Positions 1 to 64,000 of a stretch of DNA of 64,000 bases are shown here, in pieces (positions within the stretch are counted from its first letter, which is position 1; the number at the start of each line of letters is the position of its first letter). The notes beneath the pieces were generated by a model. That model had not been told where the DNA came from and made no database searches. It saw only the letters and a list, made by a program, of their open reading frames with translations. The stretch is from Microglena sp. YARC (taxonomy: Eukaryota > Chlorophyta > Chlorophyceae > Chlamydomonadales > Chlamydomonadaceae). Location: assembly GCA_022414725.1 (NCBI GenBank), contig CM039462.1:129878845-129942844 (forward strand), given 5' to 3'. The translations under genes were made by a program, and so were the position numbers.

Positions 1-71
1 TATTCTTGGTATTCACCACGCACCACCCCAATTCCACCTATGAAGGATGCAGAATCTTTCTCAGTAGCTTG

Positions 72-3000
72 GTTTGGGTTGTTGGGTTGTTGGGTTGTTG
101 GGTTGTGGGTGGGTTGGGTTGGGTTGTTGGGTTGGGTTGGGTTGGGTTGGTTGTTGGTTTTGGGTTGGGTTTGGTTGGGTGGGGTGGTTGGGTTGGGTTG
201 GGTTGGGTTTGGGGTTGTTTGTTGGGTTGTTGGGGTTGGGTTTGGTGTTGGGTTGGGGTTGGGTTGGGTTGGGTTGGGTGGGTTGTTGGTTGTTGGGTTG
301 TTGGGTTTTTGTTGGGTGTTGGGTTTGGTTGGGTTTGGGTTGGGTTGTTTGGGTTGGGTTGGGTGGGTTTGGTTGGGTTGGGTTGGGTTGTTGGGTTGTT
401 GGGTTTGGGTTGGGTTGTTGGGTTGGTTGGGTTGTTGGGTTGTTGGTTGTGGGTTTTGGGTTGGGTTGTTGGGTTTGTTGGGTTGGGTTGGGTTGTTTGG
501 GTTTGTTGGGTTGGGTTGGGGTTGGGTTGGGTTGGGTGGGTTGTTGGGTTTTGGGTTGGGTTGGCGTTGTGTGTGGGTTGTTGTGGGTTGTTGTTGGGTG
601 GGTTGGGTTGTTTTTTGGGGTTGTTGGGTTGGGTTTCGGTTGGGTTGGGTTTGTTGGGTTGTTATGGGTTGTTGGGTTGTTGGGTTGTTGTTGTTGTTGG
701 GTTGTTGGGTTGGGTTGGGCTTGGGTTGTTGGGTTGGTTGTTTGGGTTGTTGGGTGTTGGTTGGTTTTGGGTTGGGTTGGGTTGGTTGGGTTGGTTGTTT
801 GGGGTTGGGTGTTGGGTTGTTGGGTTGTTTGGGTATTGTTTGGGGTTGGGTTGGGTTGGTTTGTTTGGGGGGGGTTGGGTTTGTTTGGGTTGGTTTGGGT
901 TTTGGTTGGGTTTGTTGGGTTGGTTTGGGTTGGGTTGGGTTTGGGTTTGGTTGGGTTTGGGTTTGGGTTGGGTTGGTTTGTTGGGTTGGGTTGGGTGGTA
1001 GGGTTGTTGGGTTGGTTGGTTTGTTGGTTGTTGGGTTGTTGGGTTGGGTTTTGGGTTGGGTTGGGTTGTTGGGTTTGTTGGTTTTGGGTTGTTGGGTTAG
1101 GTTGGGTTGGTTGGGTTGTTGGGTTGTTGGGTTGTTGGGTTGGTTGGGTTGTTGGTTGGGTTGGTTGTTGGGTTGTTGGGTTTATTGGGTTGTTGGGTTG
1201 GGTTTTGTTGGGGTTGTTGGGTGTTGGGTTGGGTGGGTTGTGGTTGTATTGGGTTGGATTTGGGTTTGGGTTGGGTTGGGTTGTTTGGGTTGTTGGGTTG
1301 TTGTTTTGGTTGTTGGGTTGGGTTGGGTTGGGTTGGGGTGTTGGGTTGTTGGGTTGGGTTGGGTTCGTTGTTGGTTGGGTTTGGGTTGTTGGGTTGGGTT
1401 GTTGGGTGTTGGGTTGGTTTGGGTTGGGTTGTTGGTTGTTGGGTTGTTGGGTTGTTGGGTTGGGTTGTTGGGTTGGGGTTTTGTGTGGGTGGGTTGGGGG
1501 TTGGGATTTTTGGGTTTGTTGGTTGTTGGGTTGTTGGGTTGTGGGTTGGGTTGGTTTGTTGGGTTAGGTTGGGCTAGGTTGGGTTGGGCTTGGTTGTTGG
1601 GTTTTGTTGGTTTTGTTGGTTGGTTGGGTTGTTGGTTTGTTTGGGTTGTTGGGTTTTTGGGTTGGGTTGCGTTGTTGGGTTGGGTTGTTGTTGGGTTTGG
1701 GTTGGGCTCTTGTTGTTGGTTGGTGGGTGGTTTGTTGGGTTTGGGTTGGGTTTGGCTTGTGGGTGGGGTTGGGTTGGTGTTGTATGGGTTGGGTTGGGTT
1801 GGGTGGTTGTTGGGGTTGGGGGTTGGGTTGAATGGGTGGGTTGGGTTGTTGGGTTGTTGGGTTGGGTTGTTGGGTTGTTGGGTTGTTGGGTTGTTGTTTG
1901 GGTTGGTTGGTTGTTGGTTTGTTGGGTTGTTGGGGTTGCTTTTTGGGGTTGTTGGGTTGTTGGGTGTTGGTTGGTTTGGGTTGTTGGTTGTTGGGGTTGG
2001 GTTGGGTTGGTTGGGTTGGGTTGTGGGGTGTTGGTCCTTGTTGGGTTGTTGGGTTGTTGGGTTGGGTTGGGTTGTTGGGTTGGGTTGTTGGTTGGGGTTG
2101 TTGGGTTGTTGGGTTGTTGGGTTGGGTTGTTGGGTTGTTGGGTTGTTTGGGTTGTTGGGTTTGTTGGGGTTGGTTGTTGGTTGGGTTGGGTTGGGTTGTT
2201 GGGGTTGTTTGGGTTGGGTTATTGTTGGGTTTTGTTGGGTTGTTGGCGTGTTGTGTTGGTTGTTGGGTTTTGGGTTGGGTTGGGTTGTTGGGTTGTGGGT
2301 TTGTGGGTTGTTGGTTGGTTGGGTTGGGTTGGGTTGTGGGTGTTGTTGGGTTGTTGGGTTGGGTTGTTGGGTTGTTGGGTTGGTTGGGTTGGTCTTGTTG
2401 TTGGGTAGTTTTGGGTTTGTTGGGTTGTTGGGTTGGTTGGGTTGGGTTGGGTTGTTGGGGTTGGTTGTTGGTTGTTGGGGTTGTTTGTTGGGTTGGTTTT
2501 GGTTGGGCTTGGGTCTTGGGTTGTTGGGGTTGGTTGTTTGGGTTGGGTTGTTGGGTTGGGTTTGTTGGGTTGGTTTGTTGGGTTGTTATGTTGTTGGGGT
2601 TGTTGGGTGTGGGTTGTGGTTGGTTGTTGGGTTGGGGTTGTTGGTTGTTGGGGTTGGGTTGGGTTGGGGGTTGTTGGGTTGGGTTGGGGTTGGTTGGTTG
2701 GTGGGTTGGTTTGTTGTTGGGTTGTTGGGCTTGGGTTTGGTTGGGTTTGGGTTGGGTTGGGTTGGGTTTTGGTTGTTTGGTTGTTGGGTTGTTGGGTTGG
2801 GTTGTTGGTTGGGTTGTGGGTTGGGTGGTTGGTGGGTTGGGTTGTTGGTTGGGTTGGGTTTGTTGGGTTGGGTTGGGTTGTTGGTTGTTGGGATGTTGGG
2901 TTGTTGGGTGTTGGGTGTTGGTTGGGTTTGTTGGGTTGGGTTTGTTGGGTTTGTGTGGTTTGTTGGGTTGGTTGGGTTGTTGGGTTTGTGGGGTTGGTTG

Positions 3001-5450
3001 GGTTGGGTTGGTTGGGTTTGTTGGGTTGTTGGGTGTTGGTTGGGGTTGCTAAGGCACCTCCGACCGTTGGTTGGGTTGGGTTTGGGTTGTTGTTTGGGTT
3101 GTTGGGTGGTTGGGTTGTTGTTGTTTGGGTTGTTGGTTGTTGGGTTGGGTTTTGGGCTTTGGGTTTTGGGTTGGGTTGTTGGGTTGTTGGGTTGTTGTGG
3201 TTGTTGGGTTGTTGGGTTGGTTGGGTTTGTTGGTTTGTTGGGGTTGGGTTGGGATTGGTTGTCGGTTGGGTTGGGTCTCTGGGTTGTGGGTTGGGTTGTT
3301 GGTTGGGTTGTTGGGTTTTGGGTTGGTTGGGTTGTTGGGTTGTTGGGTTGATGGGTTGTTGGGTTGTTTGGGGTTGGGTTGGTTGGGGGTTTGGGTTTGG
3401 TTTGTTTGGGTTGTTGGGTTGTTGGTTGTTGGGTTTGTTTGGGTTGTTGGGTTGTTGGGTTGTTGGGTGTTGGGCTTGGGGTTGGGTTGGGTTGGGTTGT
3501 TGGGTTGTTGGGTTGTTGGGTTGTTGGGTTGTTGGTGTTGTTGGGTTGGGTTGGGGTTGGGTCTAGGTTGCTTGGGTTGTTGGGTTGCTTGGGTTGGGTT
3601 GGGTTGGGATGGGTTGTTGGCTGTTGTGGTTGTTGGGTTGTTGGGTTGTGGGTTGGGTTGGTTTGTTGCGGTTGGGTTGGGTTGTGGGTTGGGTTGTTGG
3701 TTGGTTGTTGGGTGGGTCTGTTTGGGTTGGGTTTGATTGGCGTTGTTATGTTGTTGTGTTGTTGGGTTGTTTGGGTTGCTTGGGGATTGGGTTGTTGGGT
3801 TGTTGGGTTGTTGGCGATTGTTGGGTTGGGTTGCGGTTGGGTTGGTGTTGTTGTTGGGTTGGGTTGGGTTGGGGTTGCGTGGGTTGTTTGGTTGTTGGGT
3901 TGTCTGGGTTGGGTTTGGTGGGTGTTGGGTGGGTTGGGTGGGTTGTTGGGTTGTTGAGTTGTCTGGCGTTGTCCAATGGGTTGGGTTTGTTGGGTTTGGT
4001 TGGTTTGGGTTGGGTATGCAGCTTTGGGTGGGTTGGGTTGGTTTGTGGGTTGGGTTGGGTTGTTGGTTGGGTGGGTGTTGGTTGTTGGGATGTTGGGTTG
4101 TTGGGTTGTTGGGTTGTTGGGTTGGGTGGTTGTGGGTTGTTGGGTTGTTGTGGGTTGTTGGGTTGGGTTGGGTTGTGGGTTATTGTGTGGGTTGGGTTGG
4201 GTGGTGGGTTGGTTGTTGGGTTGTTGGGTTTGTTGGGTTGTTGGGTTGTTGGGTTGTTGGCGTGTTGGTTGTTGGGTTGGGTTGGGTTGGTATGTTGGGT
4301 GGGTTGGGTTGGGTTGGTTTGGGTTGTTGGGGTTGTTGGTTGTTGGTGGCTTGGCGTTGTGGGTGTTGGGTTTGTTGAGGTTGGTTGGGTGGTTGTTGGG
4401 TATTGGAGTTGTCTGGGTTGGGTTGTTGGGTTGTTGGGGTTGTTGGGTTCGTGTTGGTGTTGTTGGCTTGGGTTGTTGGGTTGTTGGGTTGTTGGGTTGT
4501 TGGGTTGCGGTTGGTTGTCGGGTTGGTGGGTGGTTGGGTTGGGTTGGGTTGTTGGGTTGTTGGGTTGTTGGTTGGGTTGGTGTTGTTGGGTTGTTGGGTT
4601 GAGGGTCTGATGGGTTGTTGGGTATGGGTTGTTTGGGTTGTTGGGTTGGGGTTGTTGGGTTGTGGGATTGTTGGGTTGTGGGTTTTGGGTTGGGGTTGTT
4701 GGGTTGTTTGGTTTGTTGGGTTGTTGGGTTGTGGGTTGTTGGCAGTTTTGGGTTGTGGGTTCCGGTTCGGTTGCTTGGGTTGTTGGGTTGTTTGGATGGT
4801 TGGGTTTTGTTGGTTGTTGGGTTGTTGGGTTGGGTGGATTGGGTTGGGTTGTCGGGTTGTTGGTTGTTGGCGTTTGTATGGGATTGTTGGTTTTGCAGGT
4901 TGTTGGGTTGGGTTTGGACTAGGGTTGGGTTGTTGGGTTGGGTTGTGGTTGGTTGTTGGGTTGTTGGGTTGTTGGTTGTTGGGTGTTGGTTGTTGGGTTG
5001 TGGACATGGTTAGGTGTTGTTGGGTTGTTGGGTTGTGGTTGTTGGGTTGTTGGTTGGGTTGTTGGGTTGGGTTGTTGCGTGTTGTGTTGTTTGGGTTGGG
5101 TTGTGGGTTGTTGGTTGTTGGGTTGGTTGTTGGGTGGTTGGTTGTTGGGTTGTTTGGGTTGGTGGGTTGTTGGCGTTGTTGGGTGGGTTGTTGGGTTGGT
5201 TGTTGGGTTGGATGGTGTTGGGTTGGGTTTGTGATGGGTTGTTGGGTTGGTTGGCGGTTTGGGTTTGGGTTGGGTTGTTGGGTTTGTTGGGTTGTTGGGT
5301 GTTGGGTGTTGGGGTTGGGTTGTTGGGTTGTTGGGTGCGGTTGTTGGTGTTGGGTTGGGTTGTTTTGGGTTGTTGGGTGGGTGTTGGGTTGTGGGTTGGG
5401 TTGTTGGGTTGATTGGGTTGGCGTGTTGGGTGGGTTGTTGGGTTGTTTGT
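72..5450. repeat. G/T-only satellite (TTGGG / TTGTTGGG units)
   Basis: The plus strand is almost entirely G and T, built from irregularly alternating TTGGG, TTGTTGGG and TTTGGG blocks; A and C are rare and scattered. Because TAA, TAG and TGA need A, all three plus frames stay open for hundreds of codons, giving Gly/Trp/Leu/Val-rich translations that are artefacts. Runs of GGG every 5-8 bases make the plus strand a strong G-quadruplex candidate. It is not the plant or Chlamydomonas telomere repeat (TTTAGGG or TTTTAGGG). A small non-repeat island lies near 3050-3070. I see no gene here. Confidence 0.95.
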
Positions 5451-5500
5451 GACTGAACCTTGCACTCGTGCGTTGATCTCTTACTGTTGTTTGATCTCCC

Positions 5501-6500
5501 NNNNNNNNNNNNNNNNNNNNNNNNNNNNNNNNNNNNNNNNNNNNNNNNNNNNNNNNNNNNNNNNNNNNNNNNNNNNNNNNNNNNNNNNNNNNNNNNNNNN
5601 NNNNNNNNNNNNNNNNNNNNNNNNNNNNNNNNNNNNNNNNNNNNNNNNNNNNNNNNNNNNNNNNNNNNNNNNNNNNNNNNNNNNNNNNNNNNNNNNNNNN
5701 NNNNNNNNNNNNNNNNNNNNNNNNNNNNNNNNNNNNNNNNNNNNNNNNNNNNNNNNNNNNNNNNNNNNNNNNNNNNNNNNNNNNNNNNNNNNNNNNNNNN
5801 NNNNNNNNNNNNNNNNNNNNNNNNNNNNNNNNNNNNNNNNNNNNNNNNNNNNNNNNNNNNNNNNNNNNNNNNNNNNNNNNNNNNNNNNNNNNNNNNNNNN
5901 NNNNNNNNNNNNNNNNNNNNNNNNNNNNNNNNNNNNNNNNNNNNNNNNNNNNNNNNNNNNNNNNNNNNNNNNNNNNNNNNNNNNNNNNNNNNNNNNNNNN
6001 NNNNNNNNNNNNNNNNNNNNNNNNNNNNNNNNNNNNNNNNNNNNNNNNNNNNNNNNNNNNNNNNNNNNNNNNNNNNNNNNNNNNNNNNNNNNNNNNNNNN
6101 NNNNNNNNNNNNNNNNNNNNNNNNNNNNNNNNNNNNNNNNNNNNNNNNNNNNNNNNNNNNNNNNNNNNNNNNNNNNNNNNNNNNNNNNNNNNNNNNNNNN
6201 NNNNNNNNNNNNNNNNNNNNNNNNNNNNNNNNNNNNNNNNNNNNNNNNNNNNNNNNNNNNNNNNNNNNNNNNNNNNNNNNNNNNNNNNNNNNNNNNNNNN
6301 NNNNNNNNNNNNNNNNNNNNNNNNNNNNNNNNNNNNNNNNNNNNNNNNNNNNNNNNNNNNNNNNNNNNNNNNNNNNNNNNNNNNNNNNNNNNNNNNNNNN
6401 NNNNNNNNNNNNNNNNNNNNNNNNNNNNNNNNNNNNNNNNNNNNNNNNNNNNNNNNNNNNNNNNNNNNNNNNNNNNNNNNNNNNNNNNNNNNNNNNNNNN
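5501..6500. other. Assembly gap of exactly 1000 N
   Basis: One thousand N, a placeholder length, between two different satellites. The 50 bases before it (5451-5500) are non-repetitive, so the true gap content and size are unknown. Confidence 0.99.
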
Positions 6501-7860
6501 TAGTGCATAGGACAAGTGTGTAGGCATAGGACAAGTGATTGTAGTGCAAGACCAAGTGTGTAGTGCCTAGACAGTTGTGTAGTGCATAGACAGTGGTGTA
6601 TTGCATAGACAAGTGTGTAAGTGCATAGACAAGTGTGTACGGCCTAGACAAGTGTGTATGCATAGAAAGTGTGTAGTGCTAGACAAGTGTGTAGTGCATA
6701 GACAAGTGTGTAGTACATAGACAAGTGTTGTAGTGCTAGACAAGTGTTAGTGCCTAGGACAAGTGTGTAGTTGCCTAGACAGTGGTTGTAGTGCATAGAC
6801 AAGTGTGTAGTGCTGTAGACAAGTGTGTAGTGCCTAGACAAGTGTGTAGTGCCTAGGACAAGTGTGTAGTGGCCTAGACAAGGATGTTGTAGTGCCCTAA
6901 GACAAGTGTTTGTAGTGCATCAGACAAGTGTGTTAGTTGCCTAGACAAGTGTGTAGTCGCTAGACAAGTGTTGTATAGTTGCATAGGACAAGTGTGTAAT
7001 GCTAGACAAGTGTTGTAGTGCTAGACATTGTTTGTAGTGCATAGACAAGTTGTGTAGTGCCTAGACAAAGTTGTAGCTCCTAGACAAGTGTGGTTAGTGC
7101 CTAACAAGTGTGTAGTACCTAGACAAGTGTTGTTTAGTGCCTAGACAAGTGTGTAGTGCCTAGACAAGTGTGTAGTGCATAGACAGTGTGTAGTGCATAG
7201 ACAAGTTGTGTTAGTGCCTAGACAAGTGTGTAGTGCATAGCAGTGGTATGCGTAGAAAGTGCGTAGGTGCATAGAACAGTGTGTATGCCTAGACAAGTGT
7301 TGTTAGTGCCTAGACAAGTGTGTAGTTTAGCCTAGACAAGTGTGTAGTCATAGACAAGTGATCTGTTAGTGCCTTAGACAAGTGTGTAGTGCCATAACAA
7401 GTGTGTGAGTGCCTAGACAAGTGGTGTAGTGACATAGACAAGTGTGTATGTGCATAGACAAGTGTTGTAGTGCCTAACAAGTGTGTTAGTCATAGACAAG
7501 TGTGTTAGTGCCCTAGACAAGTGTGTTTAGGTGCCTAGACAAGTGTGTAGTGCATAGACAAGTGTGTAGTGCCTAGACAAGTGTGTAGTGCATAGACAAG
7601 TGTGTAGTGCCTAGACAAGTGTGTAGTGCATAGACAAGTGTGTGGTGCATAGACAAGTGTGTAGTGCCTAGACAAGTGTGTAGTGCCTAGACAAGTGTGT
7701 AGTGCCTAGACAAGTGTGTAGTGCCTAGACAAGTGTGTAGTGCATAGACAAGTGTGTAGTGCCTAGACAAGTGTGTAGTGCATAGACAAGTGTGTGGTGC
7801 CTAGACAAGTGTGTAGTGCGTAAACAAGTGCGTAGACAAGTGCGTAGACATAAATGTGCC
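6501..7860. repeat. 19-bp satellite (TAGTGCCTAGACAAGTGTG)
   Basis: About 70 head-to-tail copies of a 19-bp unit in two main variants (TGCCTAG or TGCATAG). Copies nearest the gap carry many one-base indels, while those at 7530-7800 are almost perfect. The gradient could reflect raw-read error at the contig end or decay of the older array edge. Confidence 0.93.
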
Positions 7861-9205
7861 GGCATTAGCGCATAGACATGAGTATCGTGTGTAGATAAGT
7901 TTGTGTGTAGTGCGTAAACAAGTGCGTAGACAAGTGCGTAGACATAAATGTGCCGGCATTAGCGCATAGACAATGAGTAGTCGTGCGTAGATAGCCAAGT
8001 GTGTAGTGCGTACAACAAAGTGCGTAGACAAGTGCATAGACATAAATGTGCCGGCATAGGTGCGTAGGCATAAGTATCGTGCATAGACATGAGTATCGTG
8101 CATAGACAAGTGTGTAGACAAGTGCGTAGACATAAATGTGCTGGCAATGGGTGCAGTAGGCATCAGTATTGTCATAGATAAGGGTGTAGTGCATAGACAA
8201 CGTGTGTAGACATAAATGTTGCCTGAATAGCGCATAGACCTAAGTATTGTGCATAGATAAGGGTGTAGTGCATAGACAAGTGTGTAGACATAAATGTGCC
8301 TGCAATAGCCCATAGACCTAAGTATCGTGCATAGATAAGGGTGTAGCGCATAGACAAGTGTGGAGACATAAATGTGCCGGCATGGGTGCGTAGGCATCAG
8401 CAGATCAGGCATAAGTGTGTAGACAGGGTCAGGCAGGAGGTACCACTTCTGCAAGATGGGCGTAGACATAAGAGTGCCGGCATTAGTGCGTAGATAAGTG
8501 GGTAGTGCATAGACAAGTGTGTAGGCATAAATGTGCGTAGCCATAAGTTTGTAGACATAAGTGTGCCGGCATGAGTGCATAGACATAAGTGCGTAGCCAT
8601 AAGTGTGTAGCCATAAGTGTGTAGCCATAAATGTGTAGGCATGAGTGTGTAGACATAAGTGCGTAGCCATAAGTTTGTAGCCATTCGTGTGAGACATAAG
8701 TGTGTAGATATAAGTGTGTAGCCATAAGTGCGTAGCCTGAAGTGTGTAGCCATACGTGTGAGACATAAGTGTGTAGACATAAGTGTGTAGATAAATGGGT
8801 AGTGCATAGACAAGTGCATAGACATAAGTGTGTAGCCATAAGTGTGTAGACATAAGTGTGCCGGCATGAGTGCATAGACATAAGTGCGTAGCCATAAGTG
8901 TGTAGACATAAGTGTGCCGGCATGAGTGTGTAGACATAAGTGTGTAGATAAGTGGGTAGTGCATAGACAAGTGCATAGACATAAGTGCGTAGCCATAAGT
9001 GTGTAGACATAAGTGTGCCGGCATGAGTGTGTAGACATAAGTGTGTAGACGTAAGTGCGTAGACAATAGTGTGCCGGCATTAGTGCGTAGATAAGTGGGT
9101 AGTGCATAGACAAGTGCGTAGGCATAAATGTGCATTGGCATAAGTGTGTAGACATAAGTGTGCCGGCATGAGTGCATAGACATAAGTGCGTAGCCATAAG
9201 TGTTT
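7861..9205. repeat. Related satellite with about 14-bp subunit and higher-order structure
   Basis: The array changes to CATAAGTGTGTAGC-like subunits (about 14 bp) mixed with TGCCGGCATGAGTG and GATAAGTGGGTAGTGC blocks, repeated as longer units. It shares AGACAAGTG and GTGTAG words with the 19-bp array and so looks derived from it. Minus-strand frames are open (Thr/His/Leu/Tyr/Met-rich) only because the repeat lacks stops in that orientation; I do not call a protein. Confidence 0.88.
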
Positions 9206-9639
9206 TTGGCTTGGCTTTCAATTTTGGCTTGGCTTGCAGACAATGGGTAGCCTGAGGGCTGTTAGACCATGTGAACAACTCAATTCAATTCAATAACATT
9301 CCTGTTCCTTCTCAACATTCTATTGCTTCTGCTGATTAAGCTATTTTCAGTTCACACTGACACACCTGCCCCATCACCACTTGCGCTTGGCTTGACAGGG
9401 TGTAATGTGGGCCAAAGGGGTGCCATAGGAGTGCAGAAAATTTTAAACTGACCAAGGTGTCATTATGGCTTTGACTGATCTGGCTAGAGCACTTTGACTA
9501 AATCACCATAAGTGAAATAAACTTAAAGTCTTACACTGTTCCACTTATGCCTGTGGAGGAAACTTATCATAATAATAGTAATGATAATAGAGGTATGGCT
9601 TATCATAACAATAATAACTTATCATAGTAATAACTTATC

Positions 9640-9693
<54 letters not shown>

Positions 9694-9952
9694 GAGGTAT
9701 GGCTTAGTCGCATGAGGTATGGCCTCATCTTATGTTCGGATCACAGGGAGGCAAAGTTAGGGTGCTCAAGACCCCCTAAATGCGCAGTGTCCAAACAAGT
9801 AGAACCATAGAACAGCTAACGCTGACACGTGCATCTTTGTGTCTTAGCACATGCCCCCAGCTTCGTGAAAACCCGACCGGTTTCAAACTAGGTGCTTCGC
9901 AATCAGATAGCATCGCTGCTTCTTTCTTCCTAAGTCACTGATACTCTCTTAC
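9206..9952. other. Spacer with (AAT)n microsatellite
   Basis: Unique-looking sequence between the satellite and the secreted-protein exon. A pure AAT/ATA microsatellite runs at about 9640-9694, preceded by a diverged one from 9565. If the neighbouring minus-strand gene continues, its second exon should lie here, but I could not recognise one. Confidence 0.6.
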
Positions 9953-10192
9953 CAGGGGGTGGAAGTACATCTTCGGCGCAAGCTTCCACGCAACGCTGGC
10001 TACATCTTCCTTGGTTATCGTGCGGGTCGGGGGCACACAGGTAGGAGCATCCATGTTGTTTGGTTTGGGCACGAACGTGCAACCATTCTCTCCCTTAGCA
10101 GTAATCCCACTAATCCAGTCTTGGTTGGTATCGTATCCGTATGCGAGTGCTATGACCCCTAGCGCTAAGATCAATGGCAGCGCAGAGACCAT
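9953..10192 (-). CDS. First coding exon of a secreted or membrane protein, rest not found
   Basis: The exon reads 80 codons from an ATG at 10192 to a good donor (CTG|GTAAGAG) at 9953/9952. The N-terminus is a clear signal peptide: MVSALPLILALGVIALAYG followed by a polar YDTNQDW segment. Two cysteines (in NGCTF and PTCVPP) fit an extracellular domain. The end, ITKEDVASVAWKLAPKMYFH, is reminiscent of the 'AP-x-x-YFHP' opening of Vps62/DUF946-like proteins; that is a weak resemblance, not an assignment. Exons to the left are not visible before the satellite and the assembly gap, so the gene may be truncated, may have a very long intron, or may be a remnant. Confidence 0.5.
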
Positions 10193-10946
10193 GATGCGTC
10201 CACACTATGGAGGAAGGTGGGGGACGAAAGGGAGAGCGAACTAATTGAACTGGCGACCGAGTCGCAGGATTTCTGAGATACGCTGTAAGATTCAGTGGGG
10301 CTCTGGGCTGGGCGGGTTGGGCCGATGATCTGTCACGCTTGGGCGCTCGAGGCCGACAGTGGGGCGCGCCACCACCAGCCTCACTCTTCCAAGGCCAAAT
10401 AAAAGCGTAACCGTACTGCCGAGGCTTATCACAGATACCGGTTAATAGTTTTTTTGCCAAAAAATACACGAACCTTACCTCCTTTTCTTCTTATGTGTTC
10501 TTTTGAGAACATGTCTGGTATACGTAAGCCACAATTTGTATAAGATTTAATGTTCACGTTTGTGTTGTTTTTCATGAAACCTGAAAATGTTGTGTTGTGA
10601 ATAACTGACTTACTAACGGACTGGCATTTTTATCGGCGTAATCCCTTCTCCAAAAAAATATTGAGATTTGATTTAATTTGGATATCCTTAGTTCATATAA
10701 TTACATCTCCAGTGTAGCACGAACTCATGGCCTCCTTCGGTAAAATGATTGTTTGGGGTTCAGTTCATCAATGTTTTTGTGTCATCGTGCAGTTAGACAT
10801 GGGCAAGTCCCTTTAGCCTACTTGGTCTACCCGTGTACTATACGGCAACAACATCCCACCTAATCCCACATACAATCCTTTCAGTCTAGGGCTACTTTAC
10901 TTTACTTCACTTCACTTTACTTTACTAGACCCACCCAGGATTGTTT
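10193..10946. other. Upstream intergenic stretch, no feature recognised
   Basis: This should contain the promoter of the secreted-protein exon. No TATA box in a convincing position, RNA gene or repeat was recognised; 10450-10900 is AT-rich and unique-looking. Confidence 0.4.
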
Positions 10947-11010
10947 CAGGGCGCTGCGTCCTCCGTCGCAGAAACGTCGAAAGGGTCTGTTGAACGTGGG
11001 GGAGGGTCCG
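10947..11010 (+). repeat. Dispersed repeat CTGCGTCC..GTCGCAG..GGGTCTGTTG (copy 1)
   Basis: The segment following TTCAG is closely similar to 43383-43465: the same words CTGCGTCC, GTCGCAG, ACGTCGAA and GGGTCTGTTG, in the same orientation. Related 'GACGCAAC' words recur at 39680-39770. Confidence 0.6.
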
Positions 11011-11024
11011 TTTCCAGCTTCCTC

Positions 11025-11330
11025 GCCCTTGCCCCCCACCCCCACCCCACCCCCCCACACATCCCCACCCCCACGCCTCCCTCTTCGACCTGCTCCTCGC
11101 CCTTGCCCCCCCCCCCCCCTCACCCACCCACCCACCCACCCCCACCCACACAAAACACACACACACGCCCCCCTCTTCGCCATGGAACTGCTCCTCGCCC
11201 TTGCCCCCCCCCCCCCCACCACCCACCCACCCCACACACACATACGCACAGTCACACACCTCCCCCCCCCGACACACACACACGCCTCCCTCCTCGCCAG
11301 GGACCTGCTCCTCGCCCTTTCTCGCAGCCT
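11025..11330. repeat. C-rich low-complexity tract
   Basis: A diverged tandem of about 90-100 bp (CTGCTCCTCGCCCTTGCCCC followed by C-runs and CA-runs), three to four times. Pro/His-rich or Gly-rich translations are low-complexity artefacts. Confidence 0.75.
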
Positions 11331-11410
11331 GCTGTTTAAGTGTCTTAACCATGAAAAAAATGAAGAAGTGATTTGGTCGCATTTACATTTTCCTATTAAT
11401 AATTGTTTTA

Positions 11411-12045
11411 CTGCCGAAGACGGCGAGCAGCCAAATTGCTGGCTGAAGCTATGTAACCAAGTTCAAGTTCTCAACCATTGGCTAGCGACACGTGCTTAGG
11501 GTTGGCCTTTGCCTGTGGCCAGAACCAGCTTGCTCCCAGTTGACAGCTGACTGGAACTGCCGAGCAGCCGAATCAATTCTGCGCAATTCAGCTTCCATCT
11601 ACTGAACGCTATTCTTCTTGTGCTTCAGTACTTCCATCAATGAAGAGGTTGGACCGTCTACTTTATTGGTATGATAAGTGTTTTGTGTTTAATTTATGTA
11701 TGATAAGTGTTTTGTGTTTATTTTTTGTATGATAAGTGTTTTGTGTTTATTTTTTGTTTGATAAGTGTTTTGTGTTTATTTTTGGTATGATAAGTGTTTT
11801 GTGCTTATTTTTGATCGTCCAGAAGAAGAGGAAACTTGTAAAAACCATACAAATGATTTTAAAACGAAGGAAACGAATGGTTTGTTCGCGTTTACATTTC
11901 CCCTAGTAATTTGGTTTTACTGCCCAAGACGGCGAGCAGCCAAATAGCTAGCTGAAGATATGCAACCAAGTTCAAGTTATGTTTTGCCGAAGACAGCGAG
12001 CAGCCTTACCGGCTGGAGGCATGTAACCAAGTTCACGTTCAAGGT
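11411..12045 (+). repeat. Cluster of hairpin-motif family copies
   Basis: Three copies (about 11411-11470, 11921-11976, 11984-12041) and a partial one at 12210-12245 of a roughly 58-bp element. Consensus parts: GCCGAAGACGGCGAGCAGCC, then AAATTGCTGGCTGGAGCC, then ATGTAACCAAGTTCAAGTT. CAGCC...GGCTG can form a small hairpin. Further copies are at 14270, 24690, 24789, 25017, 25437, 25624 and 43286, all in the same orientation. Confidence 0.8.
11667..11815. repeat. Minisatellite of about 31 bp (TATGATAAGTGTTTTGTG..)
   Basis: Five near-identical copies of GTATGATAAGTGTTTTGTGT followed by a T-rich spacer. Confidence 0.85.
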
Positions 12046-12284
12046 TGGATTCATCTAACACAGTTCAAGTTGAAAAAACCATTCACCGCCACATCACATC
12101 TAATCCTTAGTTCCTTACAGACTAGGACTAATGCAAGAAGGACCCATCCTTTTTACCCCCCCCCCCCCCCCCCTAATTGCAACATTCTAATCAATGTAGT
12201 ACCAGAGAGCTACCAGAGAACTGGAGCCATGTAACCAAGTTCAAGCATCATCATCATCTTCACAATCTTAACTATCATCACTTT

Positions 12285-12500
12285 TAAGACAACACGTAGA
12301 CAAACTCATCTCTAAGCTGCACAGAGAATCTGTTACCTCCTGTACCAGCATTCATGCCACACGTCGCATGAAGGAGTCCCCCTACTGCCTGGAGGGGTGA
12401 CACTTACTATGTCTGCCATGATGACTTTTCCCAGCTGCAGCGTACAGGAGGGCCCCCAATACCACCACGCCTCTCAAGGCGTTATCTTTTTTTCTTATTT
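12285..12500 (+). mobile_element. 5'-truncated 3' end of the Dualen-like LINE
   Basis: From ACACGTAGACAAACTCATCT to GGCGTTATCTTTTTTTC this is the reverse complement of the 3' end of the large minus-strand LINE (30695-30905), roughly 85-90% similar by eye. It can be read as a decayed copy of the same C-terminus (HVDKLISKLHRES.. then ATRRMKESP..), ending in a T-run after the shared GGCGTTATC. A short insertion with only the element's 3' end is what target-primed reverse transcription commonly leaves. Confidence 0.72.
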
Positions 12501-12599
12501 CAACATCAAGACCAGGAGCGACAAGCATTCCAATGCAGCTTCAAGCATTGGGTTTGACACTCACAGCGCCTCCAACCAAAAACTCAACCGAGAATAACA

Positions 12600-12895
12600 G
12601 ATGGTCTTTTCAGCTACAAGCAGCAGCTTCAAGGCAGCTGCCTAAAACCATGTAAAACATATCCAGTCAATCCTCACAGCGCCTGCAACCAGAAGCTGAA
12701 CCAAGAATCACAATTGGTCTTTTCAGCTACAAGCAGCAGCTTCTTGGCAGCTCCTCCGACTACAAGCAGCAGCTTCTAGGCAGCCCCCTTGACTACAAGC
12801 AGCAGCTTCTAGGCAGCTCCCCTGACTACAAGCAGCAGCTTCTAGGCAGCTGCCCTAACTACATGTAGCAGCTTCTAGGCAGCTCCCCTGACTAC
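12600..12895. repeat. 33-bp minisatellite (CTACAAGCAGCAGCTTCTAG..)
   Basis: Six or seven copies of CTACAAGCAGCAGCTTCTAG plus GCAGCTCCCCTGA; the first two (12605, 12720) are more diverged and separated by longer spacers. Confidence 0.88.
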
Positions 12896-12899
12896 ATCT

Positions 12900-13410
12900 G
12901 TGCTATACAGAGTGCGATGCGGAACTTGGGAGGTTTATGTGTGTGTGTGTTAGGGGGGGGGGGGGGGGGGGGGGGCATTTCTGACTTTCTAGTTTAGCCG
13001 GACCCACGCGTCGCCATGCAGCAACATATATGCGTCCGACAAAAAAAAGTGCTGGCGTGGCTACACGCTCAGGGCTCACATTCTTTAGAATGGCAAAATA
13101 ATAAAATTGAGGACGGCGCCAGTTGGCGTGGCTTGAGGAGCGGGGCACAGGTTCTTTTGAATGTTCCCACGAGCTTCAATCCCTTCAAACAGGAAAGCTA
13201 AAAAATCAAGCGTATGAGCTCCGTTCATGCGTGAAGCTTATGCAAAGGTGTGTAGCATTGTGTATTGGTGGTTGGCCCCCTCAACCTCACGCCTTGTAAC
13301 TAGGCATACTATTTATTTATATTGTTTATGCAAAGGTGTGTGGTTGGCCCCAGTGCGGGCAAACGGGCTGCCCCCCTCAACCTCACGCCTCATAACAAGG
13401 CGTACTATTC
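12900..13410. other. Unassigned stretch with G-run and start of a repeat unit
   Basis: A run of about 24 G at 12953-12976 is followed by unique-looking sequence to about 13225. From 13225 the sequence is a diverged first copy of the unit that flanks the next minisatellite (CAACCTCACGCC.., then a CATACTATTTATTTAT-like end). No convincing gene was seen. Confidence 0.45.
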
Positions 13411-14190
13411 CTGTATATTATTTATGCAGGGGGCTTGGGGGCTGGTGAGTGGCCCCCTTATATATTATTTATGCAGGGGGCTTGGTGGTTGGTGGGTGGC
13501 CCCCTTATATATTATTTATGCAGGGGGCTTGGGGGCTTGGTGGGTGGCCCCCTTATATATTATTTATGCAGGGGGCTTGGTGGTTGGTGGGTGGCCCCCT
13601 TATATATTATTTATGCAGGGGCTTGGGGGCTTGGTGGGTGGCCCCCTTATATATTATTTATGCAGGGGGCTTGGGGGCTTGGTGGGTGGCCCCCTTATAT
13701 ATTATTTATGCAGGGGGCTTGGTGGTTGGTGGGTGGCCCCCTTATATATTATTTATGCAGGGGGCTTGGTGGCTTGGTGGGTGGCCCCCTTATATATTAT
13801 TTATGCAGGGGGCTTGGTGGTTGGTGGGTGGCCCCCTTATATATTATTTATGCAGGGGGCTTGGGGGCTTGGTGGGTGGCCCCCTTATATATTATTTATG
13901 CAGGGGGCTTGGGGGCTTGGTGGGTGGCCCCTTATATATTATTTATGCAGGGGCTTGGTGGTTGGTGGGTGGCCCCCTTATATATTATTTATGCAGGGGG
14001 CTTGGGGGCTTGGTGGGTGGCCCCCTTATATATTATTTATACAGGGGGCTTGGTGGCTTGGTGGGTGGCCCCCTTATATATTATTTATGCAGGGGGCTTG
14101 GGGGCTTGGTGGGTGACCCCAGTGCAAAAAACGGGCTGGCCCCCTCAACCTCCTCATGCCTCGTAATAAGGCGTACTATTTATTTATAAT
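13411..14190. repeat. 48-bp GC-hairpin minisatellite with flanking repeats
   Basis: About 14 copies of a 48-bp unit: TATATATTATTTATGCAG followed by GGGGGCTTG, a variable GGGCTT or GTGGTT block, GGTGGGTGG and CCCCCT. Single copies vary by 1-4 bases. GGGGGC and GCCCCC within each unit can pair, giving one hairpin per unit separated by AT-rich linkers. Because 48 is divisible by 3, all three plus frames read through with a 16-residue period (for example YYLCRGLGGLVGGPLI). Both ends are flanked by the same CCCAGTGC..CAACCTC..AAGGCGTACTATT segment (13350-13410 and 14118-14190). Confidence 0.92.
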
Positions 14191-14265
14191 TAGGGTAAGC
14201 CTCCACCACAACTGCATCCAATCTATTTTGATAAGAATGCTTTGATTTTGATTGATTATGTGTGT

Positions 14266-14335
14266 CTGTTACTGCCGAAGACGGTGAGCAGGCTTAAAGG
14301 CTGGAACCATGTAACCAACTTAAAGTTCAAGTTCA
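14266..14335 (+). repeat. Hairpin-motif family copy
   Basis: ACTGCCGAAGACGGTGAGCA followed by a diverged hairpin part and CATGTAACC; same orientation as the other copies. It lies immediately downstream of the last echo of the PTC7 terminal exon. Confidence 0.75.
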
Positions 14336-14780
14336 ATTTTCACCTGTCTGTAGGGAAGCCATCCAAGCCTGATCAACTCTGAGTACAGTGGCTGACATTT
14401 TGTAGCTCCAAGTGTCAACAATCAACAATCTTGAATTAGGAAGATGACGGCTATGCCTGAACCATTGGTATGATGAATTAGGAATCTGACGGCTGCGCCT
14501 GAACCATTGGTGCGATGACTGTGATGCCCGCCACCACAACTGCGACCAAGGCTTAGCCCCCACCACAGCGGCCACCAAGCCTGGTCTACTCTTGAGTAGA
14601 GCAGCTTACATATTGTCACTCCTAATGTCAGTAGTCTAGTATCAACAATCTTGAAACGGGAATCTGACAGCTGCGCCTGAACCATCGGTGCGATGACTGT
14701 GATGCCCGCCACCACAGCTGTGACCAATCCTGGCCTACTACTGGAGTATAGTGGCTGACACATTGTTGCTCCTAATGCTA
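14335..14780 (-). repeat. Diverged echoes of the PTC7 last exon
   Basis: Two or three copies (about 14440-14480, 14485-14540, 14660-14725) of a segment that on the minus strand reads like ITVIAPMVQAQLSDS, closely resembling the end of the phosphatase, DDITVIVSMVEAQPSDS. They are embedded in a duplicated unit of roughly 200 bp. The frames are not part of a splicing path I can build, so I treat them as old 3' echoes. Confidence 0.65.
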
Positions 14781-14789
14781 ACAATCAAA

Positions 14790-15430
14790 AGTCAACAATC
14801 TGAATTGAAACAGGAATCGAAAGGCTTCGCCTTTGTTTTTCTTCTCCTTTTCTTCTTGTGTGGAATCTGAGATGCCCTTTTTATTCTAATGCGGCGCTTG
14901 TATATTACCAATATGGTATTGTGATTTTCTTTGATACAAAAGGCTTTGCTCTCTCTATCTATGTATTCTTTTTTTGGTGGAGCCTCCTCTTCAAGGGGGC
15001 GGGAGCCCCCAGGGTTACCCATTTGTCTGTCTGAGTGTCCGACCGACCGTCTGACAGAGACGAAGCCTGACACGTCAGCCAACAGCCTCATAACTAACTT
15101 ACTTCATTTGCCGCCTGTTGTTCCGTTGCGAACGTTTCCCCCCATTTTTAGCATCCCATGCGACCCTGCATGGAACTTGTTCTTCTCCCTTTTCCCTGTG
15201 GAATCTGAGATGCCCTTTTTGTTTTAATGCGGTGCTTATATATTACGAATATAGTATTGTGATTTCCTTTGATACCAAAGGCTTTTCTCTCTCTATACAT
15301 ATATTCCTTCTTTCTACATATATATGTTCCATTTTTTCTGAACATGTTTTCCCTTTTTCTATATATCGATCCCGCCCAATCCCCCTCGGCTCCGTCGAGC
15401 CGAAGGTACATTAGAAGTCCAGCAGGTGAC
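14790..15430. repeat. Tandem duplication plus dispersed GGGGGCGGGAGCCCCC repeat
   Basis: A block beginning GGAATCTGAGATGCCCTTTT at 14861-14985 recurs at 15199-15320 (spacing about 338 bp). Between them, 14980-15175 matches 25238-25430 in order and orientation: the GC-palindrome GGGGGCGGGAGCCCCC, ACCCATTTGTC, GACACGTCA, CATAACTAACT and a GTTCCGTTGC block. The two copies lie on opposite sides of the PTC7 gene. Confidence 0.75.
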
Positions 15431-15464
15431 GAGAAAAATGTAATCATCATCATCATCAATCAAG

Positions 15465-15507
15465 AGTCTGAAGGCTCTGCCTCTACCATTGATACGATGA
15501 CGTAGCC
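15465..15507 (-). repeat. Echo of the PTC7 terminal exon
   Basis: TCAAGAGTCTGAAGGCT through CTACCATTGATACGATGAC is nearly identical to the true exon end at 15840-15882. It is interrupted downstream by the SINE-like element. Confidence 0.75.
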
Positions 15508-15510
15508 CGC

Positions 15511-15720
15511 TTCAGTGATACGATTGGTCTAGTGGTACACCAAATCGCTGAACGACAAAGGGTCGGGGGTTCGATTCCCCCCTACGGTCACCCTTAGCGT
15601 TGCAGGTTGTTGTCAACCGCGATGGTAGCTTGACAAGTCGAGGTGGTAGACCGTTCTCTGCCCGCGTACGACGGGCTCCCTTAACACCACGCCCCACCAG
15701 GCGTTATCATTACGACGATG
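15511..15720 (+). mobile_element. SINE-like element: tRNA-like head and LINE-like 3' tail
   Basis: The head (15515-15591, 77 nt) has a plausible box A (TGGTCTAGTGGTA), a D stem (TGGT/ACCA) and a perfect T arm, GGGGGTTCGATTCCCCC (box B GGTTCGATTCC). The acceptor stem pairs at only four or five of seven positions and the anticodon arm does not form cleanly, so it is not a working tRNA. The tail at 15665-15712 (TACGACGGGCTCCCTTAACA, CCACGCC, GGCGTTATC) matches the 3' end of the Dualen-like LINE (30705-30760, reverse complement) and the 12.3-kb tail. Seen: head and tail similarity. Known: many SINEs share the 3' tail of the LINE that mobilises them. Inferred: this is such a pair. Confidence 0.6.
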
Positions 15721-15839
15721 TGCTCGAGGGCAAGATGCTCGAAAACGGGACGCACAGCAGGAGCAGCAGCAGTAAGAGTGGTGAGCAGAGGTTTGACAGG
15801 CATGGCCAGTTCGATGCCAAGCCAAGAAGTCCCACCCAA

Positions 15840-15981
15840 TCAAGAGTCTGAAGGCTGCGCCTCTACCATTGAGACGATGACTGTGATGTCATCCATTTTC
15901 CCACCGGAGAGGGAGGCCAGTTGGAGCCGCCCATCTTTGAAACTCATACCCAGTAGCTTTTCATAAAAAGGCATGTCCAAT
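15840..15981 (-). CDS. PTC7: PTC7 terminal exon with stop
   Basis: 142 nt; acceptor CTGCCTTAG|ATTGG. It completes the split Gly codon of the preceding exon, reads LDMPFYEKLLGMSFKDG.. and then LSGGKMDDITVIVSMV, ending AQPSDS and TGA. GGKMDDIT contains the C-terminal metal-binding Asp of PP2C enzymes. Confidence 0.9.
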
Positions 15982-16739
15982 CTAAGGCAGAGGGGCAAGA
16001 ACGGGACAAAAGTTAGTTGTGTGTGCGGTGTGCGGTTTGTTGGTGTGGGGGGTAAGGGTAGGTATGTATGTGGGTGTGGAAGGGTGTATGTTGTTGAGGT
16101 TGGGTGGATGAGTAAGAGGGCCAGTTGGAGCCGCCCATCTTTGAAACTCATACCCAGTAGCTTCTCGTAAAAAGGCATGTCCAAACTAAGGCAGAGGGGC
16201 AAGAACGGGACAAAAGTAAGTTGCGTGTGCGGTGTGTGGGTGTGGGGGGTAAGGGTAGGTATGTACGAGGTGTGGGTGGGTGGGTGGGTGGGTGTGGGTG
16301 GGTGTATGTTGTTGAGGTTGGGTGGATGAGTAAGAGGGCCAGTTGGAGCTGCCCATGTTCGAAACTCATACCCAGTAGCTTCTCGTAAAAAGGCATGTCC
16401 AATCTAAGGCAGAGGGGCAAGAACGGGACACAAGTAAGTTGCGTGTGCGGTGTGTGTGGGGGGGGGTGTATGTTGTTGAGATTGGGTGGATGAGTAAGAG
16501 GGTCAGTTGGAATCCCCCCCCCCCCCCCCCCCCCCCCCCCTGCCCCCCCCTTGAAGCTCATGCCCAGTAGCTTTTCATAAAAAAGCAGATCCAAGGTAGG
16601 GCAGAGGGGTAAGAACGGGACACAAGTTAATTGCGTGTGTGTGGGGGGGGGGTGGGGGGTGTATGTTAGTGAGGAGAGTGTGTATGTTGGGGGGGTAAGA
16701 ACGGGACATAAGTTAGTTGCGTGTGTGTGTGGTGTGTGT

Positions 16740-16770
<31 letters not shown>

Positions 16771-19405
16771 GGGGGGTATGTTTGTGAGGGGAGTGTGTAT
16801 GTTGGGGGGCAAGAACGGGACATAAGTTAGTTGCGAAGTTAGGCGACATGAAGCCATCATCCTCAGCATGCTCCCTTGCCCTAGCTCACAGCCGGTCGGC
16901 GGCATTTTGCAAGTGAGCCACGCTCTTAGGTTCACCCCCCGCACACCCACCACCCGACCCACACTACCACCACCCGTGCCCTTCTGGACTCACCCTTGTG
17001 CGAGGTCCTCGTTGGTATAAAGCGACATGAAATCATCGTCCTCAGCATGCTCCCTTGCCCTAGCGCACAGCCGGTCGGCAGCATCTTGCAAGTCAGCCAC
17101 ACTCTTAGGTTCACGCCCTGCCCCCCGCACAACGCCCAACCCACACCACCACCACCCGTGCCCTTCTGGACCTCACCCTTGTGCGAGGGCCTCGTTGGTG
17201 TAAGGCGACATGAAATCATCATCACCAGCGTGCTCCCTTGCCCTAGCGCACAGCCGGTTGGCCGCATCTTGCAAATCAGCCGCGCTCTTAGGGCCAAGCT
17301 CGATGAGCTCCGACTCGAACACGTTGTCCCACAGCCCGTCGCTGCCCGCGATGATCACGTCTCCGGGCAGTACGGGTATGTTGTACAGTTCGGCCTGCTC
17401 AGCGGTGTCGGTAGCCTCAACGAACTCGGGGAAGGCTCCGAATTGCAGGGGGCAGTCGAAGTAGTGCTGCGGGTGTGTGGGGTGGGGTGTGGGTGAGTGT
17501 GTGAGGGTGCTGCGGTGTGTGGGTGGGTGCGTGTCCGTAGCTACCTGCGATGATCACGTCTTCGGGCAGTACAGGTATGTTGTACAGTTCTGCCTGCTCA
17601 GCGGTGTTGGTGGCCTCGACGATCTCGGGGAAGGCTCCAAATTGCAGGGGGCAGTCGAAGTAGTGCTGCGGGTGTGTGGGGTTGGGGTGGTTGGTTGGGG
17701 TGCAGTGGGCAGTCGAAGTAGTGTTGCGGGTGTGTGGGGTTGGGGTGGTTGGTTGTGGGGGGTTGGTTGGGGTGCAGGGGGCAGTCGAAGTAGTGCTGCG
17801 GGTGTGTGGGGGTTGGGGTGGGTTTGGGTAGTTGGTTGTGGGGGGTTGGTTGGGGTGCAGGGGGCAGTCGAAGTAGTGCTGCAGGTGTGTGGGGTTGGGT
17901 TAGTTGGGGTGGTTGGTTGGGATGCAGGGGGCAGTCAAAGTAGTGCTGCGGGTGTGTGGGGTTGGGTTGGTTGGGTTGGTTGGTTGGGGTGCAGGGGGCA
18001 GTCTAAGTAGTGCTGCAGGTGTGTGGGGGTGGGGTGGTTGGGTGGATAGATGGGGTTGGGTTGGGTTGGGGTTGGGTAGGTGGTTTGGGTGGCCAAGTTA
18101 GAAGACTGAATTGCTGAGGGCAGTCCAAGTAGCGCTGGTTGGAGGTGGGTGGTACAAATAAAAACATGACAATCGTGTGTATATATACATATAGGTAGAT
18201 AGATGTGTTGAACATACTATACCATGTATATATATGCTCAATATAGTTACCATTGTGGTATATATATTTATATATATATATATATATTTTTTTCCCTTCA
18301 TATTATACCTGTTTTATACCATTCAAATATATGCTAAATATAGTACATAGCATGTTTGTGTGTTACCTGCAAGGGCCGGGACTTGGCGAGGACTGCACCG
18401 TCCCGGAGTACCATGAAGCCAGAGTCATCCAAGTTGGCGGCAACTTATACATTTATATACCGGTATACATGCAACACAAAAATGAATAAATAAATCAATA
18501 TGTATTACCTGCAAGGTCCAAGACGTCAGGAAGACTGCACCGTTACGGAGTACCATGAAGCCAGAGTCGCCCAAGTTGGCTGCAACTGATTCATTCATGT
18601 ACTAGTATGTCAAATAAATACATAAATAAATAGATAATAATAAATAAATAATACTACATAAATCTGAATAAATAAATAATAATAAATACATGTATTACCT
18701 GCAAGGGCCGGGACTTTGCGAAGACTGCACCGTTACGGAGTACCATGAAACCTGAGTCGCCCAAGTTGGCTGCGACCAAAGCTGAGTTGTCAACATCTAG
18801 CTGCATCACACAGCATTCATATCGTTTTTTTACATATGAGATATACCATTTATATATGTGCTTAATATATTATATACCATTGTTGTGTATTACCTGCAAG
18901 GGCCGGGACTTGGCGAGGACTGCACCGTTGCGGAGTACCATAAAACCAGAGTCGCTCAAGTTGGCGGCGACCAAGGCAGAATTGTCAGCATCTAGCTGCA
19001 TCACACAGCATCAATACATACATTTGTTTTTGAAACATATGAGATATGCCATTTATATATTGGCTAAGTATAGTATATAGCATGTTTGTGTATCACCTGC
19101 AAGGGCCGGGACTTGGCGAGCACAGCCCCGTTGCGGAGTACCATGAAACCTGAGTCGCCCAAGTTGGCTGCGACCAGAGCTGAGTTGTCAGCATCTAGCT
19201 GCATCACACAGCATGTGGCAGATCCTGGCAGCTTGGTGCCCATGTGAGCCACATGCATGGCGCCCTGGGAGGGGTGAGGGTGAGGGAGGGGGTGGATGGA
19301 TGGGATGGGGTGGTTTTGTGTGGGGGTGGGGGGTGGGGGGTGGGATGGGTGTTAGTGTGTGTGTGTGTGCTACATGCATGGCGCCCTGGGAGGGGTGAGG
19401 GGGAG

Positions 19406-19456
<51 letters not shown>

Positions 19457-19624
19457 GGGGGGGGGGGGGGGAAGGGGGGGGGGGGGGATGGGATGGGTTA
19501 GGGGGGGTCCTAGTTGCCAGCATCTAGCTGCATCACACAGCATGTGGCAGATCCTGGCAGCTTGGTGCCCATGTGAGCCACATGCATGGCGCCCTGGGAG
19601 GGGAGGGGAGGGGAGAAGGGGAGT

Positions 19625-19655
<31 letters not shown>

Positions 19656-22600
19656 GGGGGATGGGATGGGTGAGAGGGAGTACAGAGGTGACAGCATCTA
19701 GCTGCATCACACAACATGAAATAGCTGCATCACACAACATGGAATAGCTGCATTGGATCGGCATCTCGCCGCTGTTCAAGGAGCGCAGTAAAAATAAAAA
19801 TAAAATCAATAAGTATAATAAATAAATAAATAAAACAAAATCAATACATAAATATAATCAATAAACAAACAAACAAAATAGATTAGTAAATAACCATGGG
19901 ATCGATCAAGAATCCAGTTTCCTTCCCCACTCCTAAAAAATGAATCAATAAAGAAAGCAATACAGTAAATAAACGCCACAAATCCCACCTACAATCCCAC
20001 CCACACCACACCACCCACCTTTGGATCGATCAAGAATCCAGTTTCCCTGCCTTTGGTCCTCCTCAAACTGCACCTTTTCCTCCAAAACATCGCGCGAGAC
20101 CCACATCTTTTCACTTTTCAAGTAGTGCATGAGTAAATGAGTCCAAGCCACTCACCTTGGGATCGATCAAGAATCCAGTTTCCTTGCTTTTGCTCTCCTC
20201 CCCTCTCCTCTAAAAAAACTTAGAAGATAGAAGAAGAAAAAAGTCAAAAGATAGAAGAAAAATCATATCGTGGGATCGATCAAGAATCCAGTTTCCCTGC
20301 TTTTGCTCCCCTCCTCAAACTGCCCCTTTCCCTCCAAGAAATCGCACAAGACCGACATCTGATCACTTTTCAAGTAGCACATTAAGAATATATAAAAATG
20401 CGCTAGGAATAACCACATTAAGAATAAATAAATAATAAATAAATAATAAAATCACTTTTCAAGTACCACATTAAGAATAAATAAATGATAAATAAATAAT
20501 AAAATCACTTTTCAAGTACCACATTAAGAATAAATAAATAATAAATAAATAATAAAATCACTTTTCAAGTACCACATTAAGAATAAATAAATAATAAATA
20601 AATAATAAAATCACTTTTCAAGTACCACATTAAGAATAAATAAATAATAAATAAATAATAAAATCACATTTCAAGTACCACATTAAGAATACATAAATAA
20701 TAAATAAATAACAAAATCACTTTTCAAGTACCACATTAAGAATAAATAAATAATAAATAAATAATAAAATCACTTTTCAAGTACCACATTAAGAATAAAT
20801 AAATAATAAATAAATAATAAAATCACTTTTCAAGTACCACATTAAGAATAAATAAAATAATAAATAAATAATAAAATCACTTTTCAAGTACCACATTAAG
20901 AATAAATAAATAATAAATAAATAATAAAATCACTTTTCAAGTACCACATTAAGAATAAATAAATGATAAAATCACTTTTCAAGTACCACATTAAGAATAA
21001 ATAAATAATAAATAAATAATAAAATCACTTTTCAAGTACCACATTAAGAATAAATAAATAATAAATAAATAACAAAATCACTTTTCAAGTACCACATTAA
21101 GAATAAATAAATAATAAATAAATAATAAAATCACTTTTCAGGTACACATTAAGAATAAATAAATATAAATAAATAATAAAATCACTTTTCAAGTACCACA
21201 TCTAAGAATAAATTAAATAATAAATAAATAATAAAATCACTTTTCAAAGTACAACTTAAGAATAAATAAATAATAAATAAATAACAAAATCACTTTTCAA
21301 GTACCACATTAAGAATAAATAAATAATAAATAAATAACAAAATCACTTTTTCAAGTACCAACATTAAGAATAAATAAATAATAAATAAATAAATAAAATC
21401 ACTTTTCAAGTACCACATTAAGAATAAATAATAAATAAATACAAATCACTTTTCAAGTACCACATTAAGAATAAATAAATAATAAATAAAATAACAAAAT
21501 CACTTTTCAAGTACCACATAAGAATAAATAAATAATAAAAAATAACAAATCACTTTTCAAGTACACATTAAGAATTAAAAAAATCACTTTTCTAGTAGCA
21601 CATTGAGAATAAATAAAAGTGCGCTAGGAATAAATGAGTCCCACCCACAGTAACAATAGTAAAAAAAAAAAAAACGCCACTTACCTTGGGATCGATCAAG
21701 AAGCCAGTTTCCCTGCTCTTGCTCTCCTCCTCAAACTTCCCCTTTCCCTCCAAGAAATCGCGTGAGATGGACATGAGGGATCGTGAGTAGTCGGCGGGGT
21801 TCACCCCGCTGTCGGCCCAGCCCCCCACTCCATCGGCCACGCCCAGCGCTCCCCCGTGGTGCTCACTGACAAAGTGGGCGTCCTCGCCACCGTAGTGCTC
21901 CTGGAGTGTTGGGGTGGAGAGTGTGGGGGGTGGGGAAGGGGGGGTGGGGGTGGATTGTGTGTGTGTGTGTCTGGGGGGGGGGGGGGGGGATGTGTGTGTG
22001 TGTGTGGGGGGGGGGGGGGGCAGTGTGTGTGTGAGTGCTCACTGACTAAGTGGGCGTCCTCACCACCGTAGTGCTCCTGGAGGTTGGGGTGGACTTCATG
22101 TGTGTGTGTGTGTGTGGGGGGGGGGGGGGGATTGTGTGTGTGTGGTGGTGGTGGTGGTGTGTGTGGGGGGGGGGGGCAGTGTGTGTGAGTGCCTCACTGA
22201 CAAAGTGTGTGTCCTCACCACCATAGTGCTCTTGATTGTCAGGGTGGGGTGGGTGGGGTGTGAGGTGTGGGTGGCGGGGTGGGTGGTGAATGTGTGCATG
22301 TGGTGGTGGAGTGGAAAGTGGCGGTGGAGTGGACTGAAATGCAGCAGTGGTGTATTGTAGTGTAGTGTAGCGGAGAGTGGTGGAATGGAGTGGAGTGGAG
22401 AGGAGAGTGAGCATTGACACCTCCCCCCCCCCCCCCCCCCCCCCCCCCCCTACACCCACCCACCCCACCTCACCACTTTACTCTTATTCTCTAGCTTCAA
22501 ATGTAAAAGCTGAAGTAACAAGCATAGGAACCCTGCGCCACCTCAGGATGAGTTGTGGAGTGGAGAGTGCCTTTCCCACCCCACCCCCCACACACCCACA

Positions 22601-23067
22601 CACCACCCTCACTTCTTATCAAGCTTCAAATTTGTAAAGGCTATTGGAACCCTGCCCCACCGTCTCAGGATAGGTACTGGAGTGAAGTGGAGAGTGCCTT
22701 GCCCCCTCCCACCCACCCACCACCACACACACAAACCATCACACCAGCACCACCCTCACTTATTATCAAGCTTCAAATTTGTAAAGGCTACTGGAACCCT
22801 GCCCCCACCTTCTCAGGATGAGTTGTGGAGTGGAGAGTGCCTTACCCCCCCACCCCCCACCCACCCACACACCCCTCACTTTTTATCAAGCTTCAAATTT
22901 GTAAAGGCTATTGGAACCCTGCCCCACCTTCTCAGGATAGGTAGTGGAGTGGAGTGGAGAGTGCCTTGCCCCCACCCACACCAACACACACACCATCCCT
23001 CTCTTATTCTCTACCTTCAAATTTTGAAAGGCTATTGGAACCCTGCCCTACCTTCTCCGGATGAGGC
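15840..23067 (-). CDS. PTC7: PTC7-type PP2C protein phosphatase gene (whole locus, N-terminus unresolved)
   Basis: A metal-dependent Ser/Thr phosphatase of the PTC7/PPTC7 branch, which in yeast and animals acts in mitochondria; location here is not shown because the N-terminus is unresolved. Four exons (21900-21685, 19264-19097, 17466-17177, 15981-15840) join with matching phases (0, 0, 0, 2) and give 271 open residues from EHYGGEDAHF to a TGA stop. All PP2C metal and phosphate motifs are present in order: GGEDAHF, VADGVGGWAD, ANLGDSGF, GSDGLWDN and GGKMDDIT. Upstream, a PHPEK stretch at 23052-23067 ends at a good donor and matches the 'PHPEK..GGEDAHF' start of the family domain. Each exon is surrounded by truncated tandem copies. 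The start codon, transit peptide and promoter were not found. Confidence 0.88.
16100..16830 (-). repeat. Echo array of the terminal exon's 5' half
   Basis: The acceptor region and first ~75 nt of the last exon (CTTAG|ATTGGACATG to the GGGCGGCTCCAACTGG part) recur at about 16111-16190, 16337-16412 and 16500-16592. Shorter acceptor-side fragments (AACGGGACA..AGTTAGTTGCG) lie near 16605, 16690 and 16810. Each is separated by a GT-rich or poly-C intron piece; the copy near 16530 is broken by a C-run of about 25. All lack the GGKMDDIT half and cannot replace the true exon. Confidence 0.85.
16832..17110 (-). repeat. Two echoes of the GSDGLWDN exon's 3' half
   Basis: 16832-16930 and 17000-17107 repeat the 3' end of the exon at 17177 (CCGGTCGGC..TGCTCCCTTGCCCTAG..CATGAAATCATC), encoding variants of the AREHAGDDDFMSPYTNE region. 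They carry substitutions and stop inside the exon, so they are partial. Confidence 0.88.
17177..17466 (-). CDS. PTC7: PTC7 exon with GSDGLWDN motif
   Basis: 290 nt, acceptor CCCGCAG|CAC and donor CAAGG|GTGAGG. It encodes HYFDCPLQFGAFPEF (family: QHYFNTPFQLS), then LPGDVIIAGSDGLWDNVF, the catalytic-core Asp-Gly motif, and ends DDDFMSPYTNEALAQG. It joins the flanking parental exons in phase. Confidence 0.92.
17525..18155 (-). repeat. Echo array of the GSDGLWDN exon's 5' half
   Basis: A roughly 130-bp copy (17540-17668) covers the acceptor through LPGDVIIAG. It is followed by five shorter copies containing only the acceptor and the first ~25 nt (GCAGGGGGCAGTCGAAGTAG) at about 17702, 17774, 17857, 17917 and 17992. 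A diverged one at 18113-18150 reads QRYLDCPQQFSLL. Copy length shrinks with distance from the parental exon. Confidence 0.88.
18160..18365. other. AT-rich intron segment
   Basis: TATATA-rich stretch with an (AT)n microsatellite near 18259-18292; intronic in the phosphatase gene. No other feature seen. Confidence 0.6.
18366..19015 (-). repeat. Echo array of the GDSG exon's 3' end
   Basis: Four copies of the donor end of the exon at 19097: about 18366-18445, 18507-18590, 18698-18815 and 18892-19011. The words ACCTGCAAGGGCCGGGACTT, CGGAGTACCATGAA and CCCAAGTTGGC recur. They are interspersed with AT-rich intron pieces and extend different distances into the exon. They keep the donor (CAG|GTAATAC here) but mostly lose the acceptor side. 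Confidence 0.88.
19097..19264 (-). CDS. PTC7: PTC7 exon with GDSG motif
   Basis: 168 nt, 56 codons, phase 0-0; acceptor CTCCCAG|GGCGCC and donor TTGCAG|GTGATAC. It encodes GAMHVAHMGTKLPGSATCC.. then ALVAANLGDSGFMVLRNG and KSRPLQ. ANLGDSGF is the PP2C Gly-Asp motif, and LPGSATCC matches the family's G-S-[ST]-T-[AC]-C strand. Confidence 0.93.
19372..19790 (-). repeat. Echoes of the GDSG exon's 5' end
   Basis: ATGCATGGCGCCCTGGGAGG recurs at about 19374-19395, and a longer copy lies at 19512-19600 (CATCTAGCTGCATCACACAG to GGCGCCCTGGGAGG). Two short ones (CTAGCTGCATCACACAACAT) are at 19696 and 19724. Long (GT)n and G-runs separate them. Confidence 0.82.
19890..20375 (-). repeat. Echoes of the VGGWAD exon's 3' end
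   Basis: The donor end of the exon at 21685 (GGGATCGATCAAGAATCCAG and onward) recurs at about 19897-19935, 20022-20135, 20158-20215 and 20276-20375. The longest reach back to the FLEGKGKFEEE region as variants (VLEEKVQFEE). No copy includes DGVGGW. Confidence 0.87.
20376..21590. repeat. 53-bp AT-rich minisatellite inside the PTC7 intron
   Basis: About 22 copies of a 53-bp unit: AATCACTTTTCAAGTACCAC, ATTAAGAAT and a (AAATAAAT)-type linker. The left edge at 20362-20400 grows out of an exon-echo intron (CACTTTTCAAGTAGCACATT). Copies at 21140-21590 have more single-base indels than the rest. Confidence 0.93.
21685..21900 (-). CDS. PTC7: PTC7 exon with VADGVGGW motif
   Basis: 216 nt, 72 codons, phase 0-0; acceptor CACTCCAG|GAGCAC and donor CCCAAG|GTAAGTG. 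It encodes EHYGGEDAHFVSEHHGG, LGVADGVGGWADSGVNPADY and SRSLM.., ending GFLIDPK. DGVGGW carries the metal-binding Asp typical of the PTC7 branch. LIDPK then GAMHVAH of the next parental exon reproduces family spacing. Confidence 0.94.
22035..22240 (-). repeat. Two echoes of the VGGWAD exon's 5' end
   Basis: The first ~45 nt of the exon (GAGCACTACGGTGG..CACTTTGTC) recur at about 22036-22080 and 22190-22235, separated by G-runs and (GT)n. They encode EHYGGEDAHFVSE variants but stop before DGVGGW. Confidence 0.87.
22241..22490. other. GT-rich intron with C-run
   Basis: Intronic, with GGGTGG and GGAGTGGA repeats and a C-run of about 28 at 22423-22450. Nothing else seen. Confidence 0.6.
22500..23050 (-). 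repeat. Echo array around the PHPEK donor
   Basis: About five units of 120-130 bp, each containing a version of TCAGGATGAGTTGTGGAGTG preceded by TGGAACCCTGCCCCACC and a TCAAATTTGTAAAGGCTA block. The minus strand carries the GAGAAGGTGGGGCAGG donor region downstream of PHPEK. Confidence 0.75.
23052..23067 (-). CDS. PTC7: PTC7 PHPEK segment (short exon or 3' end of a longer one)
   Basis: CGGAGAAG|GTAGGG is a good donor, and the frame that joins the next exon reads PHPEK just before EHYGGEDAHF, as the family requires. Upstream in that frame a stop occurs near 23137, and TTTGTTTTGCTACAG|G immediately before looks like an acceptor. The exon may therefore be only 16 nt, or this copy may be frameshifted. 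Other copies in the array read PLKLNSLVCYR into the same place. Confidence 0.5.
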
Positions 23068-23079
23068 CTGTAGCAAAAC

Positions 23080-24395
23080 AAAGCTGTTGAGTTGAGGGAA
23101 CAGGCTTCTTCGCTGGTGTAGCAGCCAAAACCTCAGCTTCTTGAACGTCTGTCTTCATTACTGCGAATGTGCAACCCAGGTGTGGACGTTCGTGAGAAGT
23201 TGGCTGTGTTTATGAACAATCCCATGGAAAGAGGAGGATGAAAAGCCTGTAGCAGAGGGGAACAGGTTTCTTTACTGGTGTAGCAGCCAAAACCTCAGCT
23301 TCTTGAACGTCTGTCTTCACTACTGCGAGTGTGCTACCCAGGGGTGGAAGGTAGTGAGGGGTTGGCTGTGTTTATGAACAATCCCATGGAAAGAGGAGGA
23401 TGAAAAGCCTGAAGCAGAGGGGAACAGGCTTTTTCAGTGGTGTAGCAGCCAAAACCTCAGCTTCTTGAACGTCTGTCTTCACTACTGCGAGAGTGCAACC
23501 CAGGGGTGGAAGATAGTGAGGGGTTGGCTGTGTTTATGAACAATCCCATGGAAAGAGGAGGATGAAAAGCCTGTAGCAGAGGGGAACAGGCTTCTTCAGC
23601 AGCGCAGCAGCCAAAACCTCAGCTTCTTGAACGTCTGTCTTCACTACTGCGAGGGTGCAACCAGGGGTGAAGGTAGTGAGGGGTTGCTGTGTTTTTCAAA
23701 AATCGTGTGTGCAAAGAGGGTTTGAGCCCTGTAGCACACTAAGCTGTTGAGTTTGAGGGGAACAGGCTTCTTCAGTGGCGTAGCAGCCAAAACCTCAGCT
23801 TCTTGAACGTCTGTCCTCTCAACTGCGAATGTGCAACCCACAGAGGAAAGAAGTGAGAAGTTGGCTTTGTCTATCAATGAGTGTATGTGGAGAGAAGGGT
23901 GAGGCTTGTAGCACACTTAGCTGTTGAGTTTGAGGGGAACAGGCTTCTTCAGTGGCGTAGGAGCCAAAACCTCAGCTTCTTGAACGTCTGTCCTCTCAAC
24001 TGCGAATGTGCAACAAAGGTGGAAGCTTGTAAGAAGTTTCCTTAGTATATTTATCAACGATTGCATAAAAAGAGGAGTGTAAGGCCTGTGGCACACTAAG
24101 CTGTTGAGTTTGAGGGGAACAGGCTTCTTTAGTGGCGTAGCAGCCAAAACCTCAGCTTCTTGAACGTGTCATCACTACTGCGAATGTGCAACCAGGGTGG
24201 AAGTAGTGAGGGGTTGGCTGTGTTTATCAAGGAGTGTGTGTAGAGAGAAGGGTGAGGCCTGTATCAAACAAAGCTGTTGAGTTTGAGGGGAACAGGCTTA
24301 TTTAATGGCGTGGCAGCCAAAACTTCAGATTCTTGAACGTCTGCCCTCTGAACTGCGTATGTGCAACCCAGAAGTGGAAGGTAGTGAGAATTTGA
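23080..24395 (-). repeat. Eight-copy echo array upstream of the phosphatase domain
   Basis: Eight units of 155-185 bp, each with CAGCCAAAACCTCAGCTTCT and TGAACGTCTG (minus reading TDVQEAEVLAATPLKKPVP). Positions of the core are about 23125, 23288, 23449, 23609, 23790, 23963, 24146 and 24317. The core frame is conserved between copies while flanks vary, suggesting it derives from a coding exon, perhaps the N-terminal region; the parental copy could not be identified. Confidence 0.7.
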
Positions 24396-24429
24396 AGAAG
24401 TTCTCCCTACACCACGCTCCAGAGTACAG

Positions 24430-24612
24430 CAGAGAGTGGTAGTGATGGTGGTGGTGGTGGTGGTGGTGGTAGTGATGGTGTGGTGGTAGTGATGGTGGTG
24501 TGGTGGTGGTGGTGGTGTGGTGGTAGTGAGGGTGGGTGGTGGTGGTGGTGGTGGTGGTAGTGATGGTGGTGGTAGGGGTAGTGGTGCAAGTGTCGGTGGT
24601 AGTAGTCGCCTT
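24430..24612. repeat. (GGT)n / GGTAGTGAT microsatellite
   Basis: GTGGTGGTGG runs with GTAGTGATG interruptions, about 180 bp. Confidence 0.92.
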
Positions 24613-24684
24613 TGTTTATCAATGATTGTTGGAAGACATAGGATGAAATCTATTATGACAAGAATGCTTTGATTTGAACTGATG

Positions 24685-25700
24685 ATGTTACTGCCGAAGA
24701 CGGCGAGGAGCCTTCAAGGCTGGGGCCATGTAACCAAGTTCAAGCACACATCATCCAACCACTAAATTGCTTAGGTTACTATGTAACAGCCAAAGACGGT
24801 GAGAAACCAAATCGCTGGCTGGACCATGTAACCCAGTTCAAGTTCAAGTCTTCGACACTGAATTGTTTATGTAATTATGTTATGTTTTGCTATGTTACAG
24901 ATTACGGGAGAGTGTTCGTAGCATAGCAAACAATGAAGGACTATTAATTAATTTGTCATATATCCTTTCCAAGACAATTAGTCCGTTATTATTCTCGATT
25001 TTTTCTTAGATTATCCCAGCCGAAGACGGTGAGCAGCCAAATTGCTGGCTGGAGCCAAATAACCTAGTTGAAGAACAAGTCTTCGACACTGAATTGTTCA
25101 TGTAATTCTGTTTTGTTTTGCAATGTTACAGATTACGGGAGAGTGTTCGTAGCATAGCAAACAATCAAGGACTTTTAACTAATTTATCTTGTATCCTTTC
25201 CAAGACGATTAGTCCATTATTGTTCCCAATCTTTGGCGGAGCCCCCTCTTTAAGGGGGCGGGAGCCCCCATGTTTACCCATTTGTCCGTTTGTCCGACGG
25301 AAAAACTTGAAGCCCGACACGTCAACCAACGGTCGCATAACTAACTCGCTTCAGTCAGCTCCATCGTTGCCACCTTTCGTTCCGTTGCCAACACACTCCG
25401 TCGATTTTTAAGCGACGCTGCATAGGACTTGTTTATACCGGCCAAAGACGGTGAGCAGCCAAATTGCTGGCTGGAGCCAAATAACCAAGTTCAAGTTCAA
25501 GTTCAAGTTCTAGTCTTCGACAACGAGTTGTTGATGAAAATATGTAATTATGTAATTATGTAATTATGTAACCAAGTTCAAGTTCAAGTCTTCGACAACG
25601 AGTTGTTCATGTAATTATGTCGCAGCCGGAGACGGCGAGCAGCCAAATCGCTCGCTGGAGACATGTAACCAAGTTCAAATCAAGTCTTGGACACTGAAAG
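24685..25700 (+). repeat. Hairpin-motif cluster with tandem duplication and dispersed repeat
   Basis: Five or six copies of the hairpin motif (about 24690, 24789, 25017, 25437, 25624 and a fragment at 25563), all plus. A block starting near TTACAGATTACGGGAGAGTG is duplicated (24895-25010 and 25126-25237). 25238-25430 is the second copy of the GGGGGCGGGAGCCCCC repeat seen at 14980-15175. Confidence 0.78.
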
Positions 25701-26110
25701 GGCAAGCCGGTGGGTTGCTCTGAGGGACTCCACTCCCTAGTCAGTAGCCCAACCACCAACAACCACCTACACCCAACCACCTACACCCAATGGGTCGTTC
25801 CAAGGGACTCCTCTCCCCATTCAGTAGCCCAACCACCTACACCCAACCACCAACAACCACCTACACCCAATGGGTCGTTCCAAGGGACTCCTCTCCCTAG
25901 TCAGTAGCCCAACCACCTACAACCACCTAGACCCGCCCACCTACACCCAACTACCTGCACCCACCTTCACCCAACCACCTACACCCAATGGGTTGTTTCA
26001 AGGGACTCCTCTCCCTAGTCAGTACCCCAACCACCTACAACCACCAACACGCAACCACCTACACCCAATGGGTTGTTCCGAGGAACTTCTCTACCCATCA
26101 GTAGGGTTGG
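25700..26110. repeat. Minisatellite with CACCTACACCCAATGGGT core
   Basis: Five copies (spacing about 70-120 bp) of CACCTACACCCAATGGGT followed by a GTTCCAAGGGACTCCTCTCC-like segment and CAGTAGCCCAACCACC. The length variation comes from extra CCAACCACCTACA blocks. Confidence 0.85.
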
Positions 26111-26149
26111 AGTTTCAAAATCTGTAGTGAATGATTATTAAAACTTGAG

Positions 26150-26515
26150 TGGATGAGCATAAGACACTTCGTGAATGATTAGAAAACCTACAGTGAATGA
26201 TTAAATGATTAAAAACATTAAGTGAATGCTAGTATAACCTTTAGTTACTGATTATAGAATATTTAGTGAATGATTATAAAACGTTGGTGCATGAGTATAA
26301 AACAGGTAGTGAACGGTTATAAAACCTTTAGTGAATGATTGTAACACATTAAGTGAATGATTATAAAACCTGTAGAGAATGATTATAAGGTTTAGAGAAT
26401 GATTATAAAAGGTTTAGGGAATGATTATAAAAGGTTTAGGGAATGATTATAAAAGGTTTAGGGAATGATAATAAAAGGTTTAGGGAATGATTACAAAACC
26501 TTCAGGGTTTCAACA
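26150..26515. repeat. Diverged 20-30-bp repeat (GTGAATGATTATAAAACCT)
   Basis: More than a dozen units of AGTGAATGATTATAAAACCT, becoming an exact 22-bp repeat (GGTTTAGGGAATGATTATAA plus AA) at 26400-26490. Confidence 0.83.
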
Positions 26516-26629
26516 ATAATTTCAACTTGAACTTCAACATCTTTAACTTCTAAAATCACAACAACTTAAAGTTCAAAATCACAACAACTTCACAAGAGTT
26601 TCAATTGCAATTCCAACTATCTCAACTCA

Positions 26630-27745
26630 TTTATCTGCCCCTCTGTTACTCTTTATCTTGCCCTCTTCTCCTTTATCTTGCCCTCCTCTCCTGCCCTCTA
26701 TCTTGCCCTCATCTCCTGTCCTTTATCCTGCCCTCTTCTCCTTTATCTAGCCCTCTTCTCCTGTCCTTTATCTTCCCCTCGTCTACTCTCCTTTATCTTG
26801 CCCTCTTCTCCTGTCCTTTATCTTGCCCTCTTCTCCTGTCCTTTATCTTGCCCTCTTCTCCTGTCCTTTATCTAGCCCTCTTCTCCTGTCCTTTATCTAG
26901 CCCTCTTCTCCTTTATCTTGCCCTCTTCTCCTGTCCTTTATCTTGCCCTCATCTCCTGTCCTTTATCTAGCCCTCTTCTCCTTTATCTTGCCCTCTTCTC
27001 CTGTCCTTTATCTTGCCCTCTTCTCCTGTCCTTTATCTAGCCCTCTTCTCCTTTATCTTGCCCTCTTCTCCTGTCCTCTATCTTCCCCTCGTCAACTCTC
27101 CTTTACCTTGCCCTCTTCTCCTTTATCTAGCCCTCTTCTCCTTTATCTTGCCCTCTTCTCCTGTCCTTTATCTTGCCCTCTTCTCCTTTATCTTGCCCTC
27201 TTCTCCTTTATCTAGCCCTCGACTCCTGTCCTTTATCTTGCCCTCTTCTCCTGTCCTTTATCTTGCCCTCTTCTCCTTTATCTAGCCCTCTTCTCCTGTC
27301 CTTTATCTTGCCCTCTTCTCCTTTATCTAGCACTCTTCTCCTGTCCTTTATCTTGCCCTTGTCTACTCTCCTTTATCTTGCCCTCTTCTCCTTTATCTTG
27401 CCCTCTTCTCCTGTCCTTTATCTTGCCCTCCTCTACTCTCCTTTATCTTGCCCTCTTCTCCTTTATCTAGCCCTATCTTCCTGTCCTTTATCTTGCCCTC
27501 TTCTCCTGTCCTTCATCTGGCCCTCGTCTACTCTCCTATATCTTGCCCTCTTCTCCTTTATCTAGCCCTCTTCTCCTGTCCTTTATCTTCCCCTCGTCTA
27601 CTCTCCTTCATCTTGCCCTCTTCTCCTTTATCTAGCCCTCTTCTCCTGTCCTTTATCTTGCCCTCTTCTCCTTTATCTAGCCCTCTTCTCCTGTCCTTTA
27701 TCTTGCCCTCATCTCCTCTCCTTTAACTTGCCCTCTGCCCTCCAC
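26630..27745. repeat. 20/25-bp pyrimidine minisatellite
   Basis: About 48 units of CTTTATCTTGCCCTCTTCTC, with or without an extra CTGTC, and CTAG/CTTG, CTAC and CATC variants. The strand is nearly pure C/T. Both 20 and 25 bp are compatible with open Ser/Pro/Leu-rich frames, which I regard as artefacts. Confidence 0.94.
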
Positions 27746-30010
27746 ACTCTGCTTACTAGCTCTTCAGTTGCATCCTGATCATATTCACATCAGTATGTGG
27801 TTTGCTTAGGAAGGGCTTCCAACCTGTACTCATACATCTCGAACCTCAAACTAAGTGAGCTGTCAACACAGCGCCGAGATCGAGGACGAGGGACGAGGGA
27901 AGAGGGACGAATATCTTCGTTGCAAGCGATACCACGTGGCCACATGGACAATGGCCCGATTACGTAGCAGTGATCGCTGGATTACGAAGCAGGGATAACG
28001 GAGGTAATGGGCTGAGGTCGGTTGTGCTTCCTGGCCAAATAACCCTAAAAGCTAATCTCGAAGTCAGACACAGGAAGCTGTGGAGAGGGCGAGGAAAGAT
28101 AACAAAGAACGAAGACGCACTTCGGCGCACCGATTACGGAATAGGGTAGGGCGGACAAATGAGACAAAGTGTCGAACATAGTCCTTTTTGATGGTTTTGT
28201 TCAGAGACTGGTCGTGAAGTAGCGAATTTTGAGGGCGTCATTCTTGTGCCATGCGCTTTTTTGTCAGGACAGCATCTTGAATGCGGGCGATATGCTTTTT
28301 GGAACATCCTCTAAAACTCGGGCTTGGAGTGCAGCGAGCGAGACGTAAACGAGCTAGCAGATCACCAAGCGCGCATGTGGCGGTCATCGATCTCAGCCTC
28401 CCTGCCCGATACACCGCGAGTAGTTCCTAACGCAAAAATATCGGACCGGGTAGTAGGATGTTTTTTATGTTTTGTTCAGAGGTTGGGTGGGTGGGTGGGT
28501 GGATGGGAGCGTTCGCTTTCACATCAGCGTTGCGGGGATGCGCGATGTAGTTTGAATGAAAGATTCGACAATGGCAGGCGTCAGGCGCCGTGACTGGTGT
28601 GAGCAAATAGGTTCGGGGGGGAAGGGGGATGTCTAGTCCAGGGAATATGTCCACCAAGGTTCGAAATCATGCGATGGTATCATCTGAAGCGGGACTTGCA
28701 TGCATGCTAAGCTCTGTGCTATCTGAATCCACGACACAAGCCAGTAGCACCCGGCAAACAAACAAGCTTCGCTGCATGGTGGCGAGTTCATGCGCTAAAT
28801 GGGCACAGTCTCATGCTTAGTATCACCGCGGCAGCACACACATGGGATGCGATTAACAAAGGACGTGACCGCATAGGCACCACTTCATGAAACATGAGAG
28901 CGCACATCCAGCGTCGATGGAATATCAACGAGCTGGGGTCGAATATCAACCTCGACGGTGAAGGGACCCTTATCTGTCTCCCACGCTTGAAACGGCCTTT
29001 TCCTCTAACGAAGCCTTTCTCTCTCCTACGCGTCAATAACTTGTCCCATTATCTACGAAATACTATAATCTCGCATTTCAGGCTCGGGACTAACCCCCAC
29101 CTCTCATGTCTCCTCCTCCCCACATTCACCTTACCCGCTGTTACACTGTTACATTCCAAATCTAGCTGCTCACCTGTTCCTGGCTCTGCCACTACCACGT
29201 TGGTGAGATCGCTGTGGGTCGAGCGCGCAGAAGAGGGTACTCGACGAACCGACCTGGCGTTGGCAGGATGCAAACCAATTGCGCATGCCTGGCCTGACTT
29301 ATGGCTTGCGCCCGTTGCATGCACTGAACGCATGGTTCAGTGAAAGGAGAGGTTTGGGGATGAAAGGTAGGGTGGCTGAAAACGAGAATGACGAAGGCTC
29401 GGCTTGCAAATGCCTCATAGCCCCAGCTTCACAAGTTGTTCTTGTACTGGATTTGCGGCGAGCGGCTAGATTGCTGTACTGCCCCTGTCAATGTCTTTGC
29501 CGCGGCAAAAGGCCAACTACCATACTATCCGAAACGCGGGCCCTGATCCGAAACCAAAATGTACAGACGGCACGATCGCCGGTCGTGGCCTTCTGGGTCT
29601 GCGACGCAACAGACCCACTGGGGTCCCGTGTTGCGAGAGGCTAAATAAGCTCTGCGACGCAAGACGGCAAGACGCAGCGTTACGAACAGGCTTGGTCCAA
29701 ACCGAAACGATAGTGCCAACAGCTTTGCCAAGTGAACAAAGAGGGGGGAGTTGAAGATTGCGATTGGATTGAATTGTTACATGCTCTTCAGGAAACTCTG
29801 GGCTGCTCACTGTCTTCCAATTCCAGGTTACCCCGTGGGATGGACCTAATTACCCTACTGCTGCCTGCACCCTGTTAAACACGTTTAATGGATGTTAAGG
29901 ATTGCAGCCCCAGTCAAACACCCAACAATCTGACACCAGAAATGGATAGTTAGGACGTACAGGCAGGCCGTAGAAGAAGTAGCCATGGAGCCGCCGGCTC
30001 TCTTATATTA
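27746..30010. other. Unassigned unique-looking region
   Basis: About 2.3 kb of balanced composition without simple repeats. Open frames on both strands are short (up to ~150 codons, e.g. plus 28894-29343 and minus 29517-29810) and match no family I recognise. It may hold exons of an unrecognised gene, a decayed element, or nothing. Confidence 0.4.
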
Positions 30011-30019
30011 TTATATATA

Positions 30020-30173
30020 GGGATCGGCATATCATATGATGTTGGCCAAAGGTGAGTATGATATCCTACAAATTGTATCATATGATATTGTATTTAAATT
30101 GTAACTTTGGCCTAGCCAGACTGACGGCATCATACGATATCATGATATCATATGATGTCATACTGCCGTTCCC
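30020..30173 (+). mobile_element. MITE-like element, copy 1 (154 bp, TA target duplication)
   Basis: Terminal inverted repeats GGGATCGGCA...TGCCGTTCCC (one mismatch) flanked on both sides by TA. The interior is rich in the palindromes ATCATATGAT and GATATC, so most of the element can fold back. Size, TIRs and TA duplications resemble non-autonomous Tc1/mariner-type elements. Confidence 0.65.
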
Positions 30174-30245
30174 TACTTATAATATGCAAGGTCTGGCATG
30201 TAGCAAAGCTGGAGCTAGACCTCGAATGCTCATGCAGAATGACTA

Positions 30246-30419
30246 GGGATCGGCATATCATATCATGTTGGCCAAAGTTGAGTATGATATCATTTGATAT
30301 CATACAAATTGCATCAAATGACCGCAAATGATATTGTTTGTAAATTGTAACTTTGGCCTAGTCAGACTGCCGGCATCATATGATATCATGTGATGACAAG
30401 ATGACATGTTGCCGTTCCC
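30246..30419 (+). mobile_element. MITE-like element, copy 2 (174 bp)
   Basis: Same ends as copy 1 (GGGATCGGCA...TGCCGTTCCC, TA on both sides) and the same interior order (TGTTGGCCAAA, GTGAGTATGATATC or GAGTATGATATC, GTAACTTTGGCCTAG). It starts 73 bp after copy 1 in the same orientation. Confidence 0.65.
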
Positions 30420-30484
30420 TACGTATATAACAGATAGGCAGTACAGTACAGGGTGCTACATTGGGTCAATTGGGGTTGTATCAA

Positions 30485-30692
30485 AAGAGCAACTGCTTTT
30501 ATGGGAAAGTGTTTACAATCGTTATGGAACAGAGAGGTGCGCAGACATTAAGTAGCAAGGCACCTCGTGAATGTTTAGGTGCGACCTAACCACAGTACAC
30601 GCCAGAGGTATAACTAACTGGCGTGGTCACAGTCACAAGCTGACTGGACATGACGGACACGTGGTCTCTAGCAGGTACCACCCGTGTGCCAC
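30485..30692 (-). repeat. Dispersed repeat D, copy 1
   Basis: About 205 bp sharing order and orientation with 42797-43012: GTGTTTA, ATCGTTA.GGAACAGAGAGG, GACATTAAGTAGCAAGGCAC, GCCAGAGGTATAACTAACTG, GCGTGGTCACAGTCACA and CTCTAGCAGGTACC. It abuts the 3' end of the Dualen-like LINE. Confidence 0.8.
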
Positions 30693-30734
30693 AAGGTACG
30701 GAAAAAAAAGATAACGCCTGGAGGGGCGTGGTGT

Positions 30735-31465
30735 TAAGGGGACCCTCCCGTACGCCGCAGCTGGGGAAAGTCACCATGGCAGACATAGTAAGTGTCACCC
30801 TCCAGGCGGGGGGGACTCCTTCATGCGACGCGTGGCAAGAATGCTGGTACAGGAGGCGGTAGATTCTCTGTGCAGCTTAGAGATGAGTTTGTCTACGTGT
30901 TCGCGACTGATCCCTAAGGTGGAGAGATGGGTAATAGTTGGGATTGGTAATGGTACCAGTGGTACCTATGGTGAAGACTAGTAGTGTACAAGGAATCCTT
31001 GTTGTTGAAGGATACGTTGGAGCTCCTTATGCTGAACGCTCTCTTTCCTGGAATTTGATTTGGGTGGTTAGTGTCTGAGCAGTAGCCCAGTTCAAACTAT
31101 GTAGGCTTTTCTTGGTTTGGATTCGTCGTCAATGAGGAGGAGATCAGGCCTGTATTTTATCCCATGTGGCTTGGGGAAGATCAGGGGGTTTGAGGGTGGC
31201 CTGGGGGTCTTGTGGGAATGTCGGAGGTCGCTTCACAAGTGCCTGCATCCATGTACATGGGGAGAGCCCCCAGAGCTCCTTTGGCTACTGCCTTTTGGAT
31301 GAGTTGGACCGCCTTATTATGTCTGTTAATATACATTCCTTTGAAGACAGGGTGGCTGCACCCAGCAAGAATAATGGCCAGCTCCGTCCTGTGCTTTGCG
31401 ACAAAGAGGGCAGTTTTACATCAGAGGGGGGGCTAGTGCTAGTACCATAGGGGCGTTTGTATCTG
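30735..31465 (-). pseudogene. LINE C-terminus: CCHC finger, RLE-like domain and tail
   Basis: In frame fragments the minus strand reads NCPLCRKAQDGAGH.. with a Cys a few residues later (CCHC, 31420-31370), then MYINRHNKAVQLIQKAV, then KYRPDLLLIDDES and KAYIV followed, after a one-base shift, by ELGYCSDTNHP. The order CCHC, RHN, (R/K)PD, D/E is that of R2-type restriction-like endonucleases. The ORF tail reads HVDKLISKLHRES.. and TYYVCHGDFPQLRRTGGSP then TAA. It needs frame changes to read through. Confidence 0.72.
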
Positions 31466-31778
31466 TACGCCAATTTCCTAGTCCATAAGCGTCCCCACCG
31501 AGCCTTGTGGATTTGTATTTTTTGCCACCCATTTCATGTCGGTGGATTGCCAGAAACGATTACTAGCCTGAGGGAGGTGGAAGGGGTTGGCTTGCTCCAC
31601 ATGGAGGCGTATATGCCCGTGGTGTTGGCATGCCCGGTGTGCAGGGGGGTGGGGAGGTTAGCCTTGATACCCTTGGTGAGATTGTTGGCCGGGTGCCGGG
31701 GGGGCTGGTCCCCATTAATAGATTTGGGGGCTGGACAGACGGCCAGTTGCATATTGAGGTGGCGCATGTTCCCCTGTT

Positions 31779-32307
31779 TTAACTGGCCCAATTACATTTG
31801 TATCCTGTCGTCGCTTCTTTCGCGAGCGTGTCTGCCTCGTCATTCCCTATGATTCCTGAGTGAGATCGGACCTTAAGCAGGCGCGTGGGTAAGCAGCAGC
31901 GTTGTGTCTGTTGATAATGTGGATGGCGATGTCTTGCAGAGGTCACGGTGTTTGTTTTCCCGGGTCCTGCTGGGATGGTAAATGTGCAGGTTAATAAGCT
32001 GCAAGGAACATAAGCTGTCGGAGTAGATGGTGAGTTCTTCATCTATTTCGGAGTTGTATGAGTGCTCTGTTGGATTGCCACGAGTTCGGCGCGATTGATG
32101 TCGGCAGTGATGCCCTGTAACGCCAGGGTCTATGCGGAGGCAACGTGAAGCGGCCCTGGGGGTATATACGCCTGCCCCTAGGCGGAGGACGCCGTCTTTG
32201 TCTATGGTGGCACTTCCATCTGTGTATAGAGCGAGGCCTGGTGCTTGTAGGATAGCATGTGTGCACGGGAGCACAGGGGGTGTTATGGGTGTGGGGTCTA
32301 TCTGCAT
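31779..32307 (-). pseudogene. LINE RNase H domain, frameshifted
   Basis: LALYTDGSATIDKDGVLRLG (catalytic Asp in YTDGS) starts the domain. After shifts come ITADINRAELVAIQQ (Glu), ELTIYSDSLCSLQLI (Asp in YSDS) and KVRSHSGIIGNDEADTLAKE (final Asp). All four acidic residues of RNase H are seen, spread over two or more frames. Confidence 0.85.
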
Positions 32308-34900
32308 GGGGTGGGTTGTTGTGCCCAGGTCTTAAGGAGGGAGCTAAGTGCCTTGGGTAGGTGGGTGGTAGGAAGGCCCAGTTGGAGGGGGGGGGACCTG
32401 GTCGTGGATGGAAGTGGCCCCCATGTCCCTCATGGTTTGGGCCCATGTGGTGGGTGGGTTGTGGAGGTACTTGGCATGGCCAGCTGGGTTTGAGATGGCA
32501 ATGAGTTTGTAGGTTCCTCTGTGTCTCTTGCAGGGTTGAGTTTTCCCCCCGTCCAGATTAGGGAGGGCTGGTGAGGGGTTTGGCCTTGGAGGCAGAGTGG
32601 CTAGTTCCATAACCCATGGGTGATTTAGGAGGGCGTTATGGGCATATGTGGTTTGTGTGGGACCAAGAGAATGTGCACGCGGGAATATCAAGGGTGTGAG
32701 CATGTATGGCACTGCCTAGTGCCCATCGAACAGCCTTGTGGGCCTCTTCAGGTTCTGGCTGGTGAGGTGTGTGTTTCCCCCGTACCAAGGTGGGTGTAGC
32801 AGTGGGGTCCTAAGCCAAACAGTTGGCCAATGGGGGTGGGGTGTTTGCCCATGGGGAGGTGGGGACTCATTAGGAGGGGTGATGTGTCAAAGGTCCGTTG
32901 TCATCCCAGGGTGGACATAGCTTTGTGTATGGCAGGGGAGACATTGGAGATGGTAGTGTCTTTGTGCTGTGATAGGAGGGTGGCTACGTCTCCAGCGAAG
33001 GTTCCTGTGCTGTGGAGGGTCCAGAGGTGGGGAGAGTGTGCCTTGGTGGTATGGTGTCTGTGGTGGAGGAGTGGAGTTGGAGAGGGGTATATGACCGACA
33101 CATTGGCCTGTTGGTGAGTAGATGTATGTGGTGTCTCCGTTGTTGAGTTGGGAGGGAGGTGTGGTACCTGTCATTCAGTGTTACCAGCCTGTATGTGTAT
33201 TTGCCGGGGGGGTGGATATCCCAGTCTGGGTGGTGGTCTGCCGTGTTAATGATGAGGTTTTGCCTGAGTTCGCTATACCATTTGGCATCAAACTCTCCTC
33301 CCTCCGCCCACTGTCCTTGTTGTTGGAGGTTAGTGAGGTGGAGGTCTTGTCTGGGTGGAATGGAGGGGGAGGGGCTTTGGGGGTAGTGTTTCAGTGTTGT
33401 AGGCATGGAGGAGTTCCTGAAATCTGGTGGGGCCAACCAGCAGCGGTAATTTGTTCCTCTGTGAGATGGACGGGGGACCAAGTGACCACAATGGAGGTGC
33501 AGAGGAGTTAGGTGTGGGAATGCACGGGAGAGGCCAGCAGATATGTAACAAGGGAGATGGTGGCAGAGAATGGTGCATGGGGCTTTTCTGGGACCCTCCA
33601 ATATCTGTGATGGGGGGTTTCTCGAGGTTCGTTAGCCTTCCTCTTTTGGGCTCTGAAGCCCAGGAGGTGGGTCAGGCTGTGTGTGTTTCCATATAGGAGG
33701 TGGAGGAGCTTGGCTGGGGTTGGAGGGGGGAGCAAGAAGGTCTGGGTAGAGACAGCATGCACCAGGTCGTCGGGGGAGCTGTTCTTACGGATGGTGTGGT
33801 GTTTATAGTAGGAGGCGTTAGTACATTTGTGGGTGTCATTTCTGATGAATTGCATTCTGGCAGTCCAAGAAATCTTGGGGTCAGTGCTCCAGGCTTGAGC
33901 ATACTTGGTGGGGTGAAGATAGGACTCTCTGGCCCACCACATGTGTGCATTGGAGGCAGGATCTCCTCGATATTATGCGTGGGGGCTGTGTTGTTGTGGT
34001 TGGGTAAGGATGCCGGCCACTGGGGGTCAAGGTCGGGGCAGTATGGGGCGGTGTCCCAGTTGTTAAGGTGGTGGCTGATAGTATATGTGGAGAACTTGGT
34101 AATGTGCCGTTGGGGAATGCGTAGTGTATGGGGAGGGTCCTCGATGCCAAGGGCAGGGGGCTGTGGCAGGAGTAGTATTGAGGTGGGCTTCCAGGTGGGG
34201 TGGAGAGCACAGGTGTAGGCTGAGTCTGTTGAGGGCAAACTTTATGCCTAGTGGAGACTCTGGTGCCATAGGTGTGGGAGAGCGTATTGGATGGGATGAT
34301 TGTGGTCCCATCAGGGCTCACAATGTCAGCTAGGGAAGTAATAAGGGGATGAGGGTTTTGAGAAGGTTGGGGGGAATGGTGTGTTGGGGTAAGTCCGGGA
34401 GGGAGTCTTGAAGGGGGTTGAGTAGGGTTTCATCCTCTATATGGATTTGGATGGAGGCTCTTTTGAGGATGTGCATTTGCCTGGCCAAGGTAAAGTACTG
34501 GAGTGTGTGACTGGGCAAGGTAAGAGGATCCATACCCTGGAGCATAGTAGCTTCTTTGTGGAGGAGGGCTGTAGTGAGCCTGCCTAGTTTCCCCGTGTCG
34601 TTGAGGGACCTAGTGAGGTGGGCTGCTGCTGTAAATTTGAGCATAGTCCAACCATTAGGGAGGGGATACCCAATCCTGCCTGTCCCAAGGGGAGGCAGAC
34701 ACTAGCAGTTGGGAATGAGGGGTGTAGGTCACAGCATTTTTTAGCCAGGGTCCATAAGGCCTTGTCTAAGATGCCTATATCCGAGTAGCTGTAGGGTGCT
34801 AGGCGGTCATAGGGTAGGGTGATGGCAGGCTTAAATACACGTGGTGATGAGTCTGAGACATTGGAGAGGGGTGGCGCCTTTTGGTTTGGCAGTGATGAGG
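32308..34900 (-). pseudogene. LINE ORF middle region (RT thumb to RNase H linker)
   Basis: Overlapping minus-strand open fragments (for example 34644-34330, 34238-33672, 33601-32984, 32712-32344) continue the same Pro/His/Thr-rich reading between RT and RNase H, with frame changes. 34644-34330 (HLTRSLNDTGKLGRLTTALL and onward) looks like the post-RT thumb. No other domain was recognised in this unusually long linker. Confidence 0.6.
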
Positions 34901-36450
34901 ATTTGGTGTCCTTTACTATGTATGAGGGCCAAGGCTTGTTTCATGAGGGGTCTCCAGTTTAGGGTGAGGGCTAACCGGCACCCCTAGATACTTGTATGGT
35001 TCATTTTGGGGGAAGGTATGTAGCCCATGTGTCGTTAATGAGGATGGTGTTGTGGAGAAGTTTGGTTAGGGCCTTGTGGTTGGTGGGATCCTTGGGGTGG
35101 AGCCATGCAATATGCCAGTGATCATGCATTTACCCCCGTTAAGAGGAATCCGCAGACCAAGTACTGAATTGTTGCACTTTAAGGCATTGTACCTGGAGGT
35201 TGTCTGCTGTGTTAGTGACCACACTGGTGTCATCAGCATATCCTAGGCTACCTGTTTTTATCTTGGTCAGTATTGGATGTTGAGGTTATGCCTTGCTTGT
35301 ATCCTCTGCCCCCGGCTTGTAGCCATCTGAGGAGAGGTTCGATGAAGATGATGAAGAGTAGGGGGGAGAGGGTGTCACCTTGGATGGTGCCTCTTTGTGA
35401 TTTGAATTGGTTTGCCTTGAGTGTTGTTGAGGTACATGTGGGTAGTAGCCCCGTTGTAAATTCCTTTTACTGTTTCAATGACATCTACCGGGATTCCAAG
35501 GTCATACATAGTTTGGAGCAGCTTGTCATGTTCCACCATATTAAAGGCAGATGAGAAGTCAAAGTAGGCAGCAAACAGGTCTCTTTTTGAGTGGGCCGCA
35601 TCCTCGATGTCATGTAGGAGGTGGGTGAGCTGTCTATGGGTGCTTCTGTTCTGTATGAATCCCTCTTGGGAGTCACTGAGGACTTGATATTGGTCCAAGT
35701 ATTTGGACATCACTGTTGTAACCATGTTAGTCCACAATTTACCATCGTGTTGTTGAGGCCAATAGGTCTGTAGTGGTTGGCTTGGGTGGGGTCTCCTTTC
35801 TTGTAAAGCATGATGGTGTTGGAGGTCTTCCAGCAAATGGGGGTGTAGCCGGTGATCCACATAAGCCCAAACATTTATGTATGGTGTGGTGCCAAAGACC
35901 AGGGGAGGCAGGTTAGTAGTTCGTTGGGGATTCCGTCTGGGCCAGCCTGTTTGCTTTTTGCTACGTGTTTGGATGCATGTTTGGTAATTAGAGAACTCCA
36001 TGAGGGTAGGGTAGGATGGGGTTGGAGTGTTGGTGGGGTTGGGCCTTGGTTTCTAGGGAGAATGTGTCTAGCAGGGAGGCCCATGGAGGGGGGCGGTCTG
36101 TCTGTCCTGGGGTAAGTATTTGCCGGTGCACGTGTGGTGAGGGGGGGCCATCAAGTGTCCCATGTGCTCCCCCAAGATGTCCAGGAGGTCATTAGTGGAC
36201 GTTTTGTGTTGGCCAGTGGTGGGGTCTTGGAGGGTCTGGGGTGACGTCGGATTATCAGAGGTTTTGAAGATGTTTCTGTGGGCTTGTTTATGTTTGTTGG
36301 ATAGTTGGGTCATGAAGGCTGCTTTGCCAGTGGCGGTAGCTGTTTGTCTGCTGTTTGTGAGAATTCTCCGGAGGGCAGGGAGGGCCTCATCGAGGGATAT
36401 ATTGATCGCAGCCAAGAGTGAGGCATGTCTGAGGCAAGCTGGATATGGGT
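34901..36450 (-). pseudogene. LINE reverse transcriptase domain, frameshifted
   Basis: Motifs in order: KSKQAGPDGIPNELL (36030-35930), then after a shift PTGLNN-type sequence, DSQEGFIQNRSTHRQLTHLL, LFAAYFDFSSAFNMVEHDKL (first catalytic Asp), KRGTIQGDTLSPLLF (about 35400-35350, after a shift) and SLGYADDTSVV (35248-35216, catalytic DD). At least three frame changes interrupt the domain. Confidence 0.9.
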
Positions 36451-37098
36451 GAGGGTGGTAGGATGGTTATGGCATGTTTCTAGGAGAGTAGAATGGGCGG
36501 TGTGGTAGGAGTTGGGGTCGGGTGGTTAGGAGTTTCCTGTACGTCTTAAGTTGTTGGATATGGGAGTTGATTTTGGCGTGGGCTTTGCTCTTCTTTCTGT
36601 CAAGGAAGTGCCCTGGGATTTGGTTCCTGGTAGGGCAGGTTTCAAACATAGTGGTGAGGGCCATCCTAATAGGTTCCATAACCTGGTTGCTGAGATGGTC
36701 GAGGTCTAATCCTTTTGCAAGGAGAGTGTGTTTGACTTGGTGGAGGTGGGATGGGAGAGAATTGTCTCCTATGAGGTTGGTGGCCTGGTCCCACCAGTCC
36801 CTGATGGTTTGGGTGTGTTCCATGAAGAAGGTAGTGTGCGTTTCTTCAATGGCCTTTCTAGTGGCGTTCATGGAGGCCTTGCTGACGGGGGTGACTAGTT
36901 GTTGGGGTCTAGGAGGGGGGTGTCAGTCAATGTCAGGGGTATGGGAAGGTAAATAGGGGGGATAATTTTGGTGAAGGGCCATATGGTCTAGGTATCCTCC
37001 GACCTCCCCGGTCTTTTTCACTAATATGGGGTGAAGGGGGTTGGGCAAGGGGAGATGAGGATGTCATCGATTCTGCTGTGGTGCTCGAGGTTGCCTTC

Positions 37099-37694
37099 CT
37101 AGTAGCAATGGAAGGTGGGTGCTCTAGTGGAAGGGTTGGTGGGGTGGAGGTTGTGTTGGGAGCACATAGATATGTGATGTTGGTCTGTGTGGAAAGTGGC
37201 GTGGGTAGATCTATCTGAGGGAAAGAGGGTTGCATTCCAATCCCCTCCACAGAGTGTGGTGTGATTGGGCTTTTTGGTGTGAGTCCCGATGTATGTATAG
37301 GCGGCTTGGCGTTGCTGGGGTTGGTCATGGGGCATGTAGACGCCTATGATGTGTGTAGGGGTTGGGGTGGTTGAGCCGAAGGTGATGTGCACCAGGCAAC
37401 CAGCCAGGTCTGCATTGACTTCATGGTGGACGGGGGGCCTAATTGCTTGTGGGTGAGGATTATGACCCCTCCTTAACCGTGGTTGTTGTCCGGGGTTTTG
37501 GCCACACTACTGTGGTGAAGGAGTATTGGGGGAGTTTCCTTCTTGATGAATTGAATGAAGGAGAGGCAGGAGAGCAGTTTGGTTTCTGTAAGAATAGCCA
37601 CATCAGGTTTGTGGTCTAGGATGTGATTGAGAATTAGCTCCCAGGAGCTCCTCAGCCCTCTGCAGTTGAGGAGTAGAAAATGTATGTTATCCAT
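37099..37694 (-). pseudogene. LINE APE-type endonuclease domain
   Basis: LLLNCRGLRSSWELIL (the Asn at the start of APE domains) and KPDVAILTETKL (catalytic Glu) in one frame, then IIGVYMPHDQPQQRQ and LCGGDWNATLFPSDRST (GGDWN motif) in another. Its start at 37694 has MDNIHFLLLN.., and the frame breaks near 37450. Confidence 0.87.
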
Positions 37695-37888
37695 GTAGTA
37701 GTCTTGGGGTGACTGGGCATGGTGGGTGGGTTGTTGGGCAGGTCCATTATCCTTAGGGGTAAAAGGAATGGTTGGTTTAAAGCATGTTTTGTTTGAGCTT
37801 CTTAGCCTGTTGGGGGGGGGGGGGCTCCCTTGGAATTGGTGTGGTAGAGGTGGGGGGAAAAAAGTTGTGGATTGCTGTTTGTTTGAGT

Positions 37889-38191
37889 TTAATGTTGGGG
37901 CCCAGGTTTTGCGAGTGTTTCAGATGCTTGTTGGGGTGCCTGATATTTTTGTGGTGGGGGGTGCTCTGTGGTACCACGTTTTTTCAGGTTGGTGACAGTT
38001 GAAGGGGCAGCATCTCCTGTATCGCAGTCCATTTGCGTGTTGGGGGGGGATGTGCGATCGGGCGGGCTGGCGTCCTTCATCATGTTATCTTCTATGTTGG
38101 GTTGTGAAGGCATGGGTTTTGTAGGAGTTGTAGTAGGGGTTGTGTCTATAGTATCCATCGTCGCAACGTCAAGATGGTATTGGGGGTCCAA
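37889..38191 (-). pseudogene. LINE linker between protease and APE
   Basis: An open Pro/Thr-rich low-complexity segment (TTPTTTPTKPMPSQP) with a short basic stretch LKKRG. It overlaps the 3' end of the protease frame in another frame, suggesting a frameshift or a second ORF start. Confidence 0.5.
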
Positions 38192-38892
38192 AATCTCATG
38201 TCTGCGCTCTCTTTTTTAAGGATGAAGATGTTCCCATATAGGGCCTGCCAGGCTCCCGGTGTGGAGTCCAAGGGGATTGGCGAGAGGTTTTCTGAGTCTA
38301 TCCAATACCAGATGTTATGGTATTTTTTTAGACAACCAGCATGTTTATAGGCGATTGGGAGGGGGGTGGTTAAGTGCAAGATACATTTACTGTGTCCTTG
38401 CAGACGTTGGAGGATTTGGTCTTTGCTACTGCCAGGTAGGATCCCAAGGTTGTAGGGTTCATCATGGATAAGGTCGTGCGGGTTTGGGTGTTCCGGATTA
38501 TAGTCAGGTTGTACGATTCGGTGAAGTATTCCCATCTGGGGGCATTCGGTGTGCATGTAGGCCTCCATCAGCATATTAGTAAAATTCCCCCTGCGAGGGA
38601 TGAAGTGGTTCGGCCAAACACACAGGTCATTACGGGTTGCCTTGAGTATCCGGTGATGTCTCTCCCCAAATTTGAATATTTTTTCTGTGTCGACATATGG
38701 TCCACCGAGATAGGCATTGATGGCGTGCACTTGGCAGTGGCATCGAATTTGTTTCTCAATGTATGGTAGGATAGCACTCAGGGTTGGGTCTAAGGCATAT
38801 AAGCCGTACCAGGGCACTACTTCTTGCCAAATTGGCCAGCGCTTTTTAGTGCAAAAACGCAAAAACTGCGCTTTTTGCACTTTCAAGTTCAT
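38146..38892 (-). CDS. LINE N-terminal ORF with candidate cysteine protease
   Basis: 248 codons from ATG at 38892. CHCQVHAINAYLGG is a plausible catalytic-Cys helix, like the 'C-x-V/Q-H-A-x-N' start of clan CA proteases, and KKYHNIWYWIDSENL is a plausible His with following Asp/Ser. Between them lies an uncharacterised stretch. Dualen elements are reported to encode a cysteine protease. The assignment by motif is inference; the alternative is an unrelated ORF1. Confidence 0.6.
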   Translation of the reverse strand: MNLKVQKAQFLRFCTKKRWPIWQEVVPWYGLYALDPTLSAILPYIEKQIRCHCQVHAINAYLGGPYVDTEKIFKFGERHHRILKATRNDLCVWPNHFIPRRGNFTNMLMEAYMHTECPQMGILHRIVQPDYNPEHPNPHDLIHDEPYNLGILPGSSKDQILQRLQGHSKCILHLTTPLPIAYKHAGCLKKYHNIWYWIDSENLSPIPLDSTPGAWQALYGNIFILKKESADMRFWTPNTILTLRRWIL

Positions 38893-40747
38893 CAGTGCAT
38901 TTTATTTTTAAGCCCTTCCAGGAGTAGCCCAGGCCTCAACTTTTTCAGTCACGCCGATCGATTTTTTCTGACAATGGGGCTGTAATGGCATGTATTTAGG
39001 CGATATTAAAAGTCACCTTTCAGGTCATTCTGAGCACCTCATTTAGGGGGGGGGCGCGGGGGTCTGAGCCCTCATTTTGTTTTTTTGCTACCTTTTTGCT
39101 ACCTCTTTACTCAGACCTCCAAATTTCATTCTGAGACCACTTCTGAGTAGGCCTTGGGAAGGGTATTCTATTGGCACCACTTTGGACCTGGTGCAATAAG
39201 TATTTACCCTCACCCCCCCCCCCCCCCCCCCAACCCCAACCCCAACCCCCAATCCCCCCAACCCAACCCAACCCAACCCAAACCCAACCCTATTTGGCCT
39301 ACCCCTGGACTGCAACATGCATACGAGGGAAAACGAAAGATGTCCAGTCAAGTGTAGAACAAAACTGGGGGGGGGGGGGGGGGGGCTAAAAAAGCCAGAA
39401 GGAGGGAATGCCTCACTCAGGGAGTGCTGGGTGACTGGTGGTGGGTTGGTTCTCATCGCCATGGTCAACAAGAGGTTGTGGAGGTTGCAGTTGATATGAT
39501 TTGTCGCCCCCCCCTATCCCGAGTATCCGATAACCCAAAGAAAGAGATTCAAAGTGCATAGGAGGGTTGGGAAGGCAGAAGGTACTCGTGATCGCAAGCA
39601 TTTTTATTTGACATACTCGCAGGAGATGCTGAAAGCCGGTGGAGAGCTCGCAGGACGCAACATGGGTAGGGTAACCTAAGGATTTGACTGCGTCCCTGGA
39701 CGCAACTTACGGAATTGGGTGCGTCCCTGGACGCAACCTACCGAATTAGGGTGCGTCCCAGGACGGGAAGCCTGGCCGTGGGGTCCTTTTTGAAATACCC
39801 TGCAGCTGACTGTCATTGCAAGCTGTACTCCCAAAGTAGCAGTCCTGAACAACCCTGGAGAGCGCCTAATTCGTAAAGCAAGAAGTGCAAAGCAATCACA
39901 AAGCAAAGCAACGCAAAGCAACGCAAAGCAAAAGGTGGAAGCAATTCGCATCCATGACGATGCAATCAGCAAGAGATACGAAGGAGAAAGCAAAGGAAAG
40001 AAACAGCATGGTAGCAGTTGGACAGTAAATCTGCTAAATACCTAATGCATGGAAGAGATGACAGACAGGGTTTGCGAATAGCAAATCTCGTCACGAAGCA
40101 ATCGCGTGCAACAATTTCCCAGCAGACCCAGGAGGGTAAGATGAATACCAAACTCAGATGCCGGGCAAAGTAGCAGAAATTCTGAGAAAGCAACATCTGC
40201 CTTGCAGCGTGGACAAACGTCGTACCGAACGCGGCATCATCATCACTGTGCTGATGTAAAATATCACTGTGCTCTCGTCATCATTCGAAAAACTATTAAC
40301 TCTTCCCTTGCCTAGAGATAAGCCTCGGAAATTGACAGTGTTTTCACTGACAAAGGTACAAGCCCGATGACGAGCAGCGGTCGGTTCGGTGCATCATCAC
40401 GAAACAATCTTGAGCAACATGTGGAGCAAAGTGAAGCTAGCCATAGCATAACATAGCAAATAGCAGAGCAATTACACGAAGCGATCGAGAAGGCCTAGGA
40501 AGGTATTGCTCAGTCTCATGCAGAAAAGCAGTATAGAAGGCGGGCATGCCGTGCATCCAAAACAACTCGTGAGTGAGTGCCAAAGCAAGAGAGAGGATAT
40601 TGTTACATACTCAGCAAAAATCAATGCCGAGACTGAGCAGTGCCGGGGCAGCTGGACAGTTTTATAACTGTGAGGGTTTGGGCAACATGCCCCTCAGAAC
40701 CTGGTCCAGGAGGTACCTCGTAGAAGCAAGGAGGATCATAGCAAGGA

Positions 40748-40825
40748 GGATCAGCAGGAGTCGAACCCGCGACCAAAGGATTTGATGCGCAAGTTGTATG
40801 GGTGCGTAGGCCCAATGGGTGAGCG
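40748..40825 (-). repeat. tRNA-like sequence (minus), probably a SINE head or pseudo-tRNA
   Basis: The minus strand carries GGTCGCGGGTTCGACTCC, a box B/T-arm, preceded by CTTGCGCATCAAATCCTTT as a possible anticodon arm. A complete acceptor stem was not found. Confidence 0.5.
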
Positions 40826-40875
40826 ATGGAAACCGCATTTCCTCGGGAGGCGGGGGTTCGAATCCCACCGACGAC
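40797..40875 (+). repeat. tRNA-like sequence (plus), overlapping the minus one
   Basis: TAGGCCCAATGGGTGAGCG resembles box A/D arm and GGGGGTTCGAATCCCACC resembles box B/T arm, about 35 nt apart. The T stem has a mismatch and no full cloverleaf forms, so a tRNA-derived repeat is more likely than a functional tRNA. Confidence 0.5.
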
Positions 40876-41460
40876 GGGCATGGGCAGGCTTGCAGGCGGG
40901 TAGATCATGCACCTTATCAGCCAGCCAAGGAGAAGGAGAAGGGCCTCGTAGCCAGACGAGGGAAATCGTAGCAAGGGAAGACTGCTGTGGCTTGGGGTAC
41001 CAAAAAGAAGAAGGACGAGCTCCAATGAACGTCTCGCCTTCGGCAACTTCAGACGCCACGAGCAGATGCAATCACAGTGAATTGCCAATCACGATGAAGG
41101 CGGCTACGTAAATGCGATAAGAACAGCAAATGCAATAGACGATACAAGCTTACTCCAGGAAGCAATGGCGTCCAGTGCAAACTGCAAAGACTGAATCTAC
41201 CACCCGTTGAATCCGAGTGAGGCAATCGATACAGGATCAAAGCCACTGCGTCTTGATACTCAATTCCAGCAAGCACTCCACTCGACGTCCAGTGCAAAAG
41301 ACTCGATCTACCGTCAGTGAGCCTTGGGGACGAAACAAACAGCGTGACTATTGTAGAGTAAGCGGTTGATAGCGTGACTATTGTAGAGTAAGCGGTAGAT
41401 AGCGTAGGACCAGTGGCTAGCGCAGGAACGAGGGATAGCAAGTTATGGGTCTCGTAACCC

Positions 41461-42796
41461 TTTATTACATTACATTACATTATTACATTACATTACATGT
41501 TAAAGTCTACTTGACACCGCGAGGGTGTATGAGACTCTGTGCTTTAAACAAAAAGAAAAAGCACCCACAAAGCAAAAAACCCCATTACATCAGGGGGGTG
41601 TCGAGGACAAACAAACCAAACTCCCAACCACCGTTTTGGTGGCGTAGGTATTAAACCCCCTAGAGCAGGACCCAGATCTCAACCACTTACAGTGGCGGAG
41701 GTAAGAAGCTAACAAATGAGAAGTCACAAGAAGAAAAAAAGGGATAATAAATTACGGTGCCACTAAGCAGTCCAGGGCTCTCTGTCTTGCTCTTCTACAA
41801 GTAGAAAGATAGTCGGCTAGGTTGCTCCAGAAAGACTTAGTGCCATTTCCATTCATAAAGGTTCTGCATGTGGAATCGCAGAATTCCACATTCCATACGG
41901 TTAAGTCGGTATCCTCATGGACATGCCTATAAATATCTGTAAACAGCTTCTGGTAGCGGAAGCGAATATCATTATAAAGGGCACTCAAACATATGCATGT
42001 CATCCTCAGGTTTTTGGAATCCACACATTTGACAGTGTCTCATTGAACGAGGGATGTGTGCTCTATCCACCACCCTCATTATTTCTGTGTTCAGCCAATG
42101 GGAACCCATTCTAAACTGTGCTATAGAACGAATCTGATCCTGCTTATGTAAGGCAGATGTTAAGGGAATCAAGCCATTCTCATCATTGCTGTTGGCTGCG
42201 AACCATTTCTGGTATCGGAGGCGTTTAAAGCCAACCCTTCTCTCATCAGGGATGTCTCTGACTGCATTGGTGTCACTTGGGTACTTAAACCTCCATGACT
42301 CAAAAACTTCAGACATAATACCTTCGACATCGACAGCCTCCAAAATGTTGAGGTTTTTACTGGATCCTAGCTTGTGGAGAGCACAACGTAAGTCATGAAC
42401 CCAGCCAGTGTTGGAATCAAAAGATTCCTCAAGAGCCATTCTAATGAGATCCTCAGGTTCTTTATCTATGGTCTTGTTCCAGAAGCGCAAAGCTTGTTTA
42501 AGCCAAGCAAAACACAACGGGGTTCTACCCAGCTCTTCCATGATAATATTAGATGTAGTAGATTGGCAAACACCCAACATTTGTTTAAGTATACCTCAAT
42601 GCCATTTCTCACAAGCATGGTCATTTGAGATAAGCGTGTTGTTCAGAATAGAAGGAGCCCACACCTCACAGCCAAAATTCAGGATAGGTTGTGCAAGAGA
42701 ATCAAACAGGTGGGTGAGAATATCAATATTGTGTATCTCCATAGTATGGCATCGCCTACGGAGCATGTGGTGTGCCTTTTGGGCCTTTTATAATAA
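41461..42796 (-). mobile_element. 3' end of a second LINE, 5'-truncated, (TGTAA)n tail
   Basis: The minus strand reads the C-terminal part of a non-LTR ORF2: ILNFGCEVWAPSILNN (motif after RT), then MLGVCQSTTSNIIMEELGRT.., and a CCHC finger CQMCGFQKPEDDMHMFECPL (C-x2-C..H-x4-C). It then continues in another frame to a stop at 41752. An in-frame TGA near 42588 and a frameshift near 41990 make it a pseudogene. The element ends in a (TGTAA)n microsatellite at 41461-41500, the kind of tail found in many non-LTR elements. It is unrelated in its finger and tail to the Dualen-like element. The 5' end is cut at repeat D. Confidence 0.87.
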
Positions 42797-43012
42797 AGTG
42801 TTTACGGAGTGTTTATAATCGTTAGGGAACAGAGAGGGGCGTAGACATTAAGTAGCAAGGCACCTCGAGGAGGTTTAGATATGACCTAAGCTCGGTATAC
42901 GCCAGAGGTATAACTAACTGGCGTGGTCACAGTCACAGTCACAAGCTGACTGACATGGTGTAAGCGTGGCCTCTAGCAGGTACCTACGTGGTGCCACAAG
43001 CTAACGGGCATA
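42797..43012 (-). repeat. Dispersed repeat D, copy 2
   Basis: Same block order as 30485-30692, with a 6-bp CACAGT triplication (GTCACAGTCACAGTCACA). It directly adjoins the truncated 5' end of the second LINE. Confidence 0.8.
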
Positions 43013-43189
43013 TTAAAAAAGCCGTACTATAACGACTGCCCGTTTGTGTTGCCTCAAGAGCGCAACTGCCTTGAAAACCTGCCTCTTTCGTGCAACTGCC
43101 TTTTCCGCTTTCAGTGTTTCTTTTGCTCCCAGAATGGGGAGAGGCTGGAAAATGTACGGACGTGGAGAACTATGTTACAAACTTACATG

Positions 43190-43470
43190 TGGCCATGCAA
43201 GGCAGACGGTGAGCAGCCCACTGTCAGGTGAAAAATAATGTAACGATTTAAAATTCAAGCACGAATGACCTGCTGGTATTTGGGGAAGATGGCGACCAGC
43301 CAAGTTACTGGCTGGAGCCATGTAACCAAGTACAATGGAGGGGTTGGGCTTATAACCAAGAAAAGTCTCTCAACCAGGGTTGTTCAGAACTCTGCGTCCT
43401 ACGTCGCAGATGCAACGTCGAAGGGTCTGTTGCGTCGCAGGACGCAACGTGGGGAGCGGCCGTTGACCAG
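43190..43470 (+). repeat. Hairpin-motif copies and dispersed CTGCGTCC repeat
   Basis: A diverged copy at about 43198-43262 and a good one at 43286-43332 (GAAGATGGCGACCAGCC..CATGTAACCAAG) of the hairpin family. 43383-43465 is copy 2 of the 10947 repeat, extended by GTTGCGTCGCAGGACGCAAC, itself a near-palindrome. Confidence 0.7.
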
Positions 43471-43479
43471 CAGTCCTAA

Positions 43480-45006
43480 CCCCCCCTTCACCTATTGGCG
43501 AGGTGCTGGCCTGCTGGGGGTGTTGGGGCGGCATTGTGCCTGGGGAGGCCCCTCCTTCACCTATTGGCGAGGTGCTGGGGGTTTTGGAGCGGCACTGTGC
43601 CTGGGAAGGCCGATGGCTAGGTCTAGCACATCCCTGCCGATACCAGACGCCTCATTCCTCATCCCCCTCATCGCCATTTCGCCTGAGTAGTCCTTCCCCA
43701 TGTGGCGGTTGAGGCGGTAGATGAGAGATCGGTGCGACTCTTCATCATTGCACCGCAGCCCCTTCCTTACGGGCAGGTTCAGTGACAGTCCCATGAACTG
43801 GGAGGGGGGGGGGGGGGGGGGGGGGGGAGGGACGGGATAGTCAGCTAGCTGTTAAGTCAGTTAGCTTTTAAGTCAGTTAGGTGTTTTGTCAGTTAGCTGT
43901 TAAGTCAGTTAGCTGGTACATCAGTTAGCTGTTACGTCAGGTAGATGTTACGTCAGTTAGCTGTTAAGTCAGTTGGATGCTAAGCCATTTAGCTGTTACG
44001 TCATTTAGCTGTTAAGTCAGTTAGCTGGTACGTCAGTTAGCTGTTAAGTCAGTTGGATGCTAAGCCATTTAGCTGTTACGTCATTTAGCTGTTAAGTCAG
44101 TTAGCTGGTACGTCAGTTAGCTGTTAAGTCAGTTGGATGCTAAGCCATTTAGCTGTTACGTCATTTAGCTGTTAAGTCAGTTAGCTGGTACGTCAGTTAG
44201 CTGTTAAGTCAGTTGGATGCTAAGCCATTTAGCTGTTACGTCATTTAGCTGTTAAGTCAGTTAGCTGGTACGTCAGTTAGCTGTTCAGTCACGTCCACCC
44301 ACCCAGCACCCTACCTCCACTGATTCGGTATTCAATGCTGATGCGGTAGGTCCTCTCCACTGCCTAAACTATTTGTTTGGTTGGGTAAGTCCCTGTAACC
44401 TTTTTGCCCCCCACATACTCACCTACCCACTCACACCCACCACCTACCCACTCCCATCCACCCAGCACCCTACCTCCCCTTACATCCACCCACTCACACC
44501 CACCCATACATCCACCCACCGACCCACTCCCACCCACCCAGCACCTTACCTCCACTGATTTCCTGTACTCGATGCTGATGCGGTAGGTCCTCTCCACGGA
44601 GCGGATGTTGTCAATGCTCTGATTGGGAATCACCCATTTCACCTTCAGTGGGGCGGGCGGGTGGGGTGGGTGAGGTGGGGTGTGGGGTGGGTGTTTGTGT
44701 ATGTGGTGAGTGGGGTTTATGTGTGTGCGGGGGTGGGGTGGGAGGTGGGGGTATGGTGCGTGTGGGTGAGTGAGGTGTATGTGTGCGTGTGTGTGTGTGT
44801 GTGTGTTGGGGGGCTTACCTTGTATGTGACTGGCAACAAGTTTGAGCTCGATGCAAACATGCTGTCGGGAATGGCGGGGGGTGGGCTGGCATGGGTGTGG
44901 GTGAGTGGGGTGTATGTGTATGTGTGTGTGTGTGTGTTGGGGGGCTTACCTTGTATGTGACTGACAACAAGTTTGAGCTGGATGCAAACATGCTGTCGGG
45001 AATGGC

Positions 45007-45040
<34 letters not shown>

Positions 45041-45603
45041 GGGGGGCTTACCTTGTATGTGACTGACAACAAGTTTGAGCTGGATGCAAACATGCTGTCG
45101 GGAATGGCGGAGCCAGCACTGCTGTGGTACTTGGCATACAGGTAGGCCACGTGGTTGTTGGTTAGCAGCACTACGCGCGTACGGCGTGCAGCGATGACGT
45201 CAATGACCTGGGTGAGGGGTTGGGTGGTTGGTCAGTTAGTCGGCTGGGTGGTTAGGTTGGTCGGTTACGTTATGGGTGTAGTACACAACTCCCCCCACCC
45301 ACCCACCCCACACACACTCACACACTACCAGCCACCAGCAGCAAATTCATTTTGCGAGGTCAGCATCCATGTGAGGCAGGGAGCTCTGCCAAGCTTTTAT
45401 CCCCCCCCCCCCCCCCCCCACTACTTCCCCCCCCCCCACACACACAAACACACAAACACAACCACCCCGCACCTTGTCATTAGCAACTTACCCCCCACCC
45501 CATCCCCCCACCCCCACCCACACCCCCACCCACACACCCTCACCTTGTCATTGGCGAGGTCAGCATCCCATGTGAGGCAGGGAGCTCTGCCAAGCTTCTA
45601 TCA

Positions 45604-45638
<35 letters not shown>

Positions 45639-48543
45639 ACACACACACACTACTACTCCCCTCACACACAAACACAAACACCCCCGCACCTTGTCATTAG
45701 CAACTTACCCCCCACCCACCCACCCACCCACCCACCCTCACCTTGTCATTGGCGAAGTCAGCATCCATGTGAGGCAGGGAGCTCTGCCAAGCCTCTATTA
45801 GCTGCGCACGCTTCTGCTCTAATTTTCTGTTGTCGCCTTGCAGACCCGCGTTCTGGAGGGGAGCACTGGGGACAGTGATGCGACGCACAAGCTTGCCCTG
45901 GGGGGGTGGGGGTGGGATGTGAGGTGTGGTGTGGGTGGGAGTTGGGTGTGGGGTGTGGGTGTGGGTGTGGGGTGTGGGTGTGTGGTGTGGGTGTGGGTGT
46001 GGGTGTGGGTGTGGGTGTGGGGTGTGGGGTGTGGGTGTGGGTGTGGGTGTGGGTGTGGTGTGTGTGGGTGTGGGGTGTGGTGTGTGGGTGTGGGTGTGGG
46101 GTGTGGGTGTGGGGTGTGGTGTGGGTGGGAGTTGGGTGTGGAGGGGTGGGGGTTGAGGTAGAGTGGGGGGTTGAGGTAGGGTGGGTGTGGGTGTGGGGTG
46201 TGAGGTAAGGTGGGGTTGGGGTGGGTGAGGGGGTGAGGGCTGAGGTAGGGTGGAGTGAGGTCGGGTGAGGTACACACACACAAACTCCACAGACCCCCCC
46301 CCCCCCTCATACACACACACACCTGGATGCCCCTCTTCCCCAAACACACAAGACCCAGTCCTTGGAAGAAGCTTGGAGCTAGAATCTATGACACCAGCCC
46401 GCAACAATCTCCCCCCTCACCACACACACCTCCCCCTCCCACCACCCAAGAAGACACCCACCTGGATGCCCTCTTCCCCAAACACACGAGGCCCAGCCTT
46501 GAAGCAGTTTAGAGCCTGAGTCAATGACACCGTCAGCGGGGCGCAGCACCACTCCCTCCCTCTCCCCCACCCCCCCCACCCCCACACACACAAGGAGACA
46601 CCCACCTGGATGCCCCTCTTCCCTCTTCCCTAAACACAAGGCCCAGCCCTTGAAGCAGTTGGAGCCTGAGTCAATGACACCAGCAGCCGGGCGCAGCACT
46701 CCCTCCCCCCCCCCCCCCCCCCTACCCCACGTCACCACACATACACTACCCACACACACCTGGATGCCCCTCTTCCCCAAACACACGAGGCCCAGCCCTT
46801 GAAGCAGTTTGGAGCCTGAGTCAATGACACCAGCAGCCGGGCGCAGCACCACTCCAAGGGAACCCTTGAAGAGGCCCAAGAAGAATCCAGCAACGGCCCA
46901 AGCGCCCTGCAGCCGACGAGCCCCCTCGTAGGGGTCAAGCAAGAAGCCTGGGTGGGGTTGGGGGTGGGGGGCGGGAGGGTGGGGGTGGGGGTGGGTGGGG
47001 GGTGGGGTTCGTATATCTCTATATATGTATACATATAAAATTGCAGCCCAGACACAGCAATATATATATAATATGTGCATGTATTATATGTACATGTATT
47101 ATATGTAAATGTATTTATATATATATTTTATATACATGTATATACATATATGTATCCCATTGGAACAACGGGGACCTTTCCAACCTCTTTTTTTTACTTC
47201 TATGACTAAGTTTGGACTTAACAGATTGTATGCCCTTAGACTGGCGGACAAGGTCCACTCCCACTCTATTTCTAGCTTTCAAAGTATTTTACAATGTCCA
47301 CGATTTATGGAGACCCAACAGGGCAGGGTCAACCTGACTCATTTTGGAGCCTGACCCAGTTTGGAGCCTGACCCAGTTTGGAGCCTGACCCAGTTTGGAG
47401 CCTGACCCAGTTTGGAGCCTGACTCAGTTTGGAGCCTGACTCAGTTTGGAGCCTGACCCAGATTGGAGCCTGACCCAGTTTGGAGCCTGATCCAGTTTGG
47501 AGCCTGACCCAGTTTGGAGCCTGACTCAGTTTGGAGCCTGACCCAGTTTGGAGCCTGACCCAGTTTGGAGCCTGGGTCAATATCAGGGCAGGGTCTTAGC
47601 AACTTCCCTGGTTCTCCTTGTTTTAGATCTTGCCAAAGGGCTTATTCAGATCTTGCCAAGGGGCTTATTCAGATCTTCTAACAAGAAGACTCTTTTACAG
47701 TGACTACTGCTAGTTCCTGCTTACCCAGTGGTGTCCATAACTTCACGTCCTGAGAATGGCATATTACTCGGATGTAACAATTTCATTTCATTCATAGTGT
47801 AGCCCAGGTCACCTTCCAGTCCACCGCCTAGTCCCATCATAATGTCGTTCTGTGCCTGATACAAAGAGTCCACTACTGTCTGTGGCCTCGACACAAAGCA
47901 CTCTCACACACACACACGCACACTCACACATACAAACACACACACGATACCCACTCAACCCAACCTGATCCAAATCAACCTGACCCAACCTGACCCAGGT
48001 CACCTTCCAGTCCACTGCCTAGTCCCACCATAATGTTGTTCTATGCTTCGTATCACCCCACTCAAACCAATCTGACCCAACTCAACTTGATCAAACTCAA
48101 TCTGACCCAACTCAACCCAATCCAACCTGACCCAGCTTACCTCCCAGCCCACCGCAGTCCATCATAATATCGTTCTGTGCCTGGTACCATCCACACCGAA
48201 CCAATCTGATCCAACTCAATCTAACTCAATCTGACCCAACTCCACCCGACCCAACCCAACCTGACCCAGCTCACCTTCCAGTCCTCCGCCTAGTCCCATC
48301 ATAATGTCGCTCTATGCTTCGTATCAACCCACTCGACCCAACCTGACCCAACTCAACCTGATCCAAATCAATCCAATACAACTCCACCCAACCCAACCTG
48401 ATCTAACCCAACCCAACCTGACTCAGCTCACCTTCCAGTCCTCCGCCTAGTCCCATCATAATGTCGTTCTGTGCCTGGTACAAAGAGTCCACCACTGTCT
48501 GCGGCCTCAACACAAAACACTTTTTTTCACACACACGCACACG

Positions 48544-48575
<32 letters not shown>

Positions 48576-51500
48576 AACACGATACCCACCCAACCCGACC
48601 TGATCCAAATCAACTTGATTCAACCTGACCCAGCTCACCTTCCAGCCCACCGCCTAGTCCCATCATAATGTCGTTCTGTGCCTGGTACAACGAGTCCACC
48701 ACTGTCTGTGGCCGCAACACAAAGCGCTCTATGGCCTCTTGGTCAGATAGCCTGCCCTGCCTCTGAACCGGCAGCACCAGCATCACCGATGCGATCACGC
48801 GGCTGAACATTCCAAGGACCTGGCCTGGGGGTGGGTGGGGTGTGTGGTGGCGTGGGACGGTGGGGTGTGTGGTGTGGGAGGGTGTGGTGGTGTGTGGTGG
48901 TGGTGATGAGTGGTGGTGGTGGGTGGGTTGTGGGTGGTGTGTAAAGCTGGGTGAGTGGGTGAGAGGTGGTGGGTGGGTGGTGGGGTGGTGGTGTGTGTGC
49001 CCTGCCTCTGAACCGGCAGCACCAGCATCGACCCATGCGATCACGCGCTGAACATCCAAGCACCTGGCCTGGTGGGTGGGGTGGTGGTGTGTGGACGGTG
49101 GGGGTGCGTGGTGTGGGAGGGTGGTGGGTGGTGGGTGGTGGGTGGTGGGTGCGTTGTGTGGTGGTGTGGGTGGTGGGGTGGGTGTGGGTGTGGGTGGTGT
49201 GGGATTGGGTGTAGGTGGACATGCATACAGACCTACCTATGGAGAACACATAGAATCGAAACGGGAGATTATCTTGCGGTCGGGGCGTGAGGTGAGTGTG
49301 TGTGTGTACTTGCGTGGTTGGGTGTGGGTGGACATACATACAGACCTACCCATGGAGGTGAACATGTAGAAACCGACACGAGAGGGTATCTTGAGGTGGG
49401 TGTGGGAGGGAAGTAGGGTGGGTGTGTGGGTGTGGGTGTGGGTGGACATATATAAATCAGACCTACCCATTGTGGTGGGGTAGGGTGGGTGTGGGTGGGA
49501 GTGGTGTGGGTGTGTGTGTGTGGGGGGGAGTAGGTGGACATACATACAGACCTACGCATTGTGGTGGGTTGTAGGGTGTGGGTGTGTGGGAGTGGTGTGG
49601 TGTGTGGGGGGGGGGTGGGGGGGGGGGGGGGGGGGAGGGGGGGGGAGTAGGTGGAATACATACAGACCTACCCATGGAGGGTGAACATGTAGAAACGACA
49701 CGAGAGGGTATCTGAGAGGGCTGACCGACCGTCTGCCACATCTTTCCCATCTCAGCCAGGGAGATCGCCAAACCACAGGAAAGTGGCTGGGCAGCACAGT
49801 GTGCACCACTGGTCCCGCACCGCCAGTTACCTGGATGTGTGAGTTTTGGTGGGCTTAGAATGGTGGTGATCCAAGCTAAAAGCCAAGCCAAGCCAAGCCA
49901 AGCACCAATAACAGTCCATTCACCCAACCACAGGCAGTACCAGTCACCACTGGTCCCGCACCGCCTAGTACCTGGATGTGTGAGTGTGTGGGCTTAGTAT
50001 GGTGGTGATCCAAGCCAAGCCAAGCCAAGCCAACAAGCCAAGATCCTATCCTATCCAAGCCAAGCCAACAAGCCAAGATCCAAGCCAAGCCAAGCAACAA
50101 GCCAAAGATCCAATCCTATCCAAGCCAAGCAACAAGCCAAGATCCTATGAGCAACAAGCAAGTCAATCCTATCCAAGCCACAAGCCAAGATCCAATCCTA
50201 TCCAAGCCAAGCCAACAAGCCAAGATCCAATCCTATCCAAGCCAAGCCAACAGCCAGATTCCAATCCTATCCAAGCCAAGCCAACAAGCCAAGATCCAAT
50301 CCTATCCAAGCCAAGCAACAGCCAAGATTCAATCCTATCCAGCAAGCCCAAGCCAAGATCCAATGCTAAGGATCCAATCCTATCCAACAGAAGCCAACAA
50401 GCCAAGCAAGGCCAGATCCAATCCTATCCAAGCCAAGCCAACAAGCCAAGATCCAAAAGCAAGCCAACCAAGATCCAATCCTATCCAAGCCTAGCCAACA
50501 AGCCAAGATCCAATCCTATCCAAGCCAAGCCAACAAGCCAAGATCCAATCCTATCCAAGCCAAGCCAACAAGCCAAGATCCAATCCTATCCAAGCCATAG
50601 CAACAAGCCAAGATCCTATCCTTATCCAAAAAGATCCAACTATCCCAAGCCAACAAGCAAGATCAATCCTATCCAAGCCCAAGCCAACAAGCCAAGATCC
50701 AATCCTATCCAAGCCAAGGTCCAACAAGCCAAGATCCAATCCTATTCCAAGCCCTGCCAAGCCAACAAAGCCAAGATCCAATTCCTATTCAAGGCTAGCC
50801 AACAAGCAAACCAAGATCCAATCCTATCCAAGCCTAGCCAACAAGCCAAGATCCATCCTATCCGAGCCAAGCCTAACAAGCCAAGATCCAATCCTCAGCC
50901 AAGCCTAGCCAACAAGCCAAGATCCAAGGCAAGCCAAGCAAGATCTCATATCCTATTTCCTATCCATCCTAGCAAGCCAACAAGCCAAGATCCAATCTAT
51001 CCAAGGGCAAGATTCCAATCCTATCCAAGATTCTTAATCCTATCCAACAAGCCAAGCTTTATTCTCAATGCTAGCGCAACAGAGTCCAATCTCCTATCCA
51101 AGCCTAGCCAACAAGCCAAAGATCCAATCTCTATCCAAGCCAATGCCAACAAAGGGCCAATGCTGGATCGAAGTGCATTCGCATCCCTCAAGCCAAACAG
51201 CGGCGACGATCAAGCTCAACAAGCCTAAGCCAACATGCGGTAGCCAGGGCCAAGTCCAATCCTATCCAAGCCTAAGCCAAGCAGCCGGAAGATTCCAATT
51301 TCTCTATCCAACAAGCCAACCGAAAGCAATCCTATCCTATGTGCCAATGCCAACAAGCCAAGATCCAATGCCATATCGCAAGCCAAGGCGCAACAAGCCA
51401 AGATCCTAATCATATCCAAGCCAAGCCAAGCAAAAGCCAAGATCCAATCCTGTCCAAGCCAAGATCTATCCAAGCCGCGCCAACGAAGCCCAAGATCCAG

Positions 51501-54500
51501 TCCAATCACCCATAACAGTCCAATCACCCATCACCAGCACAGGAAGAGTGGCGGGCAGCATCGTTACCACAGGGCCGTCTCCACCGATCACCCACACCAC
51601 CCACCACCACCCACGACACACCTTTCGTGTTTCGGTCATGGAATCCAGAAGTAAGTGCCGCTGCACCCACCACCGCCCACCCACCCCGCCACTACTACCA
51701 CACACCTTTGGATGTATCGATCATTGCAATCCACCACTCCGATCACCCACCCACCACCTACCACCACCACACACCTTTTTTTATGTTTCGGTCATTGCAA
51801 TCGCAGGTTAAGTGTGTTGCACCCACACCGCCCACCCAATTTAGTTTTTCGGTTTTTTCCACCACTACCACCACACACCTTTTATGTTTCGGTCATTGCA
51901 ATCCAGATTAAGTGTTGTTGCACCCCACCAGCCGACCCATCCACCCGTCACCACTACCACCACACACCCTTTTATGTTTCGGTCATTGCAATCCAGGTTA
52001 AGTGTGTTGCACCCACCACCGCCCACCCACGCCACACACTACCACCACACCTTTTTATGTTTCGTCATTGCAATCCAGGTTAAGTGGTGTTGTTGCATCA
52101 CACCACCGCCCACCCATTCACCACTACCACCACACACCTTTTAGTGTGTTTCGGTCATTGCAATCCAGGTTTAAGTGTTGTTGCACCCACCGACCACCCA
52201 CCCACCCACCTACCACCACACACCTTTTATGTTTCGGTCATGTGCATCCATGTGTTTAAGTGTTGTTGCACCCCACCAACCGCCCACCCACCCACACTAC
52301 CCACCACACACCTTTTATGTTTCGGTCATTGCAATCCAGGTTAAGTGTTGTTGCAGCCACCACCGGCCCCACCACCCACTACTACCACGCACCTTTTATG
52401 TATCGATCATTGCGATATCCACCCACGCCGATCACCCATCCACCACCACCAGCACCAGCCACCACACCTTTCGTGTTTCGGTCATTGCAATCCACCACCA
52501 TGACCACCCATCATCCACCACCACCACCACCACCACACACCCACTCTTTCGAGTTTCGGTCATTGCATCCAAGAGTAGTGTCGTTGCAGGTTTGTTGATA
52601 AAGCCAACCCAGGGTTGAGGGGTTTATAGTTTGAGTTTAGGGTTTGGGGCTTGGGGCCAACCCTTAGGGGTTTCTGGTTTGGGGCTAGGGTTAGAGGCAT
52701 AGGGCCAACCTTTGGGGGTTTAGGGTTTAGGAAGTGGAGTTAGTGTGTATGAGCAGTAGGAAGCAGTTGGAAGTATTTGGAAGCAGTTTTGTTAAATCAG
52801 TTGGAAGCAGTTGGAAGTAGTTGGAAGTAGTTGAAAGCAGTTGGAAGCAGTTGGAAGCAGTTGGGGGGCAGTTGAAGCAGTTGGAAGTAGTTTGGAAGCA
52901 GTTGGAAAGCAGTTGGAAGCAGTTGGAAGCATCTAACTAAGCCACCCCACCTTGTTGAACAGTTTGTTGGGTCAAGCTGATGGAGGCCGGCCCCCCCACA
53001 TCACACTCGCACACACCTCCCCCCCCCACACCCCACACCACACGCGTACACCCGTCCACACACACTCATCACACACTCACCCCACCCCACCCTACCCCAC
53101 CTTGTTATTCAGTTTGTTTGGGCAGGCTGATGGAGGCCAGGGGAGATGGAGCGTTGGTGACTTTGATGAGCCTGGAACCCCTGGCCCCTGAAAAACAGGT
53201 CAGCGCGCCACTCAGCAGGCCGTCCCACCACCCCCCATCTAAGTTAGACACCCACGCCCCACCTCACCCCACACCCACACCACCACCACCACCCCACCTT
53301 GTTGAACAAGTTTTGTTGGGCAGGCTGATGACGCCAGGAGATGGGGAGCGTTGGTGACGTTGATGAGCTGGAACCTGGCCCCCTGAAATTCGGGTCAGCG
53401 CTGCCACTCAAAGCAGGCCCCCCTGCTCATGGGACTTGATTTCCTTGTCCCCAGTGTGTGTGGCGGGGCTCTTGTCCGTAGCCCCCCCTGCTCCAGGGGG
53501 TGGGGTGAAGTTGGTAGATGGGGATGGACAACAAACATGAGTGCAGGCATATTACCATTTATATACAGCATCATGCAATCTGTATCTGTATCTGTATCAT
53601 GCAATCTGTATCATGCAATCTGTATCTGTATCTGTATCATGCAATCTGTATCTGTATCTGTATCATGCAATCTGTATCTGTATCATGCAATCTGTATCTG
53701 TGTTGCCAATCTGCATGTGTATGAATCTGTATCTGTGCAATCTGTATCTGTATCATGCAATCTGTATCTGTATCTGTATCTGTATCATGCAATCTGTATC
53801 TGTGCAATCTGCAATGTGTATGCAATCTGTATCTGTGCAATCTGTATCTGTATCATGCAATCTGTATCTGTATCTGTATCTATATATGAGTGCAGGCATA
53901 TTACCATTTATATACAGCATCATGCAATCTGTGTGATATCATATGATATCATACTCACCTTTGGTCAACATCGTATGATATGCCGGTCCCTACTTACGTA
54001 ACAACAAACAACATTTCAACGTACCTCCCTGCCCAGCGCCCCCGCTGTCCTGGCCCCGCCCACGCATGCTTATGTAAGCAAAAGTAAGCATAAACATGCA
54101 AAACGTGTCATTGCCTGTGAATGTATACAAAAGTTATAGCAAAAAATTGGCAAAAACGCGTTCCTAATGTTACGAAAAAGTAAGCAATGAATAGCAAAGC
54201 ATGCTAATAGAAGCAAACACCATTCTCAATCATACCTCCCTGCCCTGCGCCCCCGCTGTCCTGGTCCCCAGCCCCAGCATGCTAGATGTACGCCAAAGGG
54301 ACAGCAAAATATAGCAAAACACATGCTTCTGTATAAAAAAAGTAAAGCAAAACACAGGCAAAACATAGCAAATACGCGTGTGGGAAGAAAAGTAGGCCAA
54401 AAAATGGCGAAACGCGTCCTAATGTAAAAAGAAGCAATGAATAAGCAGAAGAAGCATGCTAATAGAAGCAAACACCATTCTCAACATACCTCCCTGCCCT

Positions 54501-55512
54501 GCGCCCCCGCTGTCCTGGCCCAGCCCCAGCATGCTGATGAAAGCAAAAGTAAGCAAAATGTAGCAAAACACATGCTTCTGTATGAAAAAGTAAGCAAAAC
54601 ACGGGCAAACACGGGCAAAACACGGGCAATACGCATGCTTAGATGTGAAAAGGTAAGCTATGCATAGCAAAACGCGTCCTATTGTATGAAAAAGGAAGCA
54701 ATGCAGAGCAACATAATCGCACCTCCCTGCCCAGCGCCCCCGCTGTCACGCCCGCCCAGCATGTTGAAGTTTGGACGTGAGGTTGAGGGTGGATGTTTCA
54801 CTTGCAGGAGCTCAGGTTAGAACTCCTCTAGGAAAAAACCAACAACTAGAACTCTGGTCCCGCATTGCCGACAGGTCCTGCTCCTCTTTCAGGTACAACC
54901 AGTGGAGGGCCACCTAGAGGGGGCATGAGGGTAAAATAATAAATAAAATTAAAAAATAAACATATAAAACTCTGGTCCCGCATTGCCGACATGTCCTGCT
55001 CCTCTTTGAGGTACAACCAGTGGAGGGCAACCTGGAGGGGGCATGAGGGTAATTAAAGAAAAAAGAAAAACAAACTCTGGTCCTGCATTGCCGACATGTC
55101 CTGCTCCTCTTTGAGGTACAACCAGTGAGGGCAACCTGGAGGGGCATGAGGGTAAAATTATAGGGTCATGAGGGTGTGAGGGTGAATAATAAATAGAGGG
55201 GGGATCAGGGGATTTGGTTAAGTTAAAAAAATGAAATAAACTCTGGTCCCGCATTGCCGACAGGTCCTGCTCCTCTTTGAGGTACAACCAATGGAGGGCA
55301 ACCTGGAGGGGGCATGAGGGTAAATAATAAAATAGGAGTTGCCGTGAAAGAGCAAAAGAAGTATCGCCTCCCCCATACACACCCCACCTACCCCCCCCCC
55401 CCCCCCCCCCCACACCACACACACACACACACAAACACACATACCCCCCCCCCCCCTCCCCCCCCTACCCCCCCCCCCTCCCCTCACCACCACCACAAAC
55501 ACACACACACAT

Positions 55513-55544
<32 letters not shown>

Positions 55545-58500
55545 CAGGCACACCCATACCTACGCCCCCCCCCCCCCCCCCCTACACACACCCATCTCCA
55601 CACACTAACCTCCGGCTTTAGGGTCGTCCAGCGGTAAAGAGGACTTGCGTAAAAGAGAAAATACTTATCTCCCCCCCACCCCCACCCCCCACCCAAACAC
55701 ATATCCCCCCATCCCCACCCACATGCCCCCACCTACCCACCCCCACCCACATACCCCCCACCCCCACCCACATTGCCCCCCACCTACCCCTCTACCCATC
55801 TCTACACAACTAACAAAATTAACACCTCCGGGCTCAGGGTCGTCACACAAACACACAAACACACCCACCCACCCACACCCACCCACCCACCCACCCACCC
55901 ACACACACACAAGCACAAACACACACACACACACACACACACACAAAACACACACAACAAACCATCTCTTACACAATCACCTCTGGCTTAGGGTCGTCCA
56001 GCGGTAAAGAGGAGTTGCGTGAGAGAGCGAGGGAGGAGCATGAGTTGATCTGCCCGCGTGCATAGGCGGCCTCGATGTCGTCCATGGCACGGCCCTCGCG
56101 CGTGAGGTAGCTGGTGGGAAGGTTCTGAAAGTAGTGTAACCTAGTGAGGTGGGTGGGGGCCATTGGTTAGGTTGGGTCAGTTAGTTTGGGTAGTTAGGCC
56201 CTCGCGCATGGGGTAGCTGGTGGGAAGTTCTGGAAGTAGTGTAACCTAGTGAGGTGGGGTGGGGTGTTTGGGTGGGTGGTTGGGGTGGGTGTTGGGGTGG
56301 GTGTTGGGGTGGGTGTTGGGGTGGGTGTTGGGGTGGGTGTTGGGGGCATTGGTTAGGTTGGGTCAATTAGGTGTGTTTGGTCTCGGTGAGGAGACTTCAG
56401 TTGTGCATTGATACCCCCCCCCCCCCCCCCCTCCTCCCTCTTGTCCGTAGCCCCCCTCTTGTCCCCACTTCAACTCACAAGGTTTTCCATGAAGTCTTGG
56501 TCAGTGCTGTTGTACCCCCCCCCCCCCCCCCCCCCCCCCCCTCCCCCCTCTTGTCCGAAGCCCCCCTCTTGTCCCAATTCAACTCACAAGTCTCCATGAA
56601 GTCTTGGTCAGTGCTGTTGTACCCCCCCCCCCCCCCCCTCTTGTCCGATGCCCCCCTCTTGTCCCACTTAAACTCACAAGTCTCCATGAAGTCTTGCTCA
56701 GTGTACACACACACACACACACCCTCTTGTCCGTAGCCTTCCCTTTCCCTTTGTCCGCAGCCCCCCCTCTTGGCCCACTTCAACTCACAAGGTCTCCATG
56801 CAGTCTTGGGTCAGTGTCCCCACCCCACCCCACCCCCCCTCTTGTCCGTAGCCCCCTTTCCCCTTGTCCGGAGCCCCCCCTCTTGTCCACTTCAACTCAC
56901 AAGGTCTTCCAGAAGTCTTGGTCAGTGCTTGAAGTCAAGGGGGCCGATGTGAAACACTAGGCGCTTGAACGATGTGATAGCGTTCACCTGGTGAAGGGGA
57001 CGGTGTGTGTGTCTTTTTGTGTGCGTGGGTGTGTGTGCGTGTGTGTGTGTGTGTGTGTGTATGTATGTTTGTGTGTGTTTGTGTGTGCTTATGTGTTTGT
57101 GTATCTATGTATGTGTGTGTGTGTGAAACACTAGGCGCTTGAATGATGTGATGGCGTTCACATGGTCAAGGGGGGCGGTGTGTGTGTTTGTGTGTGTGCG
57201 TTTTGAACGGGGGGTATGGGATGGGGATTTTGTGATTTTTAGTTTTGGTTTGTTTGGTTTGGTTTGTTTGGGTGGGTAGGGGTAGGGGGCCGATGTGAAG
57301 CACTAGGCACTTGAATTAGTTGATGGCGTTCACATGGTGAGGGGGGATGGGTGTGTGTGTGTGTTGTGTGTGTGTGTGTGTGTGTGTATGTGTTGTGTGT
57401 TTTGTGTGTTTGTGTGCGTGCGTGTTGTGTGTTTGTGAAACACTAGGCGCTTGAATGATGTGATGGCGTTCACATGGCCAAGGGGGACAAGAGGAGGGGG
57501 GACAAGAGTTGTGTTGTGTTGTTTTGTGTTGTGTTGTGTTGTGTGTTGTGTTGTTTTGACCACTCACACACGCACCTCCACGACCCCACTGTGTGTGCTG
57601 TTGCTAGAAGCCGCCTTATCCCTTGGCCTCCGCACTTGCGATGATGAAGTGTATCCACACAGCCACACACACCCACTCACACACACACAAACAGCCATGC
57701 CCACACACGCACCTCCACGGCCCCACTGGGTGCGCTGTTGCTAGACGCCGCCTTATCCCTTGGCCTCCGCACTTGCGATGATGAAGCATATCCACACAGC
57801 CACATCCACCCACTCACACACACAAAGACCCATGCCCAAACACGCACCTCCACAGCCCCACTGGGTGTGCTGTTGCTAGACGCCGCCTTATCCCTTGGCC
57901 TCCGCACTTGCGATGATGAAGCGGGCCCAGTCACCTCGGCCAGGGAGCGCCCCACCGACGACATTGTGCGCACGAGGTCGAAGTAGATGAGCGGTTGCTT
58001 GTCCGTGGTATTCAGGATGCGGCGCAGCGTTCGCTGGTTGGCGTTCTCAATGGGAAGGAGCTTGTCGCCCAGCAGTTGGGATTTTGCCTGGCCAAGGGGG
58101 GGAAGGGGGTGGGGGGTATGGGAGGAGGGGAGGGTTGGGAATGGGAGGGGGAGGAATGGGCGGGGGGGGGGGGGGGGGGAATCAGGATGCGGAGAAGCGT
58201 TCGCTGGTTGGCGTTCTCAATGGGGAGGAGCTTATCGCCCAGCAGTTGGGGATTTTGCCTGGCCAAGGGGGAAGGGGGGTGGGTGGGGGTGGGGGTATGG
58301 GAGGAGGGGAGGGTTGGAATGGGAGGGGGAGGAATGAGCGGGGGAAGGGGGGTGGGGGTGGGGTGCGGGGGTGGGGGTTATGGGAGGAGGGAGGGTTGGG
58401 AATGGGAGGGGGAGGAATGGGCGGGGGGAGGGGGGGTGGGGTGGGGGTGGGGTGGGGGGTATGGGAGGAGGGAGGGTTGGGAATGGGAGGGAGAGGAATG

Positions 58501-61500
58501 GGCGAGGGGAGGGGGGTGGGGCGTGGGGGTGGGGTGGGGGGGCGTGGGGGGGTATGCGAGAGGAGGGGAGTTGGGAATGGGAGGGGAGGAATGAGCGGGG
58601 GGAGGGGAGGGGGTGGGGGTGGGGGGTGGGGGGTATGGGAGGAGGGGAGGTTGGGAATGGAGAGGGGAGGAATGAGCGGGCGGGGGAGGGGGTGGGTGGG
58701 GGTGGGGTGTGGTGGGGTATGGGAGGAGGGGAGGGTTGGGAATGGGAGGGGGAGGAATGGGCGGGGGAGGGTCAGGATGCCAGGCGGCGTTCGCTGGTTA
58801 GCGTTGTCTATGGGGAGAAGCTTGTCGCCCAGCAGTTGGATTTTGCCTGGCCAAAGCGGACGAGAGGGGGGGGGAGAGGAGAGGAGGGGAGGGAGAGGAG
58901 AGGAGGGAGGGGAGGGAGGGGAGGGGGCGGGGTATAGGAGGGGGATGGTATGGGAGGGGAGAGCACTCACATACACATTCTCACAGCCACCCACCTGAGC
59001 AATCTGCTTGTCAGCTGAACTGATCACCACTGGCCGCATGGTGTTCAAGGCTTGTTGTCAAGCTGCAAGAATTCAATCACATCACACCCCACACAACAAC
59101 CCACTCACATCCACCCACCTGAGCTCTCTGCTGCTTGTCAGCCGGACTGATCACCACAGGCCGCTTTGCAGTACCCAGCTCTGCAGAGTGGCCTGGTGCA
59201 CCCATCTCTCTAGTTGCCTACCCACTTACCCACTAACCCACTTTCCCAATTTCGACTTTGCAGTTCCCAGCTCTGCTGAGTGGGCAGGTGCACCCACCTT
59301 TCTACTTGCCCCAACCCCAACCAACCAACCCCGTCCCCAACCCCAACCAACCAACCACCCCATCCAACCAACCATCCTTGCACCCACCTTTCTACTTGCC
59401 CCAACCCCAACCAACCAACCCCGGCCCCAACCCCAACCAACCAACCACCCCATCCAACCAACCATCCTTGCACCCACCTTTCTACTTGCCTACCCACTTC
59501 CCCACTTTCCCAACTTCCACTCAGCAGCTTTTCAAGTTGCCTACCCACTCACATCCACCCACCTGGGCGCTCTGTTTGTCAGCTGGACTGATCACCACAG
59601 GCCGCATGGTGTTCAAGGCTTGGTTGTCAAGCTGCAGCGATTCACACCCACCCACATCCACCCACCCACCCACTCGCAGCCACTCACCTGAGCGCTCTGT
59701 TTGTCAGCTGGACTGATCACCACTGGCCGCATGGTGTTCAAGGCTTGGTTGTCAAGCTGCAAGGATTCAATCACAGCCGCTAACTGTAGGTCTGCCTGGG
59801 TCTGCAACATACACGCGCGGATCTGGTGGAGGGTGAAGTTGAAGAGTTCGTAGACATTGCTCTTAGCGCAGAGGCCGATGCCAGCCATATCGAGAGTGAA
59901 GTCTAGCTGGACTCCTTCCATCTGAGAGGGGTGGTGGGTGGGTGTGGGGTGGGGTGTGGGTTGGTTGGATGGAGTGGGGTGGGAGTAGGGTGGGTGGGTG
60001 AGTAGGTGGGAGTGGGTTGGATGGGTGTGGGTAGGGTGGAGGGGTGGATGGTGTGGGGGGTGGGAGTGAGTTAGGTGGGTTGGATGGAGTGGGGGGGTGG
60101 GATGGGGGGTGGGGTGGGATGCTGTGTGGTGGGGTGGGGTGGGGTGGGGGGTAGCACCGCACAGTCCGATAGCAGCCATGCCCCCCCACCACACCCACCA
60201 CACCCCAACCCCCCATTTTCCTTGTTTTAACACAACACACCTCAGGTTTGATGATCTGCCACCCTCAGGAAGACCTCCACGGTAGCAGTCCGCCCTTGAC
60301 TGGAAACCTGTGTGTGCTGGTGACCTGTGTATCCCCTCCCTCCCCTCACTCTACCCCCACCACCCATCCACCAGCACACACACCCCACCCCCCCATTTCC
60401 TTGTTTTAACACACACACCTCAGGTTTGATGATCTGCACCCTCAGGAAGACCTCCAGGTAGCAGTCCGCCCTTGACTGGAAACCTGTGTGTGCTGGTGAC
60501 CTGTGTTATCCCCTCCCCTCCCCTCACTCTACCCCCACCACCCATGCACCAAGCACACCACACCCACCCCCTTCATTTCCTTGTTTTAACACACCACACC
60601 TCAGGTTTGATGATCTGCACCCTCAGGAAGACCTCCAGGTAGCAGTCCGCCCTTGACTGGAAACCTGTGTGTGCTGGTGACCTGTGTTATCCCCTCCCCT
60701 CCCCTCACTCTACCCCACCACCCATCCACCAGCACACACACCCACCCCCCCCATTTCCTTGTTTTAACACACACACCTCAGGTTTGATGATCTGCACCCT
60801 CAGGAAGACCTCCAGGTAGCAGTCCGCCCTTGACTGGAAACCTGTGTGTGCTGTGACCTGTTTATCCCCTCCCCTCCCCTCACTCTACCCCACCACCCAT
60901 CCACCAGCACACACACCCACCCAACCCATTTCCTTGTTTTAACACACACACCTCAGGTTTTGATGATCTGCACCCTCAGGAAGACCTCTAGGTAGCAGTC
61001 TGACCTTGACTGGAAACCTGTGTGTGCTGGTGACCTGTGTTATCCCCTCCCCTCCCCTCACTCTACCCCACCACCCATCACACACACCCACCCCCCCATT
61101 TCTTGTTTTAACACACACACCTCAGGTTTGATGATCTGCACCCTCAGGAAGACCTCCAGTAGCAGTCCGCCCTTGACTGGAAACCTGTGTGTGCTGGTGA
61201 CCTGTGTTATCCCCTCCCCTCCCCTCACTCTACCCCCACCACCCATCCACCAACACACACACACCCCCCCCCTTTCCTTGTTTTAACACACACACCTCAG
61301 GTTTGATGATCTGCAACCCTCAGGAAGACCTCCAGGTAGCAGTCCGACCTTGACTGAAACCTGTGTGTGCTGGTGACCTGTGTTATCCCCTCCCCTCCCC
61401 TCACTCTACCCCCACCACCCATCACCACACACACACCCACCCCCCCATTTCCTTGTTTTAACACACACACCTCAGTTTGATGATCTGCACCCTCAGGAAG

Positions 61501-64000
61501 ACCTCCAGGTAGCAGTCCGCCCTTGACTGGAAACCTGTGTGTGCTGGTGACCTGTGTTATCCTCCCCCCAGTCCCCTCCCCTCATCCCCTCCCCTCCCCT
61601 CCACCCCCACCACCCATCCACCAGCACCACACCCACCCCCCCCCCCATTTCCTTTTTTAACACACACACCTCAGGTTTGATGATCTGCACCCTCAGGAAG
61701 ACCTCCAGGTAGCAGTCCGCCCTTGACTGGAAACCTGTGTGTGCTGGTGACCTGTTATCCCCTCCCCTCCCCTCACTCTACCCCCACCACCCATCCACCA
61801 GCACACACACCCACCCCCCCATTTCCTTGTTTTAACACACACACCTCAGGTTTGATGATCTGCACCCTCAGGAAGACCTCCAGGTAGCAGTCCGCCCTTG
61901 ACTGGAAACCTGTGTGTGCTGGTGACCTGTGTTATCCCCTCCCCTCCCCTCACTCTACCCCACCACCCATCCACCAGCACCCCCCCCCCCCGCCCCCCCC
62001 CCCCATTTCCTTGTTTTAACACACACACCTCAGGTTTGATGATCTGCACCCTCAGGAAGACCTCCAGGTAGCAGTCCGCCCTTGACTGGAAACCTGTGTG
62101 TGCTGGTGACCTGTGTTATCCCCTCCCCTCCCCTCACTCTACCCCCACCACCCATCCACCAGCACACACACCCACCCCCCCATTTCCTTGTTTTAACACA
62201 CACACCTCAGGTTTGATGATCTGCACCCTCAGGAAGACCTCCAGGTAGCAGTCCGCCCTTGACTGGAAACCTGTGTGTGCTGATGACCTGTGTTATCCCC
62301 TCCCCTCCCCTCACTCTACCCCCACCACCCATCCACCAGCACACACCTCCCCCCACCCCCCCCCCCCCCATTTCCTTGTTTTTAACACACACACCTCAGG
62401 TTTTGATGATCTGCACCCTCAGGAAGACCTCCAGGTAGCAGTCCTGCCCTTGACTGGAAACCCTGTGTGTGCTGGTGACCTGTGTTATCCCCTCCCCTCC
62501 CCTCACTCTACCCCCACCACCCATCCAGCACACACACCCACCCCCCCATTTCCTTGTTTTAACACACACACCTCAGGTTTGATGATCTGCACCCTCAGGA
62601 AGACTCCTAGGTAGCAGTCCGCCCTTGACTGGAAACCTGTGTGTGCTGGTGACCTGTGTTATCCCCTCCCCTCCCCTCACTCTACCCCCACCACCCATCC
62701 ACCACACACACCCCCCCCCCCCCATTTCCTTGTTTTAACACACACACACCTCAGGTTTGATGATCTGCACCCTCAGGAAGACCTCCAGGTAGCAGTCCGC
62801 CCTTGACTGGAAACCTGTGTGTGCTGGTGACCTGTGTTATCCCCTCCCCTCCCCTCACTCTACCCCCACCACCCATCCACCAGCGCACACACACCCCCCC
62901 CCATTTCCTTGTTTTAAACACACACACCTCAGGTTTGATGATCTGCACCCCTCAGGAAGACCTCCAGGTAGCAGTCCGCCCTTGACTGGAAACCTGTGTG
63001 TGCTGGTGACCTGTGTTATCCCCTCCCCTCCCCTCACTCTACCCCCACCACCCATGCACCAGCACACACACCCACCCCCTCATTTCCTTGTTTTAACACA
63101 CACACCTCAGGTTTGATGATCTGCACCCTCAGGAAGACCTCCAGGTAGCAGTCCGCCCTTGACTGGAAACCTGTGTGTGCTGGTGACCTGTGTTATCCCC
63201 TCCCCTCCCCTCACTCTACCCCCACCACCCATCCACCAGCACACCCCCCCCCCCCCATTTCCTTGTTTTAACACACACACCTCAGGTTTGATGATCTGCA
63301 CCCTCAGGAAGACCTCCAGGTAGCAGTCCGCCCTTGACTGGAAACCTGTGTGTGCTGGTGACCTGTTTATCCCCTCCCCTCCCCTCACTCTACCCCCACC
63401 ACCCATTCCACCAGCACACACACCCACCCCCCCATTTCCTTGTTTTAACACACACACCTCAGGTTTGATGATCTGCACCCTCAGGAAGACCTCCAGGTAG
63501 CAGTCCGCCCTTGACTGGAAACCTGTGTGTGCTGGTGACCTGTGTTATCCCCTCCCCTCCCCCCACTCTACCCCCACCACCCATCCACCAACACACACAC
63601 CCACCCCCCCCTTTCCTTGTTTTTAACACACACACCTCAGGTTTGATGATCTGCACCCTCAGGAAGACCTCCAGGTAGCAGTCCGCCCTTGACTGGAAAC
63701 CTGTGTGTGCTGGTGACCTTGTGTCACCCCCTCCCCTCCCCCCACCCCACCCCCCCACCCAGCAACACACATACACATTTCCTAGTTTTAACACAAAAGG
63801 TTTGATGATCTGCACCCCCAGGAAGACCTCTAGGTTGATATACACATACCCCATACCTCCTCCGTACACACACACCACCACCACTACACACACCTCTGGT
63901 TTGATGATCTGCACCCGCAGGAAGACCTCCAGGTTGCAGTCCGCCCTTGACTGGAAACCTGTGTGTGCTTCCATTGCACTCGCCTCACTCCCAGTGCGGT
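43480..64000 (-). CDS. VPS13: VPS13-family lipid-transfer protein gene, C-terminal half (whole locus)
   Basis: VPS13 proteins are bridge-like lipid transporters at membrane contact sites; the C-terminal half contains the SHR/VAB-to-ATG2_C region and a PH-like end. From the right edge, the exons encode [37 protein letters not shown].. with [18 protein letters not shown] (compare 'IQLDNQ..YPVVL' in VPS13), [17 protein letters not shown].., several short segments, and a contiguous in-phase set of seven exons ending the protein. Those give [20 protein letters not shown].., [18 protein letters not shown] (VPS13 'G..KG..G...RP..G..D'), [32 protein letters not shown] and a Ser/Arg-rich end. The 5' half lies beyond the window. 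Every exon has echoes. Confidence 0.88.
43561..43797 (-). CDS. VPS13: VPS13 terminal exon with stop
   Basis: 237 nt including TAG; acceptor CCCCCAG|TTCATG. It encodes [34 protein letters not shown] and then a tail ending PKPPAPRQ. It follows [19 protein letters not shown] in phase and forms the end of the PH-like domain. A partial repeat of its 3' end (CCTTCACCTATTGGCGAGGT) lies just downstream at 43488-43555. Confidence 0.85.
   Translation of the reverse strand, partial: FMGLSLNLPVRKGLRCNDEESHRSLIYRLNRHMGKDYSGEMAMRGMRNEASGIGRDVLDLAIGLPRHSAAPKPPAPRQ
43798..44290. repeat. Higher-order 80-bp minisatellite (5 x 16 bp) in VPS13 intron
   Basis: After a G-run (43804-43827), 16-bp subunits of the type AAGTCAGTTAGCTGTT are arranged as an 80-bp higher-order unit (subunits ending GGATGCT, AGCCATTTAGC, ACGTCATTTAGC, AGCTGGT, AGCTGTT). 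Four nearly perfect 80-bp periods run from about 43970. Confidence 0.93.
44291..44370 (-). repeat. Echo of VPS13 exon VKWVIPNQ, 3' part
   Basis: CCTACCTCCACTGATTCGGT to GGTCCTCTCCACTG repeats the last ~50 nt of the exon at 44550, with the donor, in diverged form. Confidence 0.8.
44550..44642 (-). CDS. VPS13: VPS13 exon VKWVIPNQ
   Basis: 93 nt, 31 codons, phase 0-0; acceptor ACTGAAG|GTGAAA and donor GTGGAG|GTAAGG. Encodes [17 protein letters not shown] and [14 protein letters not shown], part of the C-terminal PH-like region ('...WxIxxxxIxxI...'). Confidence 0.9.
44815..45010 (-). repeat. Two echoes of VPS13 exon HVAYLYAK, 3' part
   Basis: The last ~60 nt of the exon with its donor (CTTACCTTGTATGTGACTG to CATGCTGTCGGGAATGGCG) recur at 44815-44877 and 44946-45009, separated by (GT)n tracts. 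Confidence 0.92.
45052..45207 (-). CDS. VPS13: VPS13 exon HVAYLYAK
   Basis: 156 nt, 52 codons, phase 0-0; acceptor CACCCAG|GTCATT and donor TACAAG|GTAAGC. Encodes [32 protein letters not shown] and [29 protein letters not shown] corresponds to the 'R-[IV]-L-[LV]-[TS]..' strand opening the VPS13 PH-like domain. Confidence 0.92.
45340..45700 (-). repeat. Two echoes of VPS13 exon GKLVRRIT, 3' part, with C-runs
   Basis: GCGAGGTCAGCATCC..GAGGCAGGGAGCTCTG recurs at about 45354-45398 and 45541-45600. Long C-runs (45401-45419, 45607-45638) cut into both copies. Confidence 0.88.
45742..45897 (-). CDS. VPS13: VPS13 exon GKLVRRIT
   Basis: 156 nt, 52 codons, phase 0-0; acceptor CCCCCAG|GGCAAG and donor GACAAG|GTGAGG. 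Encodes [15 protein letters not shown], then a helical [20 protein letters not shown] and ADFANDK. Confidence 0.9.
45900..46260. repeat. (GTGTGGGTGTGGGG)n intronic microsatellite
   Basis: GTGTGGGTGTGGGG-type repeat, about 350 bp, G/T only on plus; His/Pro-Thr and Gly/Val/Cys translations are artefacts. Confidence 0.9.
46315..46720 (-). repeat. Three echoes of VPS13 exon [12 protein letters not shown], 3' part
   Basis: CCTGGATGCCC..CTTCCCCAAACACA..GTCAATGACACC recurs at about 46321-46395, 46460-46555 and 46605-46705. These encode variants of [19 protein letters not shown], and the copies carry substitutions and small indels. Confidence 0.92.
46760..46947 (-). CDS. VPS13: VPS13 exon [12 protein letters not shown]
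   Basis: 188 nt; completes a split Gly codon and ends in phase 0 at ATCCAG|GTGTGTG. Encodes [40 protein letters not shown] and [20 protein letters not shown]. It closely follows the VPS13 pattern of Gly-Lys-Gly and RPxxGxID motifs in the ATG2_C-like region. Confidence 0.93.
46950..47330. other. GT-rich then AT-rich intron segment
   Basis: A G/T-rich tract to 47010, then AT-rich with TATATGTA/ATGTATTATATG repeats at 47060-47155. Nothing else recognised. Confidence 0.6.
47335..47580. repeat. 17-bp minisatellite derived from VPS13 exon sequence
   Basis: About 14 copies of TTGGAGCCTGACCCAGT. The parental exon contains CAGTTTGGAGCCTGAGTCAA, and the right edge of the array (TTGGAGCCTGGGTCAATATC) extends further along that exon sequence. 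The unit appears to be a 17-bp piece of the SGSKLL coding sequence amplified in tandem. Confidence 0.9.
47795..48520 (-). repeat. Five echoes of VPS13 exon GLGGGLEG, 3' part
   Basis: CACCTTCCAGTCC..CGCCTAGTCCCATCATAATG and TCGTTCTGTGCCTGGTAC recur at about 47810-47890, 47998-48052, 48142-48190, 48270-48330 and 48430-48515. They are separated by AACTCAACCTGATCCAA-type intron repeats. Some copies lost pieces of the exon. Confidence 0.9.
48639..48824 (-). CDS. VPS13: VPS13 exon GLGGGLEG
   Basis: 186 nt, phase 1-1; acceptor CCCCCAG|GCCAGG and donor GGAAG|GTGAGC. Encodes [40 protein letters not shown] and [14 protein letters not shown], continuing into GFLLDPYEG of the next parental exon. Confidence 0.9.
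48830..49075 (-). repeat. Echo of VPS13 exon GLGGGLEG, 5' part, with GTGGT repeat
   Basis: 49000-49071 repeats the first ~70 nt of the exon (GCCTCTGAACCGGCAGCACC to ACCTGGCCTGG) with small indels, after a GTGGTGGGTG tract. Confidence 0.88.
49076..49655 (-). repeat. Echoes of the next exon's donor end, in GT-rich intron
   Basis: CAGACCTACCCATGGAGG and neighbouring GTGAACATGTAGAAAC..GAGGGTATCT recur at about 49230-49280, 49340-49395, 49460-49478 and 49547-49562, separated by GTGGGTGTGG tracts and a G-run (49606-49645). Confidence 0.85.
49672..49830 (-). CDS. VPS13: VPS13 exon [10 protein letters not shown]
   Basis: 159 nt; acceptor ACATCCAG|GTAACT and donor CCATGG|GTAGGT. Phase with the next exon selects the frame [36 protein letters not shown] and [12 protein letters not shown]. 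Another frame is also open, so the choice rests on phase. Confidence 0.72.
49835..51500. repeat. CCAAGCCAACAAGCCAAGAT minisatellite
   Basis: About 1.5 kb of AAGCCAAGATCCAATCCTAT and CCAAGCCAAGCCAAC blocks. The left side begins with a 115-bp echo of the preceding exon's acceptor (CACTGGTCCCGCACCGCC at 49807 and 49948). The right half (50600-51480) has many indels. The Ser/Gln/Lys/Pro plus-strand frames are artefacts. Confidence 0.93.
51505..51600 (-). repeat. Old echo of VPS13 exon [10 protein letters not shown], 5' part
   Basis: The minus strand reads [19 protein letters not shown], alignable with the alternative-frame [16 protein letters not shown] of the exon at 49672; clearly more diverged than the other echoes. 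Confidence 0.6.
51615..52595 (-). repeat. Twelve-copy echo array of a 39-nt VPS13 exon
   Basis: About 12 units of 70-95 bp with CACCTTTTATGTTTCGGTCA and TTGCAATCCAGGTTAAGTG. The copy at 51617-51655 keeps an acceptor (GTGCAG|CGGCAC) and donor (GAAAG|GTGTGT) and is the likely parental exon: 39 nt, phase 1-1 if it joins the next exon. In most others the acceptor CAG has become CAAC and a TTAA stop-type change has entered. Confidence 0.8.
52600..52935. repeat. GGGTTTAGGG-like and AGTTGGAAGC minisatellites
   Basis: 52610-52735: diverged GGGGTTTAGGGTTTGGGGCT units. 52750-52935: about 17 copies of the 10-bp AGTTGGAAGC. Intronic. Confidence 0.88.
52960..53425 (-). repeat. VPS13 exon LIKVTNAP region, three copies
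   Basis: Copies at about 52955-52990 (short), 53098-53205 and 53283-53395. The minus strand reads [20 protein letters not shown] or [20 protein letters not shown]. One is the likely parental exon, but small indels prevent fixing its limits. VTNAP-type strands fit a beta-rich VPS13 segment. Confidence 0.65.
53538..53932. repeat. TGTATC / ATGCAATC microsatellite flanked by direct repeats
   Basis: (TGTATC)n with ATGCAATC interruptions. Both ends are the same 45-bp block (GAGTGCAGGCATATTACCAT, TTATATACAGCATCATGCAA) at 53539 and 53888, so the whole is an internal expansion of a duplicated segment. Confidence 0.9.
53936..53990 (-). mobile_element. Truncated MITE-like element, copy 3
   Basis: Reverse complement of the first ~55 bp of the 30-kb elements: GATATCATACTCACCTTTGG to TGCCGGTCCC, followed by TA. 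Only one terminal repeat remains. Confidence 0.65.
54020..54775 (-). repeat. Four copies of a VPS13 exon [12 protein letters not shown]
   Basis: CCTCCCTGCCC(A/T)GCGCCCCCGC and TGTCCTGG..AGCATGCT recur at about 54024-54070, 54233-54284, 54489-54534 and 54720-54765. They encode [16 protein letters not shown] with a donor GGGAG|GTATG. The intervening introns share AAAGCAAAACACATGC-type repeats. I could not decide the parental copy; 54487 has the cleanest reading. Confidence 0.75.
54840..55325 (-). repeat. Four copies of a VPS13 exon [12 protein letters not shown]
   Basis: Copies at about 54852-54925, 54967-55040, 55074-55143 and 55241-55312, all encoding [20 protein letters not shown] with acceptor CTCCAG or TCTAG|GTTGCC/GTGGCC. 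Protein reading is almost invariant among copies. None shows an obvious GT donor after GACCAGAG, so the parental limits are open. Confidence 0.75.
55326..55960. repeat. C-run/CA-run intron with echoes of the next exon's donor end
   Basis: Long C-runs (55391-55411, 55446-55479, 55515-55543, 55565-55582) and (CA)n. TCCGGCTTTAGGGTCGTCCA at 55610-55645 and a shorter piece at 55825-55845 repeat the donor end of the exon at 55981. Confidence 0.85.
55981..56124 (-). CDS. VPS13: VPS13 exon [16 protein letters not shown]
   Basis: 144 nt (48 codons) if the acceptor is CTTTCAG|AACCTT; an alternative acceptor CACTAG|GTTACA would add about 17 nt. Donor CCAGAG|GTGATT. Encodes [40 protein letters not shown] and PLDDPKPE. 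No motif beyond family context is recognised. Confidence 0.75.
56165..56360 (-). repeat. Echo of the same exon's 5' end and GGGTGGGTGTTG repeat
   Basis: 56198-56250 repeats GCCCTCGCGCATG..GGTAGCTGGTGGGAAG..GTAGTGTAACCTAGTGAGG. It is followed by six copies of the 15-bp GGGTGGGTGTTGGGG type. Confidence 0.85.
56400..56960 (-). repeat. Echo array TDQDFMETL with C-runs
   Basis: AACTCACAAG(G)TCT(T)CCATGAAGTCTTGG and TCAGTGCTGTTGTA recur at about 56471, 56579, 56671, 56783 and 56893 (last). On the minus strand they give TDQDFMETL or TDQDFWKTL followed by a GTGAGT donor. Each is followed by CCCCCCTCTTGTCC(G)TAG intron repeats. Confidence 0.82.
56925..57485 (-). repeat. Four copies of VPS13 segment [13 protein letters not shown]
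   Basis: GAAACACTAGGCGCTTGAA and GATGTGATGGCGTTCAC recur at about 56951-56990, 57123-57165, 57295-57337 and 57437-57478, with (GT)n between. The minus strand reads [13 protein letters not shown] with acceptor CCAG|GTGAAC in the lowest copy, which continues IGPLDFKH then meets TGA. A micro-exon junction or an assembly indel is needed to keep the frame. Confidence 0.75.
57575..57795 (-). repeat. Two echoes of VPS13 exon [14 protein letters not shown], 3' part
   Basis: 57579-57655 and 57709-57792 repeat the last ~80 nt of the exon at 57848 with its donor (GCACCTCCACGGCCCCACTG to CACTTGCGATGATGAAG). Confidence 0.92.
57848..58087 (-). CDS. VPS13: VPS13 exon [14 protein letters not shown]
   Basis: 240 nt, 80 codons, phase 0-0; acceptor TGGCCAG|GCAAAA and donor GTGGAG|GTGCGT. 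Encodes [40 protein letters not shown] and [14 protein letters not shown], then a Ser/Arg-rich end. It joins the preceding exon (..ADKQSAQ) in phase. Confidence 0.9.
58090..58860 (-). repeat. G-rich minisatellite with two echoes of the same exon's 5' part
   Basis: 58182-58265 and 58772-58857 repeat the acceptor and first ~80 nt (GCCCAGCAGTTGG..CAATGGG..TTCGCTGGTT). Between them lie about eight units of GGGAGGAGGGGAGGGTTGGG plus AATGGGAGGGGGAGGAATG. Confidence 0.92.
58990..59660 (-). repeat. Echoes of VPS13 exon [12 protein letters not shown], 3' part
   Basis: CACCTGAGC..CTGTTTGTCAGCTGGACTGA and TCACCAC(A/T)GGCCGC recur at about 58994-59075, 59118-59168 and 59561-59645. They are separated by CCCCAACCCCAACCAACCAA repeats, including a perfect ~80-bp duplication at 59292-59470. 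Confidence 0.9.
59688..59921 (-). CDS. VPS13: VPS13 exon [12 protein letters not shown]
   Basis: 234 nt, 78 codons, phase 0-0; acceptor CTCTCAG|ATGGAA and donor GCTCAG|GTGAGT. Encodes [38 protein letters not shown] and [20 protein letters not shown]. It aligns with the VPS13 pattern 'I.IP.LGIS.I......EL.Y..L..I......' then 'IQ.DNQ......PVV', the strongest family signature in the gene. Confidence 0.94.
59925..60235. repeat. GGGTGGG-rich intron
   Basis: GGTGGGTGTGGGGTGGGG tracts on plus, then CCACCCACCACACCCCAACC to the start of the exon array. Nothing else seen. Confidence 0.7.
60240..63975 (-). repeat. About 22-copy array of a 57-nt VPS13 exon with its intron
   Basis: Tandem units of about 175 bp. 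Each has TCAGGTTTGATGATCTGCAC, CCTCAGGAAGACCTCCAGGT and AGCAGTCCGCCCTTGACTGG followed by a (CA/C)-rich intron ending TTTCCTTGTTTTAACACACA. Core positions are about 60245, 60423, 60605, 60781, 60955, 61129, 61300, 61474, 61674, 61848, 62034, 62210, 62399, 62576, 62755, 62932, 63110, 63288, 63463, 63638, 63800 and 63898. On the minus strand each gives an acceptor (TTTCCAG), 19 codons [19 protein letters not shown] and a donor (GAG|GTGTGT); most are intact. The 63800 copy has lost half the exon, and 60245, 61300 and 62576 have small indels. Confidence 0.95.
63899..63955 (-). CDS. VPS13: VPS13 57-nt exon, most distal copy (possible parent)
   Basis: 57 nt, phase 0-0, reading [19 protein letters not shown]; it differs from the array consensus by Asn for Tyr and CCCGCAGG for CCCTCAGG. 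It alone has a different upstream flank (GAAGCACACACAGG preceded by unique sequence to the window edge), so it may be the ancestral copy. The upstream gene continues beyond 64000. Confidence 0.7.

What the first reader, a model, noticed from the sequence alone, without database searches (positions are those of the whole stretch)
15840..63975. Exon echoes: nearly every exon of two unrelated genes has tandem truncated copies beside it
In PTC7 (4 of 4 main exons) and VPS13 (all recognised exons) the parental, phase-consistent exon is accompanied by 1-21 adjacent partial copies. The copies usually retain one splice site plus a piece of flanking intron: acceptor-side copies lie upstream of the exon and donor-side copies downstream. 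Copies shorten and diverge with distance. This is not whole-gene duplication or alternative-exon evolution, but repeated local re-copying across each exon-intron boundary, as expected from template slippage or microhomology-mediated replication at (GT)n and poly-C tracts. I know of no described system of this regularity.
Basis: partly seen in the sequence, partly recalled or inferred. Interest (0 to 1): 0.88.

Follow-up and report, generated by a model that had tools for sequence, protein, structure and literature searches.

The report
Half-copied exons from rampant tandem duplication
In this stretch of a green alga's genome small pieces of DNA have been copied side by side so often that every exon found in two genes has incomplete copies of itself nearby, which the cell must presumably ignore when it splices the message.

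Summary
Twenty exons of a PTC7-type phosphatase and a VPS13-like gene (minus strand, Chlamydomonadales) give 104 partial copies, all in gene orientation, none inverted. Of 79 copies carrying one exon edge (20 V1-array copies and 5 internal ones set aside), all 30 acceptor-edge copies lie upstream and all 49 with the donor or 3' edge downstream; none has both.

The interpretation needs changing. The rule is forced by geometry: any head-to-tail duplication across one edge gives it. Duplication is not confined to exons: of 150 random 160-nt pieces each, 112 (introns free of exons and copies), 95 and 132 (two intergenic stretches) have local copies, against 4 in a LINE-bearing stretch. Copies do not significantly shorten or diverge with distance. 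Lack of whole-exon and within-exon copies hints at selection.

Unexpectedly, exon and copies differ mostly at synonymous sites (dN/dS 0.17; simulated in-place decay 0.43-0.47), though the amino-acid changes present look random: copies may keep exchanging sequence with working exons. The nearest precedent found is one such duplication in a potato gene. Genome-wide extent is untested.

The parts
15840..15981 (-). PTC7 exon P5 (last, with stop)
   Evidence: tblastn to PTC7 relatives; boundaries
16119..16620 (-). 3 upstream acceptor-edge copies of P5 (16119-16210, 16337-16428, 16551-16620; 97-87% identical), spacers repeated too
17177..17466 (-). PTC7 exon P4
16838..17109 (-). 2 downstream copies of P4 tail (16838-16930 stops short of the donor edge; 16970-17109 carries it)
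17535..18137 (-). 7 upstream acceptor-edge copies of P4; 5 of them are cut at the same exon position (23 nt)
19097..19265 (-). PTC7 exon P3
18342..19011 (-). 4 downstream donor-edge copies of P3; mostly synonymous differences
19364..19718 (-). 3 upstream copies of P3 (19685-19718 is internal, without the edge)
21685..21900 (-). PTC7 exon P2 (GVADGVGGW)
19893..20358 (-). 4 downstream copies of P2 tail, separated from P2 by a 53-bp satellite (20412-21584)
22035..22255 (-). 2 upstream acceptor-edge copies of P2
23052..23083 (-). PTC7 exon P1 end (PHPEK, donor); 5' limit uncertain
23723..24299 (-). 4 upstream copies of the P1 region within a 162-177-bp array (23096-24394)
43561..43797 (-). VPS13-like exon V15 (in-frame stop); downstream copy of its end at 43480-43550
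44550..44642 (-). exon V14; downstream copy 44295-44360
44794..45207 (-). exon V13 (45052-45207) with 2 downstream donor-edge copies (44925-45008, 44794-44877; 100% and 97.6% identical): the cleanest head-to-tail example
45351..45897 (-). exon V12 (45742-45897) and 2 downstream copies (one internal)
46310..46947 (-). exon V11 (46760-46947) and 3 downstream copies
47803..49094 (-). exon V10 (48639-48824), 5 downstream copies and 1 upstream copy (48998-49094)
49211..49995 (-). exon V9 (49672-49831), 2 downstream copies and 1 upstream copy
51601..52605 (-). exon V8 (52546-52605, boundaries uncertain) and 8 downstream copies
52942..53487 (-). exon V7 (53298-53487) and 2 downstream copies; a similar copy is built into the EukProt gene model P0122
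54020..55324 (-). exon V6 (54723-54913), 3 upstream and 3 downstream copies
55592..56264 (-). exon V5 (55981-56140), 1 upstream and 1 downstream copy
56452..57485 (-). exon V4 (56901-56988), 3 upstream and 4 downstream copies
57565..58874 (-). exon V3 (57848-58088), 2 upstream and 2 downstream copies
58980..59921 (-). exon V2 (59688-59921) and 3 downstream copies
60235..63970 (-). exon V1 (end at 63894; 5' limit set by me where the copies begin) followed by 21 copies of its tail, mostly 167-200 bp apart
28000..43200 (.). LINE-bearing stretch used as internal control (RVT_1 at 35375-36052; endonuclease-like match below Pfam cut-off at 37099-37503); almost no local duplication

Best explanation
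The resident (non-transposon) DNA of this region has been saturated by head-to-tail tandem duplications of short segments (median spacing of exon copies 174 nt) that fall on introns, intergenic DNA and exons alike. A duplication that covers one exon edge necessarily leaves the truncated copy outside the exon: acceptor-edge copies upstream, donor-edge copies downstream. Duplications that cover a whole exon or lie within one would add coding sequence and were probably removed by selection, so the survivors are half-exons with one splice site. Cut units were then duplicated again into arrays (21 copies at V1). Shown: orientation, edge rule, repeated spacers in most pairs, shared cut points, heavy duplication of non-exonic DNA. 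Inferred: selection as the filter; continuing exchange (unequal crossing-over or gene conversion) between copies and working exons, on this chromosome or other alleles, as the reason why divergence is mostly synonymous; splicing of the innermost acceptor-donor pair by exon definition.
For: 104 of 104 matches direct, 0 inverted, 20 of 20 exons. Edge rule 79 of 79. Sequence between copies is repeated too: 67 of 95 copy pairs (47 of 75 without V1) and 18 of 28 pairs next to the exon score above every spacer swapped in from other exons. Shared cut points 22 of 46 against 2.95 expected. Random 160-nt pieces with local direct copies: introns free of exons and copies 112 of 150, intergenic 95 and 132 of 150, LINE stretch 4 of 150, exon tiles 32 of 34. 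Tandem-repeat coverage 60-72% in the genes and 23.1-27.8 kb, 3% in the LINE stretch. Filter: with clear exons and unit lengths up to 260 nt, 4.3 of 22 first duplications (P = 10^-2.2), or 5.4 of 24 by smallest spacing (P = 10^-3.0), should be whole-exon or within-exon; observed 0. Exchange: dS 0.248, dN 0.041, ratio 0.167 (bootstrap 0.131-0.212) over 57 copies of 14 exons; PTC7 alone 0.157 (from sums I added by hand); in-place decay simulates at 0.43-0.47; amino-acid changes random (mean BLOSUM62 -0.53 against -0.43; stops 5 against 4.65).
Against: In 28 of 95 copy pairs (10 of 28 first pairs) the spacer match does not beat all controls; P5's downstream copy fails clearly (rank 55 of 65), so not every copy is a clean tandem unit. 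Exon tiles are matched somewhat more often than intron pieces (69 of 96 against 80 of 150 at 80 nt; 32 of 34 against 112 of 150 at 160 nt). Intergenic 9.7-15.8 kb has only 22% tandem-repeat coverage. The filter test is moderate; my first version (P = 10^-4.84) was inflated by the uncertain exon P1 and long spacings, and it assumes uniform placement and one event per edge. The dN/dS result alone does not tell exchange from a high-diversity population or from fast synonymous change in the exons. Donor-side or 3' edges carry copies more often (19 of 20) than acceptor-side or 5' edges (11 of 19, V7 not counted; Fisher p = 0.008), which blind duplication does not predict.
Confidence: 0.77

Rival explanations
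1. One reading: a process tied to exon-intron boundaries (template slippage or microhomology replication at flanking simple tracts) repeatedly re-copies each boundary.
For: Every exon is affected; exon tiles are matched somewhat more often than intron pieces; inner ends adjoin low-complexity sequence somewhat more than control pieces (39 of 79 against 35%).
Against: Intron pieces free of exons and copies and intergenic pieces are heavily duplicated too, one intergenic stretch nearly as much as exons or more by piece length; the edge rule follows from geometry; shared cut points; no significant distance gradient.
Confidence: 0.08
2. Assembly artefact: noisy long reads or unmerged haplotypes written out as tandem copies.
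For: The assembly is noisy: frame-breaking differences from EukProt model P0122 in V4, V6 and V7, a 1000-N gap, irregular low-quality repeats at 50.0-51.5 kb.
Against: Substitutions in exon parts outnumber indel events in the aligned stretches (417 to 156), unlike typical long-read error (recalled); the 15-kb LINE stretch of the same window shows almost none; cut points differ between exons; P0122's tail matches the V7 copy better than the exon (86 against 56), although its source assembly is unknown; a haplotype mix would not be expected to yield cut copies obeying the edge rule at 20 exons.
Confidence: 0.06
3. The copies have a function: alternative or regulatory half-exons or decoy splice sites kept by selection.
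For: Low dN/dS between copies and exons, also between copies (0.25) and between copies sharing a cut point (0.27).
Against: Amino-acid changes are random in type with stops at the neutral rate; 37 of 38 exon-part indels are not multiples of 3, some perhaps assembly noise; second splice site seen in 0 of 30 upstream and 1 of 49 downstream copies (background 12% and 0.6%, so the downstream figure says little); heavy duplication of non-exonic DNA.
Confidence: 0.05

Closest known systems
Boundary-crossing tandem duplication in the potato RdRp gene (Ma, Lan and Niu 2016, PMC4974935; abstract and Results section read)
   Same: A head-to-tail duplication spans an intron-exon boundary, so intron end, acceptor signals and exon start exist twice, with the truncated exon piece upstream.
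   Different: One event in one gene, verified by genomic reads and RNA-seq. There a new intron arose: a cryptic donor in the upstream copy is spliced to the downstream acceptor and only 10 nt of former exon became intron. Here 79 one-edge copies at exons of two genes, at both edges, arrays up to 21, no expression evidence.
Tandem genomic duplication model of intron gain (Rogers 1989; Hellsten 2011; as discussed in PMC4974935)
   Same: Short tandem duplications supply duplicated splice sites.
   Different: That model duplicates an AGGT-containing exon segment to make a new intron; here existing boundaries are duplicated and no new intron is inferred.
Tandem exon duplication and mutually exclusive exons (recalled, no call)
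   Same: Neighbouring copies of one exon within a gene.
   Different: Those copies are complete, with both splice sites and coding function; here 0 of 79 carry both edges.
Minisatellites and satellite arrays expanding by unequal exchange (recalled, no call)
   Same: Head-to-tail units, shared unit borders, near-uniform arrays such as V1.
   Different: Units here include pieces of constrained exons, so exchange could touch coding sequence.

Membership tests
Head-to-tail tandem duplication (minisatellite-like) | Copies in direct orientation, near each other | tested here: met
   104 of 104 direct, 0 inverted
Head-to-tail tandem duplication (minisatellite-like) | Whole unit, spacer included, is repeated | tested here: inconclusive
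   67 of 95 pairs above all controls, 28 not; 18 of 28 pairs next to the exon
Head-to-tail tandem duplication (minisatellite-like) | Unit borders shared among array members | tested here: met
   22 of 46 adjacent pairs within 3 nt, 2.95 expected, V1 and P1 left out
   160-nt pieces: exon tiles 32 of 34, introns free of exons and copies 112 of 150, intergenic 95 and 132 of 150, LINE 4 of 150; a modest exon excess remains
Tandem duplicated or mutually exclusive exons | Copies complete with both splice sites | tested here: not met
   0 of 79 with both edges (V1 undecided); second sites 0 of 30 and 1 of 49
Intron gain by tandem duplication | A new intron spliced out between duplicates | not testable with these tools
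   needs RNA-seq; none at hand
PTC7-type PP2C phosphatase gene | Homology over the spliced exons | tested here: met
   best E = 4.7e-123; best named relatives 62-66% identical; PF00481 23 bits, cut-off 20.3
VPS13 | Homology to VPS13 | tested here: met
   No Pfam hit and no PDB hit for one sequence; a two-sequence profile has only two PDB hits, VPS13C (E = 0.0033) and VPS13A (0.12), near their C-terminal ends: weak but specific

The most novel reading that the evidence does not exclude
In this alga working exons and their half-copies trade sequence and even places: unequal exchange regularly turns a copy's exon piece into part of the working exon and back, so most differences between copies are synonymous and non-coding half-exons come under indirect purifying selection. 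Genes then evolve as small concerted families of one real exon and many decoy splice sites, kept readable because the spliceosome takes the innermost acceptor-donor pair.
Probability: 0.3. Interest if true: 0.78.

Novelty: new variant of a known kind. Interest (0 to 1): 0.6.

Why it matters
It is a natural experiment on splice-site choice: real splice sites with one to some twenty near-identical decoys, mostly within a few hundred bases, in ordinary conserved genes. If transcripts are correct, exon definition (nearest acceptor-donor pair) must override identical flanking sites, which is directly testable. Duplication is dense enough that a filter by purifying selection may be visible, and non-coding copies may be exchanging sequence with coding exons. 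For annotation it warns that gene models in such genomes can swallow half-exons, as P0121 and P0122 appear to have done.

Tried and rejected
Distance gradient of length and identity: tested, not significant. Fixed nucleosome-like unit size: spacings scatter (10th to 90th percentile 93-244 nt), so dropped. The argument that last exons show copying of non-splice edges (P5, V15) was dropped: P5's downstream copies lie 0.3-1.3 kb away and the nearest has no repeated spacer, and V15's end reads TAG|GTGAAG, which could itself be a donor. Base composition as the cause of the third-position bias: rejected, because for each of the four bases position 3 changes most. Flanking-intron divergence as a neutral yardstick (mismatch 0.18 and 0.33 close to the edges, ungapped): too disturbed by indels. 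Private-versus-shared polarisation of changes: confounded by unknown copy ages. Internal repeats of P0121 by blastp gave nothing and were found by a direct window comparison instead. Rfam and ARAGORN found nothing useful.

Mended on re-check: a wrong expected value (negative, because P1 is shorter than the cut-off) was replaced. The intron control (136 of 150) let pieces overlap the copies themselves and is replaced. The filter test (10^-4.84) leaned on uncertain exon P1 and on long spacings; one search gives 10^-2.2 to 10^-3.0. The splice-site background (18% and 4%) included copies; one search gives 12% and 0.6%. Because of the modest exon excess I moved the main explanation from 0.80 to 0.77 and the boundary model from 0.06 to 0.08.

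Papers: searches for earlier reports of half-exon arrays are in an open-access library only; I saw 12 of 13, 20 of 338, 15 of 17,301, 15 of 73, 0 of 0, 10 of 13 and 5 of 5 listed entries, of which only PMC4974935 described the phenomenon by title or abstract start. PMC11228838 and PMC8226300 were seen in passages; PMC11457085 had no matching passage; one search was a listing on a possible host species and led nowhere.

Full report
WHAT IS THERE. The window is nuclear DNA of a chlorophyte, most likely Chlamydomonadales: the spliced PTC7-type protein has its best named relatives at 62-66% identity in Chlamydomonas, Tetrabaena, Dunaliella, Volvox and Haematococcus. The species was not identified. 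Both genes lie on the minus strand. The second gene is VPS13-like: no Pfam match and no PDB match for one sequence, but a two-sequence profile finds only VPS13C (E = 0.0033) and VPS13A (E = 0.12) in the PDB. EukProt protein P0122 carries this gene's exons V4 to V7 (98% over V5); as its frames are intact where the window's are broken, it probably comes from a cleaner sequence of the same species (inference).

CHECK OF THE OBSERVATION. Each of 20 exons with 25 nt of flank was searched against the whole window, both strands. 104 matches pass E<1e-3 and 18 nt of exon; every exon has at least one; all 104 are direct and none is inverted. Outside V1, 79 copies carry exactly one edge: 30 acceptor-edge copies, all upstream; 49 donor-edge copies, all downstream (3 of them ends of the last exons P5 and V15); none carries both; 5 matches are internal, one of them V1's. 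One of the 30 (V7, 19 nt, 2.95 kb away) is doubtful. V1's 20 array copies are set aside because the exon's 5' limit lies at the window end. Spacing between copies has median 174 nt, quartiles 127 and 192.

WHY THE EDGE RULE HOLDS. If a segment that covers intron end plus exon start is duplicated head to tail, only the second copy continues into the exon, so the truncated copy must lie upstream; for exon end plus intron start it must lie downstream. The rule is therefore a consequence of tandem duplication and says nothing about a boundary-specific machine. The tandem nature was tested separately: the sequence between two copies is itself repeated beyond the outer copy, better than any spacer swapped in from other exons, in 67 of 95 pairs (V1 gives 20 of 20, the rest 47 of 75) and in 18 of 28 pairs next to the exon. 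The other 28 pairs do not pass; P5 downstream fails clearly.

NOT CONFINED TO EXONS. With low-complexity masking, random 160-nt pieces have direct copies within 4 kb in 112 of 150 cases for introns free of exons and of the 104 copies, 95 of 150 for 9.7-14.4 kb, 132 of 150 for 24.45-26.6 kb, and 4 of 150 in the LINE-bearing stretch 28.0-43.2 kb; exon tiles of the same length give 32 of 34. At 80 nt the figures are 80, 80, 122 and 6 of 150, and 69 of 96. Exons are thus somewhat above introns, which masking of simple intron sequence and one-sided decay could produce, but I did not test that. Inverted copies within 4 kb: 2 to 11 of 150 for introns, 0 for exon tiles. Tandem-repeat coverage agrees: 60% and 65% in the genes, 72% in 23.1-27.8 kb, 22% in 9.7-15.8 kb, 3% in the LINE stretch (reverse transcriptase match). 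A plausible reading is that the LINE arrived recently; it also serves as a control against a general assembly artefact.

A FILTER, PROBABLY. With uniform placement and unit lengths up to 260 nt, and leaving out V1, V8, V15, P1, P5 downstream and V7 upstream, 4.3 of 22 first duplications should cover a whole exon or lie inside one (P of none = 10^-2.2); with the smallest spacing of each chain 5.4 of 24 (10^-3.0); none is seen. My first figure, 10^-4.84 for 28 edges, was inflated. The cut ends also tend to lack the second splice site: 0 of 30 upstream copies have a donor-grade site there against 12% at background positions away from exons and copies; for acceptors, 1 of 49 against 0.6% is uninformative. 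The simplest reading is that copies able to act as exons were removed by selection.

ARRAY GROWTH. Neighbouring copies share the same cut point within 3 nt in 22 of 46 cases, 2.95 expected (V1 and P1 left out), so cut units were duplicated again. Identity and length show no significant trend with distance (21 chains; p = 0.26 and 0.24). One search used 15 V1 copies because of a 2.9-kb limit; V1 was not in the counts.

THE UNEXPECTED PART. In 12 exons with a clear frame, differences between exon and copy fall on third codon positions: 153 against 51 and 43. Counted as synonymous and nonsynonymous over 57 copies of 14 exons: dS 0.248, dN 0.041, ratio 0.167, bootstrap over edges 0.131-0.212 (V1, V7, V8, V9, V15, P1 and the downstream copies of V4 and V6 were left out for unclear frames or boundaries). 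PTC7 alone gives 0.157 (from hand-added sums). A half-exon decaying beside a conserved exon simulates at 0.43-0.47; the data need about 0.04 of neutral path and 0.16-0.20 of constrained path. Copies compared with each other give 0.25, and copies with the same cut point 0.27. Base composition does not explain it. Yet the amino-acid changes that do occur are random in kind (mean BLOSUM62 -0.53 against -0.43; 5 stops against 4.65 expected; one search counts 4 stops by codon), and 37 of 38 exon-part indels break the frame (some may be assembly noise). So the copies look unconstrained now, but most of the divergence seems to have arisen while the sequence was coding. Non-nested site patterns, for example in P3, suggest exchange between copies and exons, or with exons of other alleles. 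This is inference; strain data are needed.

INDEPENDENT HINTS. P0122's C-terminal tail matches the V7 copy (score 86) better than the V7 exon (56), so a like copy seems present in that data set too. P0121, a VPS13-like protein with the same style of gene name (61% identical), has tandem partial repeats where the window has exons V6 and V13; its V13 repeats are of the exon start, while the window's V13 copies are of its end, which points to separate events.

COMPARISON. The closest described case I found is one boundary-crossing duplication in a potato RdRp gene (PMC4974935). The elements are known; saturation of every recognised exon of two genes, with synonymous-biased divergence, did not appear in the lists that my searches showed (open-access papers only).

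LIMITS. One window, two genes, one noisy assembly, no reads, no RNA. The host genome could not be searched. Donor-side or 3' edges are more often copied (19 of 20) than acceptor-side or 5' edges (11 of 19, V7 not counted), p = 0.008, for which I have no tested explanation.

Noticed in passing
74-5447: A 5.4-kb irregular TTGGG/TTGGGTTG array at the window start, followed by a run of N; the window holds 1000 N.
   Followed up: no
28000-43200: LINE-like element(s): reverse transcriptase (35375-36052, minus) and an endonuclease-like match below cut-off; almost free of local duplication.
   Followed up: partly
50000-51500: Very irregular (CAAGCCAAGATCCAATCCTATC)n stretch with many small indels, looks like poorly corrected long-read sequence.
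   Followed up: no
54723-54913, 53298-53487, 56901-56988: Exons V6, V7 and V4 carry frame-breaking differences from EukProt protein P0122, so base-level errors in this assembly are likely.
   Followed up: partly
60235-63711: The 20 full-length copies in the V1 array are near-identical and appear by eye to share a few substitutions against the exon, as if one copy was amplified recently.
   Followed up: partly
56438-56456 and 53469-53487: A 19-nt piece of V7's start recurs in the V4-V5 intron 2.95 kb away, the only match so far from its exon among upstream copies.
   Followed up: no
P0121 residues 440-502 and 819-892: A related VPS13-like gene model contains partial exon repeats at the positions of V6 and V13, probably half-exons swallowed by gene prediction.
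   Followed up: partly
all exon edges: Copies are commoner at donor-side or 3' edges (19 of 20) than at acceptor-side or 5' edges (11 of 19).
   Followed up: partly
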